Shown one piece after another: positions 1 through 64,000 of a stretch of 64,000 bases of DNA (positions are counted from its first letter, which is position 1; each line of letters opens with the position of its first letter). This stretch comes from Candidatus Omnitrophota bacterium (GTDB lineage: Bacteria > Omnitrophota > Gorgyraeia > Zapsychrales > Zapsychraceae): contig JAGQKV010000013.1 of assembly GCA_020429915.1 (NCBI GenBank), forward strand, positions 132,689-196,688, written 5' to 3'. Below the pieces are notes generated by a model, which saw only the letters and a list, made by a program, of their open reading frames with translations, had not been told where the DNA came from and did not search any database. Position numbers and translations under genes: made by a program.

Positions 1-1083
1 CTGGTGAATTCGCGTTTGCGCGGGGTCGATGCTGATCAAACGGCCGACCATATCCACGCACTCAGCGGATATCTCACTCACGAAGGAGATGCGGCCGCCG
101 TTCCGGAGGGGTTGGGTGAATCGGTCGCGGAACTGCAGGTTGCGCAAAAGGCGATTGCCGCGGCCATTGCCGACCGTCACATGAATCCCCAGGTCGTACG
201 TGATCTCATCGTTGAAGAATTGGCCACCGTGGTGCCGTTCCGCGTACAGCGGGCGCTGGCGGGCCGGGATAACGCGGTGCTGGTCGTCGACGATTCCGTA
301 CGTGAGGCGGTTGAGTCGGCGGGAGATCCGGTGACGGTCGAGAAATACCACAGCCGCGGCGGCGAAGTGGCCTTGATTGAGAGCACCTATGATCCGGTCA
401 CCGGCAGGACCCGACATATATCCTACGGACGACAAGGCGTGGCCCCGTATTTCAACATCCTCGTGGACGGTGATCAGCGGGACGAAAGCACCGACGTGAT
501 CATCGGCCTGTATGAAGGCGGCGGCTACATCTCCGAATCGAGCACCCGGTTAAGCAAGACGGCCACGCTGGACGGACGTCAGATTACGATCGACAGCCGC
601 TATGACGCGCAAAGCAACCGGACCACCCATGCCTTCGCAGGCATCGCCACCGGCCCGCGGCAGGACCGTGTTCCCGGCTTTGAATTGGTCGAGCCCGAAC
701 ACGGCTTTTTTGTGCAACGCAGCGGGGCGGAGATCCTGGCCTTACGGGCCCGGGGATACTATCCCGATGCGGCGGTTATGGCTGCCCCGGGAGCGGCGGC
801 CGTCAGCGGGGGCGAGCAGAAGTACGGGGGTATCGATTTGAATATCCAACTGCTTGATCTGCAGATCAAACGCGATGAGACGGGTATTCCTCTGCCGGTG
901 ACACAGCAGCCATTGGAGGAACTGCACATTGAAGGCTTCGTGCCGGTGATCATCAATATTGTTCCGTTGAACAATCTTCCGCTCATTTTGGGCATGGACA
1001 ATAATTCACCGGTACGGGATAATGACAGCGGCGATCAACGCATGGCCGAGGCGGCCGCTCTCAATCGAAACGACAGATCGTGA
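1..1083 (+). CDS. Partial secreted-type protein with GGIDL/PVI C-terminal module
   Basis: The reading frame is open from the first base, so the 5' end is probably outside the window; the first in-frame start seen is GTG at 4. The visible 359 residues match no enzyme family I recognise. Near residue 276 it has GGIDLN, and 39 residues later PVIIN followed by a hydrophobic Pro/Leu-rich strand (VPLNNLPLIL) and a hydrophilic tail of about 29 residues. The same module ends the next gene and the protein at 27927-31094. The stop TGA overlaps the ATG of the next gene (TGATG), which implies translational coupling and a shared operon. Being secreted is inferred from its sister proteins, since the N-terminus is missing here. 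Confidence 0.8.
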   Translation: MVNSRLRGVDADQTADHIHALSGYLTHEGDAAAVPEGLGESVAELQVAQKAIAAAIADRHMNPQVVRDLIVEELATVVPFRVQRALAGRDNAVLVVDDSVREAVESAGDPVTVEKYHSRGGEVALIESTYDPVTGRTRHISYGRQGVAPYFNILVDGDQRDESTDVIIGLYEGGGYISESSTRLSKTATLDGRQITIDSRYDAQSNRTTHAFAGIATGPRQDRVPGFELVEPEHGFFVQRSGAEILALRARGYYPDAAVMAAPGAAAVSGGEQKYGGIDLNIQLLDLQIKRDETGIPLPVTQQPLEELHIEGFVPVIINIVPLNNLPLILGMDNNSPVRDNDSGDQRMAEAAALNRNDRS

Positions 1084-4000
1084 TGACAACTCATTTCAAA
1101 AACACAATTAGCATAGGCTTGCAGCGCGTGATGGCTATCATCTGCGCGGCGGTCATGGTTTTCAGCGGGCCGGTACCGCTGGCGCGGGCCGCGGACTTGG
1201 GGTGGAGAGATCTTGCGCCGGGCGAGATGATCGGCCCGAGTCGAACTTTTTCTCCTGTTCTTTTGAAGGGTATGATTCTTGATCCGAACGATCCGCTGCG
1301 GTTTCAGTTTGTAGTCGACAGCGGTTCGCTGGACATGACCAGCGCCCAGGTCAAGAGCGCCTCACAAAAGCTGGTGCGGTATTTTATGTCCGGTTTGACC
1401 ATCCCGAAATCGGAGCTGTGGGTAAACCTTTCACCTTACGAAGGCGACCGGATTATCACGGCCGAGCTCAGCCGGACGGAATTGGGTCAGGACCTGTTGG
1501 TCCAGGATTATCTGTTGAAGCAGCTCACGTCGACATTGATCTATCCGGAAGATGATCTCGGCGAGGAATTCTGGCAAAGGATTTACACCAAGGCCCATGA
1601 GCAGTACGGGGTTTCCGAACTGCCGATCGCCACTTTTAACAAGGTTTGGGTCCTGCCGGAGAAGGCGGTTATTGCAGAGCACGGCCTGAGTGTGGAGATC
1701 GTGGAGAGCCGTCTTAAAGTCATGCTGGACCGTGACTACGTGGCAATGCAGGCGAACGGAAAAAAGACTGATAACCAGGCGGATGAGGATCTCAATGTCC
1801 TTTCATCGACGGTGCTGCGCGACCTGATCGTTCCGGAGATTGAAAAAGAAATCAATAACGGCGAGAATTTCGCGGCGCTGCGGCAGATCTACCATTCTCT
1901 GATATTGGCCAAATGGTATAAAGAGACGATCACCAACAGTCTGTTGTCCCAGGTGTATGTGGACCGGCAGAAGGTACTCGGCATCGACCTGGCCGATCCG
2001 GACATTCGCGAGAAAGTTTACCGGCGCTATCTGGATGCGTTTCAAATCGGAGTTTTTGACTATGTGCGTGAGGAATACGACAGCTATTCCCACGAAATGA
2101 TCCCTCGCAAGTATTTCTCGGGCGGGATAACGCGACTTTTGAATATGCCGTTGACCAGGGATGTCTCCGGACGTGAGGTCCCGATCACAGGTGAACGCTT
2201 TATCCTGGATATCGGAACGTTTCCTCGCTACCAGGGGGACAAGGCCGTGCTGGGCGAATCCGGTTCCCAGGAGCCGTTGGTAAGGGAAGTGCGCGTGTTC
2301 GACCTGTTTTTCTCGGAGGCGCAAAAAGAGCGGCGCTGGCGACGGGATGAATTGGTGCCTTTGGGGGAGGCCGTTGACGCGCTGCTGGAGAAATTCGCGG
2401 GCAGGGACGTCCCTATCGAACGCTCCGACATTGAAAACTATCTGATCAACACACCGGGTTATCCGGTGGAAGGCAATGTTCATTTAGCCAAGACTCCGAC
2501 CCTGTTGCGTGGTGTCTCCAAAGGTTTGGAGGGTGTCGGAATCGGCCGGGCGACATTCTTCGAAAGGGAGGACGTCCAGTTCCAGTATCCTTTTGTCGCT
2601 CCCAATAACACCGCCGAGGTTCGGGATCAGAAAGTTTCTAACGAAAAACGTCTGGTCGGTGAGATTTTTCAAGGTGCCTTCCGCGCCGAGAGTGAGCTGG
2701 CTGCCGGAGCCGTGCTGGACCGTGTTATCAATGCCACCAGCGCCTTGATACAGGAGCAGGTTGAAAACCGGATGGAATTCGCCTACCGCTTGGTGCACGA
2801 ACTTGTCCGAAAGTCCAAGGAAGATTTTTTGATTGAATTGGGGTTAGGGGAAGAAGAAGTTCCTGCTGACTTTATCGATGAATTCAAAAAGGAACTGCTG
2901 AACATATACATACCGCGTTTGGTCGAGGCGCACGCCGAATCTCCGGAATATGTGACGGTTTTCGGCGACAACTACGCCTTATATCAGCGTCTTAAACTGA
3001 TGCGGGGGGCGTGGGCCGTATTATTGACGCATCCGTACGGATTGGACCGGATGCGCGAGTACTATCAGTTGTTACAGGATTACGTTCGCTTTCAGGAATT
3101 GCACGACGAACAAATTCGTAAGTCCGATGAAGAAAAAGATGAGCCGCGGATCGCGCGATTGCGTCGGGAAATGGAGAGGATCAACGGGCGTCTGAAGACA
3201 TTGCATAAGGAAATCGAAGGCTTACAGCAAAGTATGCAGGCGCAAAAATCCATGTTCTTCTTCGAATTTCTGCGTAAGACTCTCCAAAAAAGTGGCGAGG
3301 AACATGGTAATAATGCCTTTGCTATGATCCAGGCACACCGTAAGGAAATGGATGCCTTCTTCGAAATGATGCGTCAGGGCGGAACCCTGCCACGCAATAT
3401 GGAGGCGATCAAGGAGGCCTACACGGCGTTTACATTCGTTCAGGACCATCTTGACAGCCACGCCTACGTCATCGCCTATGAAGATGCCCCGGATCTTAAG
3501 GAACAGAAAATTAATCTGGAAATCGGGCGGTTTCTGAGCGTGTTGCGACGGGCGCGCGAACTATTTGTGCGCGAACAGTTGCGTTTGGAGGCCGCGCGTA
3601 AGGATGATTACAACGGCCAGTACTACGGTGAGATCCTCAAAGGATTGGAGTCCGAATCCGCAACCGCGGTCGCACTCTCCGATGGCGGCAGTCTTTTCAG
3701 CCGTTTTCTCGATTCGTTTGCCGAGTATGTCCAGGGGCGAATCAGTCAGCGCGGCGTTACCATTGAGCGGGGAATGATCAATTACATGGCATTTGCCCAT
3801 GATGACGATCTGCTGGCGGCCGCGGGGGATCGCGTGAAACTGCCTGAGTTTGCGGACGCGTCCGACAAGGAGCGCTTTCGCGACATGACCGTCGAATTCA
3901 TGATGATATTTTCTCAATTGCTCAAGGAAGAAACGATCCAGCAGGCAACGGAACCGATGGTCGTTTTTGTCGATCCGAGTATCGAAGCGCTGACTCCGAA

Positions 4001-5996
4001 CGAAGTCGGGACCATCCACGTCAAGTTTCCGAATATCGTAGCTATTGTGGAACAGGGCCGGTCGCCGCATGCAATCAACCAGTTCCCGCTGTCCGTCTCC
4101 GGCGTGTCCGGTTTTACCAAGGCCAACATCAAAGAGGGCGAATTGACTATTGTCGAAGGCAGCTCGCGTGGGCTTGGCGGTGTGACCGTTCGTCCGGATT
4201 TAAAGACAAGAGTCGCCGCTTACCAGTTGAGTGAGGATTTGGACCGGCGGCGCGAATATTTCAATGTCGTCGCGGCCAAGCCTTTGAAGATCGGCGGACG
4301 CACTTACCAAAGTTTTACCAGTATCGGCGTCAATCATCGCGAAGACCTGCGCCGGATGAACGCGCTCGGTATACCGAACGTGGGATTGCACCGGCTGGAA
4401 CTGATGTTCGAAGATCCCTACCGTCCGGACCTGCGCAACCAGGAACGTCAAATGGCCCAGGAATTCGAGAACATCCTGAACGAAGAGGTGTTCAGCGGTG
4501 ATTTGGGCGACGGGGTGCTGGGGCGTTATATTCCGCGGCTGGACGACATCGGCGGTGAAAAGGTGCCGCAAATCCTCAGTGATTATCTGGCCAAGGTCGA
4601 GGCCGCGGAAGGCAAAGGCCGGCGCGAAGAACTGAAAAAAGAGATTTTGACGGAATATTCCGGTACGGCGTTCTATTTTTACCGGGATGCAGGCGGCGAG
4701 CGCCCGTTCTATGAATACGGGCTGCGGCAGCTGCGCGCGCTGTTCCGAGCGTATCACAAGGCCACCAACAAGCGGCTGGGACTCACGTTTCCCAATGTGC
4801 GTGTTATTCCGGGTGTCGTCGGTGTAGACGATATTCTGGCAATGGTGGACGAAGCCAAGCAGCAGGCGGCCCAGGCGCTCTTTGAGGAGGAACGGGAGGA
4901 ATTGGCGGACCGGATCGCCAAGTTGCGCGAGCAAACCACCGGAGAGACCGCCGACGGTGAAACGACTGATGAAGAGCGCCGGGCGCACGAAGAGCGCGTG
5001 CGGGAGTTGGATATCCTGGACGAGCGGCTGAATTATTTTACCGAAGACCACGATATCTTTATCAGTCGACTGATCAAAGCCTTCGAAGGTGTCCAAATCG
5101 GTTTCTACGTGGAAGATGTTCGGGAGATCCCGCACTATGACGAAATGGTCCGTAAATCGGATTTTATCGCCATCGGGACCAATGACATGACGCAATCCCT
5201 GTTCCGTCGGGACTTCCCCAAACTGACGCGTTTCGATTCCCGCTACAGCCATCTTTTTGATGAAATGCAGCCGCGTCTGCTGGAAGTGAACTGGCTTATG
5301 GCGCGGATATCCGCCCGGCACCGCAAGCCGCTGCTGATCAGCGGGGACTGGGGTGATACGGTCCGTTGGGGCGGTTTTGTCGGGACGGCTTTAAGCCAGC
5401 GCTATTCTGCTGACGTTTATCCGGTGTCGTCGATTTCCAAGGCTGCGCGGATTCGCGCGTACATGCGCGAAATCTCAGTGGGCCGTTTGACGAAAGTTCC
5501 GGATTCAGAAAGCGAAGGGATATTCAGTGAAATGTTTGCCCGCCTGGAAGCGGCTTATGCGGACGGGCTCAATGAATTCCGCGATGTCCTGCACGGCGCC
5601 GAGGAGGAATACCTGGCCCCCGTGCAAAAACTGCGGGAGTCGCTGGATCCGGTCATCGAAAGCAAGGTCAGAGAGATGTCCGGTACCTCCGAGGGGTCGG
5701 ATAAGGCCCTGCTCGCCCGCGAGGAAACGGCGGATAATGTCGGGGGGATCGATCTTAATGAAATTCAGTTGCAACGCGCTGAAGCCGCGATTCGTATTGA
5801 ATTCGACCCGGCGAAAGTGGAGGCCATCCTGGATGCCGGAGTGATCGACGGCTTCACGCCTGTCATTATCAATGTGGCCCCGATGCCGGTCCTGCTGCCC
5901 CTGGCGGGGGGTGATTCCCGTGATCAACTTCTACTCGACGGTTCGGTCGGCGAGTTCTCCGCCCGGCGGGACGATCCGCTGCAACCGCAAACATAA
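1083..5996 (+). CDS. Giant secreted protein with PEP-utilising-enzyme-like region and GGIDL/PVI tail
   Basis: A 1637-residue protein starting at ATG 1083; a GTG one codon earlier is also in frame. Residues 1-38 are a signal peptide (hydrophobic core, then ARA-A). Residues about 55-360 are homologous to the N-terminal domain of the protein at 27927-31094; for example both contain WVNLSPYE, TFNKVW, LRQIYH and IPRKYFSGG. Residues about 700-740 are coiled-coil-like. From about 960 to 1450 the order of motifs resembles PTS enzyme I / PEP synthase / pyruvate phosphate dikinase: a swivelling-domain-like segment with SPHAI (His about 996), GLHRLELMF (about 1100), IGTNDMTQ (about 1364), then ISGDWGD (about 1420) where the family has a CGE motif. 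The catalytic Cys is therefore Ser here. GGIDLN lies near 1553 and PVIIN near 1593. An enzymatic role is doubtful; a structural or binding role is as likely. Confidence 0.9.
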   Translation: MTTHFKNTISIGLQRVMAIICAAVMVFSGPVPLARAADLGWRDLAPGEMIGPSRTFSPVLLKGMILDPNDPLRFQFVVDSGSLDMTSAQVKSASQKLVRYFMSGLTIPKSELWVNLSPYEGDRIITAELSRTELGQDLLVQDYLLKQLTSTLIYPEDDLGEEFWQRIYTKAHEQYGVSELPIATFNKVWVLPEKAVIAEHGLSVEIVESRLKVMLDRDYVAMQANGKKTDNQADEDLNVLSSTVLRDLIVPEIEKEINNGENFAALRQIYHSLILAKWYKETITNSLLSQVYVDRQKVLGIDLADPDIREKVYRRYLDAFQIGVFDYVREEYDSYSHEMIPRKYFSGGITRLLNMPLTRDVSGREVPITGERFILDIGTFPRYQGDKAVLGESGSQEPLVREVRVFDLFFSEAQKERRWRRDELVPLGEAVDALLEKFAGRDVPIERSDIENYLINTPGYPVEGNVHLAKTPTLLRGVSKGLEGVGIGRATFFEREDVQFQYPFVAPNNTAEVRDQKVSNEKRLVGEIFQGAFRAESELAAGAVLDRVINATSALIQEQVENRMEFAYRLVHELVRKSKEDFLIELGLGEEEVPADFIDEFKKELLNIYIPRLVEAHAESPEYVTVFGDNYALYQRLKLMRGAWAVLLTHPYGLDRMREYYQLLQDYVRFQELHDEQIRKSDEEKDEPRIARLRREMERINGRLKTLHKEIEGLQQSMQAQKSMFFFEFLRKTLQKSGEEHGNNAFAMIQAHRKEMDAFFEMMRQGGTLPRNMEAIKEAYTAFTFVQDHLDSHAYVIAYEDAPDLKEQKINLEIGRFLSVLRRARELFVREQLRLEAARKDDYNGQYYGEILKGLESESATAVALSDGGSLFSRFLDSFAEYVQGRISQRGVTIERGMINYMAFAHDDDLLAAAGDRVKLPEFADASDKERFRDMTVEFMMIFSQLLKEETIQQATEPMVVFVDPSIEALTPNEVGTIHVKFPNIVAIVEQGRSPHAINQFPLSVSGVSGFTKANIKEGELTIVEGSSRGLGGVTVRPDLKTRVAAYQLSEDLDRRREYFNVVAAKPLKIGGRTYQSFTSIGVNHREDLRRMNALGIPNVGLHRLELMFEDPYRPDLRNQERQMAQEFENILNEEVFSGDLGDGVLGRYIPRLDDIGGEKVPQILSDYLAKVEAAEGKGRREELKKEILTEYSGTAFYFYRDAGGERPFYEYGLRQLRALFRAYHKATNKRLGLTFPNVRVIPGVVGVDDILAMVDEAKQQAAQALFEEEREELADRIAKLREQTTGETADGETTDEERRAHEERVRELDILDERLNYFTEDHDIFISRLIKAFEGVQIGFYVEDVREIPHYDEMVRKSDFIAIGTNDMTQSLFRRDFPKLTRFDSRYSHLFDEMQPRLLEVNWLMARISARHRKPLLISGDWGDTVRWGGFVGTALSQRYSADVYPVSSISKAARIRAYMREISVGRLTKVPDSESEGIFSEMFARLEAAYADGLNEFRDVLHGAEEEYLAPVQKLRESLDPVIESKVREMSGTSEGSDKALLAREETADNVGGIDLNEIQLQRAEAAIRIEFDPAKVEAILDAGVIDGFTPVIINVAPMPVLLPLAGGDSRDQLLLDGSVGEFSARRDDPLQPQT

Positions 5997-6038
5997 CCCC
6001 TGCCAGAGCCATTTTCGGTTAACTATTCAGGATACATA

Positions 6039-6068
6039 TTGTCAAATCAAGGCGTTTCTATGTATAAT
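6039..6068 (+). promoter_or_regulatory. Sigma70-type promoter
   Basis: TTGTCA (6039-6044), an 18 bp spacer and a perfect TATAAT (6063-6068) lie about 30 bp upstream of the ATG at 6098. This is the likely start of the small-membrane-protein transcript. Confidence 0.75.
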
Positions 6069-6097
6069 ACGGGGGCATTAGGGGGGGAAGTAAGCGC

Positions 6098-6658
6098 ATG
6101 ACCTATCCGGATTCCCTGCGCGGGATCGCGCTGATCATCATTTCCAGTTTTATTACCATTTACGGGATCGTCGGAGGTATCTCCCAGATCTCGGGACAGA
6201 TGTACCGTGACGATTTGGTGTATCCCGTCAGTCTACAGAATCCCGGCAAAGAATTGCAGACGGCGCTGCTTACCGTGGACCGCGACGAGACCCGCTCGCT
6301 TTGGCTCCGGGTGCCGGACCGGCGCATTGAAAACCGGGATCTGCAGTTTCAACTCCGGTTGATTGACGACGCGGGCAACACCGTGTCCGATTGGAGTGAG
6401 GATTTTCGGTTGGGTTACCTGCGTAACAGCTCCGGCCGCAGGCAATATTACCGCATCGGCCAGCATGATTTCACCTCGGGATTCACCGGATATTTCCGAT
6501 ATGCCACCGGCGGCTCATGGAGGCCGACTTACAACGGAGTGCTGGTATTAAGGGATAAAGGGCAGGGGGCCGTCCCTTACAAATTTCTGGGGGTGATCGG
6601 GGTCGGTGTGATGATCCTCATCATCGGTTTGAGGCAATTGCCGACATCCACCAAGTAG
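6098..6658 (+). CDS. Hypothetical membrane-anchored protein
   Basis: A 186-residue protein of unknown family. An N-terminal membrane segment (about residues 10-30) is followed by a beta-rich extracytoplasmic domain of about 125 residues and a C-terminal membrane segment (about 163-180, FLGVIGVGVMILIIG). Both ends are thus anchored, with the middle domain probably outside the cytoplasm. A GGGGGAAG ribosome site precedes ATG 6098, and a strong promoter sits just upstream. It is the first of four consecutive small membrane-protein genes on the same strand, which may act together. Confidence 0.8.
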   Translation: MTYPDSLRGIALIIISSFITIYGIVGGISQISGQMYRDDLVYPVSLQNPGKELQTALLTVDRDETRSLWLRVPDRRIENRDLQFQLRLIDDAGNTVSDWSEDFRLGYLRNSSGRRQYYRIGQHDFTSGFTGYFRYATGGSWRPTYNGVLVLRDKGQGAVPYKFLGVIGVGVMILIIGLRQLPTSTK

Positions 6659-6682
6659 CCGTTTTAATCACTGGACTGCCAA

Positions 6683-6955
6683 ATGTCAGGAAATCCGCTC
6701 TTAAAACCCAAGAAAAATACGCTCGAGTCTATCAGCAATGTCTTTTTCGTGATCGCATTGGTTCTCACCGTCGGGTATTTCAGTCTGGCCGTGATTGCGG
6801 TGCGTCAAAAACAGGGCCAGTACAAGGATCTTTACCGCCGCGGGATGATTACCAAGCAGGACTTTGAGTACCGGATGGAAGATACCACCTACCTGCGCAT
6901 GATGCTTCATCCGCAAGATATCATCCCCTTTGAGAAATACTTCGGATCCCGATAA
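6683..6955 (+). CDS. Small hypothetical membrane protein
   Basis: A 90-residue protein with one clear membrane helix (about residues 20-40, VFFVIALVLTVGYFSLAVIAV) and a charged, probably cytoplasmic, C-terminal half. The gene lies 24 bp behind 6098-6658, so it is probably cotranscribed. No ribosome site is obvious before ATG 6683. I do not recognise the family. Confidence 0.65.
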   Translation: MSGNPLLKPKKNTLESISNVFFVIALVLTVGYFSLAVIAVRQKQGQYKDLYRRGMITKQDFEYRMEDTTYLRMMLHPQDIIPFEKYFGSR

Positions 6956-7005
6956 TCGGCGTTTGTTTTCCCGGTATACTCGTCACAAGCCAGGGAGGGT
7001 TGACC

Positions 7006-7404
7006 ATGTTAATCATATGGCGCGGGTGGGGGTGGATCGTGATTGCGATTGCCGTTGCCGCTTTTCTTGGGGCCGAATGGGCGGTGGAAACCGTGACGGG
7101 TGACGAGCAGTATTATCAGAATCACGAATGGACCAAACACCTGGCCGTTGCCGTGGTGTGTTTTGTTACCATGTTTACGGGATTCTATCTCAATCACTTC
7201 AGGCGCCTGCGCCGTGATGAATTGACCGGAGAAGTCACCGCCTTGTATCCCGCCCACACGCTTTACTATATTCCCATCGAATACTGGTCGTTGATCATCG
7301 TGATGTTTTTTGCGGGTGCCCAATTTCTGACTGAGCGCGAATTCGACCGGATCGAGGCGCAGCCCGCAGCTGAGAATCAGCTTAAGAAAAAGGTAAGCCC
7401 GTGA
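7006..7404 (+). CDS. Hypothetical membrane protein with two or three helices
   Basis: A 132-residue protein. ATG 7006 is preferred to the in-frame TTG at 7000 because GGGAGG at 6993-6998 gives a proper 7 bp spacing to the ATG. Helices are visible near residues 8-25, 45-62 and 90-108. The family is unknown. Its position among other small membrane proteins suggests a common membrane-associated role. Confidence 0.7.
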   Translation: MLIIWRGWGWIVIAIAVAAFLGAEWAVETVTGDEQYYQNHEWTKHLAVAVVCFVTMFTGFYLNHFRRLRRDELTGEVTALYPAHTLYYIPIEYWSLIIVMFFAGAQFLTEREFDRIEAQPAAENQLKKKVSP

Positions 7405-7493
7405 CCCGCGATGAATGGGAACAGATCCTCGATTAAAAGTAGATGTGCCGTACACGGCGGCCTTCTTAACGTACTCATGGGGAGGCCGGACAA

Positions 7494-8096
7494 GTGGATT
7501 CACTGTTTTCAGTGCTGATGCTCATCGCCGTCGGAATCGTTCTGCTAGCGGTGCCGCTGGTTTGGCTGGCCGTGCGCGAAGTCGGTAAGAGTTATCGAAT
7601 GTTTCACGAACTGGCCGTCCGCTACTCGGGCCGGGTCACCAAATTGCCCTTCGGTGCCGTGATCGGTTTGGAAGAAGGGAGAGAGGCCCGGATTTACGTT
7701 TTGCAGGGAACGATAAACTATGTGCTGCGCATTAATCTCATGTCAAATCCGGATGTGCTTCTCGTTCGACGGCCCAAGTACTTACAGGCATTATCCGTCC
7801 CGAGATGCGGGTTGAAAAGGCGACAAATCCTGTTTCAGGAATTATTTGATGAAGCGTATACGCTGCACGCTGCGGATGAAGAATGGGCGCGCCAAATATT
7901 TGATGCCGAGCTGCGGGATCGCCTCGCAAAGGAAGGGCGCGTCGTCCGCCTGATCGTTCGCGGGCGCAAGATATCCGCCCTCACGATGATCTGGCGGCAT
8001 AGCGAGGCGGAGGAGCGTTTACTATATGAAACGGTGGACCTTTTAAATGCCCTGGCGATCAAGATATTGCGCTCCGGTCTGACAGTTTCAGACTGA
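7494..8096 (+). CDS. Hypothetical protein with N-terminal membrane anchor
   Basis: A 200-residue protein starting at GTG 7494 behind GGGGAGG. One strong N-terminal helix (about residues 5-25) is followed by a soluble alpha/beta domain rich in Arg and Glu. I do not recognise the family; the soluble part has no catalytic motif that I can name. It closes the 6098-8096 group of membrane proteins. Confidence 0.75.
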   Translation: MDSLFSVLMLIAVGIVLLAVPLVWLAVREVGKSYRMFHELAVRYSGRVTKLPFGAVIGLEEGREARIYVLQGTINYVLRINLMSNPDVLLVRRPKYLQALSVPRCGLKRRQILFQELFDEAYTLHAADEEWARQIFDAELRDRLAKEGRVVRLIVRGRKISALTMIWRHSEAEERLLYETVDLLNALAIKILRSGLTVSD

Positions 8097-8124
8097 GCGT
8101 TCGGACAGGTAAAGGGAGTGAATC

Positions 8125-8622
8125 GTGAACGACGAGAGACGCATCTGTTCTGTGTGCGGAGAATTTCATCCGGAAGCTCATATGGAATTGACGTTTCACC
8201 GTCCGGATCTGGTTTGCGAATTGCCGGTTGAGGAGCGCGAGGCGGACTGTCTTGAATCGAATGATATTTGTGTTGTGCGCAAGGAGCATTACTTTATTCG
8301 AGCTGTCCTTCCCTTGCCCGTAGCGGGACAGGAGGAGCCGTATCGGATCGGTTTGTGGGTGGAAGTGGGGGAGGAAGATTTTCGTCGTTTACACGCTCTT
8401 TGGGATGACCCCGCGCAGGCCCACGAGCCGCCGTTTGCCGTCCGGATCGCCAATCATATCCCGCAACTCCCACAGACCCTCGGACTATCCGCCTCCTTAC
8501 AGTTGACCGGCCGGACGACCCGGCCCGACATTTCGGTTGGAGATCCCGCGCATCCATTATACACGGAGCAACAGAACGGCATCGGTAAGGATCGTATCGA
8601 TGCATACAATCATTTATTTTAG
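8125..8622 (+). CDS. DUF2199 domain protein
   Basis: A 165-residue protein spanning a complete DUF2199 domain. Visible family signatures are the N-terminal CSVCGEFH metal-type knuckle, ERE, a DICVV...HYFIRAVLPLPV block, and the C-terminal HPLYTEQQNGI. Members are small cytoplasmic proteins of unknown function, often in variable operons. GTG 8125 follows AAGGGAG at a good distance. The gene ends just before a convergent lipoprotein gene. Confidence 0.85.
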   Translation: MNDERRICSVCGEFHPEAHMELTFHRPDLVCELPVEEREADCLESNDICVVRKEHYFIRAVLPLPVAGQEEPYRIGLWVEVGEEDFRRLHALWDDPAQAHEPPFAVRIANHIPQLPQTLGLSASLQLTGRTTRPDISVGDPAHPLYTEQQNGIGKDRIDAYNHLF

Positions 8623-8634
8623 ACTGAATTGAGC

Positions 8635-9051
8635 TTATTGCTTCAGGTCACTGATAAAACGGCAGCCGTTGACGATGGGGGTGTTGGAGGCGCTGTCCAA
8701 CGTGCACATCAGGCTGATCTCCATACCAGGCTGGTAGATGAAAAAGTCACTCAGATTTTCGGGATAGGAGGGGTCGAGAAAGAAAAGCCGCATGCCGCTT
8801 TCATAGGCCTGGGCGTCATCCATCCCGTAGAATTCCACGGCGAAGATCCCGTCGATGTCTTCTCCGACCTTGCGTTTGAGGATTCCGTCGAACCGGATCC
8901 GTTTTCCGCTAAATTTCTTGATGGCCGTGTAATGGTTTTTCATGTATTCATCGATAAACGCTTCCGGCGACATGCGGTAATGGGGTTTATTCGGGTCCGA
9001 TGCACAAGCGGTCAGGGTCAATAGTGTGAGGATCAGACAATATCTGAGCAT
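8635..9051 (-). CDS. Small lipoprotein, possible OB-fold (tRNA_anti-like)
   Basis: A 138-residue lipoprotein. I start it at the ATG whose complement ends at 9051, because MLRYCLILTLLTLTAC is a compact lipoprotein signal with lipobox LTAC. The longer frame upstream has no signal-like sequence. The mature part (FSGKRIRFDGILKRKV...EFYGM) looks like the beta-rich OB fold of tRNA_anti-like envelope proteins, but this is weak. Cys is also present in SLMC and NGCRF, possibly a disulfide. The gene sits behind the membrane protein at 9110-10453. Confidence 0.75.
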   Translation of the reverse strand: MLRYCLILTLLTLTACASDPNKPHYRMSPEAFIDEYMKNHYTAIKKFSGKRIRFDGILKRKVGEDIDGIFAVEFYGMDDAQAYESGMRLFFLDPSYPENLSDFFIYQPGMEISLMCTLDSASNTPIVNGCRFISDLKQ

Positions 9052-9109
9052 GGTAAGGTTAGTCCCTAAGAAAAAAATAGCCCTGCAGTGGGTTAATTGG
9101 GTGTTATTT

Positions 9110-10453
9110 TTACCACCGAATGTCCCCGCCGTCAACCAATTCCAGCTGCTCCTCCCGGATATCGATGAGGGCGCCGGCGGTATCCTCAACCTTTACGCTG
9201 CGCTCGTCCCGGACTTTTCCGACACCCGGCGCCAGCCACATCCGGCCCGCCACGGTTTGCAAGAAGCCCCGCCCGTTGTCGATGGTCCGGGAATAGGCGA
9301 TCCGCATACAGTCCCGGTAAGTCGTTTCCCCCAGTATCACATCTTCGATCTTCTCCAGCCGGTAGCGGCCGTGCTGGAGACCTTTGCGTGATTCCCCGCC
9401 CGGGCCGCCGGTTATCATCATGCCTGTCTCAAAGGTTTTTTCTTCATACAAATACAAATTCGGCAAGAATATTCCGGCGGGTTCGTAGGTGAATATGGAA
9501 TCGGGTGATACATTCCGAAAAATCCGGATGCCGTAACTGTCCAGAGCTACGGACATGTACGTGTCCGGACCGGCGTGCACCCGGAAGACGGCCTGCCGGC
9601 CGCGCGGATTATCGGGGAGCACGACAAAGCGCTGCTCCGGACCGGACCGGCCGGCCGATTGCGTCCGATACGTCCAGGCCGCCCCTTCCCTGAGCGGATA
9701 GTAGTCCCGCATCGCATACAAACGGTCGCGTTGAACGGGCGGGCCCGATGAATTCCCCATTTGTTCGAAGATATAGAGTCCTGTCGAACACACGATAAGC
9801 CCGATCATGGTGGTCAAACCGGCATGGATCATCCGTCGTTTGTCTTCGCGGGTGAGCTCCTGCAACCGGCGCAGACAGCGCAGAATGATCAGCCCGTTGA
9901 TCGTCAGAAATATCGGCAGTTGATTCAACCCATGGTCCCGGTAAGTGACCCAGAAGGCGAAGAGAATCCCGTATCCGCCCCACGTGTGCAACGCGGCCCA
10001 GCGGCCCGCTCCGATGCGCTGCTGCATGCCGGCCGAGGATGTGAACGTCATGGCAAGGGTGAAAACAATGGCCACCACTCCCAAAACGAACTCCGGCACG
10101 GTCAGGTCCTGGAAAAAGAAGACCGGGTCATAGTCCATTTTCAGATATAGCCCGTAGAAGTGGAAAGTGATGAAGACCGCGAAGGCCAGCCCGAAGTATT
10201 TCCGGTTCAGTAACAAACCGCGTGTTACAGGGGAGGGAAAGAAGTGGTAGATGGTGGAGGCGCCGAAACTGCACAAAAAGCATGCCAGCATCCCCCAGCC
10301 GGTGATCCGTAAATATGCGTATATCACCTCCAGGTTGAACGCGTCGTAAAAGGCGAGACAGGCGGTCCCAACCGAAAGCAGAGCCGGGCCGAGCACGCTG
10401 ATGCGTACGAGGTTGGCGTCGACATGAGGTTGTGGTCGGGATTGATAAGCCAT
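9110..10453 (-). CDS. Ferric-reductase-like membrane domain fused to a soluble beta domain
   Basis: A 447-residue protein. The N-terminal half has six to seven membrane helices with conserved-looking His residues (ITFHFYGLYL and ALHTWGGYG), as in the heme-binding ferric-reductase/MsrQ-like superfamily. After a helix near residues 235-255, the C-terminal half is a soluble extracytoplasmic domain that opens YYPLREGAAWTY, a signature like the beta-sandwich of small secreted TapB-like proteins. The fusion could couple membrane electron transfer to a periplasmic binding domain; that is inference. Alternative starts exist at 10495 and 10498. Confidence 0.8.
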   Translation of the reverse strand: MAYQSRPQPHVDANLVRISVLGPALLSVGTACLAFYDAFNLEVIYAYLRITGWGMLACFLCSFGASTIYHFFPSPVTRGLLLNRKYFGLAFAVFITFHFYGLYLKMDYDPVFFFQDLTVPEFVLGVVAIVFTLAMTFTSSAGMQQRIGAGRWAALHTWGGYGILFAFWVTYRDHGLNQLPIFLTINGLIILRCLRRLQELTREDKRRMIHAGLTTMIGLIVCSTGLYIFEQMGNSSGPPVQRDRLYAMRDYYPLREGAAWTYRTQSAGRSGPEQRFVVLPDNPRGRQAVFRVHAGPDTYMSVALDSYGIRIFRNVSPDSIFTYEPAGIFLPNLYLYEEKTFETGMMITGGPGGESRKGLQHGRYRLEKIEDVILGETTYRDCMRIAYSRTIDNGRGFLQTVAGRMWLAPGVGKVRDERSVKVEDTAGALIDIREEQLELVDGGDIRW

Positions 10454-10711
10454 GCTATTGCCGCGCAGAACAGACGATGATCGGAAAGAATTCATCATAG
10501 CATACAAGAAAATGGAGCGGAAGTGTCTCGTAAGGCAAGTGAGAGACATACACTACGAACAGGAAGATGAAAGTTCGGCGACGGCGATTGTCGAAAGAGC
10601 AAAAAGACGAATTCTTTACTGACGGCCGACGATATTCCGATAGAATACTATAAAGCCTCCTGGCGCCGGGCTGCGGTGCCGTCACCGATCCAATCAGCAT
10701 TTCATTTCACT

Positions 10712-12061
10712 ATGGGTGGTCGCATAGCCGGAATCATATTCTTCGTTTTTTGGTTAGGAATCAGCGGGACCGTTTCCTATCTATTTTCCACGGGAATACA
10801 TAAGGAAGTTCAAAACGGGGCCAGTCCCTGGATGTATGCCATCCTGTTGTTTCCGATCAGCTTCGTGTTGATCGGAATCTGGGGAATGGTGATGTCACTG
10901 CGCGGCGGCGGGGACGGGGGAGGGATTTCCTCTCGGTTTCAGCAGACCGCCAAGACCGAGCTCGGCAAGGGTACCAGTTTGGGCGGCGTGCTCTTCGGTT
11001 TGCCGTTCTTTCTGGCCGGGATGGGAATCATGATTTTTATGTGCATCGTCCCGGTGGTCAAGTCGGTGCTGGCCATGAGCTGGGAGCGAATACCGGCGAC
11101 GGTGACCGAAAGTCAGATGAAGACGAATTATGACTCCGACGGCAACACGTACAAGGCCGTCATCAAGTTCCGCTACCGCTACCAGGGGCAGGAGTACGAG
11201 TCGGACAGTTACGACTTCATCAGTTTTGTTTCGACCAGCGACCGTAAGGGCGTCCAGCGCAAGCTCGACGCCGCGCCGGTCGGCAGTGAACAATCGGCCT
11301 ACGTCAATCCGGGCCGTCCCGACGAAGCGGTGCTATCGGTTCGTTTAAGCTGGTTTTATCTGTTTACTTTCATCTTCGGTGCGATCTTCGCGGCGGTCGG
11401 CGGAGGGATCATTTTTGCCATGCTGACAGGTTTCCGGCCGGGGAAGGTCAGTAAGCGCGCTGTCCCGCAGCCGCGCGACTTGACTTCGGGGCCGGTGTTG
11501 CTTAAGAGTCGGTCCGGCGGCCCCATGCTGAGGTTTGTCGGAATCCTTATATTCACGGCGATATGGTGCGGCGTGGTTTATTTGCTTTTTCAGAAAGACG
11601 CTCCCGGGCTTTTTAAGGGGATCTTCGGATTTTTCGGCTTGTTGATGATTCTTGCCACGGGGCATGCCTTTCTGGCCTTGTTCAATCCCCGGGTCCGTTT
11701 GGAAACGGAAAGCAAATACGTGCCCGTCGGCGGAACTTTGGCCGTGAATTGGCTGCTGACCGGCAACGGCAATAAGATCAAGGAGTTTACGGTAAGTCTG
11801 GTCGGTCAGGAGGAGGCAACCTACCGCCGGGGGACATCCACTTACACCGATCGCGAAACGTTTTATGAACATAATTTGGTTGATCACGCGTCCGGTGCCG
11901 TAGGGGGCGGAAATGTGACGCTCAAGGTCCCGGACGGAACCATGTACACGTGGAAGGCGTCCAACAACAAGATTGTCTGGCTGATCAAGGTCAACGGTGT
12001 TATCGAAAAGTGGCCGGATATCAAGGAGGAGTATGAAATCGAAGTCATTCCCGCGGTCTAA
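10712..12061 (+). CDS. DUF3592 membrane protein with arrestin-like C-terminal domain
   Basis: A 449-residue protein. Helices at about residues 5-25 and 40-60, another near 90-115, and a DUF3592-type extracytoplasmic domain (WERIPATVTES...FRYRYQGQEYESDSY...VNPGRPDEAVLS) are followed by further helices near 200-220 and 270-320. The last 110 residues form a beta-sandwich resembling arrestin/Spo0M-like domains. ATG 10712 is chosen because membrane residues begin soon after; a GTG at 10676 is possible. The next gene encodes a free arrestin-like domain 18 bp downstream, so the two products may interact. Confidence 0.8.
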   Translation: MGGRIAGIIFFVFWLGISGTVSYLFSTGIHKEVQNGASPWMYAILLFPISFVLIGIWGMVMSLRGGGDGGGISSRFQQTAKTELGKGTSLGGVLFGLPFFLAGMGIMIFMCIVPVVKSVLAMSWERIPATVTESQMKTNYDSDGNTYKAVIKFRYRYQGQEYESDSYDFISFVSTSDRKGVQRKLDAAPVGSEQSAYVNPGRPDEAVLSVRLSWFYLFTFIFGAIFAAVGGGIIFAMLTGFRPGKVSKRAVPQPRDLTSGPVLLKSRSGGPMLRFVGILIFTAIWCGVVYLLFQKDAPGLFKGIFGFFGLLMILATGHAFLALFNPRVRLETESKYVPVGGTLAVNWLLTGNGNKIKEFTVSLVGQEEATYRRGTSTYTDRETFYEHNLVDHASGAVGGGNVTLKVPDGTMYTWKASNNKIVWLIKVNGVIEKWPDIKEEYEIEVIPAV

Positions 12062-12079
12062 ACGCGAACGGAGGACAGG

Positions 12080-12436
12080 ATGATCAGCGTGATGCTGGAA
12101 AAAAAGGCGTGGCAGCCCAAACAGCAGGTCAAAGGGACGGTGACGTGGCATTTGGACAAACCCCCGCGCGATCTGGTGGTGCGCCTTTTTTGGTATACCC
12201 AGGGGCGCGGAACCGAGGATCTGGAGGTGATCGACCAGGTGGGAGTTGAGGCGGCCCAGCAGGGTCAGATGAGCTTCAGTCTTCAATTGCCCGAAGGGCC
12301 TTACACTTTTTCGGGAAAACTGATTTCGGTGATTTGGGCGGTGGAATGTGTGGCGCGGCCGTCCAATGAATGCGGTCGTGAGGAGTTCGTTATGTCCCCG
12401 ACAGAGAAGGAGCTTATGCTGGGCGGGGCCGCATGA
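12080..12436 (+). CDS. Arrestin-like small beta-sandwich protein
   Basis: A 118-residue cytoplasmic protein with alternating beta strands (SVMLEKKAWQPKQQVKGTVTW...LPEGPYTFSGKLISVIWAVECVA), typical of arrestin/Spo0M-like folds. This is a fold-level resemblance, not a firm family assignment. It resembles the C-terminal domain of the preceding protein. GGAGG at 12070-12074 is near ATG 12080, and the stop overlaps the start of the ATPase gene (ATGA), which suggests tight coupling. Confidence 0.7.
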   Translation: MISVMLEKKAWQPKQQVKGTVTWHLDKPPRDLVVRLFWYTQGRGTEDLEVIDQVGVEAAQQGQMSFSLQLPEGPYTFSGKLISVIWAVECVARPSNECGREEFVMSPTEKELMLGGAA

Positions 12437-13032
12437 TCCGGGCGCGTGAAAACCCCTTCGCGTCGCATCGGGTCGACGCGTTGGCGTACCGGTTTGAGCA
12501 CGGCGGCTGGGAAGATCTCAGCGCGCGGCTCCATCGGCAAGGTTATCGCGGGGCGATTATCGGTCCGTACGGGAGCGGGAAAACGACATTACTCGAGCAA
12601 TTGGCCGGCCGGTTGCGCATAGCGGGCCGGGAGAGCCAGCGGATATTTGTCAACGCACAGCGGCCGCGTCTCACCGCTTCGCAATGGCGGACGGTATGGC
12701 GGACTGCCGCGTGTCGAGAGGTGGTACTCATAGACGGGGCCGACCTGTTGCCATGGTGGCAGTGGCAGGCCGTCCGGTGCCTTTGTGTCCGTTCCGGCGG
12801 TTTGATTGTCGCCGCGCATCGGAGTTGCGGCCTGCCCGTCCTGTACCGGTGCACCTCGAGTGTGGCGCAGTTGCGACAGTTGCTGGCGGACCTGGATGTC
12901 CCGCTGGCGACGGATATGGCGCAGCTGCTGTATGAAGAACATCTCGGAGACATTCGCGCCGTATTCAGGGCTCTTTATCTGCGTCTCGCCGCAGGAGACT
13001 TTACCGGTATCGCCGGCCGGGACGCCCCTTAA
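12433..13032 (+). CDS. P-loop ATPase
   Basis: A 199-residue protein with Walker A GPYGSGKTT (about residues 41-49) and Walker B VVLIDGADLL (about 97-106), followed by an AAHR sensor-like segment. The overall layout is that of a small AAA-type ATPase. The start overlaps the arrestin-like gene by four bases. Together 10712-13032 look like one operon that couples a membrane protein, its soluble arrestin-like partner and an ATPase. The biological role is unknown. Confidence 0.75.
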   Translation: MIRARENPFASHRVDALAYRFEHGGWEDLSARLHRQGYRGAIIGPYGSGKTTLLEQLAGRLRIAGRESQRIFVNAQRPRLTASQWRTVWRTAACREVVLIDGADLLPWWQWQAVRCLCVRSGGLIVAAHRSCGLPVLYRCTSSVAQLRQLLADLDVPLATDMAQLLYEEHLGDIRAVFRALYLRLAAGDFTGIAGRDAP

Positions 13033-13036
13033 TCAA

Positions 13037-13065
13037 TTGACAAATTCCGGTGAGTTCACTATACT
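13037..13065 (+). promoter_or_regulatory. Strong sigma70-type promoter
   Basis: A perfect TTGACA (13037-13042), a 17 bp spacer and TATACT (13060-13065). It lies directly after the ATPase gene and about 75 bp before ATG 13140. It also shows that the GTG at 13050 in the sulfotransferase frame cannot be the start, because it would sit between the -35 and -10. Confidence 0.85.
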
Positions 13066-13139
13066 TGGAACGGTCACGAAGCAAGGCCGCCCGGCCGGTA
13101 GATGTATTCGGCACCCCTTCGAATAACAGAACCATTCCG

Positions 13140-14246
13140 ATGCAAATCAAGAGATATGACATAGTCCGGAAAAGGAAGCGGCATCTGACATTTCACGCTG
13201 CCGTCGAGGATTTTCGCTTGCGTTACGCGGGGACCGCGCCGGCCAGTGTGTTGTTTGACGACTGTACCAGCCTGTATTGTCTTGACGAGCGCAAGCAGGA
13301 AGTGGTCTTCGTGGTCACACGGGACAGTCGTGAGGAGCTCATCGAGCGGGAGCCGTTTCTGTATCACGGGCAGTTTCAGCAGGCCGACTCGGTGTTGACG
13401 ATCAGCTATGAACAATTTTTTGAGTTGGCCCGGTCGATTCCGCTCACTCCCGACGCCCCGGTGATGTTCATCTATTCGGTGGGCCGCTGCGGATCGACGC
13501 TGCTGTCCAATGCGCTGAAGACTATAAATGATGTGCACTGCGTGTCGGAACCGGATGTTTTCACTCAGCTGATGGCTTCACGTCAACAGTACCCGAAGGA
13601 GCAATTCCGCCAATTATGTGACAGCGCCTTAAGGTTTACGCTCTATCGGAAAGATCCGTATGTCCGTTGTTACGCGATCAAGTTTCGCAATTTTGTCGTG
13701 CAAATTGCCGATGTGCTGGACCAGCTGTACCCGCAATCCAAGAACGTCTTCGTGTACCGCAACATGATCGAATGGGCGCGATCATATGCCCGGGCGTTCC
13801 GGGTGTTCAGTTTCCGCACATCCGTGGCGATGCTGGCGCTGCAGCATGTGTGGCCGAATTATGTGCCCTTGTTGCGGAAAATGGAGCCGCGGTGGGTTCT
13901 GGGTTATTCCAATGCGGAATATCTCACTATCCTTTGGCTTTCGGTGGTCACGCGCTACTTGAAGCTGGTGCGCTCGGGGATCTCGTTTTTGAAGATTCGT
14001 TACCGGGATCTGAAGAATCATCCCCAACGGACATTAAAACGTCTGTTCGCATATACCGATATCCCTTTGGCTGAAGTCGATACCTGCCTGGCCGCCTTTC
14101 AGAAGGATTCCCAGCAGGGAACCATGCTGGACCGACGCGCCCTGGACCGGTCCAAGCGTTTGGAACTGACAGAGAAACATATTGATGAGATGTTAGGTCT
14201 GATTAAAAGCAATGCCGATTCTCTGAAAGAAGAGGTGGTTCATTAG
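13140..14246 (+). CDS. Sulfotransferase family protein
   Basis: A 368-residue protein. The PAPS 5'-phosphosulfate loop is visible as VGRCGSTLLSNAL (about residues 120-132), followed by the 3'-phosphate motif region FVYRNMIEWARSYARAF and the terminal RYRDLKNHPQRTLKRLF segment of bacterial sulfotransferases. An N-terminal extension of about 110 residues precedes the fold. It probably transfers sulfate to a glycan or lipid; the substrate cannot be read from sequence. ATG 13140 is chosen because a strong promoter at 13037-13065 excludes the upstream GTG. Confidence 0.8.
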   Translation: MQIKRYDIVRKRKRHLTFHAAVEDFRLRYAGTAPASVLFDDCTSLYCLDERKQEVVFVVTRDSREELIEREPFLYHGQFQQADSVLTISYEQFFELARSIPLTPDAPVMFIYSVGRCGSTLLSNALKTINDVHCVSEPDVFTQLMASRQQYPKEQFRQLCDSALRFTLYRKDPYVRCYAIKFRNFVVQIADVLDQLYPQSKNVFVYRNMIEWARSYARAFRVFSFRTSVAMLALQHVWPNYVPLLRKMEPRWVLGYSNAEYLTILWLSVVTRYLKLVRSGISFLKIRYRDLKNHPQRTLKRLFAYTDIPLAEVDTCLAAFQKDSQQGTMLDRRALDRSKRLELTEKHIDEMLGLIKSNADSLKEEVVH

Positions 14247-14304
14247 CCGGCGCGGACCGTCCGGCCGTTAGCGCCATTTTTCTATAATCAGCAGAGGAGT
14301 TGTT

Positions 14305-14910
14305 ATGGATACTCTGGAAGCCATTTATCAGCGCCGGGCGGTTAAGCATTTTGACCCCGGTCACCGGTTAATGCCGGAAGAGGAAAAGGAATTACTGGAA
14401 GCCGCCATGCAGGCACCCACCAGTTTCAATATTCAGCACTGGCGGTTTGTCATCCTGCGCGATCCGCAGCTGCGGCAGAAGATTCGAAAGGAATACGGCA
14501 ATGACCAGGCCCAGATGACTGATGCGTCCTTGCTGGTGATCATTGCGGCCGATACCCAGGCGTGGCGGAAGAATCCGGAGCGTTATTGGCTCAACGCGCC
14601 GAAGGAAGTGGCCGATTTGCTGGTCGGCTGGATGGGCCCGTTTCACGAAGGTCGCGACTGGCTGCAACGGGACGAAGCCCAACGCTCTATCGGTATGGCG
14701 GCGCAAACCCTGATGCTGGCAGCAAAGGACCGCGGGTATGATTCGTGTCCGATGATCGGGTATGATATCGACAAGGTCGCGGAGTTGATCCGTCTTCCGG
14801 CGGACCATGTTATGGGTCCGATGATTGCCATTGGCAAGGGAACAAAGGAGCCGTGGCCGAAGCCTGGTCAATTGCCGCTGAACGAAGTCGTAGTCGAGAA
14901 TTCCTTTTAA
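14305..14910 (+). CDS. Nitroreductase family protein
   Basis: A 201-residue FMN-dependent nitroreductase. The family N-terminus IYQRRAVKHFDPGH and the FMN-contact segment AAMQAPTSFNIQHWRFV are clear, and the C-terminal part has PMIGYD and GPMIAIGKG. It is a homodimeric NAD(P)H oxidoreductase of the NfnB/malonic-semialdehyde-reductase-like group. Ribosome site AGAGGAG precedes ATG 14305. It is followed 36 bp later by a DoxX gene, a common pairing in redox or stress operons. Confidence 0.9.
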   Translation: MDTLEAIYQRRAVKHFDPGHRLMPEEEKELLEAAMQAPTSFNIQHWRFVILRDPQLRQKIRKEYGNDQAQMTDASLLVIIAADTQAWRKNPERYWLNAPKEVADLLVGWMGPFHEGRDWLQRDEAQRSIGMAAQTLMLAAKDRGYDSCPMIGYDIDKVAELIRLPADHVMGPMIAIGKGTKEPWPKPGQLPLNEVVVENSF

Positions 14911-14946
14911 CCGGCTCTCGCGGGAGCCGAAACGTGGAGGGGCAAG

Positions 14947-15363
14947 ATGGCTGAATTCGGAATTTTCCTGTTACGCGTCACTGTGGGGGCGCTAATGGTG
15001 TTCGGACATGGCTGGCCGAAATTCCAGAAGGTGCTGGCGGGCGATCCCGTTAAGTTTCCGGACCCGTTGGGTCTGGGAGGGGATCTGAGTTTTTATCTCG
15101 TGGTCGGCGCCGAGTTTTTCTGCAGTATCTTGTTAATCCTGGGGTTGTTTACCCGCCTGAGCCTTATTCCGCTCGCATTTACCATGTGCGTGGCCGCTTT
15201 TATCCAGCACAGCGGGGATCCCTTTCCCAAAGTTGAACTTCCGTTGTTGTATTTGGGGGCTTATTTGACGTTATTATGCACGGGGGCGGGCAGTTTTCGT
15301 CTGCAGGATAAGATCCTTTCGGTGCGGTCCAACAACAGGGTCATCGATTTTTTGTTCAACTAG
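14947..15363 (+). CDS. DoxX family membrane protein
   Basis: A 138-residue protein with four helices and the DoxX signature: an N-terminal LLRVTVGALMVFGHGWPKF and a middle GAEFFCSILLILGLFTRL. DoxX-like proteins are linked to quinone oxidation and thiol or oxidative stress; here the function is inferred from family only. GGAGGGG precedes ATG 14947. It is likely cotranscribed with the nitroreductase. Confidence 0.88.
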   Translation: MAEFGIFLLRVTVGALMVFGHGWPKFQKVLAGDPVKFPDPLGLGGDLSFYLVVGAEFFCSILLILGLFTRLSLIPLAFTMCVAAFIQHSGDPFPKVELPLLYLGAYLTLLCTGAGSFRLQDKILSVRSNNRVIDFLFN

Positions 15364-15378
15364 ATTCAGGGAGGGGAA

Positions 15379-17607
15379 TTATTTGGAGGTGACGGAGAAT
15401 TTGTTGCTGACAATGCCGGCCTCCGTGACATCGCCGTTTTTTCGCTTTCCGATCTTGACCCGCTCTTTAGCGATCTCCGCTTTTTGAAGAAGAAAATCCT
15501 GCACGTTTTGCACCCGGCGGTCCGCTAATTCCTCCAGCATCTTTTCCTCGACCGGCTGTTTCTCAATCAAATCCTGACGCAATGCCTCGATAAACCGGAC
15601 TTCCGGATTGTCCAGGTCGGCACTTTTTTCCCTGAAACTATCCAGCTTCCGGTCATACTCCTTGGAGCCGAACTGCTTTTTGTAGAGTTTTTTCAGGATC
15701 TTGGGATCATGACCGTGGCGCTTGCCGCTGGTCATCTGTTCGACTTCCATGTCGAACCGGCGAGTCTTGAGCGCGAGCATATCGGTATTTTTGTCCACGC
15801 CGGGATGGATGGTGAGAATTAACTGCGGGCGGTCTTTGAGGGCGTTGCTGATGTTGATGAGTTTGTTTTGTTCGCTTTCAGTCAACTGTGCTGCGCCGGG
15901 ATAAAATCCGACGAAATCCAGATTATCGCCTTTTACGCCCGCAATGTTTCCCAGTATGGTGAAAGGGGAAGACACCAGCTTGGTGATCAGATTGGTAAAT
16001 GATTTACGGATGACGCTTCCCAGACTGAATTCCGGGCTGTCCAAGTCGCCTTCCACCGGCAGGTTGAGGGTGATCCGGTTTTGACTGTCGGTTAACAAAG
16101 ACAGTCCGAGTTTGATCGGAGCCTTGATCGCATCGGGACTCTCAACATCCGTACCCAGCGTAAAATTGGAAAACTTGATGTCGTGAGTTGCCTCGAGTTT
16201 GGTGCCGTTCACCTTATAAGAGGCGTCCAGGCCGAGTAGACCCCGGTCGATTTCGTAGCCGATAAACCGGCCGGCATACGGAGACACCTTGATTAAGTCG
16301 TAGTCCGCCAATGCCAGGGTCATTTCAATATCCGGATCTGCGGCAAACGGTCGCAGGTGTCCGTCCGCGACGACGTTGCCCGTGCTGTTGACGGTTGTTT
16401 CGACGTGAAACTGGGCCGTGTCGCTCTCTCCGTTTGAGATGTTGCCCAGACGGACCTGCAGATTGCTCAGTTCCTGGTGGACCGCCGGCGTTATCGAGCG
16501 GTCGTCGTATTTGATATACCCGTCGCTGATTGTAAATTCGCCGAGGTAGAATTTGAGGGGCTGCGCTTCTTTGGTCGGGGCGGCGGAAGCGGATTCGGCA
16601 GAGGAGGCGGGAGGAAAATGAATCGGCCGGCCTTGCTCATCAACCCCGGTCTCCAGGCTCAAACCCTTCAAGGCAATCCGCTCAATGTCCACGACCTGGT
16701 CGGACAGAGAGAGGTCGAGAGTCGGCATGTCCAGATTGATAAATTCCAACACCGGGTGCTGAGTTTTGTCGATCAGGCTGACGTCGGAGAGCTGCAGACC
16801 GCCCTGAAAATAAACGGAATCCGGACCTTGCGTATTGTGGTCCATCATCAGCCGGCCCTGCATTCCGAAACGTCCGCGGCTGACCCGCACGGGAATTTTA
16901 TGGGTCAGATGCGGGTTGATCCGCGCCAGACTCATTCCGTCGATGCTGATTTGGCTGCGCAGGCGCACCGGCTCCAGCGAGAACTGGCTTTTAATCAGGA
17001 CCTTTTCATTTTGTTCCGTGTCGATGCGAATTTCGCTTAAACCCAGTGCGTTGATCCGGGTGCTGACCTGTTCGAGTTCGATGTTGATCGGTTCGAAGAT
17101 GTGCCGGATGGGTTGTTCACTGGAGAGGTCTTCGAACAGCAGTGAGGCATCGCGGATGGCGATCGATTCGATGAGCAGCGGCTTCTGCTTAGTGGGCGGC
17201 TGTTCATCCTGTTTCTCTCCGGGCGGAGGCGCCAGCTTGGCCAGGTTGAGGTCTCCGTTCTTCGCCAGCACCACGTTGATCCAGGGTTGTTCCAGGACGA
17301 CTTTGGCAACGACGATCGTATCCATAAACAGCGAGGAGATCTCGAAATCGACGAATAGCCGCTGCAAACTCAGCACCGGGCCGCGGTCCGGATCGTTGAC
17401 CGCCACGTTTTCGGCGTCGAGCGTGAATTCGAGGGGGTTGATCTTGACCTTGCCGAGGGTGATTTCGTGCCCGATCATGCCGGCCGCTTTTTCTTCCACT
17501 GCCTTCTTAAGCAAGACAGGCGCAAGGAAAAATCCGAGCAGGGCATACAGAATCGGCAGGCCGATCAAAAGCGTAATGATGACTTTAGGCCAAATATTTT
17601 TCTTCAT
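15379..17607 (-). CDS. DUF748/AsmA-like envelope protein
   Basis: A 742-residue protein with one N-terminal membrane helix (about residues 9-30) and a large periplasmic domain rich in beta strands. Segments such as ITLGKVKINPLEFTLDAENVAV and QPWINVVLAKNGDLNLAKL are typical of DUF748 and the AsmA-like superfamily, whose members form hydrophobic grooves between inner and outer membranes and help transport or assemble lipids. The C-terminal 150 residues are charged and helical. Two palindromes lie in its upstream region (17610-17623 and 17643-17664), suggesting regulation. Confidence 0.85.
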   Translation of the reverse strand: MKKNIWPKVIITLLIGLPILYALLGFFLAPVLLKKAVEEKAAGMIGHEITLGKVKINPLEFTLDAENVAVNDPDRGPVLSLQRLFVDFEISSLFMDTIVVAKVVLEQPWINVVLAKNGDLNLAKLAPPPGEKQDEQPPTKQKPLLIESIAIRDASLLFEDLSSEQPIRHIFEPINIELEQVSTRINALGLSEIRIDTEQNEKVLIKSQFSLEPVRLRSQISIDGMSLARINPHLTHKIPVRVSRGRFGMQGRLMMDHNTQGPDSVYFQGGLQLSDVSLIDKTQHPVLEFINLDMPTLDLSLSDQVVDIERIALKGLSLETGVDEQGRPIHFPPASSAESASAAPTKEAQPLKFYLGEFTISDGYIKYDDRSITPAVHQELSNLQVRLGNISNGESDTAQFHVETTVNSTGNVVADGHLRPFAADPDIEMTLALADYDLIKVSPYAGRFIGYEIDRGLLGLDASYKVNGTKLEATHDIKFSNFTLGTDVESPDAIKAPIKLGLSLLTDSQNRITLNLPVEGDLDSPEFSLGSVIRKSFTNLITKLVSSPFTILGNIAGVKGDNLDFVGFYPGAAQLTESEQNKLINISNALKDRPQLILTIHPGVDKNTDMLALKTRRFDMEVEQMTSGKRHGHDPKILKKLYKKQFGSKEYDRKLDSFREKSADLDNPEVRFIEALRQDLIEKQPVEEKMLEELADRRVQNVQDFLLQKAEIAKERVKIGKRKNGDVTEAGIVSNKFSVTSK

Positions 17608-17609
17608 GA

Positions 17610-17623
17610 TAGATCCGGATCTA
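17610..17623. promoter_or_regulatory. 14 bp perfect palindrome before the DUF748 gene
   Basis: TAGATCC followed directly by its reverse complement GGATCTA. It sits 2 bp upstream of the ATG of the minus-strand DUF748 gene, where a ribosome site would be. It may form an RNA hairpin over the initiation region or bind a dimeric regulator. Confidence 0.4.
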
Positions 17624-17642
17624 GTTTCACCGCGAGCAACCT

Positions 17643-17664
17643 GTTCATCTTAAATAAGATGAAC
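17643..17664. promoter_or_regulatory. 22 bp perfect inverted repeat, candidate operator
   Basis: The half site GTTCATCTTA (17643-17652), then AA, then the exact reverse complement (17655-17664). It lies between two divergent genes, so one dimeric regulator could control both. An AT-rich symmetric centre and a total length of about 22 bp are typical of repressor sites. Confidence 0.6.
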
Positions 17665-17755
17665 GAAAATCACAACGGTTTTTTTGAGTCCGCCGGCCGG
17701 ACATCCGTGCTATAGTGCGGGTACGCGCGCATGCCAACATACAACTCCATTACTT

Positions 17756-17962
17756 ATGACGACACAAACCGTCCGAACCGCCATCCGCTGGGCCCACATC
17801 ATCGGCGGACTGGTGATCATGTGTTACATTTATTCTCCCCTTCACAAGTATGCGGTTTTTCAGTGGGCCGTTAAGGCCTTCGTGTTGCCGTTGTTGACTT
17901 TTACCGGGATCTGGTTGTGGAAGTTCCGGCAATTCAACAAGCTTTTCGGTATTCAGGATTAA
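17756..17962 (+). CDS. Small membrane protein
   Basis: A 68-residue protein with two helices (about residues 15-32 and 40-58) separated by a short loop (SPLHKYAVFQW). ATG 17756 is preferred over the in-frame GTG at 17684, because the latter encodes a Pro/Gly-rich unlikely N-terminus. No good ribosome site is visible. The family is not recognised; it is divergent from the DUF748 gene and convergent with the radical SAM gene. Confidence 0.6.
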   Translation: MTTQTVRTAIRWAHIIGGLVIMCYIYSPLHKYAVFQWAVKAFVLPLLTFTGIWLWKFRQFNKLFGIQD

Positions 17963-17968
17963 TCCGCG

Positions 17969-19537
17969 TCAGGAAGCGCGGGGAGGGCAGGCGGGGTCCA
18001 GTCCCACCGGATCCGGGGGCGGAGTCTTTTTCCGGCGGCGGCCAAAGATTTTTTTCCACGTGAAATGGCTGTAGCGCCCCACGGCCCGGTTGAACCGGTA
18101 AATCTTGGAGCCGTACCGGGAGGGCAACAGCTCGTCGAAGCGTTGCGTGAAGAAGATGATGATGTTGTTGATCCGGCGCAGGGGCAGGTTCGGAAAGCGG
18201 TGGATCAAGTCCTTGGCGATGATAAACTTCACGAAGCGGTGCGGAAGATATTTGGCAAGGTTTAATAGCAGGTAATAGCGGTCGGCAAAACGGTTGGAAA
18301 AGGTGCCGCCGGTATTGAGCGTGCCCGGGAAGTGTCCGTCCTCGATCAATTTCACCTGCTCGGGGGTCATAATGCCCTCCGCGAGCGCGTCCTTGATGAT
18401 TGCCGTGCGCGGATAGTAGCGCAGCCAAAAGAAGAAGGCGACGTCCGGTTTTACCCGCGAGTAAAACTCGAGCATTTCCTTGAGATGTTCTTCCCGTTCT
18501 CCGGGCAGGGCAATGATGTTCTGCGCGTGGACCTTGATTCCGTTCTCCTGCAAGATGGCGATCGCCTGTTCAACACGGCCGTTGGTTTCAAAGCGGTTTA
18601 ATTTGCGTTTCATGTCGGTGTTGATCGACTGCACGCCCATCTCCACCATAAAGCAACTGGCGTCCCGCAGCAGTCGGCCCTTTTCTTCATCGATCGTTGA
18701 CGGATACATCGAACAGCTGAACGGGACGGCCACTTTTTCGCGATATTCGCGGCTGAACTCGCGCAGCCATTCGATGTCCAGACCGAACAGTTCGTCCGTA
18801 AAATAGACGCTGTGCATCTTGTATTTTTGTTTGGCCTTGACGAGTTCATCGATCACGTGCGGCACGCTGCGTGTCCGGTAGCTGCGCTTGGTTTGGGGTT
18901 CATCCTTGTCCACGGAATGATGGCAGAAAGTACATTTGTAGGCGCAACCGCGTGAGGCCTCCATGAAATAAATGTGACGGTACATCGGGGCCTTTTCGTA
19001 AAAGAGATCTTTGTCCGGATAAGGGATGTCATCGAGGTCCGCGATCTTCGGCAACGCCGTGGTCCGCCGGACCTGTTCCCCGGATTTGTACCATAGCGAC
19101 GGGACTTCCTCGACCGGGCGCCGGCCTTCCAGGTGCTCGACCAAAGCCCGTAGCGGGTATTCGCCCTCACCGGTAATCAGGTAGTCCACAAACGGTTCTC
19201 GGATCACTACGTCCGGTACGCTGGTCGCGTGAATCCCACCGACCACGATCGGAATGTCGGCCCGTTCCTTGATCGCTTTGGCGATGCGTTTAAACCAGGG
19301 GTAATTGTCCGTGAGTAGAGAAAAGCCGATCAAGGCGGGGCCGGAGGCGATAATGTCATCCACGACCTGATCCTCGAAGCTGAATAGCCGGTGCAGGAAG
19401 CCTGCCTGGATCTGACAGTCGTCAAAGAGGGCGGGATCGAAGACGAGCTCGGTTTGATGGCCGTGTTGTTTGAGGACGGCCGAGAGATATTGCAGTCCGA
19501 GGTTTTCGTCGTCCGCGTAGGCAAAGGTGATTTTCAT
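17969..19537 (-). CDS. B12-binding-type radical SAM protein
   Basis: A 522-residue protein. The N-terminal 150 residues form a Rossmann-like cobalamin-binding-type domain (LGLQYLSAVLKQHGH...VVGGIHATSVPD). The radical SAM cluster motif CAYKCTFC (CxxxCxxC, about residues 198-205) follows, and the TIM-barrel continues with VEMGVQSI and ALPGE. The C-terminal extension of about 120 residues is basic. Such enzymes modify lipids, hopanoids or methylate unreactive carbons; the substrate is unknown. The ATG ending at 19537 has a strong ribosome site (AAAGGAG), so the longer frame is rejected. Confidence 0.9.
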   Translation of the reverse strand: MKITFAYADDENLGLQYLSAVLKQHGHQTELVFDPALFDDCQIQAGFLHRLFSFEDQVVDDIIASGPALIGFSLLTDNYPWFKRIAKAIKERADIPIVVGGIHATSVPDVVIREPFVDYLITGEGEYPLRALVEHLEGRRPVEEVPSLWYKSGEQVRRTTALPKIADLDDIPYPDKDLFYEKAPMYRHIYFMEASRGCAYKCTFCHHSVDKDEPQTKRSYRTRSVPHVIDELVKAKQKYKMHSVYFTDELFGLDIEWLREFSREYREKVAVPFSCSMYPSTIDEEKGRLLRDASCFMVEMGVQSINTDMKRKLNRFETNGRVEQAIAILQENGIKVHAQNIIALPGEREEHLKEMLEFYSRVKPDVAFFFWLRYYPRTAIIKDALAEGIMTPEQVKLIEDGHFPGTLNTGGTFSNRFADRYYLLLNLAKYLPHRFVKFIIAKDLIHRFPNLPLRRINNIIIFFTQRFDELLPSRYGSKIYRFNRAVGRYSHFTWKKIFGRRRKKTPPPDPVGLDPACPPRAS

Positions 19538-19600
19538 GCCGCTCCTTTGGGGTTGGCGATGGCGGTTCGGGTTGGGTGCCGGGCCGGTGACAGTATCCCC

Positions 19601-19609
19601 AGTATAGCA
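19601..19609 (-). promoter_or_regulatory. Extended -10 promoter candidate
   Basis: On the minus strand TGC is followed by TATACT, an extended -10 element, about 63 bp before the radical SAM start. No good -35 is visible at 17 bp. Confidence 0.4.
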
Positions 19610-19716
19610 CAATCACGGGGGCGATGCGGCAGAAAAACCGGATCGGTGGAGCCTAACATATTAGCGGCCAGTAGTTAAGGGGACTGCGGAGGCTTCTCGT
19701 TCGGCGCATTTGAGGC

Positions 19717-19745
19717 TTGACCGGGTTAAATCCTACCTTTATACT
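19717..19745 (+). promoter_or_regulatory. Sigma70-type promoter
   Basis: TTGACC (19717-19722), a 17 bp spacer and TATACT (19740-19745), giving a leader of about 70 bases before ATG 19820. Confidence 0.75.
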
Positions 19746-19819
19746 CATAATTTCCTATCCATCCGTCTTGAGCACGGCAGCCTTTACGGCAAGCCGTGAG
19801 CATATCCGCAAGGAACACT

Positions 19820-21442
19820 ATGGCCAGACCCAAAATCAGCGTGGTGATTATCGGCAAGAATGAAGAGCGCAATGTGACCGACTGTCTGAAGAGCGTGGAC
19901 GGCTGGGCCGACCAGATTGTCTTTGTGGACGACTTCAGCGCGGACCGGACCGTCGAATTGGTCAATCAGTTCTCCCGCGTTAAGGTGGTGCAACGGGCCA
20001 TGGAGCAGGAAGGGCGTCATCGCAATTTCGGTGCGGCCCAGGCCGACCACGATTGGATCATGATCCTGGATTGCGATGAACGCGCCACGCCCGAATTGCT
20101 CGCCGAAATCGACACACTGTTTGAAACCCGCGACGACCGCGCGGTCGCGTTCTGGGTCCCACGTAAGAACTACATCGGCGATTACTGGCTCCGCCACGGA
20201 GGCTGGTACCCGGCGCCCCACATGAAGCTTTACAACCGAAAATTCTTCCGCTGGAAGGAATCCGTTTACGACGTTGTTCACCCCGGCATGGAATTTACCC
20301 AGCCAGGTTATCGGCAGGGCCCCAATCTCAGCAACCACCTGATCCATCACAATTACAAAAACGTGGAAGATTTTATCCGTAAGACCAACCGCCTGACCAC
20401 GCTGGACGGAATCAAGTGGTATCTGGACGGGCGGAATATGGGAATGGGCCGGGCTTTTCGCCGCACGGTCGACCGTTTTCTCCGTCGCTACGTCCGCAAG
20501 GAAGGGTGGAAAGACGGCTATTACGGATTTATCACCGCCGTCCTAAGCGGTTTTTATGAATTGGCCGCGTATAGTAAATTGCGTGAGATACGTCAGCGGG
20601 GGTATTATCTTAAAGAATGCGGGATCACCGATGAGATGCTGGCGGAAGCACCGCTGTTCGCGGAGCCGTCCCGGTGGCGGAAATTTATGACGGCCGTGAA
20701 GGCGACCCCCAAGTCTTGGAAGGCGGCTTGGCGTAATGTTCAGGGTAAGCGCTGTGAAGCCGAGGTGGATATCCTCGGCCGGCTGGTAGGTCCCGAAGGG
20801 GTGTGCGTGGACGCTGGCGGGGCTTACGGGCGGACGATGTACGCCCTGGCCAAGAGTGCCCGGCGCGGACGGGTCCTGGGCTTCGAGCCGGTACGCTTCA
20901 ATATGAGTGTCCTGAAGCAGGTCAAGGCCATCTTTTTGCTGAATAACGTCACGCTGCATAAACTTGCCCTGGGGCGGAAGTCCGGGAAGATTTACGCCGT
21001 TTCACCGGTCAAGACGACGGGAAAGGTTGGTTACGCCCTGTCCTATCTCTCGCCGAAGGTGATCCCCAACACGGAGTGCGAGCGAGTGGATGTGGTGACC
21101 CTCGACGGTTTTCTTGAGGAAAGGCCGCTCGATCGGCTGGATATCCTGATCTGCGATACGGAAGGTTCCGAACTGGCCGTGTTGCAGGGTGCCGCTCAGA
21201 CGATTGATAAATTCCGTCCGGTGGTGATGGCCAGCGTTGAGGATTACCGTCTGCAACGCTGCGGTGACAACCAGTCCGGGGTGGCGGAGTTCTTCCGCGA
21301 TAAAGGATACGGCTTCTACAGTCTGCAGGACGGACGGCTCACGTTCGTGCAAGAGCTGAAAGAAGAGGCCAACTATTTCTTTCTTCCGGAAGAGAAGTCC
21401 GCCGATATTATCGCGCGCTTGAATCCGTCGGCAGCCGCATGA
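19820..21442 (+). CDS. Glycosyltransferase family 2 / FkbM methyltransferase fusion
   Basis: A 540-residue two-domain protein. Residues about 5-230 form a GT-A glycosyltransferase of family 2 (ISVVIIGKNEERNV at the start, then VDDFSADRT and ILDCDERATPE), close to the LPS core beta-glucosyltransferase (WaaE-like) type. Residues about 313-520 form an FkbM-type SAM methyltransferase (VCVDAGGAYGRTMYAL; DILICDTEGSELAVLQGA). ATG 19820 has AAGGA at 6 bp; the upstream GTG is less likely. It may glycosylate and methylate one envelope glycan. A four-base overlap leads into a 40-codon frame at 21439. Confidence 0.88.
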   Translation: MARPKISVVIIGKNEERNVTDCLKSVDGWADQIVFVDDFSADRTVELVNQFSRVKVVQRAMEQEGRHRNFGAAQADHDWIMILDCDERATPELLAEIDTLFETRDDRAVAFWVPRKNYIGDYWLRHGGWYPAPHMKLYNRKFFRWKESVYDVVHPGMEFTQPGYRQGPNLSNHLIHHNYKNVEDFIRKTNRLTTLDGIKWYLDGRNMGMGRAFRRTVDRFLRRYVRKEGWKDGYYGFITAVLSGFYELAAYSKLREIRQRGYYLKECGITDEMLAEAPLFAEPSRWRKFMTAVKATPKSWKAAWRNVQGKRCEAEVDILGRLVGPEGVCVDAGGAYGRTMYALAKSARRGRVLGFEPVRFNMSVLKQVKAIFLLNNVTLHKLALGRKSGKIYAVSPVKTTGKVGYALSYLSPKVIPNTECERVDVVTLDGFLEERPLDRLDILICDTEGSELAVLQGAAQTIDKFRPVVMASVEDYRLQRCGDNQSGVAEFFRDKGYGFYSLQDGRLTFVQELKEEANYFFLPEEKSADIIARLNPSAAA

Positions 21443-21561
21443 CGCTCGAACTGGGCAAGAAGTATTCGTGGCGGGTCGGTGATCACAATATCATTCTGCT
21501 CAAGAAAGCCTATCGGTTTAGACAGGGGGGAGCGTGGCGAATCAGTTTATTATTAAAATAG
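21439..21561 (+). CDS. Short frame coupled to the fusion gene (possible remnant)
   Basis: An ATG overlapping the preceding stop (ATGA) opens a frame of 40 codons that ends inside the next gene. The product is basic and has no recognised family. It could be a remnant of a longer gene cut by the lipoprotein genes, or chance. Confidence 0.2.
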   Translation: MTLELGKKYSWRVGDHNIILLKKAYRFRQGGAWRISLLLK

Positions 21562-22055
21562 GCTGTTCTTTGGTTGTCGTGACTGCGATATCCGGCTGCA
21601 CACTCAATGATCGACCGTATCGTATTAGTCCGGAAGGAGAATGGGAGTACAATTATTCGTTTAGACCGCTGTACCGAATCGGAATTCCGGAAGATAAAAA
21701 GCCGGGTTATTTTTCTAACAATCCCTGGTACCGTGACTATATTCGGCAAAGAATTCAGCAGGAATTTGAAAATTTTTGGGCGCGGGAAGAGCATCAAGCT
21801 ACCATCCGTAAAATTCAACCCGATGAACGCATCTTCCTTCAGTTTATTATGATGGCTGATGGGGAGATTGTGGAATTCTGGATGCTCCGTGATGGAACTC
21901 ATGCAGGAGCCGACTTTCTGAATCTCGTGGCCAAACTGATGACGGAGATTAAGATACATCCGCTTATTCCGGCAGATTGGAGTGATGAAAAGGAATATTA
22001 TATCTTCAATCACGTTTTTACGCATCCTGATGCCAAGAAAGATTCGACTGATTAG
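21534..22055 (+). CDS. Lipoprotein with TonB-C-like domain, copy 1
   Basis: A 173-residue lipoprotein starting at GTG 21534 just behind a run of six G. The signal ends in lipobox ISGC (Cys about residue 22), followed by TLNDRPYRISPEGEWEY. The C-terminal 90 residues follow the pattern of the TonB C-terminal fold (FLQFIMMADGEIVEFWMLRDGT...KIHPLIPADW). The next gene encodes a paralogue with the same TLNDxPYR lead. Function is unknown; no TonB-box partner is visible here. Confidence 0.7.
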   Translation: MANQFIIKIGCSLVVVTAISGCTLNDRPYRISPEGEWEYNYSFRPLYRIGIPEDKKPGYFSNNPWYRDYIRQRIQQEFENFWAREEHQATIRKIQPDERIFLQFIMMADGEIVEFWMLRDGTHAGADFLNLVAKLMTEIKIHPLIPADWSDEKEYYIFNHVFTHPDAKKDSTD

Positions 22056-22662
22056 CTTCGTCCGTCAATGTGCAGACATCTCAATCGCTCGAGGGCGAAA
22101 GAGGGTATGGACGGCGACTTCTTACCTATTGTTGTCCGCTCTGCTGACTGCCTGCACGCTGAACGATCCGCCGTACCGGCGGTTGCCAAATGGGGCACTG
22201 GAATATGTGGACAGGCGAAAACACAGGTTTATTCCAGAGTCTGTATCCGCTGGCAGTCAAACTGCAGAGACTGTTTCACCTGTTCGGCAACACGTATCTG
22301 TAAGCAGTAAGCCCACGACAGACGTTGTCGAGTACACAAATAGCGCCAGCTATATGTATCGGCAAATGGTTCGGGGAAAAATTAGTGCTATCGCTATCCG
22401 TATGATCGAAGATATGGTGGGTGCGTTTGATGAAGAGAAAGTTTTCGATGGAGAAAAAGTTAGGTTCCGTTTCGTCATCAATGCGGACGGTTCACTGGGC
22501 GGTTTCGAGATTTTGGACGAAAAAACCGAGGCAAGCCAGGAATTTCGGGACTTGGCATTAAAGGTAGTGGAGACAGCCGCTCCCTTCAATCCGGTCCCCC
22601 GGGAAGTGTTAGGAAATCACACAGGTATCACCTATGTCTTGGAGATTCGATACATGGAATAA
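22030..22662 (+). CDS. Lipoprotein with TonB-C-like domain, copy 2
   Basis: A 210-residue paralogue of the preceding lipoprotein. The lipobox LTAC is followed by TLNDPPYRRLPNGALEY, and the C-terminal domain has VRFRFVINADGSLGGFEIL and AAPFNPVPREV, a clear TonB-C-type pattern. ATG 22030 overlaps the upstream gene by 26 bases in another frame and gives a long n-region of about 40 residues before the Cys. No internal ATG, GTG or TTG in the right place is seen, so the start remains uncertain. Confidence 0.7.
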   Translation: MPRKIRLISFVRQCADISIARGRKRVWTATSYLLLSALLTACTLNDPPYRRLPNGALEYVDRRKHRFIPESVSAGSQTAETVSPVRQHVSVSSKPTTDVVEYTNSASYMYRQMVRGKISAIAIRMIEDMVGAFDEEKVFDGEKVRFRFVINADGSLGGFEILDEKTEASQEFRDLALKVVETAAPFNPVPREVLGNHTGITYVLEIRYME

Positions 22663-22687
22663 TGACGGTGGTTCGCATAGTACGCGG

Positions 22688-23104
22688 ATGATTGCCTTAT
22701 CCCTTGCTGTGTTCGTGACGATTATTTTGTCCGGACTGTTGACGGGCTGTGGTCTGAGCCCGGAGGAGAAGGCCCGCATTCAGCGGGAGGCCGAGGAGCG
22801 CGGGCGGCAGTTGTATTTGACCAACGGCTGCGCGGTGTGCCACGGCAAGGAAGGCCGCGGCGACGGCCTGAACGCCGCGCGGTACTATCCGCCGCCGACG
22901 AATTTCTATGACCCAGCCAATTACCGACAAGGTCCGAGCCGCGGTGCCATGATGCGTACGATCAAGAACGGTGTTCCCCGCGAAGGAACGGCCATGGCTG
23001 GTTTCGACCATTTAACCGATATCGAATTACGCGACCTCGCCATTTATCTCGAATCACTGCAGGCCGCGGGTCAACAATCCCCCAACAAGGAGAATGCGCC
23101 ATGA
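22688..23104 (+). CDS. Cytochrome c lipoprotein
   Basis: A 138-residue monoheme cytochrome c. ATG 22688 begins a lipoprotein signal ending in LTGC; the frame upstream runs into the previous gene and adds no signal. The heme-binding motif CAVCH is at about residues 50-54, and a distal Met ligand candidate lies in GTAMAGF. The domain resembles short class I cytochromes of respiratory chains (CccA/CtaG-neighbour type). Its stop overlaps the PCuAC start by four bases, so it belongs to a copper/respiration operon. Confidence 0.88.
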   Translation: MIALSLAVFVTIILSGLLTGCGLSPEEKARIQREAEERGRQLYLTNGCAVCHGKEGRGDGLNAARYYPPPTNFYDPANYRQGPSRGAMMRTIKNGVPREGTAMAGFDHLTDIELRDLAIYLESLQAAGQQSPNKENAP

Positions 23105-23631
23105 GAAACCGTCTATTGATAACCGCTGTCAGCCTGTTGGCTTGTATCTATCCGGCCTCCTCACACGCGATGGAACCGGTCCAGGAAGATGTCCTTGAGA
23201 TCAGCAATGCCTGGGTTCGGGGGGTTCCGCCGGTGGTCGGTCATACGGCGGCCTATATGGAGCTGATGAATCCGACTGAAGAAGAGGTTGTCATTACCGC
23301 TGTTTATACCGCCGTAGCGGAGCACGCGGAAATGCACATGATGACGATGGATAACGACCGTATGACCATGCGCAAAGTCGATGAGATCCGCATCCCGGCC
23401 GGTGAAACCTTCAAGCTCGAACCGAGCGGCTGGCACATCATGCTCATAGATCTTAAAGGGCGCCTTACCGCCGGGGACACGGTCACCCTCGATTTAACCT
23501 TTGCCGATGGACGCCACCAAGGCGTGTCCGCTGTCGTCAAGCGCATGGACATGATGGCCATCGATGACGAAAAAGGCAGCCACAAAGGGAGCCATCACGG
23601 AAGTATGAAGGGAAGTCACAAAGGTAGCTAG
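23101..23631 (+). CDS. PCuAC copper chaperone with His/Met-rich tail
   Basis: A 176-residue periplasmic protein with signal peptide ending SSHA. The PCuAC copper site is visible as HAEMHMM ... M ... GWHIML, matching the HxnMx21HxM family pattern. PCuAC delivers Cu(I) to the CuA or CuB centre of cytochrome oxidase. The C-terminus is extended by a repetitive tail of KGSH/GSM units (about residues 160-176), which should bind extra metal. It lies between cytochrome c and SCO genes, which agrees with oxidase assembly. Confidence 0.92.
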   Translation: MRNRLLITAVSLLACIYPASSHAMEPVQEDVLEISNAWVRGVPPVVGHTAAYMELMNPTEEEVVITAVYTAVAEHAEMHMMTMDNDRMTMRKVDEIRIPAGETFKLEPSGWHIMLIDLKGRLTAGDTVTLDLTFADGRHQGVSAVVKRMDMMAIDDEKGSHKGSHHGSMKGSHKGS

Positions 23632-23649
23632 TTAGCAGGGAGCATCCTT

Positions 23650-24255
23650 ATGAAACGAAACACTATCAGCGTGGGATTATTGTCAGTGGCCATTATCCTG
23701 GCCGGCCGACCGGCGACAGCCGCGGCGGACCAGCGGCTTCAGTATTATGACGCGATCAATCCCGACAAAAATTTCAAGCTCACCGATCAAAACGGCGAAC
23801 CGTTTGAATTGAAGGGCCTGAGGGGCAAGGTCGTCTTGCTGTTCTTCGGTTATCTCTCCTGTCCCGACGTTTGTCCGGTCACACTGTCCAAACTCAGCCG
23901 AGTCTACCAGCAGCTGGACGACAAGGAGCGCGAGGAGATCCAGACGGTCTTTATTTCCGTCGACAGCTACCGCGACACGCCGGACAAGATCAAAGAATAC
24001 CTGAGCTACTTCAGTATTAACGCGGTCGGTCTGACCGGAGATCAGATGGACATCGACTTTGTGGTCGAAGATTTCGACGCCTGGTATCAGATCGTCAAGA
24101 GTTCATCGGCGCTGGGCTATCTGATCGACCACACCAGCTATGTGTATCTGCTTGACCAGGAGGGCAATGTCCGCTATTTGTTCCGGCCCGATGATGACGT
24201 GGATCACATGACAAAAATCATCCGCCAGGTCCACCGTGCCAAAACCGGAAATTGA
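23650..24255 (+). CDS. SCO family copper-binding thioredoxin-fold protein
   Basis: A 201-residue exported protein with a signal peptide (about residues 1-26). The SCO copper site CPDVC (about residues 73-77) and the distal His in DHTSYVYLLD (about 161) are intact. SCO proteins insert copper or reduce thiols in cytochrome oxidase subunit II. It follows PCuAC by 18 bp. Confidence 0.92.
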   Translation: MKRNTISVGLLSVAIILAGRPATAAADQRLQYYDAINPDKNFKLTDQNGEPFELKGLRGKVVLLFFGYLSCPDVCPVTLSKLSRVYQQLDDKEREEIQTVFISVDSYRDTPDKIKEYLSYFSINAVGLTGDQMDIDFVVEDFDAWYQIVKSSSALGYLIDHTSYVYLLDQEGNVRYLFRPDDDVDHMTKIIRQVHRAKTGN

Positions 24256-24279
24256 TCGCGGTGATCAGGGAGGGGTTTG

Positions 24280-25074
24280 ATGGTGAGCCGTATTATTTTG
24301 TGTCTGCTGTTGATAGCGGGAGCCGGGCTGCTGCCGGGGGCCGGACCTGCGGAGAGTCAAACGGTCATGGACTATAGCGCTTACGACGCCCTTTTGCGCG
24401 AGTATGTGAACCCGCGCGGCCTCGTCGATTATGAACGGCTTTGCGCGGATCCCGCTTTGGGATCAGTCACTGAACAATTGTCGCGTGCGGACCCCGACCG
24501 GCTGGACCGCGGAGAAGCCCTGGCCTTCTGGATCAACGTCTACAATGCCTTCACGCTGAAGGTCATCTGTGATAACTATCCGCTGGAGAGCATCAACGAC
24601 TTGCACGGCGGAGGCTTGATCCTCGGGACGGTTTTCAAGACCACGATATGGGACAAAAAGTGGTTTGCGATCAACGGCGAGAAAATGTCCCTTGGGCATG
24701 TGGAACACAAGATCCTGCGGCCGCGGTTCGAGGATCCGCGTATCCATTTTGCGATCGTTTGTGCCGCCCGCAGTTGTCCGCCGTTGCGCGCCGAGGCCTA
24801 TATCGCCGGTCGGATCGAAGGCCAACTGGATGATCAGGGGCGGATTTTCCTGTCCCGCCCGGAGCTGAACCGTTTTGATCTGAAGAGCCAGACGGCGCAT
24901 TTATCGGGGATCTTCAAGTGGTTCCTCAAGGACTTCGGGAAGAATAAAAAGGATCTGCTGACGTATCTCGCCGCGTTCACACCGGCCCCGGAGGTCCGGG
25001 ACTTGCTGGAGAATCAACCCGGAGCGTGGACCGTGCGTTGGAACGACTACGATTGGAGCCTCAATAGGCAGTGA
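24280..25074 (+). CDS. DUF547 domain protein
   Basis: A 264-residue exported protein with a signal peptide ending PAES-Q. The DUF547 hallmarks are clear: FWINVYNAFTLKVI, then HVEHKILRP, then RIHFAIVCAARSCPPLRAEAY with paired Cys. Function of the family is unresolved; it often accompanies SCO and oxidase genes, as here. ATG 24280 follows GGGAGGGG at good distance (the in-frame TTG one codon earlier is rejected). Confidence 0.88.
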   Translation: MVSRIILCLLLIAGAGLLPGAGPAESQTVMDYSAYDALLREYVNPRGLVDYERLCADPALGSVTEQLSRADPDRLDRGEALAFWINVYNAFTLKVICDNYPLESINDLHGGGLILGTVFKTTIWDKKWFAINGEKMSLGHVEHKILRPRFEDPRIHFAIVCAARSCPPLRAEAYIAGRIEGQLDDQGRIFLSRPELNRFDLKSQTAHLSGIFKWFLKDFGKNKKDLLTYLAAFTPAPEVRDLLENQPGAWTVRWNDYDWSLNRQ

Positions 25075-25125
25075 GCGGACGTTTTCTCGGCGGTAGGCAG
25101 ATTCCGCGGAAAGACGGTTAAGTGT

Positions 25126-25154
25126 TTGGTTTCAGACTGGGTAAGCCCTATAAT
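25126..25154 (+). promoter_or_regulatory. Sigma70-type promoter for purKE
   Basis: TTGGTT (25126-25131), a 17 bp spacer and TATAAT (25149-25154), about 42 bp before ATG 25196. Confidence 0.65.
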
Positions 25155-25195
25155 GAAGAAGCTTACCGGCAGGAACAGTCTAAGTCAGGGGGACA

Positions 25196-26353
25196 ATGGA
25201 AAACTTCTTCGGGAAAGAGATCCGGCTGGGCATTCTCAGAGGCGGTCAGCTCGGACGTATGCTGCTGCAACCGTGCATGAATTTCGGCATCATCCCGCAT
25301 ATCATGGACATCGATGAATCGGCGCCGGCCCGTCCGTATTGTCATCAATTTTCGTGCGGTGATGCCGGCAATTACGATGATGTTTACCGATTCGGTAAGG
25401 GTCTCGATGCGGTGACACTCGAGATTGAACACGTTAATCTCGACGCGCTGCAGCAACTGCAGCACGACGGCGTCAATGTCTTCCCTGATCCGACCCTCAT
25501 TGAGATCGTCCAGGACAAGGGGCTTCAAAAACAATTTTACCGCGACCGCGGACTGCCCACGGCGGACTTCTTTCTCGTCGATTCGGTCAAGGAATGGATG
25601 CAGACCGACATCGCTTTTCCCGTGGTACAGAAGGCGCGGCGGGAAGGATACGACGGCCGGGGGGTGGCTATCCTCAATGACCCGCAGGACCTGGGACGGG
25701 CCATCGATTCGCCGAGCGTGATTGAGACGCGCGTCGACATTAAAAAGGAAATCAGCGTGCTGGTTGCGCGCAATCAGGCCGGGCAGGTGAGCACCTTTCC
25801 TGCGGTGGAGATGGTCTTTCATGACGGCGTTCAGATGCTGGACTATCTGTTTGCCCCGGCGCGGATTCCGGCTAATCAGGGCCGTGAGGCGGTCGCGCTG
25901 GCCGAACGCTTGGCCCGGGAGGTTGGCTTGGTCGGATTGCTGGCCGTGGAGATGTTTGTGACGGCGGACGACCGGATCCTAATCAATGAGATCGCACCGC
26001 GTCCGCATAACAGCGGGCACCACACCATCGAGGCCTGCCGCACATCGCAGTTCGAGCAGCATATCCGTTCGATCTTCAACCTGCCGCTGGGTTCGACCGA
26101 GTTGATCGCGCCGGCAGTGATGGTCAACATCGTCGGTGAGCCGGGGCACAGCGGTCCGGTTGCGTACATCGGTATCGAACCGTTTCTCGAACTGCCCGGC
26201 GTGTATATCCACCGCTACGGCAAAAAAATTACCCGGCCTCATCGCAAGATGGGGCATGTGACGGTGGTGCGGGACAGTCTGGACGAAGCGCTCGAAATCG
26301 CGCAACATATCAAGGAGGAGGTCAAAGCAATATCATGTCAAAGCCAGTCGTAG
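25196..26353 (+). CDS. purK: 5-(carboxyamino)imidazole ribonucleotide synthase
   Basis: A 385-residue ATP-grasp enzyme that makes N5-CAIR from AIR, ATP and bicarbonate in purine synthesis. The typical start [16 protein letters not shown], the ATP-grasp segment [15 protein letters not shown] and the signature [19 protein letters not shown] are present. Length is normal. Its 3' end overlaps purE by 19 bases, so the two-step conversion is translated as one unit. Confidence 0.95.
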
Positions 26354-26835
26354 GAATCATTATGGGAAGCCAGTCGGACCTGACGGTGATGCAGGGGGCG
26401 GCCGACATGCTGAAGGAGTTTGACGTACCGTTTGAGATCACCGTGGTCTCGGCTCACCGCACGCCGGAGCGTATGATGACGTATGCCAAGGAGGCGCGCG
26501 GGAGGGCCTTAAAGGTGATCATCGCCGGTGCAGGCGGAGCCGCTCATTTGCCCGGTATGGTGGCGTCGGTGACCACGCTGCCGGTGATCGGTGTTCCGAT
26601 TAAGTCTTCCAACAGCCTGGACGGATGGGATTCATTGTTGTCGATCGCACAGATGCCTAAAGGGGTGCCGGTGGCCACGGTCGCGGTTAACGGCGCGCAG
26701 AATGCCGGTGTGCTGGCAGCGCAGATCCTGGCCGTCAGCGATGAAGATCTCGCCGCGCGATTGGCCGCATATAAAAAGGCGCTTGAAGAGAAAGTGCAGC
26801 AGATGGCCCGGGACGTTGAGGGGGGGAAGGGTTAA
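26335..26835 (+). CDS. purE: 5-(carboxyamino)imidazole ribonucleotide mutase
   Basis: A 166-residue class I PurE that converts N5-CAIR to CAIR. The conserved [19 protein letters not shown] (catalytic His) and [11 protein letters not shown] motifs are all visible. It overlaps purK. Its last bases overlap the convergent DUF1835 gene by four bases, an unusually tight tail-to-tail arrangement. Confidence 0.96.
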
Positions 26836-27800
26836 GGCTTGTCGACCCTGACGAGACACTCCTGCCGTGGATCAAAGCAGTAGAGATTGTCCGGCGTTAA
26901 ATGCGTTCCCCCGATCCAGCGGTCGATTCCGTTGAGGACGAGGTGATTAAGCGTGCCTTGCACAACGTCCCTGCCCGCCGCTGTCAGCGATATCTGTTGT
27001 TGATAAACCTCCTGCGCGGATCCCCGCGACAGCCTCGTCGTGTATCCCTCAATGAGCGGCGACGGACAGAACGCCAATTCTTCCAGGTATTTCACAAAGC
27101 TCCAGTCCCCTAAATATTTTACTTCTTCCTCCCGGCAATATTCCCCGAACAGCAAGTTCACCGGCTTGACACTGTCTATGAGAAGTTCGAGGGTATAGCG
27201 CTGCGTCAAGGTGAGGCCGTTAGTGCGGTAGGGAAAGGTCTGCAGAAGGCGTTTGGTAATGGACGGCAGGAACACCAACGGGCCGGTATAATCGACGAAC
27301 AGCTGCAAGGCCCGTGGATCCGGGGCGGTGAAGGCCTTCCAGAAGCGGCTGCCGTCCGCGTAATCCTGTAAAGTGACAGGACGCTCATTTTCTCGCAGGG
27401 CAGGGAGTTGCGGCGGCGGGATCATACCCAGGTAGTTCTCGGATTGCATCAGGGATATGACCGGTCGCGGTTGGATCCGGTTAAGATAGTCCAGTATCTG
27501 GCACAGTTGCAGTTGGTCGTACAGGTCGTGTTCAAAACATAGGCTGACCTTCTCATAAGTCTCCAGGCTCTCCAGAATTCTGTCTCGCCGGTCAAAATCT
27601 TTGCGGACTTCTTCCGGGGATTCTCCGAAGGCGCCGGATAAATAGCGGCAGCGTGTGTCAGCCAGATCTTCCCAGGAATCGGACCCCGGGACCGGTCCGT
27701 CATGCAGGACATCCTTCCAGCACAGGATTTCCTCCTGAAAGCCGGCTTGCCGCATGCTGTCTGCGGCGCTGTCGCCGTTGGTGATGATTAATTCGGCCAT
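26832..27800 (-). CDS. DUF1835 domain protein
   Basis: A 322-residue cytoplasmic protein. The DUF1835 N-terminus [17 protein letters not shown], followed by [15 protein letters not shown] and [15 protein letters not shown], is clear. The C-terminal 150 residues ([13 protein letters not shown]...ITAAGRDV winged-helix-like) are as in related longer members. Function is unknown. The start at 27800 is chosen because the domain begins there; the longer frame adds residues that overlap the divergent gene's leader. Confidence 0.85.
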
Positions 27801-27870
27801 CCTGTATGCTAACACACACAAGATCGGGAATAAACGGGGAAACTCGTGAAAAAAGCCCGGCATCGACTAT

Positions 27871-27899
27871 TTGGCACTTGGCGCGGATTGCTATATACT
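27871..27899 (+). promoter_or_regulatory. Sigma70-type promoter for the giant secreted protein
   Basis: TTGGCA (27871-27876), a 17 bp spacer and TATACT (27894-27899). It falls inside the upstream extension of the frame, so the GTG at 27846 is not the start. Confidence 0.8.
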
Positions 27900-27912
27900 A
27901 GTACCAGTACTA
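27899..27912. promoter_or_regulatory. 14 bp palindrome at the transcription start, candidate operator
   Basis: TAGTAC, then CA, then GTACTA. It begins on the last base of the -10 element and covers the expected +1, an ideal place for a repressor. The ribosome site AAAGGA follows directly. Confidence 0.5.
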
Positions 27913-27926
27913 AAGGAATATTTTCC

Positions 27927-30900
27927 ATGAAAAAACTACGCCACCATCTCTGGTCCCGATTCGCCGCCGTCATAGCGGGAGTCTGCCTGCTGACGACAGG
28001 AGTGCCCGTACCCGCGGTATGGGCGCAGACTCAGCTGAGCCTACCGCTGCCCGGCACGCGGGTGCATCTGAGCGCCGGCTACGCACCGCTGACCTTGCGC
28101 GGGGTGATGGTACATGCCGACAATCCTTTCCGCTTTGATTTCATTGTTGATACCGGTGATTCCGACCTGCGGGCGGAGGCGCTCGAGCAGGAAAGCACGC
28201 GGATGATCCGTTACTTCCTGGCGGCGCTGACCGTCCCGGAAGACGAGCAGTGGGTGAATCTCTCTCCGTACGAGCAGCAACGCATTATTCCCGGCTCCTT
28301 CGGGATTACCGACATGGGCCGCGACCTGTTGGCGCAGGATTATATCCTCAAACAAGTCACCGCCTCGCTGATCTATCCCGAGGAAGATCTCGGCAAAGAA
28401 TTCTGGGAGCGGGTCTACGCCCGCGCCCAGCGCATGTACGGGACCACCGATATCCCGGTCAACACCTTCAATAAGGTGTGGATCGTTCCGGACAGCGCCA
28501 CGGTTTTTGAGAACGGTACCGCCGCCTTCGTTACCCAGAGTCGGCTGAAGATCATGCTGGAGGAAGATTACCTCGCGCTCGACAGCAATGATGGCAACCG
28601 CGCGATCGGGCTCGACCAGTTCATCAAAGATGAGGCCAAAGAAGTCAACGAGGTTTCATCGGCGATCGTCCGGGAGATTGTCATCCCGGAGTTGGAAAAG
28701 GAAGTCAACGAGGGCAAAAATTTCGCCCAGCTGCGGCAGATTTATCACGCGATGGTCCTCGCGACGTGGTTGAAGGAGAATTTGAAGAGTCACGTCCTCG
28801 GATTAAAGTACGTGAACCAGAACAAGGTGAACGGCGTCGATATCGAGGATAAGGATGCCAAAGAGCAGATTTATCAGCGTTACCTGCAGGCGTACCGGGA
28901 CGGGGCATACAGCTACATCAAAGAAGAATACGACCCGGTCACCCGAGAGATTATCCCGCGCAAGTACTTCTCGGGCGGCGCGGTGTTCGGCCGCGCGGTC
29001 ACCCGTGCGACGGACTACGCGCGTTTGACAGATAACTCTTTGCGCACCGTCGTGGACGGCAGCTTTTTGGGGGACAAGCTGGCCCTCAACGTTATCCTGG
29101 CGGACCCGCAACGGCGCGTGAATCGGGACCGGGCCGTTCTGCAGAATCTGCCTGTTTTTGCTAACCGAAACGATTTAGAGGCGGCCGTCGTCGCGACGGA
29201 CGCCGAAACCCTGCGCTATCCGATTTTGACGTTGCTTGACGGCAGCCGCGTTATCAACAAAACCCGCTTGAATCGTAATCCGAGCGCCCGTATCTATGAA
29301 GCGTTAATATCGCGCGCCAATTTTGAAGTGGCTCGGTTAATCGGTTTCGATCAAATCAGTCCGGTTCAGGTGTTGGTCACGCCGAACGGTGTGTCATCGA
29401 TCGAACAGGTCTGGGGAGGCGGACTGGCGGAGAACCTCCCGGGACTGGGTGTGGACGCCTTGCGCTTCCGGGATGCGCTGGACTTTCGGATTGACGGCCA
29501 AACCGATTTTTACCGGCAGCTTGTTGAAACATTTGGACCCGAGTTTGTTTCATCGGACCTGTACCGGGTATTTTCCAACGACCCTTTTGACTCCATACTG
29601 CCTGAAAACATCCGTATGGCCGCCGCGCAGACCCAAGGACTTGCGAATTTGCGTTGGGTAGACTATGGCGAATCTTTCAGCTATTTGGACGATACGGAAC
29701 TGGAGGACTTGCTTGACTACCTGATCGACCGGGCGGATTTCATCCGGACCTCAATGGCGGACCGGTTGGTGCAGCGGATAGTTTCAATCACGCAGGATGA
29801 GGTGCAGGCTATTGCGGAGAATGTCTTTGGAGAGGCTACCGCCGGCAATTACAGCGAGTTGCCGGAAGCCGACCGTAATGTCGCGGCGGCTGCCCGGGAG
29901 CAGGCCAGGAATGATTTTATCGAAGGGTTTACGCAACGGCAGGGAGTATTTCGTGAACTGCAGGATTATCTTGCACGGGAAGCTCCGGCAGAGGCGGCGG
30001 CCGTCGGTGAGGCCGGTTCCCGGGATGCGGCTGTTTTGACGGACGTCCGTGTGACCGATAACGCTTTAGTTCGTCGGGGAATGACGGATTTGTCGGAACT
30101 GTTGGACCGTCTGCCGCAAGAGATTGCCGAGGAGGTGGCCCGAGACGCCAACATGATTAAAGTCTATTCCGGAGTTTCTCCTGAGGTGGGTTTCACGCAG
30201 TCGCCTTTTCAGTTCATTCTGGGACGACTCGATAATGTGGCGCGGACCGTCCTGATCGAAGCGATCCGCGCGGACCGGGATTACGACGTGATCCAGCACC
30301 GGGAGGACCGGTTCTCCATCGTCAACGTGCGGGCCGCGCTCGAGGTTATCGCGGCGAATCCCGATCTCTTCCCGGCCGAGGCGCAGGGAAACCGGGAATG
30401 GGTGGTCAACGAATTTGCGCAATGGACGAATGCTGCCGGTCCGCAGTGGGAGACGCGCACCGTCCGCTACGGTCTGATGAGCGGATACCCGCGCAGCGCG
30501 GCTCAGCAGTACATCGCGTTCGACCGGACGCTCAAACGTTTTAAAGACATCTTTTCGGCGCAGGCGGATTCGATTGAGTTCTTTGCCAAGCGGGAGATCC
30601 CGGCGAATCAACGCGAGGCCGCGCGCCAGCATTTCCAGAATGTTTTGATCGGCTATGATGTCAGCGATGAAGAGATTGACCTCATCATAGACAGTTCGGT
30701 GGTCGGCCGATCTTTTCCCATGATCGCCATGAACGCGGAGCACCGCGAGTGGGTCGCGGAGGCAGAGGACCTGCTGGCCGAAGGTGAGCGGTACCTGGGC
30801 GAAATACGCCCGCAGTTCTCCGCAGAAGAGGCGCCGACCGGCACCGAGGACGGCGGACAACGGGATGCCGCCGTGCTGCCGGAAGCCGAAGCGCCGGTCG

Positions 30901-31094
30901 GTGGTATCGATCTGAGCCCGGAGAATCTGAAGTTATTGCGGGAGGGTAACCGCACGGAGATCGACCTGACACCTGTGGGGATTGAAAACATCGATATCCG
31001 CGGATTGACCCCGGTCATCTTTCAAATAACCCCGATCACCAATCTTCCTTTATTACTCTCCCAAGTCGGAGTCCCAGCCGGTCCGGCGGCCTAG
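27927..31094 (+). CDS. Giant secreted protein with shared N-terminal domain and GGIDL/PVI tail
   Basis: A 1055-residue protein. ATG 27927 is preceded by AAAGGA at 9 bp and by a promoter that excludes the GTG at 27846. Residues 1-34 are a signal peptide (VPVPAVWA-Q). Residues about 45-360 are homologous to the N-domain of the protein at 1083-5996, sharing WVNLSPYE, LIYPEEDLG, TFNKVWI, LRQIYHAMVLA and IIPRKYFSGG. The middle, about 360-980, is helical, acidic and unrecognised; it lacks the PEP-enzyme-like region of the other protein. GGIDLS lies near residue 992 and PVIF near 1029. The C-terminus then ends 24 residues later. The common ends and different middles suggest a modular secreted family. 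Confidence 0.9.
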   Translation: MKKLRHHLWSRFAAVIAGVCLLTTGVPVPAVWAQTQLSLPLPGTRVHLSAGYAPLTLRGVMVHADNPFRFDFIVDTGDSDLRAEALEQESTRMIRYFLAALTVPEDEQWVNLSPYEQQRIIPGSFGITDMGRDLLAQDYILKQVTASLIYPEEDLGKEFWERVYARAQRMYGTTDIPVNTFNKVWIVPDSATVFENGTAAFVTQSRLKIMLEEDYLALDSNDGNRAIGLDQFIKDEAKEVNEVSSAIVREIVIPELEKEVNEGKNFAQLRQIYHAMVLATWLKENLKSHVLGLKYVNQNKVNGVDIEDKDAKEQIYQRYLQAYRDGAYSYIKEEYDPVTREIIPRKYFSGGAVFGRAVTRATDYARLTDNSLRTVVDGSFLGDKLALNVILADPQRRVNRDRAVLQNLPVFANRNDLEAAVVATDAETLRYPILTLLDGSRVINKTRLNRNPSARIYEALISRANFEVARLIGFDQISPVQVLVTPNGVSSIEQVWGGGLAENLPGLGVDALRFRDALDFRIDGQTDFYRQLVETFGPEFVSSDLYRVFSNDPFDSILPENIRMAAAQTQGLANLRWVDYGESFSYLDDTELEDLLDYLIDRADFIRTSMADRLVQRIVSITQDEVQAIAENVFGEATAGNYSELPEADRNVAAAAREQARNDFIEGFTQRQGVFRELQDYLAREAPAEAAAVGEAGSRDAAVLTDVRVTDNALVRRGMTDLSELLDRLPQEIAEEVARDANMIKVYSGVSPEVGFTQSPFQFILGRLDNVARTVLIEAIRADRDYDVIQHREDRFSIVNVRAALEVIAANPDLFPAEAQGNREWVVNEFAQWTNAAGPQWETRTVRYGLMSGYPRSAAQQYIAFDRTLKRFKDIFSAQADSIEFFAKREIPANQREAARQHFQNVLIGYDVSDEEIDLIIDSSVVGRSFPMIAMNAEHREWVAEAEDLLAEGERYLGEIRPQFSAEEAPTGTEDGGQRDAAVLPEAEAPVGGIDLSPENLKLLREGNRTEIDLTPVGIENIDIRGLTPVIFQITPITNLPLLLSQVGVPAGPAA

Positions 31095-31290
31095 GCGCTG
31101 CCAGCAGTAAGGTCACCCTTCCCAAACTGTTATTAAATAAATGCATTCGGTGTACGCCAGGAGCTCAGCTGCTGTCCGGGACTGTCCGGGTAGGGTGGAG
31201 GGTGTCCTATTGAAGTTTTGGAATTAGCGGTTAAATTTGGAAGATATTCGATGGGTTTCAACGAGAGATTTGAATAGGGCAGGGAGCGTT

Positions 31291-31842
31291 ATGAAGGGAA
31301 AAGTATTGGGTTTTGTGATCGTTCTGGCTGTGGGTGCGGTGCCGCCGGCACATGCCCTCAATGACTATCCGGTCTATTTGCAGAAGTATAAACGGGCCTA
31401 TGATTCCCTGTCGGTGCGTGAAGACCACAAGATCCGTTTCGGATATCATCCGTATTATTTTTCCAATGATGCCCGCTCACGCTACTCCTACAGTGCCTTC
31501 GAAAAGGGGCACTACCGTTATGCGCATCCGGATAAGCCTTGGCCGTTTCCCGTCAAGGCATTCCGGTTGCAGCCTGATCATGGTGATCCGACCCGTGTTC
31601 TCACCTCCGGAAATCCCGCCAAACAACAGCAAAAGCTGCACGCGTATATTCAAAAACGCATGCGGGAAGCCAAACAGCGTCCCGCGGAACCTCAGGTCAA
31701 TGACTCGCGTCAATTGGATGATCTGATCCGAAGGCACAAGTGGGAATATCAATCCCCGGCCATGCGCGAAGCGGTGCAGCGCGACGGCAATGATGTGCGT
31801 GTCGATCCTACCGATTACTTGGAACTCTTCCAGGAAAATTAA
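31291..31842 (+). CDS. Hypothetical secreted protein
   Basis: A 183-residue protein with a signal peptide (MKGKVLGFVIVLAVG, cleavage near AHA-L) and a Tyr-, His- and Arg-rich mature part. ATG 31291 is chosen over an upstream TTG because AGGGAG is at proper distance and the signal begins there. I do not recognise the family. The 196 bp before it hold no clear promoter. It overlaps the convergent ATPase gene by four bases. Confidence 0.7.
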   Translation: MKGKVLGFVIVLAVGAVPPAHALNDYPVYLQKYKRAYDSLSVREDHKIRFGYHPYYFSNDARSRYSYSAFEKGHYRYAHPDKPWPFPVKAFRLQPDHGDPTRVLTSGNPAKQQQKLHAYIQKRMREAKQRPAEPQVNDSRQLDDLIRRHKWEYQSPAMREAVQRDGNDVRVDPTDYLELFQEN

Positions 31843-33998
31843 GCGGCGGGTTTCTTGAAGATATTCTCGTCGATGTTGATGCCGATCGTCTTGAATTCTT
31901 TCAGACATTTGGGGATGTAGCCGGTGGCTTCGTAGTCTCCGAGGATCCTGCCGTCCTCGTCCATACCTTTTTGATTGTAAACAAAGATATCGCGCAATTC
32001 GAGGTTGTGTTCCTTGCCGAGGCCGGCGACTTCCGTGACCTGGACGATCTTGCGGGTCCCGTCTCCGAAGCGGTTGACGTGTACGATCATATCGAGAGCG
32101 GTGGAGATCATCTCATAAATCGCGCGGATAGGCAATTCCACACCCGCGAGCAGAATCATCGAACTCATACGGACCAGAACGTCGTGCGTGGAGTTGGCGT
32201 GAAGCGTGGTCATGGAGCCGTCGTGACCGGTATTCATAGCCTGAAGCATGTCGATGACCTCGGACCCGCGACACTCCCCGACGATAATGCGGTCGGGCCG
32301 CATGTGCAGGCTGTTCATGAACAAGGTCCGGATTGGGATCGCGCCCTTGCCTTCAATATTGGCCGGCCGGGATTCCAGGCGGATCCAGTGGGTCTTGTTG
32401 ATGCGCAGCTCCGCCGCGTCCTCGATGGTGATGATGCGTTCCTTGTCGGGAATGAAGGTGGAAACGATATTGAGGAGCGTCGTCTTTCCGGAACCCGTCC
32501 CGCCGGAGACAATGATATTCTTACGACCCTGCACGGCGGCGTTCAAGAATACGCGCATATCCTCATTCATACTGTTGAATTTGTGAATGAGGTCGTCCAC
32601 CGTCGGCCGTTCGCGGCCGAATTTCCGGATGGTGATCATCGGTCCGGTCAGGGAAAGAGGGGGGATCAGCGCGTTAAAACGGGAACCGTCCGGAAGGCGC
32701 GCGTCGACCATCGGGTTTGATTCGTCGATGCGGCGTCCGAGCGGTGCGATGATGCGGTCGATGATGTTGCGCATCTGCATTTCGGAAGAAAACTTCGCGT
32801 GCGTCTTAAGCAGTTTCCCCTTCTTTTCCACAAAGGTCAATTTTTGGCTGTTGACCATGATATCTGAAATGTCCGGGTCATCGAGAAACTCTTCCAACGG
32901 ACCGAGACCGAAGGCCTCACAGACGATCTCGTTGGCGATGCGCGTACGGCTGTCCTCATTTTTGGTGAGTTTGTGGTATTCTTGGGTGAGCAGCCGGTTT
33001 GTGGTGCCGACCGCCTTTTCCCGTAGCTCACTCATGAGCTTTTCATCATTGAATGACTCCGGCCCCAGATTCTGAATGTTCATCTCCTTGACCAGGCGTT
33101 CGTGGATCTTCTTTTTGAGGATGATTTCTTCATCCTCTTCGTCAAAGACAAAGGCATTAGTGGCTTTGGCGGCCTTGGACGCGGCCCGGGTGTCGTCGGG
33201 TTGATCAACGGTCGCCGAGGCGGTAAGCATTGCATTTTTGAGGACCTCGGGGTCCGGATAGATCTCCGGCCTTTGCAGTTCCTTGGCTAAATGGATGATG
33301 GCCCGTGACACCTGGCTCTTGGGATCGTTCATGACGGCCGGCACGCAGCTGTTGAGGGCCATCCCCACGGACTTACCGTCGGACGGCACCTGGGCGATGA
33401 TCTTCAGGCCTAATTGATCCTCCAGCAATTTTTCATCCACGTCACCGCGCGTGGCGGAGCGGTTGATTACCAGACGCAACATTTCTTTTGGCATCTGGAT
33501 GTTGTTGAGCAGGTTCAGGGTCCATTTGAATTTATTGATCGATAAATTGTCCGGAGTGGCGACTAAAAGGATCAGATCCGAGTTTTGCATGACCGAGACC
33601 AGACCGCCGCTTAAGGCTCGGCGGGCGTCGACAATAATGTAGTCGTACAGGTCAGCAGATTTATCCAGGAAGGCCTTGATGCGGGCCGGCGTAAATTCGG
33701 CGGTCTGCGAGGTGTCGGCGACAGTGGGGATGAGTTCCATGCCGCTGGAATGTTTGACCACCGCTTTTTTGATGATGTCCGGATCGGAAAGGGTTTCGAT
33801 TTGCGTTAGCAGATTCGATATCCCGAACCGGCAGGCCATATTCAGCATTTTGTCGATCGCGTGCAGGCTTTGGAAATTCAACTCCACGAGCAGGACCCGT
33901 TTCTTCAGTAGGGACAGTGTGGTGGCCGTGTTGACCGCCAGCAGCGTCTTGCCCACGCCGCCCTTGTTGCTCCAAAATGTGATGACTTTTGCGCTCAT
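31839..33998 (-). CDS. ParA/TadZ-like and TadA/CpaF ATPase fusion, copy 2
   Basis: A 719-residue fusion. Residues about 1-250 form a MinD/ParA-type ATPase (NKGGVGKTLLAVN), as in the TadZ/CpaE localisation factor; where ParA proteins have DxD after strand 2, this copy has VELNFQ. After a linker of about 60 residues, residues about 320-690 form a secretion ATPase of the CpaF/TadA type: Walker A GGTGSGKTTL (about 497), MRPDRIIVGECRG, and the HDGSMTTLHAN box. TadA powers Tad-pilus assembly, and TadZ places it at the pole. Nine bases separate it from its paralogue upstream. No tadB, tadC or pilin gene is nearby. Confidence 0.9.
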   Translation of the reverse strand: MSAKVITFWSNKGGVGKTLLAVNTATTLSLLKKRVLLVELNFQSLHAIDKMLNMACRFGISNLLTQIETLSDPDIIKKAVVKHSSGMELIPTVADTSQTAEFTPARIKAFLDKSADLYDYIIVDARRALSGGLVSVMQNSDLILLVATPDNLSINKFKWTLNLLNNIQMPKEMLRLVINRSATRGDVDEKLLEDQLGLKIIAQVPSDGKSVGMALNSCVPAVMNDPKSQVSRAIIHLAKELQRPEIYPDPEVLKNAMLTASATVDQPDDTRAASKAAKATNAFVFDEEDEEIILKKKIHERLVKEMNIQNLGPESFNDEKLMSELREKAVGTTNRLLTQEYHKLTKNEDSRTRIANEIVCEAFGLGPLEEFLDDPDISDIMVNSQKLTFVEKKGKLLKTHAKFSSEMQMRNIIDRIIAPLGRRIDESNPMVDARLPDGSRFNALIPPLSLTGPMITIRKFGRERPTVDDLIHKFNSMNEDMRVFLNAAVQGRKNIIVSGGTGSGKTTLLNIVSTFIPDKERIITIEDAAELRINKTHWIRLESRPANIEGKGAIPIRTLFMNSLHMRPDRIIVGECRGSEVIDMLQAMNTGHDGSMTTLHANSTHDVLVRMSSMILLAGVELPIRAIYEMISTALDMIVHVNRFGDGTRKIVQVTEVAGLGKEHNLELRDIFVYNQKGMDEDGRILGDYEATGYIPKCLKEFKTIGINIDENIFKKPAA

Positions 33999-34007
33999 AC
34001 TATTCGC

Positions 34008-36200
34008 CTAGTACCCGGAGGAGGGTTCGGAGGTAAACAACCCCAGGTCCAACTTGACACCTTTCTTGATCAATTCTTCCGCGACGTCCGGTGCTTGACC
34101 CAGCGGCCGATAGAAGCCTTCAATGGTCCCGTCCGCTGCGCGCGCGGTTTGATCGAAGTGGAAGATTTCCCTTAATTCCAGCTCACCTTCCTCATTAAGG
34201 CCGACGATCTCGGAGATCCCGGTGACTTTCCGGCTGCCGTCCGTATAACGGGCCATATGGACGATGACGTTGATCGCCGAGGAGATCATTTCGTTGATCG
34301 CGCGCATGGGCAGTTCGATCCCGCTGAGCAGGATCATAGAACTCATCCGGATCAGAACGTCGCGGGCGGAGTTGGCGTGAAGGCTGGTCATCGAACCGTC
34401 GTGTCCGGTATTCATGGCCTGCAGCATGTCGAGGACCTCAGGGCCGCGGCATTCACCGATGACGATCCGGTCCGGCCGCATCCGCAGGGTGTTGACAAAA
34501 AGGTCGCGCACCGTAATCTCCCCGGCACCTTCGACGTTGGCCGGGCGGGATTCCAGGCGCGCCCAGTGTTCCTTTTGCAGGCTCAACTCGGCGGCTTCTT
34601 CAATAGTGATAATCCGTTCCCCGTCCGGAATAAATTCGGAGAGGACATTGAGCAGCGTCGTTTTTCCGGAACCCGTACCGCCGGCAATGATGATGTTCAT
34701 CCGACCGATGACGCACGCGTGCAAAAAGTCACGCATGGCCGGGGACAAAGACTTGTATTTGTCGACAACGTGATTGACCGTCAGCTTCTCCGCTGCGAAT
34801 TTCCGGATAGTGACGCACGGTCCGGAGAGACAAACAGGGGGGACGATCGCGTTGAAGCGTGAACCGTCCTGCAGGCGCGCGTCGACCATCGGCGAACTCT
34901 CATCCAGACGGCGGCCCAAGGGGGCGATGATCCGGTTGATAATCGCCCGCAGGTGCTGGTTGGAGATGAACTTGTGGTCCGTCAGCAGCAGGTCGCCTTT
35001 GACTTCCACGTAGATTTCCTGGCTGCCGTTGATCATGATTTCACCGATGAGGGGATCCTCCATGATTTCCTCGAGGATCCCGAGCCCGAAGGTTTCTTTG
35101 ACGATTTCATCGACCGTGCGAGAGCGCATCTCCAGGGTGGCGGCGAATTTTCCTCCTTGCTCGATCAGAATGTTGCTGATGATCTGTTTGGCGCTGGCGC
35201 GCAGTTCTTCAGCCTTTTTCGGATTGCTGAATGAATCCGGTGTCAGGGAATCCATATCCAGGCGTTCGATGAGCAGTTTCTGTAACCGGATTTTTTCCTT
35301 GGTAAATTCTTCCGTCTTGAATATGTCTTCCTTGGCTGGTGGTGCCGCGGCGCCTTCGCCTTCTTCCGAGAATTCGACAATGGCGTCCTGCGCGGCGAGG
35401 GCCTCGATCTGGTCGGTCTGGGTTTTGATGTCTTTGTGCTCGGTGCGCGGCATGTAAAGGTCTTTTTTGTTCAGCTCCGGAACGATCTTTTTGAAGGAGT
35501 CGGCGACCGGGCTGCGGGGGCTGTCCAGTACCACCGGCATGCCGGCGGCAATCGCCTTGCCGACAAGCTTGCCGTCGGAGGGGATGCGACCGATCAGATC
35601 CACGTTAAGCGCGTCGCGCACTTCTTTCCAACTGACACCGCCCTGGCTTTCCGCGCGGTTCAGGATGAGCCGTACAAATTTTGTGGGGAAATGCATTTCC
35701 TGCAAAACTTTGATGGACCATGCCACTTGGTATACCGACAACACATCCGGAGTGGCCACGAGCAGGACCGTATCCGCACTGTCCAGGATGGAGATGGCTG
35801 ATTGGCTGAAACTGACGCCGATATCGGCGATAATGAAATCATAATGATCGCGGGCGCTGACCACAAAATTCTTGATGTCCTGAGGTCGCAGGTGACTTAT
35901 CTGCTGGGGGTCGGTAGCCGCAGTAAGGAAGTCGAAGCCGGACGAGTGGGGGGTGACGTATTTCTGGATTTCTTCAATCGTCATCCCCGGCTTGCAGTTG
36001 CCGTCCTTGATCATGTCGGCCAGGGATTTCTCCGGGGTCATGTTCAGGTTGATGGCGACATCCTGTCCGGCCTGCAAATCGAGGTCGATCAGGAGGACTT
36101 TCTTCTTGGCCAACGCGAGAGCTGTGGACAGGTTGATCGCGATGAAGGTCTTGCCGACGCCGCCCTTGTTACTGAAGATGGGGATTATTTTTGCGTCCAT
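34008..36200 (-). CDS. ParA/TadZ-like and TadA/CpaF ATPase fusion, copy 1
   Basis: A 730-residue paralogue of the gene downstream, with the same two-domain plan. The N-terminal ATPase has NKGGVGKTFIAIN and an intact DLDLQ segment. An acidic linker at about residues 275-300 leads to the CpaF/TadA domain with GGTGSGKTTL (about 507), MRPDRIVIGECRG and HDGSMTSLHAN. The more complete ParA motif than in copy 2 may mean that only this copy cycles ATP normally. It is the first gene of the pair; I see no convincing promoter upstream. Confidence 0.9.
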   Translation of the reverse strand: MDAKIIPIFSNKGGVGKTFIAINLSTALALAKKKVLLIDLDLQAGQDVAINLNMTPEKSLADMIKDGNCKPGMTIEEIQKYVTPHSSGFDFLTAATDPQQISHLRPQDIKNFVVSARDHYDFIIADIGVSFSQSAISILDSADTVLLVATPDVLSVYQVAWSIKVLQEMHFPTKFVRLILNRAESQGGVSWKEVRDALNVDLIGRIPSDGKLVGKAIAAGMPVVLDSPRSPVADSFKKIVPELNKKDLYMPRTEHKDIKTQTDQIEALAAQDAIVEFSEEGEGAAAPPAKEDIFKTEEFTKEKIRLQKLLIERLDMDSLTPDSFSNPKKAEELRASAKQIISNILIEQGGKFAATLEMRSRTVDEIVKETFGLGILEEIMEDPLIGEIMINGSQEIYVEVKGDLLLTDHKFISNQHLRAIINRIIAPLGRRLDESSPMVDARLQDGSRFNAIVPPVCLSGPCVTIRKFAAEKLTVNHVVDKYKSLSPAMRDFLHACVIGRMNIIIAGGTGSGKTTLLNVLSEFIPDGERIITIEEAAELSLQKEHWARLESRPANVEGAGEITVRDLFVNTLRMRPDRIVIGECRGPEVLDMLQAMNTGHDGSMTSLHANSARDVLIRMSSMILLSGIELPMRAINEMISSAINVIVHMARYTDGSRKVTGISEIVGLNEEGELELREIFHFDQTARAADGTIEGFYRPLGQAPDVAEELIKKGVKLDLGLFTSEPSSGY

Positions 36201-36393
36201 ACCGGAGTGCTAAGAGAGATCAGAGCCAAGTTGATTTTTCTCTCAGAAAATGTAAGATAAATTATACTCAAGCTCTCTGCAATTATCTAGCCTTTTCCTG
36301 TGAAAAGCAAATTTTTTTTAGGAAAAACCCAGCGGTACGTCGGCCCATCTGTCCAAAACGGCTGGCGGGCCGCTCCTTAGGAGTATTAATTAC

Positions 36394-36696
36394 ATGACTG
36401 ATTCCCCCAAAGTGAATGCCGACTTTCCCTGGGACAGTGACGCGACGGCCAAATTTCAGGAGATGCTGAGGCGTATGCCGGTTTTTGCCCGTCCGATGGC
36501 GGAGCGTCCGGTCGCCAGGAAGGCCGAGAAACTGGCGGTTGCGGACGGCCAGTCCGCGGTGTCGGTGCGTTATCTGATCGACGCGTTTTTCGAGGTGACG
36601 CCGTTCGGTTTTCACGGACCGATGATGACCGACATGGAGGCCGTGGGGCTGGACTATCGGAGCTTCGGCCATCCCCGCGATTATACCCGCGGTTGA
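36394..36696 (+). CDS. PCP_red domain protein
   Basis: A 100-residue protein. Its first 65 residues (FPWDSDATAKFQEMLRRMPVFARPMA, then RKAEKLAVADGQSAVSVRYLIDAF) match the PCP_red domain, named from the C-terminus of the light-independent protochlorophyllide reductase B subunit. No chlorophyll gene is present. In non-phototrophs the domain occurs as small proteins of unknown role, so the assignment is a domain call only. TTAGGAG lies about 10 bp before ATG 36394. Confidence 0.75.
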   Translation: MTDSPKVNADFPWDSDATAKFQEMLRRMPVFARPMAERPVARKAEKLAVADGQSAVSVRYLIDAFFEVTPFGFHGPMMTDMEAVGLDYRSFGHPRDYTRG

Positions 36697-36836
36697 CCGG
36701 CAATCGACAGCGGCTAGAATCTCCTGTTCACGTAGCGGATCTTGGTTATAATAATTGTCTCCGGTCATCCAGACCCGGAGAATTTTACCGGATTCCGTAA
36801 CGCGTGTGCCGTTCAGGACCGGCGGGACCCTCTTGA

Positions 36837-37202
36837 ATGAACAATTCTATTACTATCGTTGACCCGTTGGCCGATGAGGCTGATTTGTTAAAAAGCGTGC
36901 TGGAAGAAGCGGGGTTCGGCTATCGCTGCCGGACCCTGTCGCAGCTTGATCATCTCGGCGATGCTTTTAGCGCGGGCGAGGCGGATGTGGTCCTGGTCGA
37001 TCAGGATTTGATCGACGGTTCGGCGCTGAGGCTGCTACAAAAATTAAAGCGGAATCACCGCGGGTTGCGGGTCCTCATCTTGGCCCATGAAGTGTCCCAG
37101 GATTTGTACCGGCGCGCCATGGAGCATGCCCTCGACGGCTTTTGCCTGAAAGGTGACGACTATCCGGCACTGATCGATTCCATCGAACAAACCATCAACT
37201 GA
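36837..37202 (+). CDS. Stand-alone response-regulator receiver domain, partly degenerate
   Basis: A 121-residue protein with a single receiver domain. The phospho-acceptor region VVLVDQDLIDGSAL (Asp about 56) and the late Lys (CLKGDDYP) are present, but the N-terminal acidic pocket is reduced to IVDPLADEAD. It may still be phosphorylated, or act as a phosphate-independent adaptor. No histidine kinase lies next to it; the nearest is at 49735-50892. Confidence 0.75.
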   Translation: MNNSITIVDPLADEADLLKSVLEEAGFGYRCRTLSQLDHLGDAFSAGEADVVLVDQDLIDGSALRLLQKLKRNHRGLRVLILAHEVSQDLYRRAMEHALDGFCLKGDDYPALIDSIEQTIN

Positions 37203-37250
37203 GCGGCGACAGTCGCCCACAAAATAAATTGACAGAGTAAGGAGTCAAGT

Positions 37251-37676
37251 ATGGATCGCGATACACTCATCAAGAATTTGAACACGGACCTGGCCAACGA
37301 GTACAGCGCCATCATTCAGTACATCAGTTATGCGGCCAAAGTCACCGGGCCTTTCCGCCCGCAGCTGTCGCAGTTTTTTCTCAGCGAAGTCGCTGATGAG
37401 CAACTGCATGCCCAGTTCCTGGCCAACAAGATCGTGGCCTTGGGAGGCGAGCCCACCACGGAAGCGGCGCCCGTCAAAGTCGCCCGGAACAACAAGGAGA
37501 TGGTCGAGGCGGTACTGGAAGCAGAAGACCGGGCGATCAAAAATTACACGCAACGCGCGGAACAGGCCGAACAGTACGGCGATAAAGGGTTGGTCGTCCA
37601 GCTCTAAGATATGGTCCGCGATGAGAGCGGGCACGCCGAAGAAACCGAGCGTATATTGCGCGACTGGCCGCTATAA
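37251..37676 (+). pseudogene. Ferritin-like protein gene with in-frame TAA stop
   Basis: The frame from ATG 37251 (ribosome site TAAGGAG) encodes a ferritin-like four-helix protein (LANEYSAIIQYISYAA, SEVADEQLHAQFLANKI, EAEDRAIKNYTQRAEQAEQ). TAA at 37605-37607 stops it at 118 residues, yet the same frame continues with DMVRDESGHAEETERIL to a stop at 37674-37676. The lost part is the last helix with the ExxH metal ligands. A single base change (for example GAA to TAA after the QL) would explain it. It may be a recent pseudogene, an assembly error, or a truncated form with altered metal site; 118 residues may still be made. Confidence 0.8.
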
Positions 37677-37690
37677 GACAAGGAGTTGCC

Positions 37691-38119
37691 ATGGCCGATT
37701 TGCAAAGAGCCATTGCCATTGCCGTGGAGGCGCATCGTGATCAAACCAGACGCAACGGGTCACCCTATGTTCTTCATCCGTTGCGGGTGATGCTGTCGTT
37801 CGAGGACGAAACGCGCCGAATCATCGGCGTCTTGCATGATGTGGTGGAAGATAGTGACTGGAGCCTGGATGATTTGCGCGAGGAAGGCTTTGCCGCAGAG
37901 GTGGTGGCCGCCGTTGATGCGTTGACCAAACGCGAGGGGGAGGATTATCAGGATTACCTGGACCGCCTCGAAACGGATGCCCTGGCTCGGTCTGTGAAGC
38001 TGGCTGATTTGCGTGATAATATGAGCGTAGTTGAATTGCCGGTCGTGCGCGAACAGGACACCCAACGGTTGAACCGGTACCGGCAGGCTTACAAACTCCT
38101 GAGCGATCTGCCGGTATAA
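37691..38119 (+). CDS. HD-domain hydrolase (SpoT/MESH1-like)
   Basis: A 142-residue protein with the metal-binding His/Asp set of small HD hydrolases: AIAVEAHRDQTRRNGSPYVLHPLRV, then GVLHDVVEDSDW, then SVKLADLRDNMSV. It resembles the ppGpp hydrolase domain of SpoT and MESH1, without a synthetase domain. A role in (p)ppGpp or nucleotide pyrophosphate breakdown is likely but not shown. It begins 14 bp behind the broken ferritin gene. Confidence 0.85.
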   Translation: MADLQRAIAIAVEAHRDQTRRNGSPYVLHPLRVMLSFEDETRRIIGVLHDVVEDSDWSLDDLREEGFAAEVVAAVDALTKREGEDYQDYLDRLETDALARSVKLADLRDNMSVVELPVVREQDTQRLNRYRQAYKLLSDLPV

Positions 38120-38166
38120 ACGGCGGCATGCTTGCCGGGAGCTGCCGGATCAAGTAAACTTACACT

Positions 38167-38415
38167 ATGGCATTGATCACGCAACTGATATTGCTGGCTT
38201 TCACCTACCTTTTTGCCGTTTGGGTGCTCAATATCTTTGATTTTGATTTCACCCAAGGCAACCAATGGGTCATATCCTTCTTTATCGCGGCGGTCCTGGT
38301 GTACTGGCGCCTGGGGAGTTCCCTGGTGCCGGATATGGATCGCTACCTACTCGGCGGAGTTCTTCTGCTGAGTTCGGCAAGCATTTACGGATCGCAAACG
38401 GAAAGCAGTGCCTGA
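38167..38415 (+). CDS. Small membrane protein
   Basis: An 82-residue protein with three hydrophobic segments (about residues 3-20, 34-50 and 58-72). The family is unknown. No clear ribosome site precedes ATG 38167. Confidence 0.55.
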   Translation: MALITQLILLAFTYLFAVWVLNIFDFDFTQGNQWVISFFIAAVLVYWRLGSSLVPDMDRYLLGGVLLLSSASIYGSQTESSA

Positions 38416-38494
38416 TCAAAGGAAAAAAAGGATCTAAGCCTTGACCGGCAGCGTTCGCCGATGCAGAATACCGGAGAACGTGACAGGAGTGGAT

Positions 38495-38905
38495 ATGGCT
38501 GAATTACAGGAATACACGAAAGAACAAAAAATCAGAATGGAAACCTGGTTGGTCAACACCCTGCAGAAGTGCAAAGACAGGGAGCTGGGTGTCCAAGACA
38601 AGCGTGCGTTCACCTATGAACGCATTGAGCTGGTCATTTACGCCGCAGAGATCGCCGAGTGGCTGCAGATATTCGAACAGGATTATGACGGCGTCCGCAA
38701 ACCGGCCGGTGAGAAGCCAACGGATGAGGATCTTAGGCTGACGCATGCCTACGGCGGGGTGAACGAGATCCAGGTGCTTTTTGCCTGCCCGCTGGACGAT
38801 GAGTTAACGGCGATTGCGATGTTTTGGCCCTGGAACGACAGCGAGCATGTGACGCTGCACATGGCCTTTTGTCGCAACAACTACCAACCGCCCGCGACAT
38901 TGTAG
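38495..38905 (+). CDS. Hypothetical cytoplasmic protein
   Basis: A 136-residue soluble acidic protein. ATG 38495 is chosen because AGGAG sits 5 bp upstream; the frame extends further to a TTG without support. No recognised domain. It is the last gene before a strong terminator at 38987-39014. Confidence 0.7.
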   Translation: MAELQEYTKEQKIRMETWLVNTLQKCKDRELGVQDKRAFTYERIELVIYAAEIAEWLQIFEQDYDGVRKPAGEKPTDEDLRLTHAYGGVNEIQVLFACPLDDELTAIAMFWPWNDSEHVTLHMAFCRNNYQPPATL

Positions 38906-38986
38906 CCATAACGTCCCGGTCGCGAATACGGATACGGTGGCCGGCCACAATGACAACTACGCGCATTAATTTTTCAGACCTTCCCG

Positions 38987-39014
38987 GGGCACTCCTTAAT
39001 GGAGTGCCCTTTTT
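38987..39014 (+). terminator. Rho-independent terminator
   Basis: A perfect 9 bp stem, GGGCACTCC (38987-38995) and GGAGTGCCC (39001-39009), with a five-base loop and five T at 39010-39014. Confidence 0.92.
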
Positions 39015-39035
39015 AGTGTTTCGCGGAGGCGCGTC

Positions 39036-40724
39036 ATGAGAAACAATGTTCATGTGTTCCTTCTGTTGTACGGGGTGGTGCTGCGCGTCGGCTATTTCCT
39101 GTGCGGGGACATGATGAGTCTGCGCGAGACCTTTTGCGCGGAAAACATCCTGTCACGGTCATACCGGGAAATCCTTTATCATTTGCAAATTTTGCCCGAC
39201 CAGCCCTTGAATGCGTTGGGTTTTTATCTGATGGAGAAGATGCTGGCGGAGGCCTTGGGGACGGGCGTCTACGCCTTACGGGTATATCCTTTGCTCTGTT
39301 CGTTATTGGCCCTGTTGATCTTTTTTTATCTGGCCAGGGCCTATCTGTCCTCCATCGGAGCGACGATGGCGTTGGCGTTTTTTGTTCTGTCGGAGTGGCT
39401 GATCGTGAGTGCGGGATTGGTTGGTCCTTATGCGGCGGACGTGTTGACGGGCCTGCTCGCCGTATTTGCGTATGAGCAGACTAAGCGCCGGGAATTTCGG
39501 CCCCGCAGTATGCTGACTCTGACTGTGGTGGGAGCGCTGAGCATGTGGTTTTCGTATGCGGGACTCCTGGTTTGGCTGGCCGTGCTCCTGTGCTTGACGG
39601 AGAATATCATTACGCTGCGTTATGTCCGGAGGATTCCTGCGTTGATGGGATTGATCGGGGTGTGGATGGTCAGCTTCATGAGCCTGTATCTCGTGTGCCT
39701 GAGTCATTTAATCCAGAGTCCGTATACATGGTCCCGGTGGGAGGTGTCGTTCGGTGACGCGCCTTTTTGGAGCTGGTCGAACATGGACTGGACGATCGGG
39801 GCCTTTATTAATTTGTTCGAGTATCCGGTCGACTTTGCCTTTCCGTTGGTCGGCGTGATCTTCTTTTTGGCCGGAGGAGCGGGCCTGGTAAAACGGAATC
39901 CGGGGCATGCGGTCATTCTGGTTTTGCCCGTGGGATTGACCTATGTCCTGGCCTCCCTCAAATTATATCCGCCGTTCGGCAACGAGGCGATTTTCCTGTT
40001 GCCGTTTGTGTATCTGTTAATTGCGGCGGGGTTGGACTGGGTAGGCGCGCGCTTTGCCCGGCCGGGAGTGTGGATCAGCTTGCTGATCTTCGCCTGTTTA
40101 CTGATTCAACCGGTGACGCATTCCACCGACGCATTTGCCGCGGCGCTTCACGGCGTGAGGGCCGAACGCTCGCGGGTCCCGCCACGCCGGGGTGAGATTG
40201 TGATGTTGGGCGACAGTCTGTTCGCCCTGAATGAATGGGAAAGCTTTCTGCGGCATGCTCCGGTGCGGAATATGGGAATAATCGGTGACCGCATCAATGA
40301 TGTCCGCTTGCGCGTTGCCGCGTTGCGCGCCCGTCCTCCGGAGAAGATATTTGTCTTGGTGGGGATTAATGACCGGCCGGGTGCAGACAATGTCGATGAC
40401 TTAATGCGGCAGTACCGTCGTCTGATCCTGGAGTTGCAGCGGGCGTCCCCGCAAAGCAGGATTTTCGTCAGTACGCTGCTGCCGGTCAATCAACAGTTGA
40501 TGCGGCGCCATTTCGGCGTGGAAGTGCGGAATGAAGATGTGCGTCGGTTTAACCGCGCTTTGAAGAGGTTGACCGCGGAGCGGGGTATTCAGTTCGTCGA
40601 CAGCTACCTGATTATGGCGGAGGGTGGGGAATTGCCGCGCGCCTGGACGACGGACGGGGTCCATCTCAGCCGAGAGGGGTATCGCCGCTGGCGGCCTCTG
40701 TTGCTGGGCGTCGCCGGACTTTAA
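39036..40724 (+). CDS. ArnT-like membrane glycosyltransferase fused to SGNH hydrolase
   Basis: A 562-residue protein. Residues about 1-360 have about ten helices and the GT-C/ArnT-like N-terminus (LREAF-type acidic loop seen here as MMSLRETFCAENILS, then PLNALGFYLMEKM and YALRVYPLLCSLLA). Residues about 385-560 are an SGNH/GDSL hydrolase with MLGDSLF (nucleophile Ser), VLVGINDRPG and TDGVHLS (catalytic Asp/His). Such a fusion could build and edit (deacetylate) an envelope glycan on the same protein. GCGGAGG is before ATG 39036. Confidence 0.85.
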   Translation: MRNNVHVFLLLYGVVLRVGYFLCGDMMSLRETFCAENILSRSYREILYHLQILPDQPLNALGFYLMEKMLAEALGTGVYALRVYPLLCSLLALLIFFYLARAYLSSIGATMALAFFVLSEWLIVSAGLVGPYAADVLTGLLAVFAYEQTKRREFRPRSMLTLTVVGALSMWFSYAGLLVWLAVLLCLTENIITLRYVRRIPALMGLIGVWMVSFMSLYLVCLSHLIQSPYTWSRWEVSFGDAPFWSWSNMDWTIGAFINLFEYPVDFAFPLVGVIFFLAGGAGLVKRNPGHAVILVLPVGLTYVLASLKLYPPFGNEAIFLLPFVYLLIAAGLDWVGARFARPGVWISLLIFACLLIQPVTHSTDAFAAALHGVRAERSRVPPRRGEIVMLGDSLFALNEWESFLRHAPVRNMGIIGDRINDVRLRVAALRARPPEKIFVLVGINDRPGADNVDDLMRQYRRLILELQRASPQSRIFVSTLLPVNQQLMRRHFGVEVRNEDVRRFNRALKRLTAERGIQFVDSYLIMAEGGELPRAWTTDGVHLSREGYRRWRPLLLGVAGL

Positions 40725-40760
40725 AAGAATTCCCTCGCATTCGCCGCCTCTCCCCGTATA

Positions 40761-41282
40761 ATGAAAATTCTTATGAATCTCAAACGTCTTATCCAAAGCC
40801 TGGGCCTGGAGCCGCATCCCGTGGAGGGCGGATTCTTCCGCGAGACGTATCGCAGTCGCGGCAAGATCCCGGCCGCGGCGCTGGCCGGCGAATACAAGGG
40901 CGAACGCAATCACTCCACCGCTATTTATTATCTGTTGACTCCGGACACGTTCTCGGAAATGCACTGCCTGCCCACCGACGAAGTATTTCATTTTTATCTC
41001 GGTGACGCCGTGGAGATGCTGCAGTTGTATCCTGCCGGCGAATCCCGGCGTGTCGTGCTCGGACCGGACGTATTTAACGGCCAGCAGGTTCAGGCGGTGG
41101 TGCCCGCGGGGATTTGGCAGGGCTGCCGGCTGCGTTCTGGAGGAGGTTTTGCTCTGCTGGGATGCACAGTGGCGCCGGGTTTTGATTTTCGCGACTATCG
41201 CCGCGGAGTCCGCGAGGATTTGCTGAAGGAATTTCCCGGCGAGCGGGATTTGATTATACAACTCACCAAGGAAGGCGAATAA
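40761..41282 (+). CDS. DUF985 cupin protein
   Basis: A 173-residue protein with the full cupin_5/DUF985 pattern: LGLEPHPVEGGFFRETYRS, TAIYYLLTPDTFSEMHCLPTDEVFHFYLGD, and GCTVAPGFDFRDY. The His and Glu of the cupin metal site are visible. Exact substrate is unknown. The start may also be ATG 40773; a TATAAT overlaps the first ATG but has no -35. Confidence 0.88.
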   Translation: MKILMNLKRLIQSLGLEPHPVEGGFFRETYRSRGKIPAAALAGEYKGERNHSTAIYYLLTPDTFSEMHCLPTDEVFHFYLGDAVEMLQLYPAGESRRVVLGPDVFNGQQVQAVVPAGIWQGCRLRSGGGFALLGCTVAPGFDFRDYRRGVREDLLKEFPGERDLIIQLTKEGE

Positions 41283-41286
41283 TCCC

Positions 41287-42042
41287 ATGATCAAGCTGAT
41301 ATCATTCAACGTCAACGGGATCAAATCGGCCATCGACAAGGGGCTGTTGGATTTTATTAAACAGGCCAAGCCGCACGCGATCTGTTTGCAGGAAACCAAG
41401 TCACCCAAAAAACAGCCGCCTGTCAACCTGCCCGGTTACCAGCTGTATTGGAACTACGCGCAAAAGGCCGGCTATTCTGGGACGGCGATTTTTACGCGCA
41501 TCAAGCCGGTGGAAGTGACCTGCGGCATCGGGATCGAGAAGCACGACCAGGAAGGTCGTGTGATCACGGCGGAATTTGACGACTTTATTCTGGTCTGTGT
41601 TTACGTGCCCAATGCCAAACGCAAGCTCGAGCGTCTGGAGTATCGGGTCCGGGAGTGGGACGTGGATTTTTTGAAGTACCTCAAGAAATTGGAGGCACTC
41701 AAACCCGTGGTTTTCTGCGGAGATCTCAACGTGGCCCATCAGGAGATCGACCTGACCAATCCCAAGGCCAATGTCAAGAACCACGGCTTTACACCGGAGG
41801 AGCGGGCCGGATTCGACAACATCGTCAAGAAGGGCTTTATCGATACCTTTCGCGAATTCGAGAAGGGCGGCGGGCACTATACCTGGTGGAGCCCGATGAA
41901 TAATTGCCGCGACCGGAATATCGGCTGGCGGATCGATTACTTCATGATCTCGGCGGCCCTGCGGCCGCGGTTGAAATCGGCCCGGATCCTGCCGGATGTC
42001 ACCGGATCGGATCACTGCCCGGTCGAAATCGAGCTGAAGTGA
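41287..42042 (+). CDS. xth: Exodeoxyribonuclease III
   Basis: A 251-residue AP endonuclease/exonuclease III. The motifs ISFNVNGIKSA, CLQETK (metal Glu), CVYVPNA, FCGDLNVAH (catalytic Asp/Asn), WRIDYFM and GSDHCPVE (catalytic His) are all intact. It incises abasic sites in base excision repair and would work with the MutY glycosylase at 62968. It begins 4 bp after the cupin gene. Confidence 0.96.
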   Translation: MIKLISFNVNGIKSAIDKGLLDFIKQAKPHAICLQETKSPKKQPPVNLPGYQLYWNYAQKAGYSGTAIFTRIKPVEVTCGIGIEKHDQEGRVITAEFDDFILVCVYVPNAKRKLERLEYRVREWDVDFLKYLKKLEALKPVVFCGDLNVAHQEIDLTNPKANVKNHGFTPEERAGFDNIVKKGFIDTFREFEKGGGHYTWWSPMNNCRDRNIGWRIDYFMISAALRPRLKSARILPDVTGSDHCPVEIELK

Positions 42043-42082
42043 CCTTCAGGGGGGAATAAATACGCCAAAATCTGCTTATTTT

Positions 42083-42112
42083 TTGGAAACGCCGGGACCC
42101 TTGTGGTATACT
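42083..42112 (+). promoter_or_regulatory. Sigma70-type promoter with extended -10
   Basis: TTGGAA (42083-42088), an 18 bp spacer and TGG-TATACT (-10 at 42107-42112), 44 bp before ATG 42157. Confidence 0.75.
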
Positions 42113-42156
42113 TAATCGTATTTGAGTTGGTCCAATAGCAGGTGTAAGGCACAGGA

Positions 42157-42813
42157 ATGTCCCAGAATTGTCGTTATACTAATTTCGGCGGGATCCTTCG
42201 TCCGCCAGCAGTCCCACCACAAGCCAATCCGCTTCTAACTTTTATTTCTCTACATTCCCGATTTGTCCTCATTTTGAGCGCTGTTGGTGTCTTCATGGGC
42301 GGATTACTGTCGTCTCCGGCCGCAGCCTACAAGGTTTCGGAGCGGGAAGACCTTATCGCCAAATATGAGTTGCAGACGTGCAGCGAGGCGGCGTTGCAGG
42401 TGGAGTTTCTGTGCAATCCGGCCTGGGACTATCACCTGTCAGAGGATGCCTTGCTGGTGGTGATTTCCCAAGATCCGATGGTCACGATGACCTTTGCGCG
42501 TATGGATGCGGATATCAATTATTTGTACCAAATGAACAAGAATGAACTGGCCAAGAAGGATCTTTACCGGCAGGGGTTCAAGGCGGATTTACGCAAGGTC
42601 AACGGTCATGACGCGCTGGTCGTGAGGGCCTTTTCGCGCAGCGAACCGCAACGGCGGGTGCTGGATTTTTTTTACATTCATCAGGGGCAGTTGTTCGGGG
42701 CCTTGTTCGCGGTGCATCCGATCGACAGTTGGGATGAATACAAATTTCTGATCAAGACGATTTCGGAAAGTATTGAGTTGATTGAAAAGCAAGAGGGCAA
42801 TCAGGCCGCCTAG
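42157..42813 (+). CDS. Hypothetical secreted or anchored protein
   Basis: A 218-residue protein with one hydrophobic segment at about residues 30-55 (FVLILSAVGVFMGGLLSSPAAA) that looks like a signal peptide with a long n-region. The mature part of about 160 residues has two Cys (QTCSEAALQVEFLC) likely to form a disulfide, and an alpha/beta pattern reminiscent of small PsbP/DUF1795-like stress proteins. That resemblance is weak. A good promoter lies 44 bp upstream. Confidence 0.75.
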   Translation: MSQNCRYTNFGGILRPPAVPPQANPLLTFISLHSRFVLILSAVGVFMGGLLSSPAAAYKVSEREDLIAKYELQTCSEAALQVEFLCNPAWDYHLSEDALLVVISQDPMVTMTFARMDADINYLYQMNKNELAKKDLYRQGFKADLRKVNGHDALVVRAFSRSEPQRRVLDFFYIHQGQLFGALFAVHPIDSWDEYKFLIKTISESIELIEKQEGNQAA

Positions 42814-42835
42814 GTAAGGCGGGTTCTTTTACAAC

Positions 42836-43462
42836 TCAGGCGCAGACTTTGATCAATTGTTCCGGTGTGTCGACCAGATAGTCGGGGGCGTGTTCTTCCA
42901 GTGAATTCTTGGAATTGAACCCCCAGGTCACGGCGACAACGGTGATGCCGGCCTTGCGGGCGGCGCGGATATCGCGGATTTCGTCACCGATGTAGTAGGC
43001 CTGGTCGAGATGAAAGTTGTGTTTCTTGACCAGGCGCCGCAAAGAACGGCTTTTGCCGAACACCTTTGAGGTCGAACTGACGAAGTCGAAGATATTCAGA
43101 TCGTGTTGCGCCAGAAACGTCCGGACGTTTTTTCCGGAATTGGTCGTGATGATGCCCATCATGTACCCGAGCGCCTTGAGTTGATGCAGAATTTCAGCCA
43201 AGTCGGTGATGGGCTGGACATCGGCGATCGCGCCGTGAAGTTCGTCCCGCGCGCGAAACAGGATTTGCGGTATTTTGAGTTTCGGGACTTTCAGATATTC
43301 GATGGTTTGTTCCACCGTGCTGTCCTTGAGGGTCTCGATTTCATGGGGCTGGATCAGATTGAATGAGAATTCCGCCGCCAGACGGTTGCTGATCTCGATG
43401 ATATGATGGAAAGTGTCGGCGATGGTGCCGTCGAAGTCGAATAGAAGAAGTTGTTTTTTCAT
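42836..43462 (-). CDS. HAD-family hydrolase, phosphoglycolate-phosphatase-like
   Basis: A 208-residue HAD phosphatase with motif I FDFDGTIADT, motif II ITTNSG, the Lys of motif III (KVFGKSRSL), and motif IV IGDEIRDIRAARKAG. The cap is of subclass IA type. Such enzymes dephosphorylate phosphoglycolate or similar small phosphates; the substrate is open. It is transcribed on its own from a good minus-strand promoter. Confidence 0.9.
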   Translation of the reverse strand: MKKQLLLFDFDGTIADTFHHIIEISNRLAAEFSFNLIQPHEIETLKDSTVEQTIEYLKVPKLKIPQILFRARDELHGAIADVQPITDLAEILHQLKALGYMMGIITTNSGKNVRTFLAQHDLNIFDFVSSTSKVFGKSRSLRRLVKKHNFHLDQAYYIGDEIRDIRAARKAGITVVAVTWGFNSKNSLEEHAPDYLVDTPEQLIKVCA

Positions 43463-43488
43463 AGTCCGATGTCGTTTTGAATGTCATG

Positions 43489-43517
43489 AGTATACAGTAA
43501 GGGGCAAATGAGTTCAA
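43489..43517 (-). promoter_or_regulatory. Sigma70-type promoter for the HAD gene
   Basis: Read on the minus strand: TTGAAC (43517-43512), a 17 bp spacer and TATACT (43494-43489), 26 bp before the start at 43462. Confidence 0.7.
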
Positions 43518-43586
43518 GCGGGCATTCGTTTCATTTGACCCGTCACGATGGACCGCAGGGACCGAACCATAACGAAGGCAGGTGAT

Positions 43587-45095
43587 ATGAAACTCGAAAA
43601 AATAGACGATTTGCTGGAAGTATCCATCGAGCGCGAGGCCTCCGATTTGCATTTGGTGGTCAACAATCCGCCTATGATCCGGGTCCACGGGGAGCTCGAG
43701 GCCCTCGATCCGGAGGTGCTGGATGAAGCGAAGATCAAGGATTTGGTCTTTCAGATGCTCACCGAGCGACAGCAAAACAAGTTTATGATGGATAGGGAGC
43801 TGGACAGCTCCTATTCCTACCGGCAGGATTTCCAATTCCGGGTCAATGCCCACTTTGAAAAGGGGCACATGGCGTCCACGATCCGGATTACCCCGTTGAA
43901 TATCGATTCGATCTTGCGTTTCGGTCTGCCGGAACCGTTGAAGGCCATCGCTAAAATGCATCACGGCCTGTTCGTCGTCTCCGGGACCTCGGGGTCGGGG
44001 AAAAGTACCACGCTGACCTACATCGTCCACCTTATCAATAAAACCCGCCGGGCCAAGATCGTGACCATCGAGGACCCGATCGAGTACACTCATACATCTA
44101 ACAAAAGTCTGATCATCCAGCGTGAGGTGGGGGCCGACACGCCCACCTTCGCCAGCGCCCTGAAGTACTCCCTGCGTCAGGACCCCGACGTTATCGTCAT
44201 CGGGGAAATCCGGGATTACGAGGCGATTTCGATGGCCCTGACCGCGGCCGAAACGGGACACCTTGTATTGACGACGGTTCACGCCCCCGACGCGGTGGAG
44301 ACCATTAACCGTATTATCGACGTTTATCCGGCCGGGTACCGGGAGCAGATCTGCGCACAGCTGGCCGGGAACCTGATCGGCGTCTGTTATCAGACCCTGG
44401 TGAGACGCAAGAATTCATCGGAGCGGACGCTGGCTACGGAACTCCTGCTGACCACGGTCTCGATTCGCAACCTGATCCGGCGCGGGGCCTTTACCGAGAT
44501 TCGCGGGCAGCTTGACTCCGAAGAGGATTCCGATACCCACACCCTGGAGAAGTGTCTCTCGGAGCTGGTGCTGCAGGGTGTTATTTCCCGCGAAACGGCA
44601 TACGAGCATGCCAAGTACACCAATGCGCTGAAAATCGATCACCACGATCCGTTTTCCAAGGCCTCCAAAGAGGCCTTGCACAAACAGAAGGTGGCAGCCG
44701 GCGGAATTCCGCCTGAGGACCAGATGATTATGGACAAGGTCCTTTTGGTCGATCGCAACGAAAAGGATTTAATCGGGATGGCCAAGGTCTTCAAGGACCT
44801 CGGTTACATCAATCTCGGGTTCGTATCCAAGGGCGGCGAGGCGTACAACAAGATCGTCGAGCAGCAGCCGATCATCGTCATCCTCGACACCTTTTTCCCG
44901 GATATGGACAGTTTCAAGCTTTGCCGGATGATCAAGGACAATCCGGACCTGCACACCAAGATCATTATGGTGACCAGTAATCTGCAAACCAACGACTTGG
45001 AGGATGCAAAATCGGCCGGGGCGGATGACTTTGTCGTCAAGACGTTCCAGTTTGATTTGTTGAGAAAAACCCTTGAACAACTAAGGAGTGCATGA
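43587..45095 (+). CDS. PilT-like retraction ATPase fused to a receiver domain
   Basis: A 502-residue protein. Residues 1-350 are a PilT/PilU-type ATPase: N-terminal SDLHL, Walker [13 protein letters not shown] (about 133-143), [25 protein letters not shown] and the His box [16 protein letters not shown]. After a linker, residues about 384-500 are a response-regulator receiver ([12 protein letters not shown], phospho-Asp about 433 in [11 protein letters not shown], Lys in FVVKTF). PilT drives type IV pilus retraction; the fused receiver suggests control by phosphorylation. ATG 43587 has AGGTG upstream and removes a charged 13-residue extension. It overlaps the cold shock gene by one base. Confidence 0.92.
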
Positions 45096-45298
45096 TGGTC
45101 AAAGGAAAAGTTAAGTGGTTCAGCAATCAGAAAGGCTATGGCTTCATCACACCGGAATCGGGCAAAGATGTCTTTGTTCATTTTTCGGCGATTCAAGGTG
45201 ACGGCTACAAAATGCTCGAAGAGGGCCAGGAAGTCGAATTCGAAATCATTGAAGGTCCAAAGGGAGAGCAAGCCGCTAACGTGGTCAAGGCACAGTAA
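45095..45298 (+). CDS. Cold shock domain protein
   Basis: A 67-residue CspA-type RNA/DNA-binding protein with RNP1 KGYGFI and RNP2 VFVHF. TAAGGAG at 45082-45088 is best spaced for ATG 45095, whose first base is the last base of the preceding stop; the ATG at 45092 is also in frame. Coupled to the PilT-REC gene, which is unusual. Confidence 0.95.
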
Positions 45299-45660
45299 AT
45301 ACGCGTGCGTGTCCACGCCTGATTGAAGACGCCACCGCGAAGTTACGACTTTTCCGTCGTTGTTCCCGCGTGGTATTTGACAATGGTCCGGTGAAGCCGG
45401 ATGAGACCTCACCCGTTTCATTACGGCCTGGACCGATGCCGGAGTTCCCGACTGACAGGGGATTCGTCTATCCCTCGTTTGGGGGCTTCCCGCCGATTTT
45501 TCACCCGAGCTTTTGAGCAAACTTCTTCAGCATTCCCGCTTTTCATGATATGATACAGCCCACATCGCGGGCAGCGGAGTCGCATGACGCCGCGGGAGTT
45601 GCCGCGTCACATCCGGGCGCCGTCCGGTGCTCCGGCACATCATAATCACGAAAGGCAAGC
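45299..45660 (+). other. 362 bp spacer with possible structured RNA
   Basis: No convincing gene is seen. Between 45386 and 45434 there are nested complementary segments: GGTCC with GGACC, and inside them GGTGA with TCACC. A TTGACA at 45377 lacks a good -10. It may be a leader, a 3' UTR or a small RNA; I cannot match a known RNA family. Confidence 0.3.
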
Positions 45661-46440
45661 ATGAATTTATCCAAAACACTTGTCGTTCTCGATCTGGAAG
45701 CCACCGGCACATGGGTCGAGAAGGACCGAATTATTGAAATCGCCCTGATCAAAGTTCATCCGGACGGTCAGCGGGACGTGTATGAAAAACGCGTCAATCC
45801 GGCGATGGCCATTCCGCCCGCCGTCGTCAAACTGACGGGGATTTCCGACGACGACGTTAAGGACGCGCCCGTATTCAAGGATATCGCCCATGACGTGGCC
45901 GATTTTATCGGTGACGCGGATTTGGGCGGGTTTAATATCGACCGTTATGATTTTCCGCTGTTGCGGCGGGAGTTGATCGACGCGGGGATCACGCTGCCGA
46001 TGGACGGCCGGCGGATTTTCGATGCCCAAAAAGTCTATCACCTCAACGAGAAGCGGGACTTAACCGCGGCCTACAAATTCTATTGCCAAAAGGACCTGGC
46101 GAATGCGCACACGGCGATGGCCGATACGCAGGCGACGCTGGAGATCTTGGAGAGCCAGTCCGTCAAGTACGGGGCAGACGATCTCGACAATCTGGCCCAG
46201 TTTGACTACCGGTCCACGGATGAATTCTATGATGCCGAAAGGAAATTTCGCTGGTGGAACGGCAAGCTGTACATGATGTTCGGCAAATATGCCAAACGCT
46301 ACAGCCTGGAGGATGTGGTCAAGAAAGACCGCGGTTACCTGGAATGGATCCTGTCCGCCAACTTTAATCAGGATGTGAAAAGCCTGGTTGAGAACGCGCT
46401 GAACGGGCAGTATCCGGTTTACCAACCTTCCGACGAGTAG
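45661..46440 (+). CDS. 3'-5' exonuclease (DnaQ/DEDDh type)
   Basis: A 259-residue protein. Exo I is VVLDLEATG, Exo II is GGFNIDRYDFPLLRREL, and Exo III is NAHTAMADTQATLEIL, giving the DEDDh catalytic set. The last 70 residues (WWNGKLYMMFGKYAKRYSLEDV) form an extra module seen in bacterial stand-alone epsilon-like exonucleases. It probably trims DNA or RNA 3' ends. AAAGG is near ATG 45661. Confidence 0.9.
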   Translation: MNLSKTLVVLDLEATGTWVEKDRIIEIALIKVHPDGQRDVYEKRVNPAMAIPPAVVKLTGISDDDVKDAPVFKDIAHDVADFIGDADLGGFNIDRYDFPLLRRELIDAGITLPMDGRRIFDAQKVYHLNEKRDLTAAYKFYCQKDLANAHTAMADTQATLEILESQSVKYGADDLDNLAQFDYRSTDEFYDAERKFRWWNGKLYMMFGKYAKRYSLEDVVKKDRGYLEWILSANFNQDVKSLVENALNGQYPVYQPSDE

Positions 46441-46452
46441 GAGGACAAGGCG

Positions 46453-46842
46453 ATGTCCACGCTTTTTACCAAAATCGTTAACGGCGAAATTCCGTGTCAC
46501 AAAATCCTGGAGGACGACCGCTATCTCGCTTTCCTTGATATCCGGCCGATCAATCCCGGACACACGCTGGTGATACCGAAGCAGGAAACCGATTACATCT
46601 TTGATTTGGAAGACGATCTGCTTAAGGGAGCGATCGTGTTTGCCAAGCGGGTCGCGGCCATGATCGAGAAGGTCGTCACTTGCGAGCGCATCGGTATTAT
46701 GGTGGCCGGCCTCGAAGTCCCGCATGCGCATATACATCTGATCCCCATTAACGCGGTGTCGGACCTTAACTTTGCCAAAGCCAAGGAAAGCGACCCGCAG
46801 GAGCTCGCCACCCTGGCCGCCCGCATCAGCAGCGGGGTATAA
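46453..46842 (+). CDS. HIT family protein
   Basis: A 129-residue histidine-triad nucleotide-binding protein. FTKIVNGEIPCHKILED, the middle INPGHTLVIPK and the catalytic HAHIHLIP triad are clear. It hydrolyses nucleotidyl-phosphate bonds. It begins 12 bp behind the exonuclease, with GGAGGA upstream, and is probably cotranscribed. Confidence 0.95.
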   Translation: MSTLFTKIVNGEIPCHKILEDDRYLAFLDIRPINPGHTLVIPKQETDYIFDLEDDLLKGAIVFAKRVAAMIEKVVTCERIGIMVAGLEVPHAHIHLIPINAVSDLNFAKAKESDPQELATLAARISSGV

Positions 46843-46849
46843 ACCCGGC

Positions 46850-47344
46850 ATGATGCAGGACTACGGGCCCGAATTGAAGGCGGCATTCAGTACCACGAGC
46901 ATCATCGGGTACTGCACGTCGTTGAGCGTGATTGTCTACGGTCTGATCGCGCATTTTCTGCTGTCACGCTATCCGCTCGGCGATGCCCCGGCGCCTAACG
47001 CGTCGCTGCTGCTGCGCTGGGTCGGCGGCGCGGGGGTGGCCCTATTTTTGGGGCTGGCTGGCCTGCGGCCGCTCGTCTTGCGTTTGAACAGGCCTGTCGA
47101 AACGACTTCGACGGCGCTGATCCGGCAGTTACAGACCACAGCCATGGTGGTCTATGGCGGATGTGAAAGTATCAGTATATTCGGCCTGGTTGCCGCCATC
47201 GTGACGCGGGAGATGCACAATTATTATTGGCTGGCCTTTTTGTCGTTGGCGGCCTTCAGCGCCTACTTTCCCAAATACGATGTGTGGGAAAGACATATGC
47301 AGGATGCTTTGTACGGACCGGAATACGGCGCGCCTGAAGGCTGA
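46850..47344 (+). CDS. Hypothetical four-helix membrane protein
   Basis: A 164-residue protein with four hydrophobic helices (about residues 14-34, 50-68, 95-118 and 122-140). ATG 46850 lies 8 bp after the HIT gene; the longer frame runs inside that gene and is rejected. No family recognised. Confidence 0.7.
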   Translation: MMQDYGPELKAAFSTTSIIGYCTSLSVIVYGLIAHFLLSRYPLGDAPAPNASLLLRWVGGAGVALFLGLAGLRPLVLRLNRPVETTSTALIRQLQTTAMVVYGGCESISIFGLVAAIVTREMHNYYWLAFLSLAAFSAYFPKYDVWERHMQDALYGPEYGAPEG

Positions 47345-47396
47345 CGGCGGCCTGGTCCGGGCAAATAGCGGCCTCTAACCGGAAGCAAGGGAGAGC

Positions 47397-47828
47397 ATGA
47401 TGTCGAAACTTACCTCTAATAAACCGCAGGATTGGAGTGCCGACCAGAATTCGGTCTGGGAGAGTCTGGAGAAGCACTGGGATTTGCTGATCTCCAAGCG
47501 AGTCGGCGAATTTATTGAGTACATTCACCCGCAGATGACCGGATACGGCCACGAAAGCCCCTTACCGGTGGACCGTCCCTGGCTGGAGAAGTGGGTGGGG
47601 TTCTGGACCGAATCCACGGATATCGTCATTTGCGAGCTGAAACCGGTGGGGATTACCATTCACGGAGATATTGCCGTCGTACAGTACTTCATTTTTACCA
47701 TCGAAAAAAGCCCGCGTGGAGTCCGCCACGTCATTCGGAGGTACACGATGACCTGGCTGCGCGGGGAAAAACACTGGGTAGTCATCGCCAGCCATAATAA
47801 TTTAATGAACGAGCATTTGGCCTCTTAA
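47397..47828 (+). CDS. NTF2-like/SnoaL-type protein
   Basis: A 143-residue cytoplasmic protein. The helix-then-sheet order (SVWESLEKHWDLLISKRVGEFIEYIHPQMTGYG...GDIAVVQYFIFTI...RYTMTWLRGEKHWVVIASHNN) is typical of the NTF2-like superfamily (DUF4440/SnoaL). These are small binding or catalytic dimers; no ligand can be named. AAGGGAG precedes ATG 47397. Confidence 0.75.
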   Translation: MMSKLTSNKPQDWSADQNSVWESLEKHWDLLISKRVGEFIEYIHPQMTGYGHESPLPVDRPWLEKWVGFWTESTDIVICELKPVGITIHGDIAVVQYFIFTIEKSPRGVRHVIRRYTMTWLRGEKHWVVIASHNNLMNEHLAS

Positions 47829-47854
47829 CTTAAGCCTATGCATTATATATATTT

Positions 47855-47860
47855 AGGAGG
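47855..47860 (+). promoter_or_regulatory. Orphan consensus ribosome site
   Basis: AGGAGG without an ATG, GTG or TTG at the right distance. An ATT at 47866 would open 17 codons ending before the barrel gene. It may be a leader-peptide site or chance. Confidence 0.25.
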
Positions 47861-47875
47861 ATCATATTAAGTTTA

Positions 47876-47909
47876 TATGTCCTATTAAGTACTGTTATGT
47901 CGTATTGAC
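47876..47909. repeat. Imperfect direct repeat in the promoter region
   Basis: TATGTCCTATTAAG (47876-47889) and TATGTCGTATTGAC (47896-47909), 11 of 14 identical and 20 bp apart, about two helical turns. The second copy overlaps the -35 element, so a regulator binding both could control the barrel gene. Confidence 0.4.
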
Positions 47910-47933
47910 AACCGCTTAGCCAGATGGCACAAT
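47905..47933 (+). promoter_or_regulatory. Sigma70-type promoter candidate
   Basis: A perfect TTGACA (47905-47910), a 17 bp spacer and CACAAT (47928-47933). The expected +1 falls near 47940. It lies in a short AT-rich region that also holds direct repeats (47876-47909). Confidence 0.55.
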
Positions 47934-47960
47934 ATCTAGGTGAAAACAAGACATCACATC

Positions 47961-49598
47961 ATGCGTTACTCACTTGCTTTGTCGATATTTCTTATCTTTC
48001 TGGGCCTGAACGGTTTTGCCTGCGCTGCTGACCAGGACGACCGGATCGCGGATATGGGCTTCATCTCGGTCGTCGACGGCGATGAAGAAGAGGAAGTCCC
48101 TGCCGATTTTATCGAGCGCCGCGTCCCCCAACCCAAGGTCGTCAACTTCCCAACAGACAACAACACAGATTTTCGCGGTCAGGATACCTCTATTAGGGTG
48201 TCGCAGCAACCGTTTTTGCGGACCGATATCGATACCGTCCCCGGTTACTATGAATTGGGGAACCCGATCGTGGTCGGTCCCGAATCCGAGGCCGTTGTGC
48301 TGGCTCCGGCCGAATCTGACGAGATGATGGACGCCGTGATGGACCAGGAATTCATGGCCGCTGCTATCGAAGTCCTCGGGGACAAGTCGGGCGATACTGT
48401 GACCCGAACCTCCGCCCACGACAATATGGTCGTGGGGGCCTCCAATAACGGATTCTACACCATGGACGAGTCCGACGGCGTGGCGATCGTGGAGCCGCAC
48501 CGTGATATGGCCTATAATTTTTATTCCTACGACCGCAATACCCGCAATTTTTACCCTTGGCGTTTCGGCCAGGGCCGCGAAAATCCCTTCGGACTGACCG
48601 CAAAGCAGCAGCAGGAAGTAGCCAAGGCCACGCACAAGGATCTCATGCGCGGACAAAAGCTGCCCGAGGCCAAATGGGATTTCAAGAACGAAGATGCCAA
48701 GCGAGGTATACCGGGAATTGAGGCCAAGTTGGCCGTTACAGCTGGATATCGCCAGGACGAACTCAATTGGAATATTGCCGGCGACTGGACGGGAAACGCC
48801 GTGCCGAATATTCTATCTGAACTGGAATGGGAAGAATTGCAGGGGTTCGAATACAAGGCCCGCGCGGAAGTACTTATTCGCGATAAGTACGTCATTGATG
48901 CCGAGGCCGCATGGACGGACTTTGATTCCGGTACGAACACCGATTCGGATTATGCCCAGAGTGACCGTCAGGGAATCTTTTCCCTATCTAACTCTGAAAC
49001 AGAAGGGATGGCCTGGGATTATTCGATTGCCGCCGGATACCGGATGTACTTTGATAATGTTCATGATCGGTTGCTGATCGTCGACAATGCCCAGTTAACA
49101 CTGCTTGCCGGTTATTCCAGGCACCGAATGTTCTTGGAAGACCGGGAACTCACGATTCCTGGCTTTGGCCCCTACTCTTTCCAGGGAATCAACAAATACT
49201 ACAATGCCTTGTGGGACGGGCCGTGGGTCGGCCTTCATTTGGAAGGTCAGAAAGGTGATCGGTTGAGTGGCTGGGGGAGATTTGAGTGGCATTTCCCGGA
49301 ATATGAAGGTGACGGGAACTGGTTGTTACGTGATGATTTTCTGAACCCGGTTAGCTTCTCACATTTCGCTAATGATAATGCCTTCGGCTTGGTATTTGAT
49401 TTCGGTGGAGAGTATCGTCTGACTCCCTGCGCGAGTTTGGCTCTCAATTTGGTATACCGTTACTTTGAAGTGGGTCCTGGTTTAGACAGAACGTTTTTCA
49501 GCCATCAGGATCCTCAGTATGCCGTGTTCAATTCCCGCCTGAACGAGGTCAACTGGACCTCATTGTCGCTGACGGGCGGTGTCCTGGTGCACTACTGA
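47961..49598 (+). CDS. Outer-membrane beta-barrel protein candidate
   Basis: A 545-residue protein with a signal peptide (MRYSLALSIFLIFLGLNGFACAA). Residues 30-230 are acidic and low in structure. From about 235 to the end, amphipathic strands rich in aromatic residues alternate (TAGYRQDELNWNIAGDW, YKARAEVLI, LTLLAGYSRHRMFL), and the last residues SLTGGVLVHY form a barrel-type C-terminal signal ending in Tyr. The barrel resembles the Protochlamydia/omptin-like group; this is a tentative call. ATG 47961 is used; an in-frame GTG at 47940 coincides with the expected +1. Confidence 0.75.
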   Translation: MRYSLALSIFLIFLGLNGFACAADQDDRIADMGFISVVDGDEEEEVPADFIERRVPQPKVVNFPTDNNTDFRGQDTSIRVSQQPFLRTDIDTVPGYYELGNPIVVGPESEAVVLAPAESDEMMDAVMDQEFMAAAIEVLGDKSGDTVTRTSAHDNMVVGASNNGFYTMDESDGVAIVEPHRDMAYNFYSYDRNTRNFYPWRFGQGRENPFGLTAKQQQEVAKATHKDLMRGQKLPEAKWDFKNEDAKRGIPGIEAKLAVTAGYRQDELNWNIAGDWTGNAVPNILSELEWEELQGFEYKARAEVLIRDKYVIDAEAAWTDFDSGTNTDSDYAQSDRQGIFSLSNSETEGMAWDYSIAAGYRMYFDNVHDRLLIVDNAQLTLLAGYSRHRMFLEDRELTIPGFGPYSFQGINKYYNALWDGPWVGLHLEGQKGDRLSGWGRFEWHFPEYEGDGNWLLRDDFLNPVSFSHFANDNAFGLVFDFGGEYRLTPCASLALNLVYRYFEVGPGLDRTFFSHQDPQYAVFNSRLNEVNWTSLSLTGGVLVHY

Positions 49599-49651
49599 TT
49601 CCCGCACAGATCGTTCCACGACAAACTTCCCCCAAAAACTGAAAAAATCCA

Positions 49652-49680
49652 TTGCCCGCCAATTTCCGTCTCCATATAAT
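49652..49680 (+). promoter_or_regulatory. Sigma70-type promoter
   Basis: TTGCCC (49652-49657), a 17 bp spacer and TATAAT (49675-49680), 54 bp before the kinase start. Confidence 0.65.
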
Positions 49681-49734
49681 AGCTAGCATACGGTAACGGT
49701 ACATCCTTTCCCTGAAGGAAACACGAGGCTGGCT

Positions 49735-50892
49735 TTGGTATCCGATCATCCCTTCAAATTCTCAAAACCGCTCAAGGTCCTTGTCGTCGAGGATAACCAG
49801 GTCGATTTACGGGTGATCGAGGCGATGCTTATGGAAGACGAGCATGCCATGGGATTGCTCAAGACCACGAATACCCTTAAAGGCGCGCTCGAATTTCTGC
49901 AGGAGTACGAATTTGATATCGTCATCCTCGACCTGAATCTGCCCGATCATCAGGGCACGACAACTATCAAGAAACTCCATGAGTTTTATCCGCAAGCCGC
50001 GATCGTGATCAACACCGGGGCATATGAGGCGGAGTTGGGGATCGACGCGTTGCAGTACGGGGCGCAGGATTTCCTGGTCAAGGGAAAGTATAACGGCTAC
50101 ACCCTCATCAAGGTCCTGCACTACGCGATCAAACGCAAGGAGCTGGAGACCCGGTTGGTGAAGGCTCTGGATGAGCTGCGCGAGACCCAGGGGCATCTTA
50201 TCCAGGCCGAGAAGATGAAGGTCGTCGGGGGACTGGCCAGCGGAGTCGCGCACGAAGTCAAGAATCCGTTGGCGGCGGTCAAGTACGGGGTGCAGTATCT
50301 CAAGGAACAGCTGAAGACGGATGATGAGAAGATCAAAACAGTCATTTCCAACATTAATGAGGCTGCGGACCGGGCGAATCTGATTATCACGGACCTGTTG
50401 GACTACTCCGGACTTTCCGAAATGAAGATGAAGAAGTCCAGCCTGAATGACTGCGTGGTCAAAGGCCTGGCGCTGGTCAATCACGAAATCGAAAAGAAAG
50501 AGATCGTCCTTACCCAAAAATTTCACGAGCAGCTGCCGGATATCGAGATCGATCATTACCGCATTGAGCAGGTCATCATCAATGTGCTGCTCAATGCCAT
50601 TCACGCCGTCGAGTCAAAAGGCGCCATCACCGTGGAAACCCTGCAGAACGGAGAGACTACGGTTTGCCTGCGCATCAAGGATTCCGGCAACGGGATCGGC
50701 GAGCAGGATATAGACAAGATTTTCGACCCGTTTTTTACCACCAAGCGGGCCAAGGGCGGGGTCGGACTGGGCCTGTCCGTCTGCAAGAACATCATGGATA
50801 CCCATAACGCCGTAATCGAAATCAATAATCATCCCGACGGCGGGGCTGAGGCGCGGCTGGTCTTTCAGCTGAAGCCGACGCATTCCGCCTGA
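49735..50892 (+). CDS. Receiver-histidine kinase hybrid
   Basis: A 385-residue cytoplasmic protein. Residues about 12-130 are a receiver (VLVVEDNQVDLRV, phospho-Asp about 65 in IVILDLNLPD, Lys in FLVKGKYNG), then a short coiled coil, HisKA with GVAHEVKNPLAAV (His about 173), and an HATPase with NVLLNAIHAV, DSGNGIGEQD and GVGLGLSVCKNIM. With the receiver first and no membrane part, it probably passes signals between other two-component proteins. The start is TTG 49735, with GAGG about 6 bp upstream; no ATG is available before the receiver. Confidence 0.9.
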   Translation: MVSDHPFKFSKPLKVLVVEDNQVDLRVIEAMLMEDEHAMGLLKTTNTLKGALEFLQEYEFDIVILDLNLPDHQGTTTIKKLHEFYPQAAIVINTGAYEAELGIDALQYGAQDFLVKGKYNGYTLIKVLHYAIKRKELETRLVKALDELRETQGHLIQAEKMKVVGGLASGVAHEVKNPLAAVKYGVQYLKEQLKTDDEKIKTVISNINEAADRANLIITDLLDYSGLSEMKMKKSSLNDCVVKGLALVNHEIEKKEIVLTQKFHEQLPDIEIDHYRIEQVIINVLLNAIHAVESKGAITVETLQNGETTVCLRIKDSGNGIGEQDIDKIFDPFFTTKRAKGGVGLGLSVCKNIMDTHNAVIEINNHPDGGAEARLVFQLKPTHSA

Positions 50893-50936
50893 GACCGGGA
50901 GGGCGGCTGCCCGCTTCAACCGATGCGAGAACAATC

Positions 50937-51491
50937 ATGACAAAGAAAAAGAGCTTGGACTTCCGCAAAACCAAAAAGATGAAGGATACCACCAGCCCGT
51001 ACATCAGTGTCCGCCAGTCGCGAATCCACGGGACGGGCGTGTACGCCAAGAAGAAAATTAAGGCCGGGACCCGGATCATCGAGTACGTAGGTGAGAAAGT
51101 CACCAAAAAGGAATCCGACCGCCGCGCCCAGACTCCGCTGGAGAACAACGCGGAGAACGAAGAGCTCGGAGCCGTCTACCTCTTCGAAATTAATAAAAAG
51201 TATGACCTGGACGGCTACGTCCCGTACAACACGGCGCGCTTTATCAATCATTCCTGCGAACCGAATTGCGAGTCCGACATTGTCAAAGGGCACGTCTGGA
51301 TAATTGCCCTGCGCGATATCAAAAAAGGTGAGGAGATCAGTTACAACTACAATTACACCTGGGGCGATCACGAAGACCATCCCTGCCGCTGCGGTTCCGA
51401 GAAATGTGTCGGGTTCATTCTGGCTGAGGAGCACTGGCCGAAACTGAAGCGCAAGAAAAAGTCAAAAAAGAAGTCTCCGGCCGGCAAGTAG
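50937..51491 (+). CDS. SET-domain protein lysine methyltransferase
   Basis: A 184-residue protein. The SET signatures are complete: SRIHGTGVYAKKKIKAGTRI, ARFINHSCEPNCES (about residues 99-112), GEEISYNYNY, and a post-SET-like cluster CRCGSEKCVG with three Cys that should bind zinc. Both ends are Lys-rich. Bacterial SET enzymes methylate lysines of histone-like or ribosomal proteins, so a basic nucleoid protein is a reasonable target. Acquisition from eukaryotes or old inheritance cannot be told from this window. Confidence 0.93.
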   Translation: MTKKKSLDFRKTKKMKDTTSPYISVRQSRIHGTGVYAKKKIKAGTRIIEYVGEKVTKKESDRRAQTPLENNAENEELGAVYLFEINKKYDLDGYVPYNTARFINHSCEPNCESDIVKGHVWIIALRDIKKGEEISYNYNYTWGDHEDHPCRCGSEKCVGFILAEEHWPKLKRKKKSKKKSPAGK

Positions 51492-51522
51492 CGGGAAAAT
51501 TAACCGGACCGAATATTCTTAT

Positions 51523-51563
51523 ATAGCCTAAGCTTATTATTTGTAATAGCTTAGGCTATTTTT
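51523..51563 (+). terminator. Rho-independent terminator
   Basis: ATAGCCTAAGC (51523-51533) pairs with GCTTAGGCTAT (51549-51559); inner TTATTA/TAATA pairs extend the stem with a small bulge, and five T follow at 51559-51563. Confidence 0.85.
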
Positions 51564-51569
51564 GTGGTC

Positions 51570-51598
51570 TTGATGTATGTCCATGATGATGGTATACT
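51570..51598 (+). promoter_or_regulatory. Sigma70-type promoter with extended -10
   Basis: TTGATG (51570-51575), a 17 bp spacer and TGG-TATACT (51593-51598). It starts the coiled-coil/Deg transcript with a leader of about 50 bases. Confidence 0.75.
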
Positions 51599-51653
51599 TA
51601 CAGTCATTTGAGGGTACTATAACCACATCATAAAAAAGGATTTACGTGAGATC

Positions 51654-54113
51654 ATGAAAACCGTTGCGTATTTGACCACCGCGATTACTCTTTTCACCCT
51701 GATCGGCGGCGTCCAACCGGCCGTCGCCCAGGACACTTCCGACAAGATCATCAACTCCTTCTACGAACACGGCCAGAAAATGCTCAAGGATGGGAATTAC
51801 CAGGAGGCGATTAACGACTTCAGCCGTGCTTTCTTGCTGGATCCGCGGGAGGAAAAACTGCACGATGCCCTGAAGTCCCTGTCCCGGGAGAGTAACGTGC
51901 CGGCGGCCCAGAAGATGGAGCTGATCCTGATTGAAGACCTTCTGGACTATACGGCCAAGTTGCAGGAAAAGAGCGAATACTTTCTGTACAAGCGAAATGT
52001 CCTCGGTGAGGAGTTAATCAAAAAGGGATTTGAAGCCGAGTATTTTCAGGAAGAAATGGCACAGATCGGTGAAGAAGTACGCACGCAGTTTGACTCCGAA
52101 AGCGAAAAAATCCAGGAGCGCTATGCCAAGGGCGAGGATCCGCTTAAGGTGATCCACGCTTTGCTGAAACTTGAGAACAAACGCCTCCAAAAGGAAGTCG
52201 ACCAGTATGAACGGCAGTACAATCGCCTGCGTGAGGTCAACGCGCAGCACGGCTACATTCAGGGAGAATTGGCTTATATGTCGCAGGGCGAGTTTGCCCA
52301 GCAGCAGAAATTTTACGACCAGCAAGGCCGGCGCGTGCCGACGCCTGAAGTGCCCACCATTCAGCCGGAGACCACACCGGAAACCGTCAGCGGCGAGATG
52401 ACCAAAATGCTGGATGACGCCACGGCCAAGGTCGACAGCATGTACACCGTGCTCGAGGACCGGGATGCCAAGATCGATCAATTATCCCAAGAAGTGGTCG
52501 AATTGTCTTTGGAGTTGACCGAGGCGCGTGAAGGCGAAAAGGGCCAGACCGAGGAAATCGACCGGCTGCGCAGCGAGTTGGTCGAGTTCGAGTCCAAGAA
52601 CCTGCTCACCCAGCGTCTCGAAAAGAATTTCAAGACCCTCAAAGACAAGTTGAAGGAAACCGAAAAGAAGCTCAAGAACAAGGAACGCGAAATCGCCAAT
52701 CTGGACAACAAGGTCAAAGATCTGGTGGCCAAGAGCGCGGACATGGAAGAGCAGCTCAGGGGGCGCGACGAGAAGATCGCGGAGTATCAGCGGGAACTGC
52801 GGACCGTCCAGCAGGAAGCCAAGAACATCGACAACTTCAAGGAAGAGGTCGCCAAGCTCAAGGAGCAGCTGGCCAAGGCCGAAAGTTATCAGGATGAAGC
52901 CTGGAAGCTCCGCTACCAGGTCGTGAAGTTCAAGCAGAAGGAGCAGAAGTTCGACAAGATGGAAAGCCAGGTCGAGGAGCAAAAAGAGGTCATCAAGCAA
53001 CAAAAAGACGAGCTGGCGTCCAAGGATAAGGAAATCAAGGCCAAAGATGAAACGATTCGTGACTTGAACAACAAGCTGATGGATCTCGAATCCCGCTTTG
53101 AACTTTCTCAAAAGATCATCAGTGAGAAAGAAGTCAAGATTCAGGCGCTCGAGACAGAACTTACCGAAACCCAAAATGAAGTGTCCGGTCTGGTCCGGAT
53201 TCTGGATGAATACCGCCGGAAATTGGTCGGAGCCGACAAGAAGGGCTTGGACGCCGACGCTATGGCTAAGGCCATGGCCAACGACGTGAAGAGTTTCAGG
53301 GCTATGGTGGAAAAAGGCGAGGGCGACAAGTTTGTGATCACACGCACCGAAACGCCGTCGATTACCCCGGAAAGGGAAAAAGAACTGAACGAGATCATTT
53401 CTCAGAAGGATCGTGAGCTGCGCAAGGTCACGCAAATGATCGACATTTACAAAAATAATCTCGAAGAAGCCAACAAGGACATCGACTACCAGAAGGAACA
53501 GATCGACGAGCTCACCAAGGAGCTGGCGCGCCTGGACGACAAACTGTTGCAGCGCGACCGGTTGTCCCGCGAAAAGATCAACCACATCGAACTGCTCAAG
53601 GATCTGCTGGAACAGGAAAAACAAAAGCGGGACATGCGCAACGACAAGTTGCGTGAGCTGGTCAAGAACAAGGTGATGGAGATTCAGGAACTTGAAGGCA
53701 TGCTTGAGATCTACAAGCTCAAGCTCAAGGACACGCACTTCGATGCCAAAGAAAAAGAGGCGATGATGTCGGATTTACAAGTTCAACTTGATATGACGCT
53801 CGTTGAGCTGTATGATAAGTCTCAATCGTTGGGAAAGACGCGTCATAATCTGGTGGTGCTTACCGATCAGTTGGGCGAGATTAACGACCGGCTGACGCAG
53901 CTGCAAACCAATCCGCCGGCGGATGCCAAGAAGGAAGATGTGGAAGCGGAAATCGAAAGTTTGCAGACCAAGATAAACGACATCAATGCCTTTCTGCGCA
54001 AGGAAATCAAAAACATCGAACAGCAAGATGCCCCCAGCATGACCGGTACAACCACCGGTGACCAAAGTATGAGTGACGCCCTTACGGGGGAGCAGGCTAA
54101 AAATCGTATCTAG
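51654..54113 (+). CDS. Large secreted coiled-coil protein with TPR-like start
   Basis: An 819-residue protein with a signal peptide (about residues 1-25, VQPAVAQ). Residues 30-80 contain a TPR-like repeat (GQKMLKDGNYQEAINDFSRAFLLDP). From about 120 to 770 it is nearly continuous heptad-repeat coiled coil, rich in Lys, Glu, Gln and Leu, with a Pro-rich break near 225-245. The tail is polar (TGTTTGDQSMSD). It is likely a long periplasmic rod that spans or supports the envelope. The Deg protease gene follows 17 bp downstream and may act on it. Confidence 0.85.
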   Translation: MKTVAYLTTAITLFTLIGGVQPAVAQDTSDKIINSFYEHGQKMLKDGNYQEAINDFSRAFLLDPREEKLHDALKSLSRESNVPAAQKMELILIEDLLDYTAKLQEKSEYFLYKRNVLGEELIKKGFEAEYFQEEMAQIGEEVRTQFDSESEKIQERYAKGEDPLKVIHALLKLENKRLQKEVDQYERQYNRLREVNAQHGYIQGELAYMSQGEFAQQQKFYDQQGRRVPTPEVPTIQPETTPETVSGEMTKMLDDATAKVDSMYTVLEDRDAKIDQLSQEVVELSLELTEAREGEKGQTEEIDRLRSELVEFESKNLLTQRLEKNFKTLKDKLKETEKKLKNKEREIANLDNKVKDLVAKSADMEEQLRGRDEKIAEYQRELRTVQQEAKNIDNFKEEVAKLKEQLAKAESYQDEAWKLRYQVVKFKQKEQKFDKMESQVEEQKEVIKQQKDELASKDKEIKAKDETIRDLNNKLMDLESRFELSQKIISEKEVKIQALETELTETQNEVSGLVRILDEYRRKLVGADKKGLDADAMAKAMANDVKSFRAMVEKGEGDKFVITRTETPSITPEREKELNEIISQKDRELRKVTQMIDIYKNNLEEANKDIDYQKEQIDELTKELARLDDKLLQRDRLSREKINHIELLKDLLEQEKQKRDMRNDKLRELVKNKVMEIQELEGMLEIYKLKLKDTHFDAKEKEAMMSDLQVQLDMTLVELYDKSQSLGKTRHNLVVLTDQLGEINDRLTQLQTNPPADAKKEDVEAEIESLQTKINDINAFLRKEIKNIEQQDAPSMTGTTTGDQSMSDALTGEQAKNRI

Positions 54114-54130
54114 GCAAGACCTTCCATAAA

Positions 54131-55621
54131 ATGATCAATTTTATACTTCGCGGAATCCTTTTCTGTGCCGTGGTGTTTGCGGCGGCACCGGCTTACTGCG
54201 GTCAGCCCGTCGAATCCGTGGTTAAAATCTTCGTGACATCCAACCGGATGGACTTTTACCGACCGTGGCAATCCCACGGCATATCATCCAGTAGCGGTTC
54301 CGGAGCGATTATCTCCGGCAATCGCATTCTCACCAATGCGCACGTCGTCAAGGACCAAACCTTCATTCAGGTCAAGAAACACGGGGATCCCAAGAAATAT
54401 ACCGCCCATGTCCTGGCTATCGGCAACGATTGCGATTTGGCCCTGTTGAAGGTAGAACACGAAAGTTTTTTTGACGGGACCAAGGCGCTTTCGTTCGGTG
54501 GTCTGCCAGAGCTCCAGGATACCGTCACCGTCCTGGGCTATCCCCGCGGCGGAGAAAAACTCTCGATTACTGAGGGGGTGGTTTCGCGCATTGAGGTCAC
54601 GACCTATGCCCAGAGCGCGCGCCAGTTGCTGGCGCTTCAAATCGACGCGGCCATCAATCCCGGCAACAGCGGCGGTCCTGTGTTGCAGGACGGCAAGATC
54701 GTCGGGATCGCCATGCAGGCCTTGAACGCGGGGCAGAACATCGGTTACATGATTCCCGTGCCGATTATTGAGCACTTTTTTGCCGATTTGGAGGATGGTG
54801 CCTTCGACGGGTTCCCGATGGTCGGTATCAATTACATGAATACCGAAAACGGGAATATGCGCGACTATTACGGCATCCCTGAAAATGGCGGTGTGCTGGT
54901 CACGCGGATTCTGCCGTATTCATCCGCGGACGGATTGTTGCTGGAAGGGGACGTTATCCTGGCGATTGATGGCGTCGAGATCGGAGAGGACGGGACTTTT
55001 GATTTTCGCGACAGCGAGCGGTTGGACATGCCGCATCTTATTTCCCGCAAACAGATCGGCGAGGAGATCACCTTCTCGGTGATCCGCAACAAAAAGGCCC
55101 AGGATGTTGTCATTAAAATTACGCCTTTTACGCCGATGGTGCCTTACCCGGAGCAATTCGAAAAGCCGACTTACTACATATTCGGAGGAATGGTCTTTAC
55201 TGTTCTGAGTACCGACTTGCTTCAGTCCTGGGGCAAGGACTGGTGGCAGAAGGCCCCGGTCAACCTGAATTACTGGGTAGTCGGTGACGGACGCCAGAAT
55301 GATGAGAAGGCCAAGGATTTGGTGGTCCTGTTGAACGTCCTCTCCGATGACATTAACGTGGGTTACCACGGTCAGGGGAATGTCATCATTACCAAAGTGA
55401 ACGGTGAGTCGTTCCTGTCGTTTGAAGAATTTGCGAAATTGATTGATAGAAGCAAAAGAAGCAAGCCGTTCACGATAATCGAGACCATTTCCGGGACCCA
55501 GTATATTTTACGCAACGACAATATCGATGCCATCGACCAGGCCATAATCGAGCGCAACAACATTCCGGCCCAGTACTCGGCTGACGTCGCGGCCTGGTTG
55601 CAATCAGCCGGCTCCCAATAA
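54131..55621 (+). CDS. Deg/HtrA-like serine protease with PDZ domains
   Basis: A 496-residue exported trypsin-like protease with signal peptide ending AYCG-Q. The catalytic triad is visible as His in TNAHVV (about 72), Asp in DCDLALL (about 102) and Ser in GNSGGPV (about 178). A PDZ domain follows (GVLVTRILPYSSADGLLLEGDVILAIDG). The extra C-terminal domain of about 150 residues, with a second degenerate PDZ, matches the Deg9/Deg7-like plan more than DegP. It degrades or folds envelope proteins. Directly behind the coiled-coil gene. Confidence 0.9.
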   Translation: MINFILRGILFCAVVFAAAPAYCGQPVESVVKIFVTSNRMDFYRPWQSHGISSSSGSGAIISGNRILTNAHVVKDQTFIQVKKHGDPKKYTAHVLAIGNDCDLALLKVEHESFFDGTKALSFGGLPELQDTVTVLGYPRGGEKLSITEGVVSRIEVTTYAQSARQLLALQIDAAINPGNSGGPVLQDGKIVGIAMQALNAGQNIGYMIPVPIIEHFFADLEDGAFDGFPMVGINYMNTENGNMRDYYGIPENGGVLVTRILPYSSADGLLLEGDVILAIDGVEIGEDGTFDFRDSERLDMPHLISRKQIGEEITFSVIRNKKAQDVVIKITPFTPMVPYPEQFEKPTYYIFGGMVFTVLSTDLLQSWGKDWWQKAPVNLNYWVVGDGRQNDEKAKDLVVLLNVLSDDINVGYHGQGNVIITKVNGESFLSFEEFAKLIDRSKRSKPFTIIETISGTQYILRNDNIDAIDQAIIERNNIPAQYSADVAAWLQSAGSQ

Positions 55622-55634
55622 CCCTCTCCAACTT

Positions 55635-56585
55635 ATGCCGCACCCCATAGACCAACGAATAACCGGTAAGGAGCACTTCATCATCTTTTTTAAAGGAATG
55701 TGCATGGGGGTGGCCGAGATCATACCGGGTATCTCCGGCGGGACCATTGCCTTTCTGCTCGGGATCTATCAGCCGTTCATTCAATCCATCCGTTCGATCA
55801 ACAGTCAATTTGTGAAGCATCTACTCGGATTCCGAATCGGTGATGCGCTGCATACGGTGGCGTGGAAGTTTCTGGCCCTGTTGTTCGCGGGCATGTTGCT
55901 CGCTATTCTGAGCCTGTCACACTTGCTCAGCTGGTTGATCGAAACCCATCCGACGATTATTTTTTCCTTCTTCTTCGGGTTGATCCTGGCCACCGGGCCG
56001 ATCATTGCGCGTATCGTGGACAAGTGGACGCCGGCGAAGGTCCTGGTCTTCCTGGCTTCGGGCGTCGCCACTTTTTTTCTGGTCGGCATGGTCCCGATAA
56101 ATACACCGGACGCGTCCTGGTTTATTCTCTTGTGCGGAGCCGTGGCCATCAGCGCGATGATTCTACCGGGGATATCGGGGTCATTCGTTTTGTTGATTTT
56201 GGGAAAATATCATTTCATCCTGGAGAGCGTGAATCAACGGGACTTTGTTACGATTGGCGTCTTTGTCATCGGGATCACCGTGGGCATTTTGACCTTCGTC
56301 CGTGTGCTGAGTTGGCTGTTCAACAAATTTCATGACATGACGCTGTGCGTGCTGACCGGATTTGTCCTCGGTTCTCTCAACAAGATATGGCCCTGGAAGG
56401 AGACGATTCGCACCATGCCCGGACGCCACGGTGAGCTGATTCCGATTGAGCAGGTGAATCACTGGCCTGAAATCTATAATTTGTATTTCTTTATCGCTTT
56501 GATGGCCATGATTTTGGGTTTCACGCTGGCCATTATTTTCAACCGGTGTCACAAAGACACGTTTCGCGGTCTAAATAACGCTTGA
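55635..56585 (+). CDS. DUF368 undecaprenyl-phosphate translocase family protein
   Basis: A 316-residue membrane protein with about eight helices. The DUF368 signature GVAEIIPGISGGTIAFLLGIY and the repeat MILPGISGSFVLLILGKY are clear. DUF368 (PopT) proteins are reported to return undecaprenyl phosphate across the membrane for peptidoglycan and glycan synthesis. It follows the Deg gene by 13 bp; its stop lies inside the -35 of the amt promoter. Confidence 0.92.
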   Translation: MPHPIDQRITGKEHFIIFFKGMCMGVAEIIPGISGGTIAFLLGIYQPFIQSIRSINSQFVKHLLGFRIGDALHTVAWKFLALLFAGMLLAILSLSHLLSWLIETHPTIIFSFFFGLILATGPIIARIVDKWTPAKVLVFLASGVATFFLVGMVPINTPDASWFILLCGAVAISAMILPGISGSFVLLILGKYHFILESVNQRDFVTIGVFVIGITVGILTFVRVLSWLFNKFHDMTLCVLTGFVLGSLNKIWPWKETIRTMPGRHGELIPIEQVNHWPEIYNLYFFIALMAMILGFTLAIIFNRCHKDTFRGLNNA

Positions 56586-56611
56586 CACTTTGCGATGCCG
56601 GTTGTTAGAAT
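56582..56611 (+). promoter_or_regulatory. Sigma70-type promoter for amt
   Basis: A perfect TTGACA (56582-56587), an 18 bp spacer and TGT-TAGAAT (-10 at 56606-56611). It starts within the end of the DUF368 gene and leaves a leader of about 130 bases before amt. No sigma54-type element was found. Confidence 0.7.
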
Positions 56612-56745
56612 CCGGTAATTCTCAAGACGGCATTGACGTCATCTTGCGAGTACCTTGGAATTCTGGGCAAAGATGTCCTTCTGCAGGCCTTCGTGTATCT
56701 GCGGGAGGATTTTCTTGTTTCTAGTCCATTAAAAAGGAGGGAGAA

Positions 56746-58077
56746 ATGAAGAAGACTGCTTTGACCGCAGTTCTGCTGGGTGTCTTTGTGCACCTGCCCC
56801 GTCTGTGTTTCGCGCAGACAGAATCCGTCCCCGATTCCGGCGTTACCGCCTGGATGCTCACCTCAACCGCATTGGTCCTGCTGATGATTCCCGGACTGGC
56901 CCTGTTTTATGGAGGGTTGGTGCGCACGAAGAACGTGCTGGGAACCATGATGCACAGTTTCGCCGCGATGGCGATCGTCGGCGTGCTGTGGGCCGTGTGC
57001 GGGTACGCCCTTAGCTTCGGGCCCAATACCCTCGGAGGTTGGATCGGATGGGATCCGAATCTGCTGTTTCTCAACGGGCTCGACGATGCCGTGGCGGACG
57101 GTGGAATTCCCGAGTATGTGTTCGCCATGTTTCAGGGCAAGTTTGCCATCATCACCCCTGCTTTGATCGCCGGCGCCTTTGCCGAACGCGTCAAATTCAA
57201 AAGTTACTGCCTGTTTATCGTTTTGTGGGTGTTGCTTGTTTATTGTCCGCTCTGTCACTGGGTGTGGATGGAGGAAGGGTTTTTGTTCAACATGGGGGCC
57301 AACGGAGCGATTGATTTCGCCGGCGGGACGGTTGTGCACATTTCGTCCGGGATCAGCGCGCTGGTCATTGCCTTATATATCGGGGCCCGTCGCGGATACC
57401 CGCGTTCGGCGATGCATCCCAACAATCTGGTCCTGACGCTATTGGGGGCCGGATTGCTGTGGGTGGGTTGGTTTGGATTCAACGCTGGCAGCTCCGTCAG
57501 CAGCGGATTGGATACCGCGCGGGCTTTAACCGCCACGCAGGTGGCCGGCGCTTCGGGGGCGCTGATGTGGATGATCATTGAAGGACTGCGTCACGGCAAA
57601 GTGACCAGTCTCGGGCTGGCTAGTGGGATACTGGCGGGTCTGGTTGTAATTACACCCGCGGCCGGTGTCGTCAAGGTGCCCGGGGCGATCATGCTGGGAT
57701 TTATCGCATCGGTCGTGTCTTACTTCGCCATTCAACTCAAAACCAAGTTCGGTTATGACGATACCCTCGACGTTTTCGGCATTCACGGAGTGGCGGGTAT
57801 CGTCGGCGCGATTGGATTGACGTTCTTTATCCGTGATGAATGGATGCGGGAAGCGGTGGCCGCTTCGCCCGACGGTGTCTGGGGCGTAGGGCAACAGCTG
57901 GGGGTTCAGCTGGCCGCAACCGGCATCACGATCGTCTATGCGGTGGTGGTCACGTTTATTATCACCCTCGTGATCGACAAGCTGTGCGGGTTCCGGGTAA
58001 CGGAGAGATCGGAAATGAGCGGTCTCGACCAAGCCTGTCACGGAGAGCACGGCTATGGTCTGCTTAATTTGAATTAA
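56746..58077 (+). CDS. amt: Ammonium transporter
   Basis: A 443-residue Amt/Mep/Rh channel with a signal-like first segment and eleven helices. Conserved stretches include GLALFYGGLVRTKNVLGTMMHSF, FAIITPALIAGAFAERVKF, FAGGTVVHISSG and DVFGIHGVAGIVGA (channel His residues). It takes up ammonium. A strong ribosome site AAGGAGG precedes ATG 56746. The PII gene follows 33 bp downstream, the usual regulatory pair. Confidence 0.96.
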   Translation: MKKTALTAVLLGVFVHLPRLCFAQTESVPDSGVTAWMLTSTALVLLMIPGLALFYGGLVRTKNVLGTMMHSFAAMAIVGVLWAVCGYALSFGPNTLGGWIGWDPNLLFLNGLDDAVADGGIPEYVFAMFQGKFAIITPALIAGAFAERVKFKSYCLFIVLWVLLVYCPLCHWVWMEEGFLFNMGANGAIDFAGGTVVHISSGISALVIALYIGARRGYPRSAMHPNNLVLTLLGAGLLWVGWFGFNAGSSVSSGLDTARALTATQVAGASGALMWMIIEGLRHGKVTSLGLASGILAGLVVITPAAGVVKVPGAIMLGFIASVVSYFAIQLKTKFGYDDTLDVFGIHGVAGIVGAIGLTFFIRDEWMREAVAASPDGVWGVGQQLGVQLAATGITIVYAVVVTFIITLVIDKLCGFRVTERSEMSGLDQACHGEHGYGLLNLN

Positions 58078-58110
58078 CGGACTTGATGACGAATGTGAGG
58101 AGGAGTCATT

Positions 58111-58452
58111 ATGAAAATGATCACCGCGATAATCCAGCCTGATAAGCTGGATGAAGTATCCGAAGCCTTGATAAAAAAAGATATTACCCGCATAACCGTC
58201 GGCAGGGTGACCGGTCACGGCCAAAAGGTGGAGGAAGATCTCTACCGGGGGCAGGAGGTCGGGATCGATTTGTCTCCCAAGATCCGCATCGACATTGCCT
58301 GCAATGACGATTACGTTGAAGAAATTTGCCAGATTATTATGGCGACGGCTCGCCATGAAGGAGGCAAGCTGGGAGATGGTAAGATCTTCATCTCTTCGTT
58401 GGAAGACTGTATCCGGATTCGAACCGGTGAGCGCGGGTCCCCGGCCATATAA
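58111..58452 (+). CDS. glnK: PII nitrogen regulatory protein without Tyr51
   Basis: A 113-residue PII signal protein. The start KMITAIIQPDKLDEV, the T-loop region and the C-terminal GDGKIFISSLEDCIRIRTGERG match GlnB/GlnK. In the T-loop the usual RGAEY is RGQEV, so the uridylylated Tyr51 is absent; Tyr46 (LYRG) remains. It should bind ATP/ADP/2-oxoglutarate and gate Amt, but is not expected to be uridylylated. GGAGGAG precedes ATG 58111. Confidence 0.95.
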   Translation: MKMITAIIQPDKLDEVSEALIKKDITRITVGRVTGHGQKVEEDLYRGQEVGIDLSPKIRIDIACNDDYVEEICQIIMATARHEGGKLGDGKIFISSLEDCIRIRTGERGSPAI

Positions 58453-58507
58453 CGGCTAAGGCGAAGGCGCCCGACTTGTGACCGTTCAAGGATTATTGGG
58501 ATCGTGA

Positions 58508-58536
58508 TTGAGGGGGGGGCTCGGATGACGTATAAT
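58508..58536 (+). promoter_or_regulatory. Sigma70-type promoter for crcB
   Basis: TTGAGG (58508-58513), a 17 bp spacer and TATAAT (58531-58536), 24 bp before ATG 58561. Confidence 0.65.
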
Positions 58537-58560
58537 TAACGGCATGCGGAGTGCAACCTG

Positions 58561-58932
58561 ATGCTAAATGCCATAATTGTGGGAGCGGGCGGATTTGTGG
58601 GGTCCGTCCTCAGATACCTGGTCGGAATCGGGGTCAATCGCCTGACCGGCCATCATATCTTTCCAGTGGCCACCCTTACGGTCAATGTCGTGGGGTGTTT
58701 TGTCATCGGCGCACTGGGCGGATATATGTTGACCCGGGATTTGCTCGGAGATCAGGCGCGCCTTTTTGTGATGGTCGGAGTCTTGGGCGGGTTTACCACC
58801 TTTAGTACATTCGGCAATGAGACCGTGCACTTGGTCAAGTCGTCCCAGCCGGGGTCAGCCCTGCTCTATGTTGTCCTCCACCTGGTTCTGGGCCTGGGGG
58901 CGGCATGGTGGGGGCATCACCTGGTCAAATAG
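58561..58932 (+). CDS. crcB: Fluoride ion channel CrcB/Fluc
   Basis: A 123-residue four-helix membrane protein that exports fluoride as a dual-topology dimer. GGFVGSVLRYLVG, FPVATLTVNVVGCFVIGALGGY and GGFTTFSTFGNETVHL are diagnostic. No fluoride riboswitch could be seen upstream; the gene has its own promoter. Confidence 0.95.
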   Translation: MLNAIIVGAGGFVGSVLRYLVGIGVNRLTGHHIFPVATLTVNVVGCFVIGALGGYMLTRDLLGDQARLFVMVGVLGGFTTFSTFGNETVHLVKSSQPGSALLYVVLHLVLGLGAAWWGHHLVK

Positions 58933-59053
58933 TCGGATAATTGCGCCCGGAGGGCCTTAAGCCGATAGTAGATCGCCGAAAAGTTTTGCTATTGTTGTAA
59001 GTATATGTATGTCATATGTTTAAGATGATATCGGTGGTCGCGGATCGATAACA

Positions 59054-59083
59054 TTTAAAATAAAGCTGAATCTGTGTTATACT
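59054..59083 (+). promoter_or_regulatory. Extended -10 promoter, possibly giving a leaderless mRNA
   Basis: TGT-TATACT (-10 at 59078-59083) with a weak TTTAAA at 59054-59059 (18 bp spacer). The expected +1 is next to GTG 59091. Confidence 0.5.
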
Positions 59084-59090
59084 TGAAAAC

Positions 59091-59537
59091 GTGAAGTTAT
59101 CTGCCTCCAAATTATTTATACATTCCTTTATGGCGATATTGTGGCTTGCGGTTCTGTCCCCATCCATTCCCTCCGCGTTCGCACAATCCGAAGTCCCATT
59201 GTATATCAAATACCGCTATGAAAAACAGACCGGCCGGAAGTGGTATGATGCCAGTCCCGAAAGGCAACGCGAATTCATCCAGGAAATTAAGGAGCAGCGT
59301 GACAAGGAGCGGGTTCTGAAGGAGCGGAAAGAAATACAGAGGGATATCATCGAGGCTGACAAGGAACGCGTTAAACAGGCGCGCGACATGCGTATCGAAA
59401 TGCGTAAACAAGCGCGACTCATCAGAAAGGCAAATGAGGAGCGCGCTGTGCTACTACGTAAGGAACGACTCAAAATGAAGAAGGAAGCCTTGTCCCGCAA
59501 GATGGACATGCGGCGTCTGCATTCGGAAACGCGCTAG
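59091..59537 (+). CDS. Secreted charged coiled-coil protein
   Basis: A 148-residue protein with a signal peptide ending SAFA-Q and a mature part of about 115 residues made almost entirely of Arg, Lys, Glu, Met and Leu in helical repeats. The family is not recognised; a small periplasmic coiled-coil chaperone or scaffold is possible. The GTG start at 59091 lies about 7 bp behind the -10, so translation may be leaderless; ATG 59130 would shorten the signal peptide. Confidence 0.7.
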   Translation: MKLSASKLFIHSFMAILWLAVLSPSIPSAFAQSEVPLYIKYRYEKQTGRKWYDASPERQREFIQEIKEQRDKERVLKERKEIQRDIIEADKERVKQARDMRIEMRKQARLIRKANEERAVLLRKERLKMKKEALSRKMDMRRLHSETR

Positions 59538-59642
59538 AGACGTCACCTCTAAGATTCTTTCCCAGAGTTACATTCCTCAATTTGTAGAGTTAATCGGTCG
59601 GATTGTCAAATGCAACTGCCAAAACAATGACATTTAGGTCTG

Positions 59643-61025
59643 GTGGCTATCATCTTTGATGTCGTGGACATAAGTGATCTTCTCTCCCAGTTAAGCGGTA
59701 TGGTATGGGGCCTGCCGCTAATGATTGTCCTCGTGGGGACGGGTCTCTATCTCTCAATTCGCCTGTCGGGCATACAGCTGCGCGGATTCTCGCACGCCGT
59801 CAGCGTGCTGCGCGGTGCATACGATGACCCGCGGGATCCGGGGGAAATCAGTCACTTCCGTGCGTTAAGCACTGCGTTGTCCGCCACGATCGGAACTGGG
59901 AACATCGTTGGAGTGGCCGCGGCCATTCTGACCGGCGGTCCGGGGGCCGTGTTTTGGATGTGGATTACAGCCTGCGTGGGTATGGCAACCAAATTCACGT
60001 CATGTACCTTGGCGGTGCATTTTCGCAAAATAGATGATCAGGGTGAGGCCCACGGCGGGCCGATGCACTATATCGAGCTTGGGATGGGGCGATCCTACCG
60101 GTGGCTGGCCGTGTGTTTTGCAAGTTTCACGGCCTTGGCCAGCTTCGGGATCGGGAATATGTTTCAGATCAGCAGCATGACCTCAGCCGTCAGTCAGCTG
60201 ATTTACGGAGATGGCGCAACGGTTGCGCTGGGGTTGCGCTGGACGGTCGGCATCGTGGCTGCAGGGCTGGTCGCCGCTGTTATTCTCGGCGGTATTAAAC
60301 GCATCGCGCGGGTGGCGGCATTCCTGGTGCCGGGCATGTGCCTTTTCTACGTTCTGACCGGGGCGGTCATACTGATTCGTAACGCCGAATTAATCGGTCC
60401 TGGCCTGGGATTGATATTTTATGACGCCTTTCACGCGCCGGAGTCGGTGGCCGGCGGATTGATCGGCGGCGTCATCCGTTCCGGTGTCGCGCGCGGACTG
60501 TTTTCGAATGAAGCGGGCCTCGGGTCGGCGGCTATGGCACACGGCGCCGCGCAGACCAAGGAGCCGGTCCGCGAGGGGTTGGTCGCTATGCTCGGCCCCT
60601 TCATTGATACGATTATCGTTTGCAGCATTACGGCGCTGGTTATTATCTGCACAGGGGCGTACGAAACGGTTACGTCGAAGGGACAGCTGACCGCCGCCGC
60701 ATTTGAGATGGGAATTGGTGGAACAGGCCGGCTGGTGGCGGTGGGGATCCTTTTATTTGCCTTCTCCACGTTAATCGCGTGGTCCTATTACGGGGATCGG
60801 GCGGTGGATTTCCTGTTTGGGAAAAAAGCCGTAACGCCGTACCGCTGGATTTATGTGGCCTTCGTGCTGATCGGGGCCTTGCGTCCCCTTGATGATGTGA
60901 TCAATTTCTGCGACGCGATGAACGGTTTGATGGCGGTACCTAATCTGATCGCGTTGTTGGTCCTGTCTCCGGTTGTCGCCGGATTGAGCAGGGAGTATTT
61001 CCGCAAGTCTTCCGCGAGCGCTTAA
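59643..61025 (+). CDS. Alanine/glycine:cation symporter (AGCS family)
   Basis: A 460-residue membrane protein with about eleven helices. AGCS hallmarks are LSATIGTGNIVGVAAAILTGGPGAVFWMW, the HGGPMHYIELG loop and GLFSNEAGLGSAAMAHGAA. It imports alanine or glycine with sodium or protons. GTG 59643 is the start at hand; no ATG precedes the first helix. Confidence 0.95.
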   Translation: MAIIFDVVDISDLLSQLSGMVWGLPLMIVLVGTGLYLSIRLSGIQLRGFSHAVSVLRGAYDDPRDPGEISHFRALSTALSATIGTGNIVGVAAAILTGGPGAVFWMWITACVGMATKFTSCTLAVHFRKIDDQGEAHGGPMHYIELGMGRSYRWLAVCFASFTALASFGIGNMFQISSMTSAVSQLIYGDGATVALGLRWTVGIVAAGLVAAVILGGIKRIARVAAFLVPGMCLFYVLTGAVILIRNAELIGPGLGLIFYDAFHAPESVAGGLIGGVIRSGVARGLFSNEAGLGSAAMAHGAAQTKEPVREGLVAMLGPFIDTIIVCSITALVIICTGAYETVTSKGQLTAAAFEMGIGGTGRLVAVGILLFAFSTLIAWSYYGDRAVDFLFGKKAVTPYRWIYVAFVLIGALRPLDDVINFCDAMNGLMAVPNLIALLVLSPVVAGLSREYFRKSSASA

Positions 61026-61073
61026 GCGGCGGAAAACCCTTGTCAAGTCACGGCCCGTCGATATAATTGGGGG

Positions 61074-61751
61074 ATGCCGACTACGCCTTTATATGTAGAT
61101 GCCGTCATTTTTGATATGGACGGAGTGATCACCCATACGATGCCGGACCATCACCGGGCTTGGCGTGAAGTGCTGGCGGCCTATGATATCCGGGTAACGC
61201 ACCACGATATCTATTCCCGGGAAGGTCAGCCCGGGGACGAAGCCCTCGTTGAGATCTACCAAAAGTACAATGTCAGTTACGCCCCGGAGGATATCGCCCG
61301 GGTCCTTGCCGAGAAAGAGGCGCATTTTAAGGAAAATGTGCGGCAACGTTTTGTGCGCGGCACGCGGACATTTCTGAAAAAGCTCCACCGGGACGGATTC
61401 CGTCTGGCCTTGGTGACGGGCACTGCCAGACACGAGCTGCAGATGATTTTGCCGGCCCGGTTGGCCGGACTGTTCGACGTCATCATTACCGGTGACGACG
61501 TTCGGCGCGGCAAACCTGATCCGGAGCCGTTTGTGCGCGCCTTGCGCAGACTCGGACTTCCCGCCGATGAAGCGATCGTGATCGAAAACGCGCCTTACGG
61601 CATTCGGGCGGCCAAGGCGGCCGGGCTGCGCTGCTTTGCCTTGGAGACCTCCTTGTCCCGCGAATATCTGGAAGAGGCCGACGAGGTCTTTGCCACTATT
61701 AATGACTTAACCCGAAAGATTCAATTCAGCCGTTGCCATGAAAAGCCGTAG
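61074..61751 (+). CDS. HAD-family hydrolase, beta-phosphoglucomutase-like
   Basis: A 225-residue HAD enzyme with motif I FDMDGVITHT, a helical cap (PDHHRAWREVLAAYDI), motif II LVTGTA, motif III GKPDPEPF and motif IV IENAPYGIRAAKAAG. It belongs with beta-phosphoglucomutase and similar sugar phosphatases. It overlaps the NAD kinase gene by 14 bases. Confidence 0.9.
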   Translation: MPTTPLYVDAVIFDMDGVITHTMPDHHRAWREVLAAYDIRVTHHDIYSREGQPGDEALVEIYQKYNVSYAPEDIARVLAEKEAHFKENVRQRFVRGTRTFLKKLHRDGFRLALVTGTARHELQMILPARLAGLFDVIITGDDVRRGKPDPEPFVRALRRLGLPADEAIVIENAPYGIRAAKAAGLRCFALETSLSREYLEEADEVFATINDLTRKIQFSRCHEKP

Positions 61752-62601
61752 AATCTTACTGTTATATAAGAAAACGGTGTATTCGCGTTACAAGAACCAG
61801 CACGTTATGAACTCTTCCGTTGATCCTCGTTTGCTGAAGGATCAGTTGCGGCGCCTCCAAAATGCCCACGATGAGCACACGGCGACCTTAAAATATGTCA
61901 AGGAAGCCCTGCGGCAAAGGGGATTGTCCTTCGACGAGTATTACCGCGGCGGTAAAATACCATTTGCCGACTACGATATTATCATCTCCGTTGGCGGGGA
62001 TGGGACCTTCCTTAAGGCGGCCGCCGGAACCACTCGCCAGTTGCTCATCGGCGTGAATTCCGCGCCGTCCACCAGTGTCGGGCGCCTGTGCGTCACGCGG
62101 CAGGAGACGTTTGCCTCGATCGTCGATCGGCTGCTGGATAACGACATTCAGGAAGTCTGCTGGCAGAGACTGGCGTTGACGGTATGCGGCCAGCCGGTCT
62201 GCGAGGTAATGAACGACGTATTGTTCGCGCACGAGAACCCGGCGGTCATCAGCCGTTACCTGCTCACGGTGGGGGGGGAGATTGAGGAGCAACGCAGTTC
62301 CGGCGTATGGGCCGCTACCGCAATCGGCAGCACCGGGGCCATCGGATCAGCCGGCGGGGCCGCCCTTGAACCCGAGTCGTCTGATATCCAGTACCTGCCG
62401 CGTGAATTATATTCCGTTTTCGGAAGGCTGTATCAGCTGCGCGGCGGTGTTCTCGGTTCCCGGCAAAAGCTGGTCCTGCATTCGTTGATGCCGAAGGGAA
62501 GGCTATTCGTCGACGGCGGGAATCAGACGTTGTCGTTGACTTACGGGCAAAGTTGCGAAATCACCCGGTCACGAAATCCGATCCGGACACTTAAGCCATG
62601 A
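61738..62601 (+). CDS. NAD(+)/NADH kinase family protein
   Basis: A 287-residue protein. The NAD-kinase motif SVGGDGTFLKAAAG and the later VMNDVLFAHENPAVISRY are clear, as is SSGVWAATAIGSTGAIGSAGG. The N-terminal region (YKKTVYSRYKN) and the larger size resemble the plant NADK3-type branch more than the classical PpnK. It makes NADP. Start at 61738 is inside the HAD gene; CbiX begins on its stop (ATGA). Confidence 0.88.
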   Translation: MKSRRILLLYKKTVYSRYKNQHVMNSSVDPRLLKDQLRRLQNAHDEHTATLKYVKEALRQRGLSFDEYYRGGKIPFADYDIIISVGGDGTFLKAAAGTTRQLLIGVNSAPSTSVGRLCVTRQETFASIVDRLLDNDIQEVCWQRLALTVCGQPVCEVMNDVLFAHENPAVISRYLLTVGGEIEEQRSSGVWAATAIGSTGAIGSAGGAALEPESSDIQYLPRELYSVFGRLYQLRGGVLGSRQKLVLHSLMPKGRLFVDGGNQTLSLTYGQSCEITRSRNPIRTLKP

Positions 62602-62960
62602 AAAAAGCAGTCCTTATTATCTCGCACGGCAGCCGCTCCCCCAAGACAAAAGAAGAGGTGCAGGCGCTTATCGAGAGTTTGCGCCGGTCGCGTCCGGACC
62701 TCATTTTTGAACTCGGCTTTCTGGAGTTGGAAGAACCCAGTATCCCGCAGGGCGTGGATTTGTGCGTTCGGCGAGGCGCCTCCGAAGTCGCGGTCATCCT
62801 TAACTTTCTGAATTCCGGGCGTCACGTGGACGAAGATATTCCGGAAATTGTCGCCGGATGCCGAACCCGGCATCCGGATGTGCCGATTCATGTTAGTCCG
62901 CCTGTGGGACAGCATCCGCGCATCGTCGAGTTATTTCAAGATCTGATCGAATCCTCCTGA
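62598..62960 (+). CDS. CbiX/SirB-type chelatase
   Basis: A 120-residue single-domain chelatase. IISHGSRSPKTKEEV carries the N-terminal His, and FLNSGRHVDEDIPEIV the second metal His. Such proteins insert cobalt or iron into sirohydrochlorin. No other tetrapyrrole gene is in the window, but the B12-type radical SAM protein at 17969 would need cobalamin. Four-base overlap with the NAD kinase gene. Confidence 0.9.
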   Translation: MKKAVLIISHGSRSPKTKEEVQALIESLRRSRPDLIFELGFLELEEPSIPQGVDLCVRRGASEVAVILNFLNSGRHVDEDIPEIVAGCRTRHPDVPIHVSPPVGQHPRIVELFQDLIESS

Positions 62961-62967
62961 GTCATCT

Positions 62968-64000
62968 ATGTCCGCTCAAACCTTGTCCTTTGCCCGTCGC
63001 CTCAATTCCTGGTATCGCCGCCATGCTCGTGACTTGCCATGGCGACAAACGCAGGATCCGTATAAAATCTGGATTTCCGAGGTCATGTTGCAGCAGACCA
63101 CGGTGACGGCGGTTATACCTTACTACGAAAAATGGATCCGTCGCTTTCCGGACATACGGTCCGTGGCCGCGACCGGCGAACAGGAGATCCTTAAGATGTG
63201 GGAGGGGCTGGGGTATTATCAACGGGCCCGCAATCTGCACAGGGCCTCCCGGATGATAATGGCCGAATACGACGGACATCTGCCGCAAAGGGTGGGCGAT
63301 CTGCGTCGCCTGCCCGGTTTCGGTCCGTATACGACCGGCGCCGTTTTGAGCATTGCCTTTGATCAGCGTCATCCGATTATCGACGCTAATGTTCGCCGCG
63401 TTTTTATGCGCTGGCTGGGGAAGGAAGGGCCGGCCACAATCATACAGGACGGCGGCATCACCGAGGTGCTGATGGATGTCATGCCGCAGCGAAATCTGCG
63501 TACCTTTAATCAAGCGCTTATGGAGCTGGGCGCACTGGTTTGTAAAAACAAGGAACCGCTATGTCATATGTGTCCGCTACGCAACGACTGCCGGGCTTAT
63601 GCCTCGGGAATGCAGGAGATCATTCCCTCGCGTGAGAAGAAGGAATTTGTAGAGCTGGACGTGGCTATCGCCGTGGCCTCGCGCCGCGGTCGGTATTTTA
63701 TCCAGCAGCGGTCGGCGCAGGGGTTGCTCGCCGGTTTGTGGGAGTTTCCGGGAGGTAAGCTGGAATGCGGTGAAACTCCGACGCAGGCCCTGGTCCGTGA
63801 GTTGCGGGAGGAGCTTGACGTCGAGGCCGACGACATCGTTCCCTTTATGAGAACGCGTCATTTTTACACCCGTTTTCGGGTCCACTTGCATGTGTTTACC
63901 TGTCGTTTCCGGGGCAAGCCGCGGCCGGCGGGGGATCACCGGTGGATTTCCAAGGCCGGATTTAAGGATTATCCGATGCCATCCGGCAGCGCAAAAATTG
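62968..64000 (+). CDS. mutY: A/G-specific adenine glycosylase (3' end outside window)
   Basis: The frame from ATG 62968 stays open to the end. The first 344 residues show SEVMLQQTTVTAV (catalytic Glu), helix-hairpin-helix LPGFGPYTTGAVLSIAF, IIDANVRRV (catalytic Asp) and the 4Fe-4S cluster CX6CX2CX5C (CKNKEPLCHMCPLRNDC). The C-terminal MutT-like domain has a complete Nudix box (GGKLECGETPTQALVRELREEL), more intact than in many MutY proteins. It removes adenine mispaired with 8-oxoguanine. It starts 8 bp after CbiX. Confidence 0.95.
   Translation, partial: MSAQTLSFARRLNSWYRRHARDLPWRQTQDPYKIWISEVMLQQTTVTAVIPYYEKWIRRFPDIRSVAATGEQEILKMWEGLGYYQRARNLHRASRMIMAEYDGHLPQRVGDLRRLPGFGPYTTGAVLSIAFDQRHPIIDANVRRVFMRWLGKEGPATIIQDGGITEVLMDVMPQRNLRTFNQALMELGALVCKNKEPLCHMCPLRNDCRAYASGMQEIIPSREKKEFVELDVAIAVASRRGRYFIQQRSAQGLLAGLWEFPGGKLECGETPTQALVRELREELDVEADDIVPFMRTRHFYTRFRVHLHVFTCRFRGKPRPAGDHRWISKAGFKDYPMPSGSAKI

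Follow-up and report, generated by a model that had tools for sequence, protein, structure and literature searches.

The GGIDL tail shared by three proteins of the window (the whole 64,000-nucleotide stretch of Candidatus Omnitrophota DNA analysed here) is, with hardly any room for doubt, one half of a conserved two-ended architecture; the other half is an N-terminal module (‘N-module’) of 336 residues, WVNLSPYE ... YFSGG, sitting directly after a signal-peptide-like stretch. Nearly all family matches, among those listed, come from Omnitrophota. We propose, at about even confidence, that the family consists of exported polyproteins built on a two-part scaffold, with the GGIDL tail as its C-terminal half.

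The features of the window are collected in Table 1. As the initial annotation had described, P0001, P0002 and P0003 end in the GGIDL/PVI pattern, with the proline of PVI at position 40, 40 and 38 from the first glycine; its description of them as ‘otherwise different proteins’ has to be given up, P0002 and P0003 being 41% identical over 380 N-terminal residues. The signal-peptide-like stretch of P0002 failed the stricter of two rules, the segment tested there being too short. The body of P0003 has one match in 92 other genomes (32% identity, query residues 78-334).

Table 1. Family proteins of the window and their parts (window positions).
Feature	Position	Strand	Basis
P0001, final 360 residues of a family protein 1735 residues long	1..1083	+	N-module upstream of window, G000:C25:128642-129652
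Linker motif DNAVL in P0001	268..282	+	Motif scan
GGIDL tail of P0001	826..996	+	HMM match residues 276-332, E 1e-27
P0002, complete family protein, 1637 residues	1083..5996	+	Tail and N-module HMM matches
Signal-peptide-like stretch of P0002, by-eye end ...PLARAA	1083..1193	+	Sequence; crude relaxed rule passed
N-module of P0002, profile starting inside signal-peptide-like stretch	1152..2132	+	HMM E 1.2e-143
Linker motif DKAVL in P0002	2238..2252	+	Motif scan
PEP-utilising enzyme C-terminal domain (part), P0002 body	5019..5354	+	Pfam PF02896 E 7.1e-13
Linker motif DKALL (broad form), immediately ahead of P0002 tail	5700..5714	+	Motif scan
GGIDL tail of P0002	5742..5903	+	HMM E 7.4e-13
P0003, complete family protein, 1055 residues	27927..31094	+	Tail and N-module HMM matches
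Signal-peptide-like stretch of P0003, by-eye end ...PAVWA	27927..28025	+	Sequence; crude relaxed rule passed
N-module of P0003, profile starting inside signal-peptide-like stretch	27981..28985	+	HMM E 8.6e-159
Variable body of P0003	28986..30899	+	No Pfam match at E<=0.01
Linker motif DRAVL in P0003	29127..29141	+	Motif scan
Linker motif DAAVL in P0003	30024..30038	+	Motif scan
Linker motif DNALV (broad form) in P0003	30057..30071	+	Motif scan
Linker motif DAAVL, immediately ahead of P0003 tail	30864..30878	+	Motif scan
GGIDL tail of P0003	30900..31064	+	HMM E 5.1e-20

The conserved tail covers ~57 residues; a further 0-44 residues (92 in one protein) separate it from the stop. A profile of the three tails gave 36 matches at E<=10 in the window’s own genome, a recurrence that, judged from sequence, is above chance; 35 of these share a frame with an N-module (E 7.6e-31 to 0.026, three being weaker than E 0.005), and the remaining one, at E 0.26, lies in a frame lacking it. 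Tail matches (E<=1) occur in 81 of 93 relatives, with a maximum of 49 per genome, and the profile search thereby bears out the earlier view of a C-terminal module shared by proteins with signal-peptide-like starts, tens to a genome. A single tail sits near the C-terminus in 34/34 complete own proteins and in 62/62 complete proteins of own-order relatives that have both modules; distant members carry internal GGIDL-like copies, two in L221 and one in L223, such that the expectation that the module would not turn up inside proteins holds within its own order and fails in distant kin. The tail match of L160 is split into two pieces, and L166, L171 and L190 each show an additional tail piece at E 74-300.

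Pairing of the two ends is near-complete. Every N-module frame of the own genome (35/35) also has a tail match; four incomplete or duplicate frames were removed before counting, and the 35th protein, split over two loci, is included here and stands outside the 34 bodies described below. The N-module is found in 82 of the 93 relatives, 79 of which have both modules. Across 80 loci from relatives, 62 of the 76 complete frames with either module carry both; five of the nine N-only frames directly precede the five tail-only frames, three have diverged tail ends, and one is a 140-residue fragment. The two modules also co-vary (Mantel r 0.43; P 0.001 for 33 own rows, those with tail E above 0.01 being excluded, and P 0.0005 for 67 relatives). 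Frame lengths run from 681 to ~6160 residues among those listed, and the 34 complete own frames, of 865-5139 residues, take up ~217 kb in a genome of 3.35 Mb.

AlphaFold2 models give some indication of how the ends might relate in space. In a 662-residue member (alignment A4: frames with X excluded, 92 kept, 68 rows used), pLDDT is 75-94 in the tail blocks, 70-98 over residues 21-300 of the N-module part and 25-68 in the body; the model of P0003 is weaker, with a mean pLDDT of 52. Since the predicted tail contains just one 7-residue strand, the partner of that strand should lie elsewhere. Deducing contact from the pLDDT values and this one strand, we think it on balance probable that tail and N-module meet, the body forming a large loop between them, though the strand could instead pair with weakly predicted strands of the body. 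Foldseek and VIA-align, run on two models that included the bodies, returned lists filled by the bodies and no credible match for the N-module fold.

Between the constant ends lie bodies of 417-4640 residues in the own genome that are nearly unrelated to each other: similar pairs number 2/561 within the own set and 29/5050 in a mixed set, and four N-module pairs that are 83-85% identical carry bodies with no mutual match. Pfam matches were obtained in 24 of the 34 own bodies (the other 10, P0003’s included, have none at E<=0.001), often to cytosolic-type enzymes: isocitrate lyase, malate synthase, class I aldolase, PPDK, glycogen synthase, branching enzyme and glucanotransferase, with PEPCK in the 35th protein. 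Metabolic enzymes of this kind normally work inside the producing cell, and their presence as cargo on apparently exported proteins is therefore surprising. Several may share one chain, as in a 3031-residue own protein (malate synthase, aldolase and isocitrate lyase), in L235 (TIM and enolase) and in L218 (FBPase_3 and TIM); chains of several enzymes with a motif recurring between the domains, the pattern by which we recognise a polyprotein, are accordingly present.

The distribution of these enzymes across genomes suggests cargo beyond the producer’s own use, because isocitrate lyase occurs only within family frames (5/51 genomes; 12/12 rows in frames of 2143-4340 residues with a tail match) and class I aldolase mostly in long frames (4/51 genomes; 5/6 rows, 1180-3299 residues), and because a stand-alone TIM is present in 48/48 genomes, nine of which add further TIM matches in long frames. 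One TIM-bearing frame, in G264, has an apparent length of 14,085 residues. As to catalytic competence, KKCGH, which we take to be the catalytic motif of isocitrate lyase, is present in the embedded enzyme of two genomes; TSHAAV, presumably that of PPDK, is present in the embedded PPDK; and the K/H/E residues that we assume to be catalytic in TIM are retained in L218 (by eye), L233 and L235. A NUDIX box and phosphatase motifs were also recognised by eye. Some of the cargo is degenerate or partial in sequence: the embedded TIMs of L234 and L236 have no catalytic motifs, the enolase of L235 has one usually conserved residue altered (by eye), the PGM match of L060 is limited to domain I, and some bodies hold tandem and degenerate TIM copies. 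Other bodies contain HEAT and WD40 repeats, or HTH, receiver and histidine-kinase-like domains.

A short linker motif, DxA(V/M)(L/T) or SSP depending on lineage, is enriched in the family and, on the sequence statistics, lies mostly outside Pfam domains. The motifs were picked by eye in the sets first counted, with the relatives serving as an independent test (a first pattern, at 130 against 25, was later replaced by others). DxA(V/M)(L/T) occurs 65 times in own bodies against 5.2 after shuffling, 34 against 4.7 in relatives and 20 against 14.7 in 636 non-family proteins; in relatives only the DxAM form is enriched (73 against 8.4) and DxAV(L/T) is not (5 against 4.3). SSP occurs 64 times against 6.7 in 17 divergent bodies (L231 and frames with N-module E above 1e-40 excluded), 38 against 11.1 in relatives and, among the non-family proteins, 37 against 34.3. 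Taking the best Pfam stretch per family only, 2/54 strict motifs (8.7 expected) and 4/131 broad motifs (21.0 expected) fall within Pfam stretches in 23 of the 34 own bodies, and 0/31 SSP (4.9 expected) in seven divergent proteins; an earlier statistic on fewer bodies had 0/45 strict motifs inside, the two appearing after more Pfam scans. Two whole enzymes are bracketed by SSP, a TIM (1406-1667, SSP at 1395 and 1674) and an apgM (483-913, SSP at 470 and 928); the TIM and enolase of L235 have no SSP between them. The last broad motif is <=16 residues from the tail in 25/34 own proteins (none in 2) and in 11/61 from relatives (none in 14).

Signal-peptide-like N-termini are apparent by eye. A stricter rule, whose segments often ended ahead of the cleavage site, passes 23/34 own, 47/85 relatives’, 5/11 divergent and 151/636 non-family proteins; a relaxed rule with longer segments passes 34/34 own and 92/93 relatives’ proteins but also 275/636 non-family proteins, and for that reason says little alone. 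We regard the family as very probably exported. The earlier statement that no partner transport gene is obvious extends from the window to all 112 loci compared (window, 31 own, 80 relatives), where neighbouring ORFs form generic clusters only, named by eye as response regulators, glycosyltransferases and trp genes, none spanning more than 10 loci, and where neither a secretion partner nor a processing protease was found. An ATP/ADP translocase, sought as a sign of intracellular life, was found in 0/93 relatives, with the control genomes likewise silent. No description of the family was found among the papers listed, nor relevant literature on GGIDLN, WVNLSPYE, GGIDL or Omnitrophica with polyprotein, subscription papers and preprints lying outside the scope.

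Synthesising these observations, we infer that Sec would export the precursor, that the clasp of N-module and tail would protect, hold or deliver the chain, and that the linker motifs would be cut or flexed to leave single enzymes free or workable; actual processing at these motifs we rate a little short of even. The enzymes would then act outside the producing cytoplasm, likeliest where nucleotides and metabolites exist, for instance in the cell of a partner, host or prey organism, and we suggest only tentatively that they act in another cell. The fullest version, in which Omnitrophota export clasped glyoxylate shunt-gluconeogenesis-glycogen polyproteins that are cut in a partner or prey cell to give working enzymes, which turn its carbon into a store that the bacterium could harvest, seems to us unlikely as a whole.

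The initial annotation proposed a C-terminal signal for sorting, secretion or attachment. On that reading a transporter or transpeptidase would recognise the tail, and its link to the N-module would reflect common descent only. That the tail is always near the C-terminus within its own order, and can shrink in distant kin to a bare ~13-residue end (e.g. GGIDLRNMRINLR), speaks for it; what stood of that proposal is the C-terminal position and the lack of a partner, and what did not is the free-standing tag, the N-module accompanying the tail in the own genome, where no N-module-free tail matches better than E 0.26. It also counts against the tag that all five complete tail-only frames in the relatives directly follow N-only frames, that internal copies exist in L221 and L223, that the predicted fold of the tail is confident next to an ill-defined body, and that no neighbouring gene recurs. 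The suggested likeness to T9SS or PEP-CTERM tails found no support either: no T9SS C-terminal sorting model matched at E<=1 in Pfam (P0001-P0003) or at E<=0.1 in NCBIfam (five members), no PEP-CTERM or other known sorting model matched in the same NCBIfam scan, no Pfam or NCBIfam model matched the constant ends in the members scanned, and neither a membrane helix nor a basic cluster was seen by eye in the tails examined. We consider this reading improbable.

Equally improbable, in our estimation, is that these are giant surface or adhesin proteins made from recycled enzyme folds, neither cut nor working as enzymes: their very large size, the HEAT and WD40 repeats, the tandem, degenerate TIM copies and the published suggestion, in the portion of the paper available, that Omnitrophota giant ORFs may be adhesins (PMC10066038) are set against the retained motifs of isocitrate lyase, PPDK, TIM, NUDIX and phosphatase domains, and against the two whole single enzymes bracketed by SSP. 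A further possibility, rather unlikely in our judgement, is that the polyproteins serve the producer itself, and not another cell, in a glyoxysome-like or glycogen-making space that is internal or periplasmic; the own-genome cargo does read as a route, with gaps, from acetate units to glycogen, and the translocase search, its control silent too, gave no direct sign of intracellular parasitism. Several steps of that route require ATP, GTP, UTP or nucleotide sugars, none of which the periplasm is known to contain, and HTH, receiver and histidine-kinase-like domains in the bodies also fit it poorly.

Were these indeed exported enzyme polyproteins, they would represent a novel way to pack and send metabolic enzymes, would suggest a role for many large unexplained proteins in a widespread uncultured phylum, and would make the host dependence of Omnitrophota directly testable.

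T9SS C-terminal domains and PEP-CTERM tails are likewise conserved modules found at the C-termini of numerous exported proteins; the tail described here has no sequence match to them in the members scanned, and has a regular N-terminal partner. Viral and eukaryotic polyproteins hold several enzymes per chain with short motifs recurring between them, whereas the present family is bacterial, with signal-peptide-like starts, conserved ends and a cutting step that is conjectural. Closer to home, the giant ORFs of Omnitrophota, described in the accessible text of Seymour et al. 2023 (PMC10066038) as >20 kb with few annotated domains and an adhesin-like reading, share the phylum, very long proteins and proposed extracellular roles; as far as that text goes, our family differs in its defined N-module and tail, repeated linkers and central-metabolism enzymes, and none of the 34 complete own frames is a single ORF of >20 kb. 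A further likeness is to Chlamydia, of the PVC group, which, in the parts of the sources available, uses type 3 secretion to send four enzymes that lack a signal peptide, namely glycogen synthase, branching enzyme, amylomaltase and phosphoglucomutase, out of its own cell (PMC4829429, PMC3722199, PMC9251005); the present family would likewise place enzymes of glycogen metabolism outside the producing cell, but its enzymes are fused in polyproteins behind a Sec-type, signal-peptide-like start.

The initial annotation held that three proteins of the window (P0001, P0002 and P0003) share PVI-type tail ends, and this is confirmed, with the proline at positions 40, 40 and 38; P0001 proves to be the C-terminal part of a 1735-residue frame whose start lies upstream of the window, which is itself the final 64 kb of a 197-kb contig in a 3.35-Mb genome. 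The N-terminal 380 residues of P0002 and P0003 are 41% identical, and a profile of this region yields a 336-position module (the N-module), with WVNLSPYE inside and YFSGG at its end, that has 35 matches in a search of the whole genome (E 1.8e-160 to 2.1e-136). A tail profile gives 36 matches at E<=10, 35 of them in the same 35 frames as the N-module (frames being matched up by their contig and length); the remaining match (E 0.26) lies outside these. Each of the 34 frames read complete, which span 865 to 5139 residues, carries one tail, 0-44 residues before the stop save for one exception at 92.

Between these ends lie bodies that are largely unalike: all-against-all BLAST found similarity in 2 of 561 pairs among the 34 own bodies, and in 29 of 5050 once those of relatives were included. 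One of 92 other genomes has a match to the P0003 body. The P0002 body has clear matches (E<=1e-26) in two genomes and weak ones in 16 more, all of the latter within its stretch of PEP-utilising domain. Some bodies are orthologous between genomes (L083 vs L130, 45% over 2511 columns). Four pairs of N-modules are 83-85% identical, yet their bodies do not match each other. Tail distances correlate with N-module distances (r=0.43; P 0.001 for 33 own members and 0.0005 for 67 relatives).

The bodies are punctuated by a short linker motif, D-x-A-(V/M)-(L/T), found 65 times in own bodies (5.2 in shuffles) and 34 times in relatives (4.7), against 20 (14.7) in a control set of 636 proteins encoded at the same loci but outside the family. 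In relatives the enrichment comes from D-x-A-M (73 vs 8.4; control 12 vs 24.0) and not from D-x-A-V-(L/T) (5 vs 4.3). The strict motif is absent from 17 divergent bodies (0 vs 1.0 in shuffles), being replaced there by SSP (64 vs 6.7; relatives 38 vs 11.1; non-family set 37 vs 34.3). Motif number rises with own body length (Spearman 0.68), and Pfam stretches contain few motifs. In 25 of 34 own bodies, but in only 11 of 61 from relatives, no more than 16 residues separate the end of the last broad motif from the tail.

A Pfam scan took in each of the 34 own bodies, plus 904 residues of the 35th, and found a family at E<=0.001 in 24 of the 34. Besides the enzymes tabulated below, these include PPDK, glutamate dehydrogenase, methyltransferases, NUDIX, a PLP enzyme, and receiver, HATPase and HTH domains; FBPase in L073 and a glycosyltransferase-5 match in the P0001 protein fall just under the cut-off, and relatives add TIM, enolase, apgM and FBPase_3. 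The three consecutive family genes on contig C1 resemble an operon for carbon rerouting. By eye, many catalytic motifs are retained in the embedded enzymes. Some TIM copies are degenerate, and L234 and L236 carry tandem TIMs in one chain, some lacking catalytic motifs.

Locations of family proteins, embedded domains and neighbouring genes
Feature	Location	Content	Basis
P0001	window 1..1083, +	GGIDL tail	
P0002	window 1083..5996, +	GGIDL tail	
P0003	window 27927..31094, +	GGIDL tail	
One of three consecutive C1 family genes	G000:C1:67000-87000, all three genes together (L060, L074)	malate synthase, class I aldolase, isocitrate lyase	Pfam
Another of the three C1 family genes		UDP-glucose pyrophosphorylase (UDPGP), phosphoglucomutase (PGM) domain I	Pfam
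Remaining one of the three C1 family genes		GTP-type PEPCK	Pfam
4075-residue frame	ends ~10 kb before window	branching-enzyme domains, glycogen synthase, 4-alpha-glucanotransferase (E 2.8e-157)	
Family protein	L088:1705-8805	WD40 propeller repeat stretches, best models eukaryotic	Pfam
TIM match in a 14,085-residue open frame	G264:C41:5859-6416	TIM	
Neighbouring genes	window 22634-24255	small cytochrome-like protein with CAVCHG, PCuAC-like, SCO1-like, in a row	by eye
Neighbouring genes	window 25196-26835	purK- and purE-like genes	by eye

We propose that the embedded enzymes serve more than the producing cell's own cytoplasm. Across 51 chosen genomes (the N-module is present in 48 and absent from 3) isocitrate lyase occurs in five, only inside family frames, and is present in 8 of 14 control genomes; class I aldolase occurs in four of the 51, stand-alone in one, and in none of the 14 controls. 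An ordinary TIM is found in 48 of 48 genomes, with additional TIM matches in long frames in nine; five of these nine were examined for family ends, three having both and two having one. A quick tree, which carries no support values, places the embedded TIMs outside the group of stand-alone ones. Sequence comparison with solved structures puts a bacterial class I enzyme nearest to the embedded aldolase, followed by eukaryotic ones; nearest to the isocitrate lyase are longer-chain enzymes of about 540-560 residues.

Of 93 genomes, our own among them, 82 carry the N-module (E<=0.001) and 81 the tail (E<=1), 79 having both. Profile searches found neither in one same-family genome of 95% completeness; G017, G034 and G036, which belong to the same family or at least the same order, lack matches to both. 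A phylum-wide draw of 238 genomes has the N-module in 71. Scanning GTDB contigs confirmed at least 475 stretches, and among the best 80 of these, 72 are Omnitrophota/Omnitrophica by name, four belong to Candidatus Aceula, which is classed within Omnitrophota, and two bear the name Candidatus Elulimicrobium, placed by NCBI outside that phylum. The loci of these 80 hold 76 complete frames with either module: 62 with both, nine N-only and five tail-only. Five N-only frames directly precede the five tail-only ones, three more have a diverged tail at their end, with GGIDL still recognisable in two of them, and the last is a 140-residue fragment.

Within a more distant set (20 stretches from other genomes, with 21 frames carrying the N-module at E<=1e-5), this module sits close behind the start in 20 and mid-protein in L232. 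Eighteen frames have a GGID-like element no more than 134 residues from the end, four of them no more than 17; of the other three, one ends GGLLLSQVRLR, one is cut off and one has no such element. L221 holds three GGIDL copies (residues 689, 1146 and 1774), of which two are internal and close to SSP motifs, and L223 a single internal GGVDF immediately ahead of a receiver domain.

Structure prediction gave a mean pLDDT of 52 for P0003 (27 alignment rows), and of 65.7 (pTM 0.60) for a 662-residue relative (68 rows), in which blocks of the N-module (residues 21-300) reach 70-98, the tail 75-94 and the body 25-68. The tail is modelled as one 7-residue strand and one helix; as a lone strand of this length needs a partner, it should pair elsewhere in the chain. 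It may do so with the body; the best-defined strands of the model are those of the N-module, and from this and the lone tail strand we deduce that tail and N-module would form a clasp.

On the best account we can offer, the family comprises exported polyproteins with clasped ends, for which we infer export, cutting and a target cell. They would work like a polyprotein, with the cutting presumed. In putatively placing glycogen enzymes outside the cell they would also resemble Chlamydia, which is reported to do so (PMC4829429).
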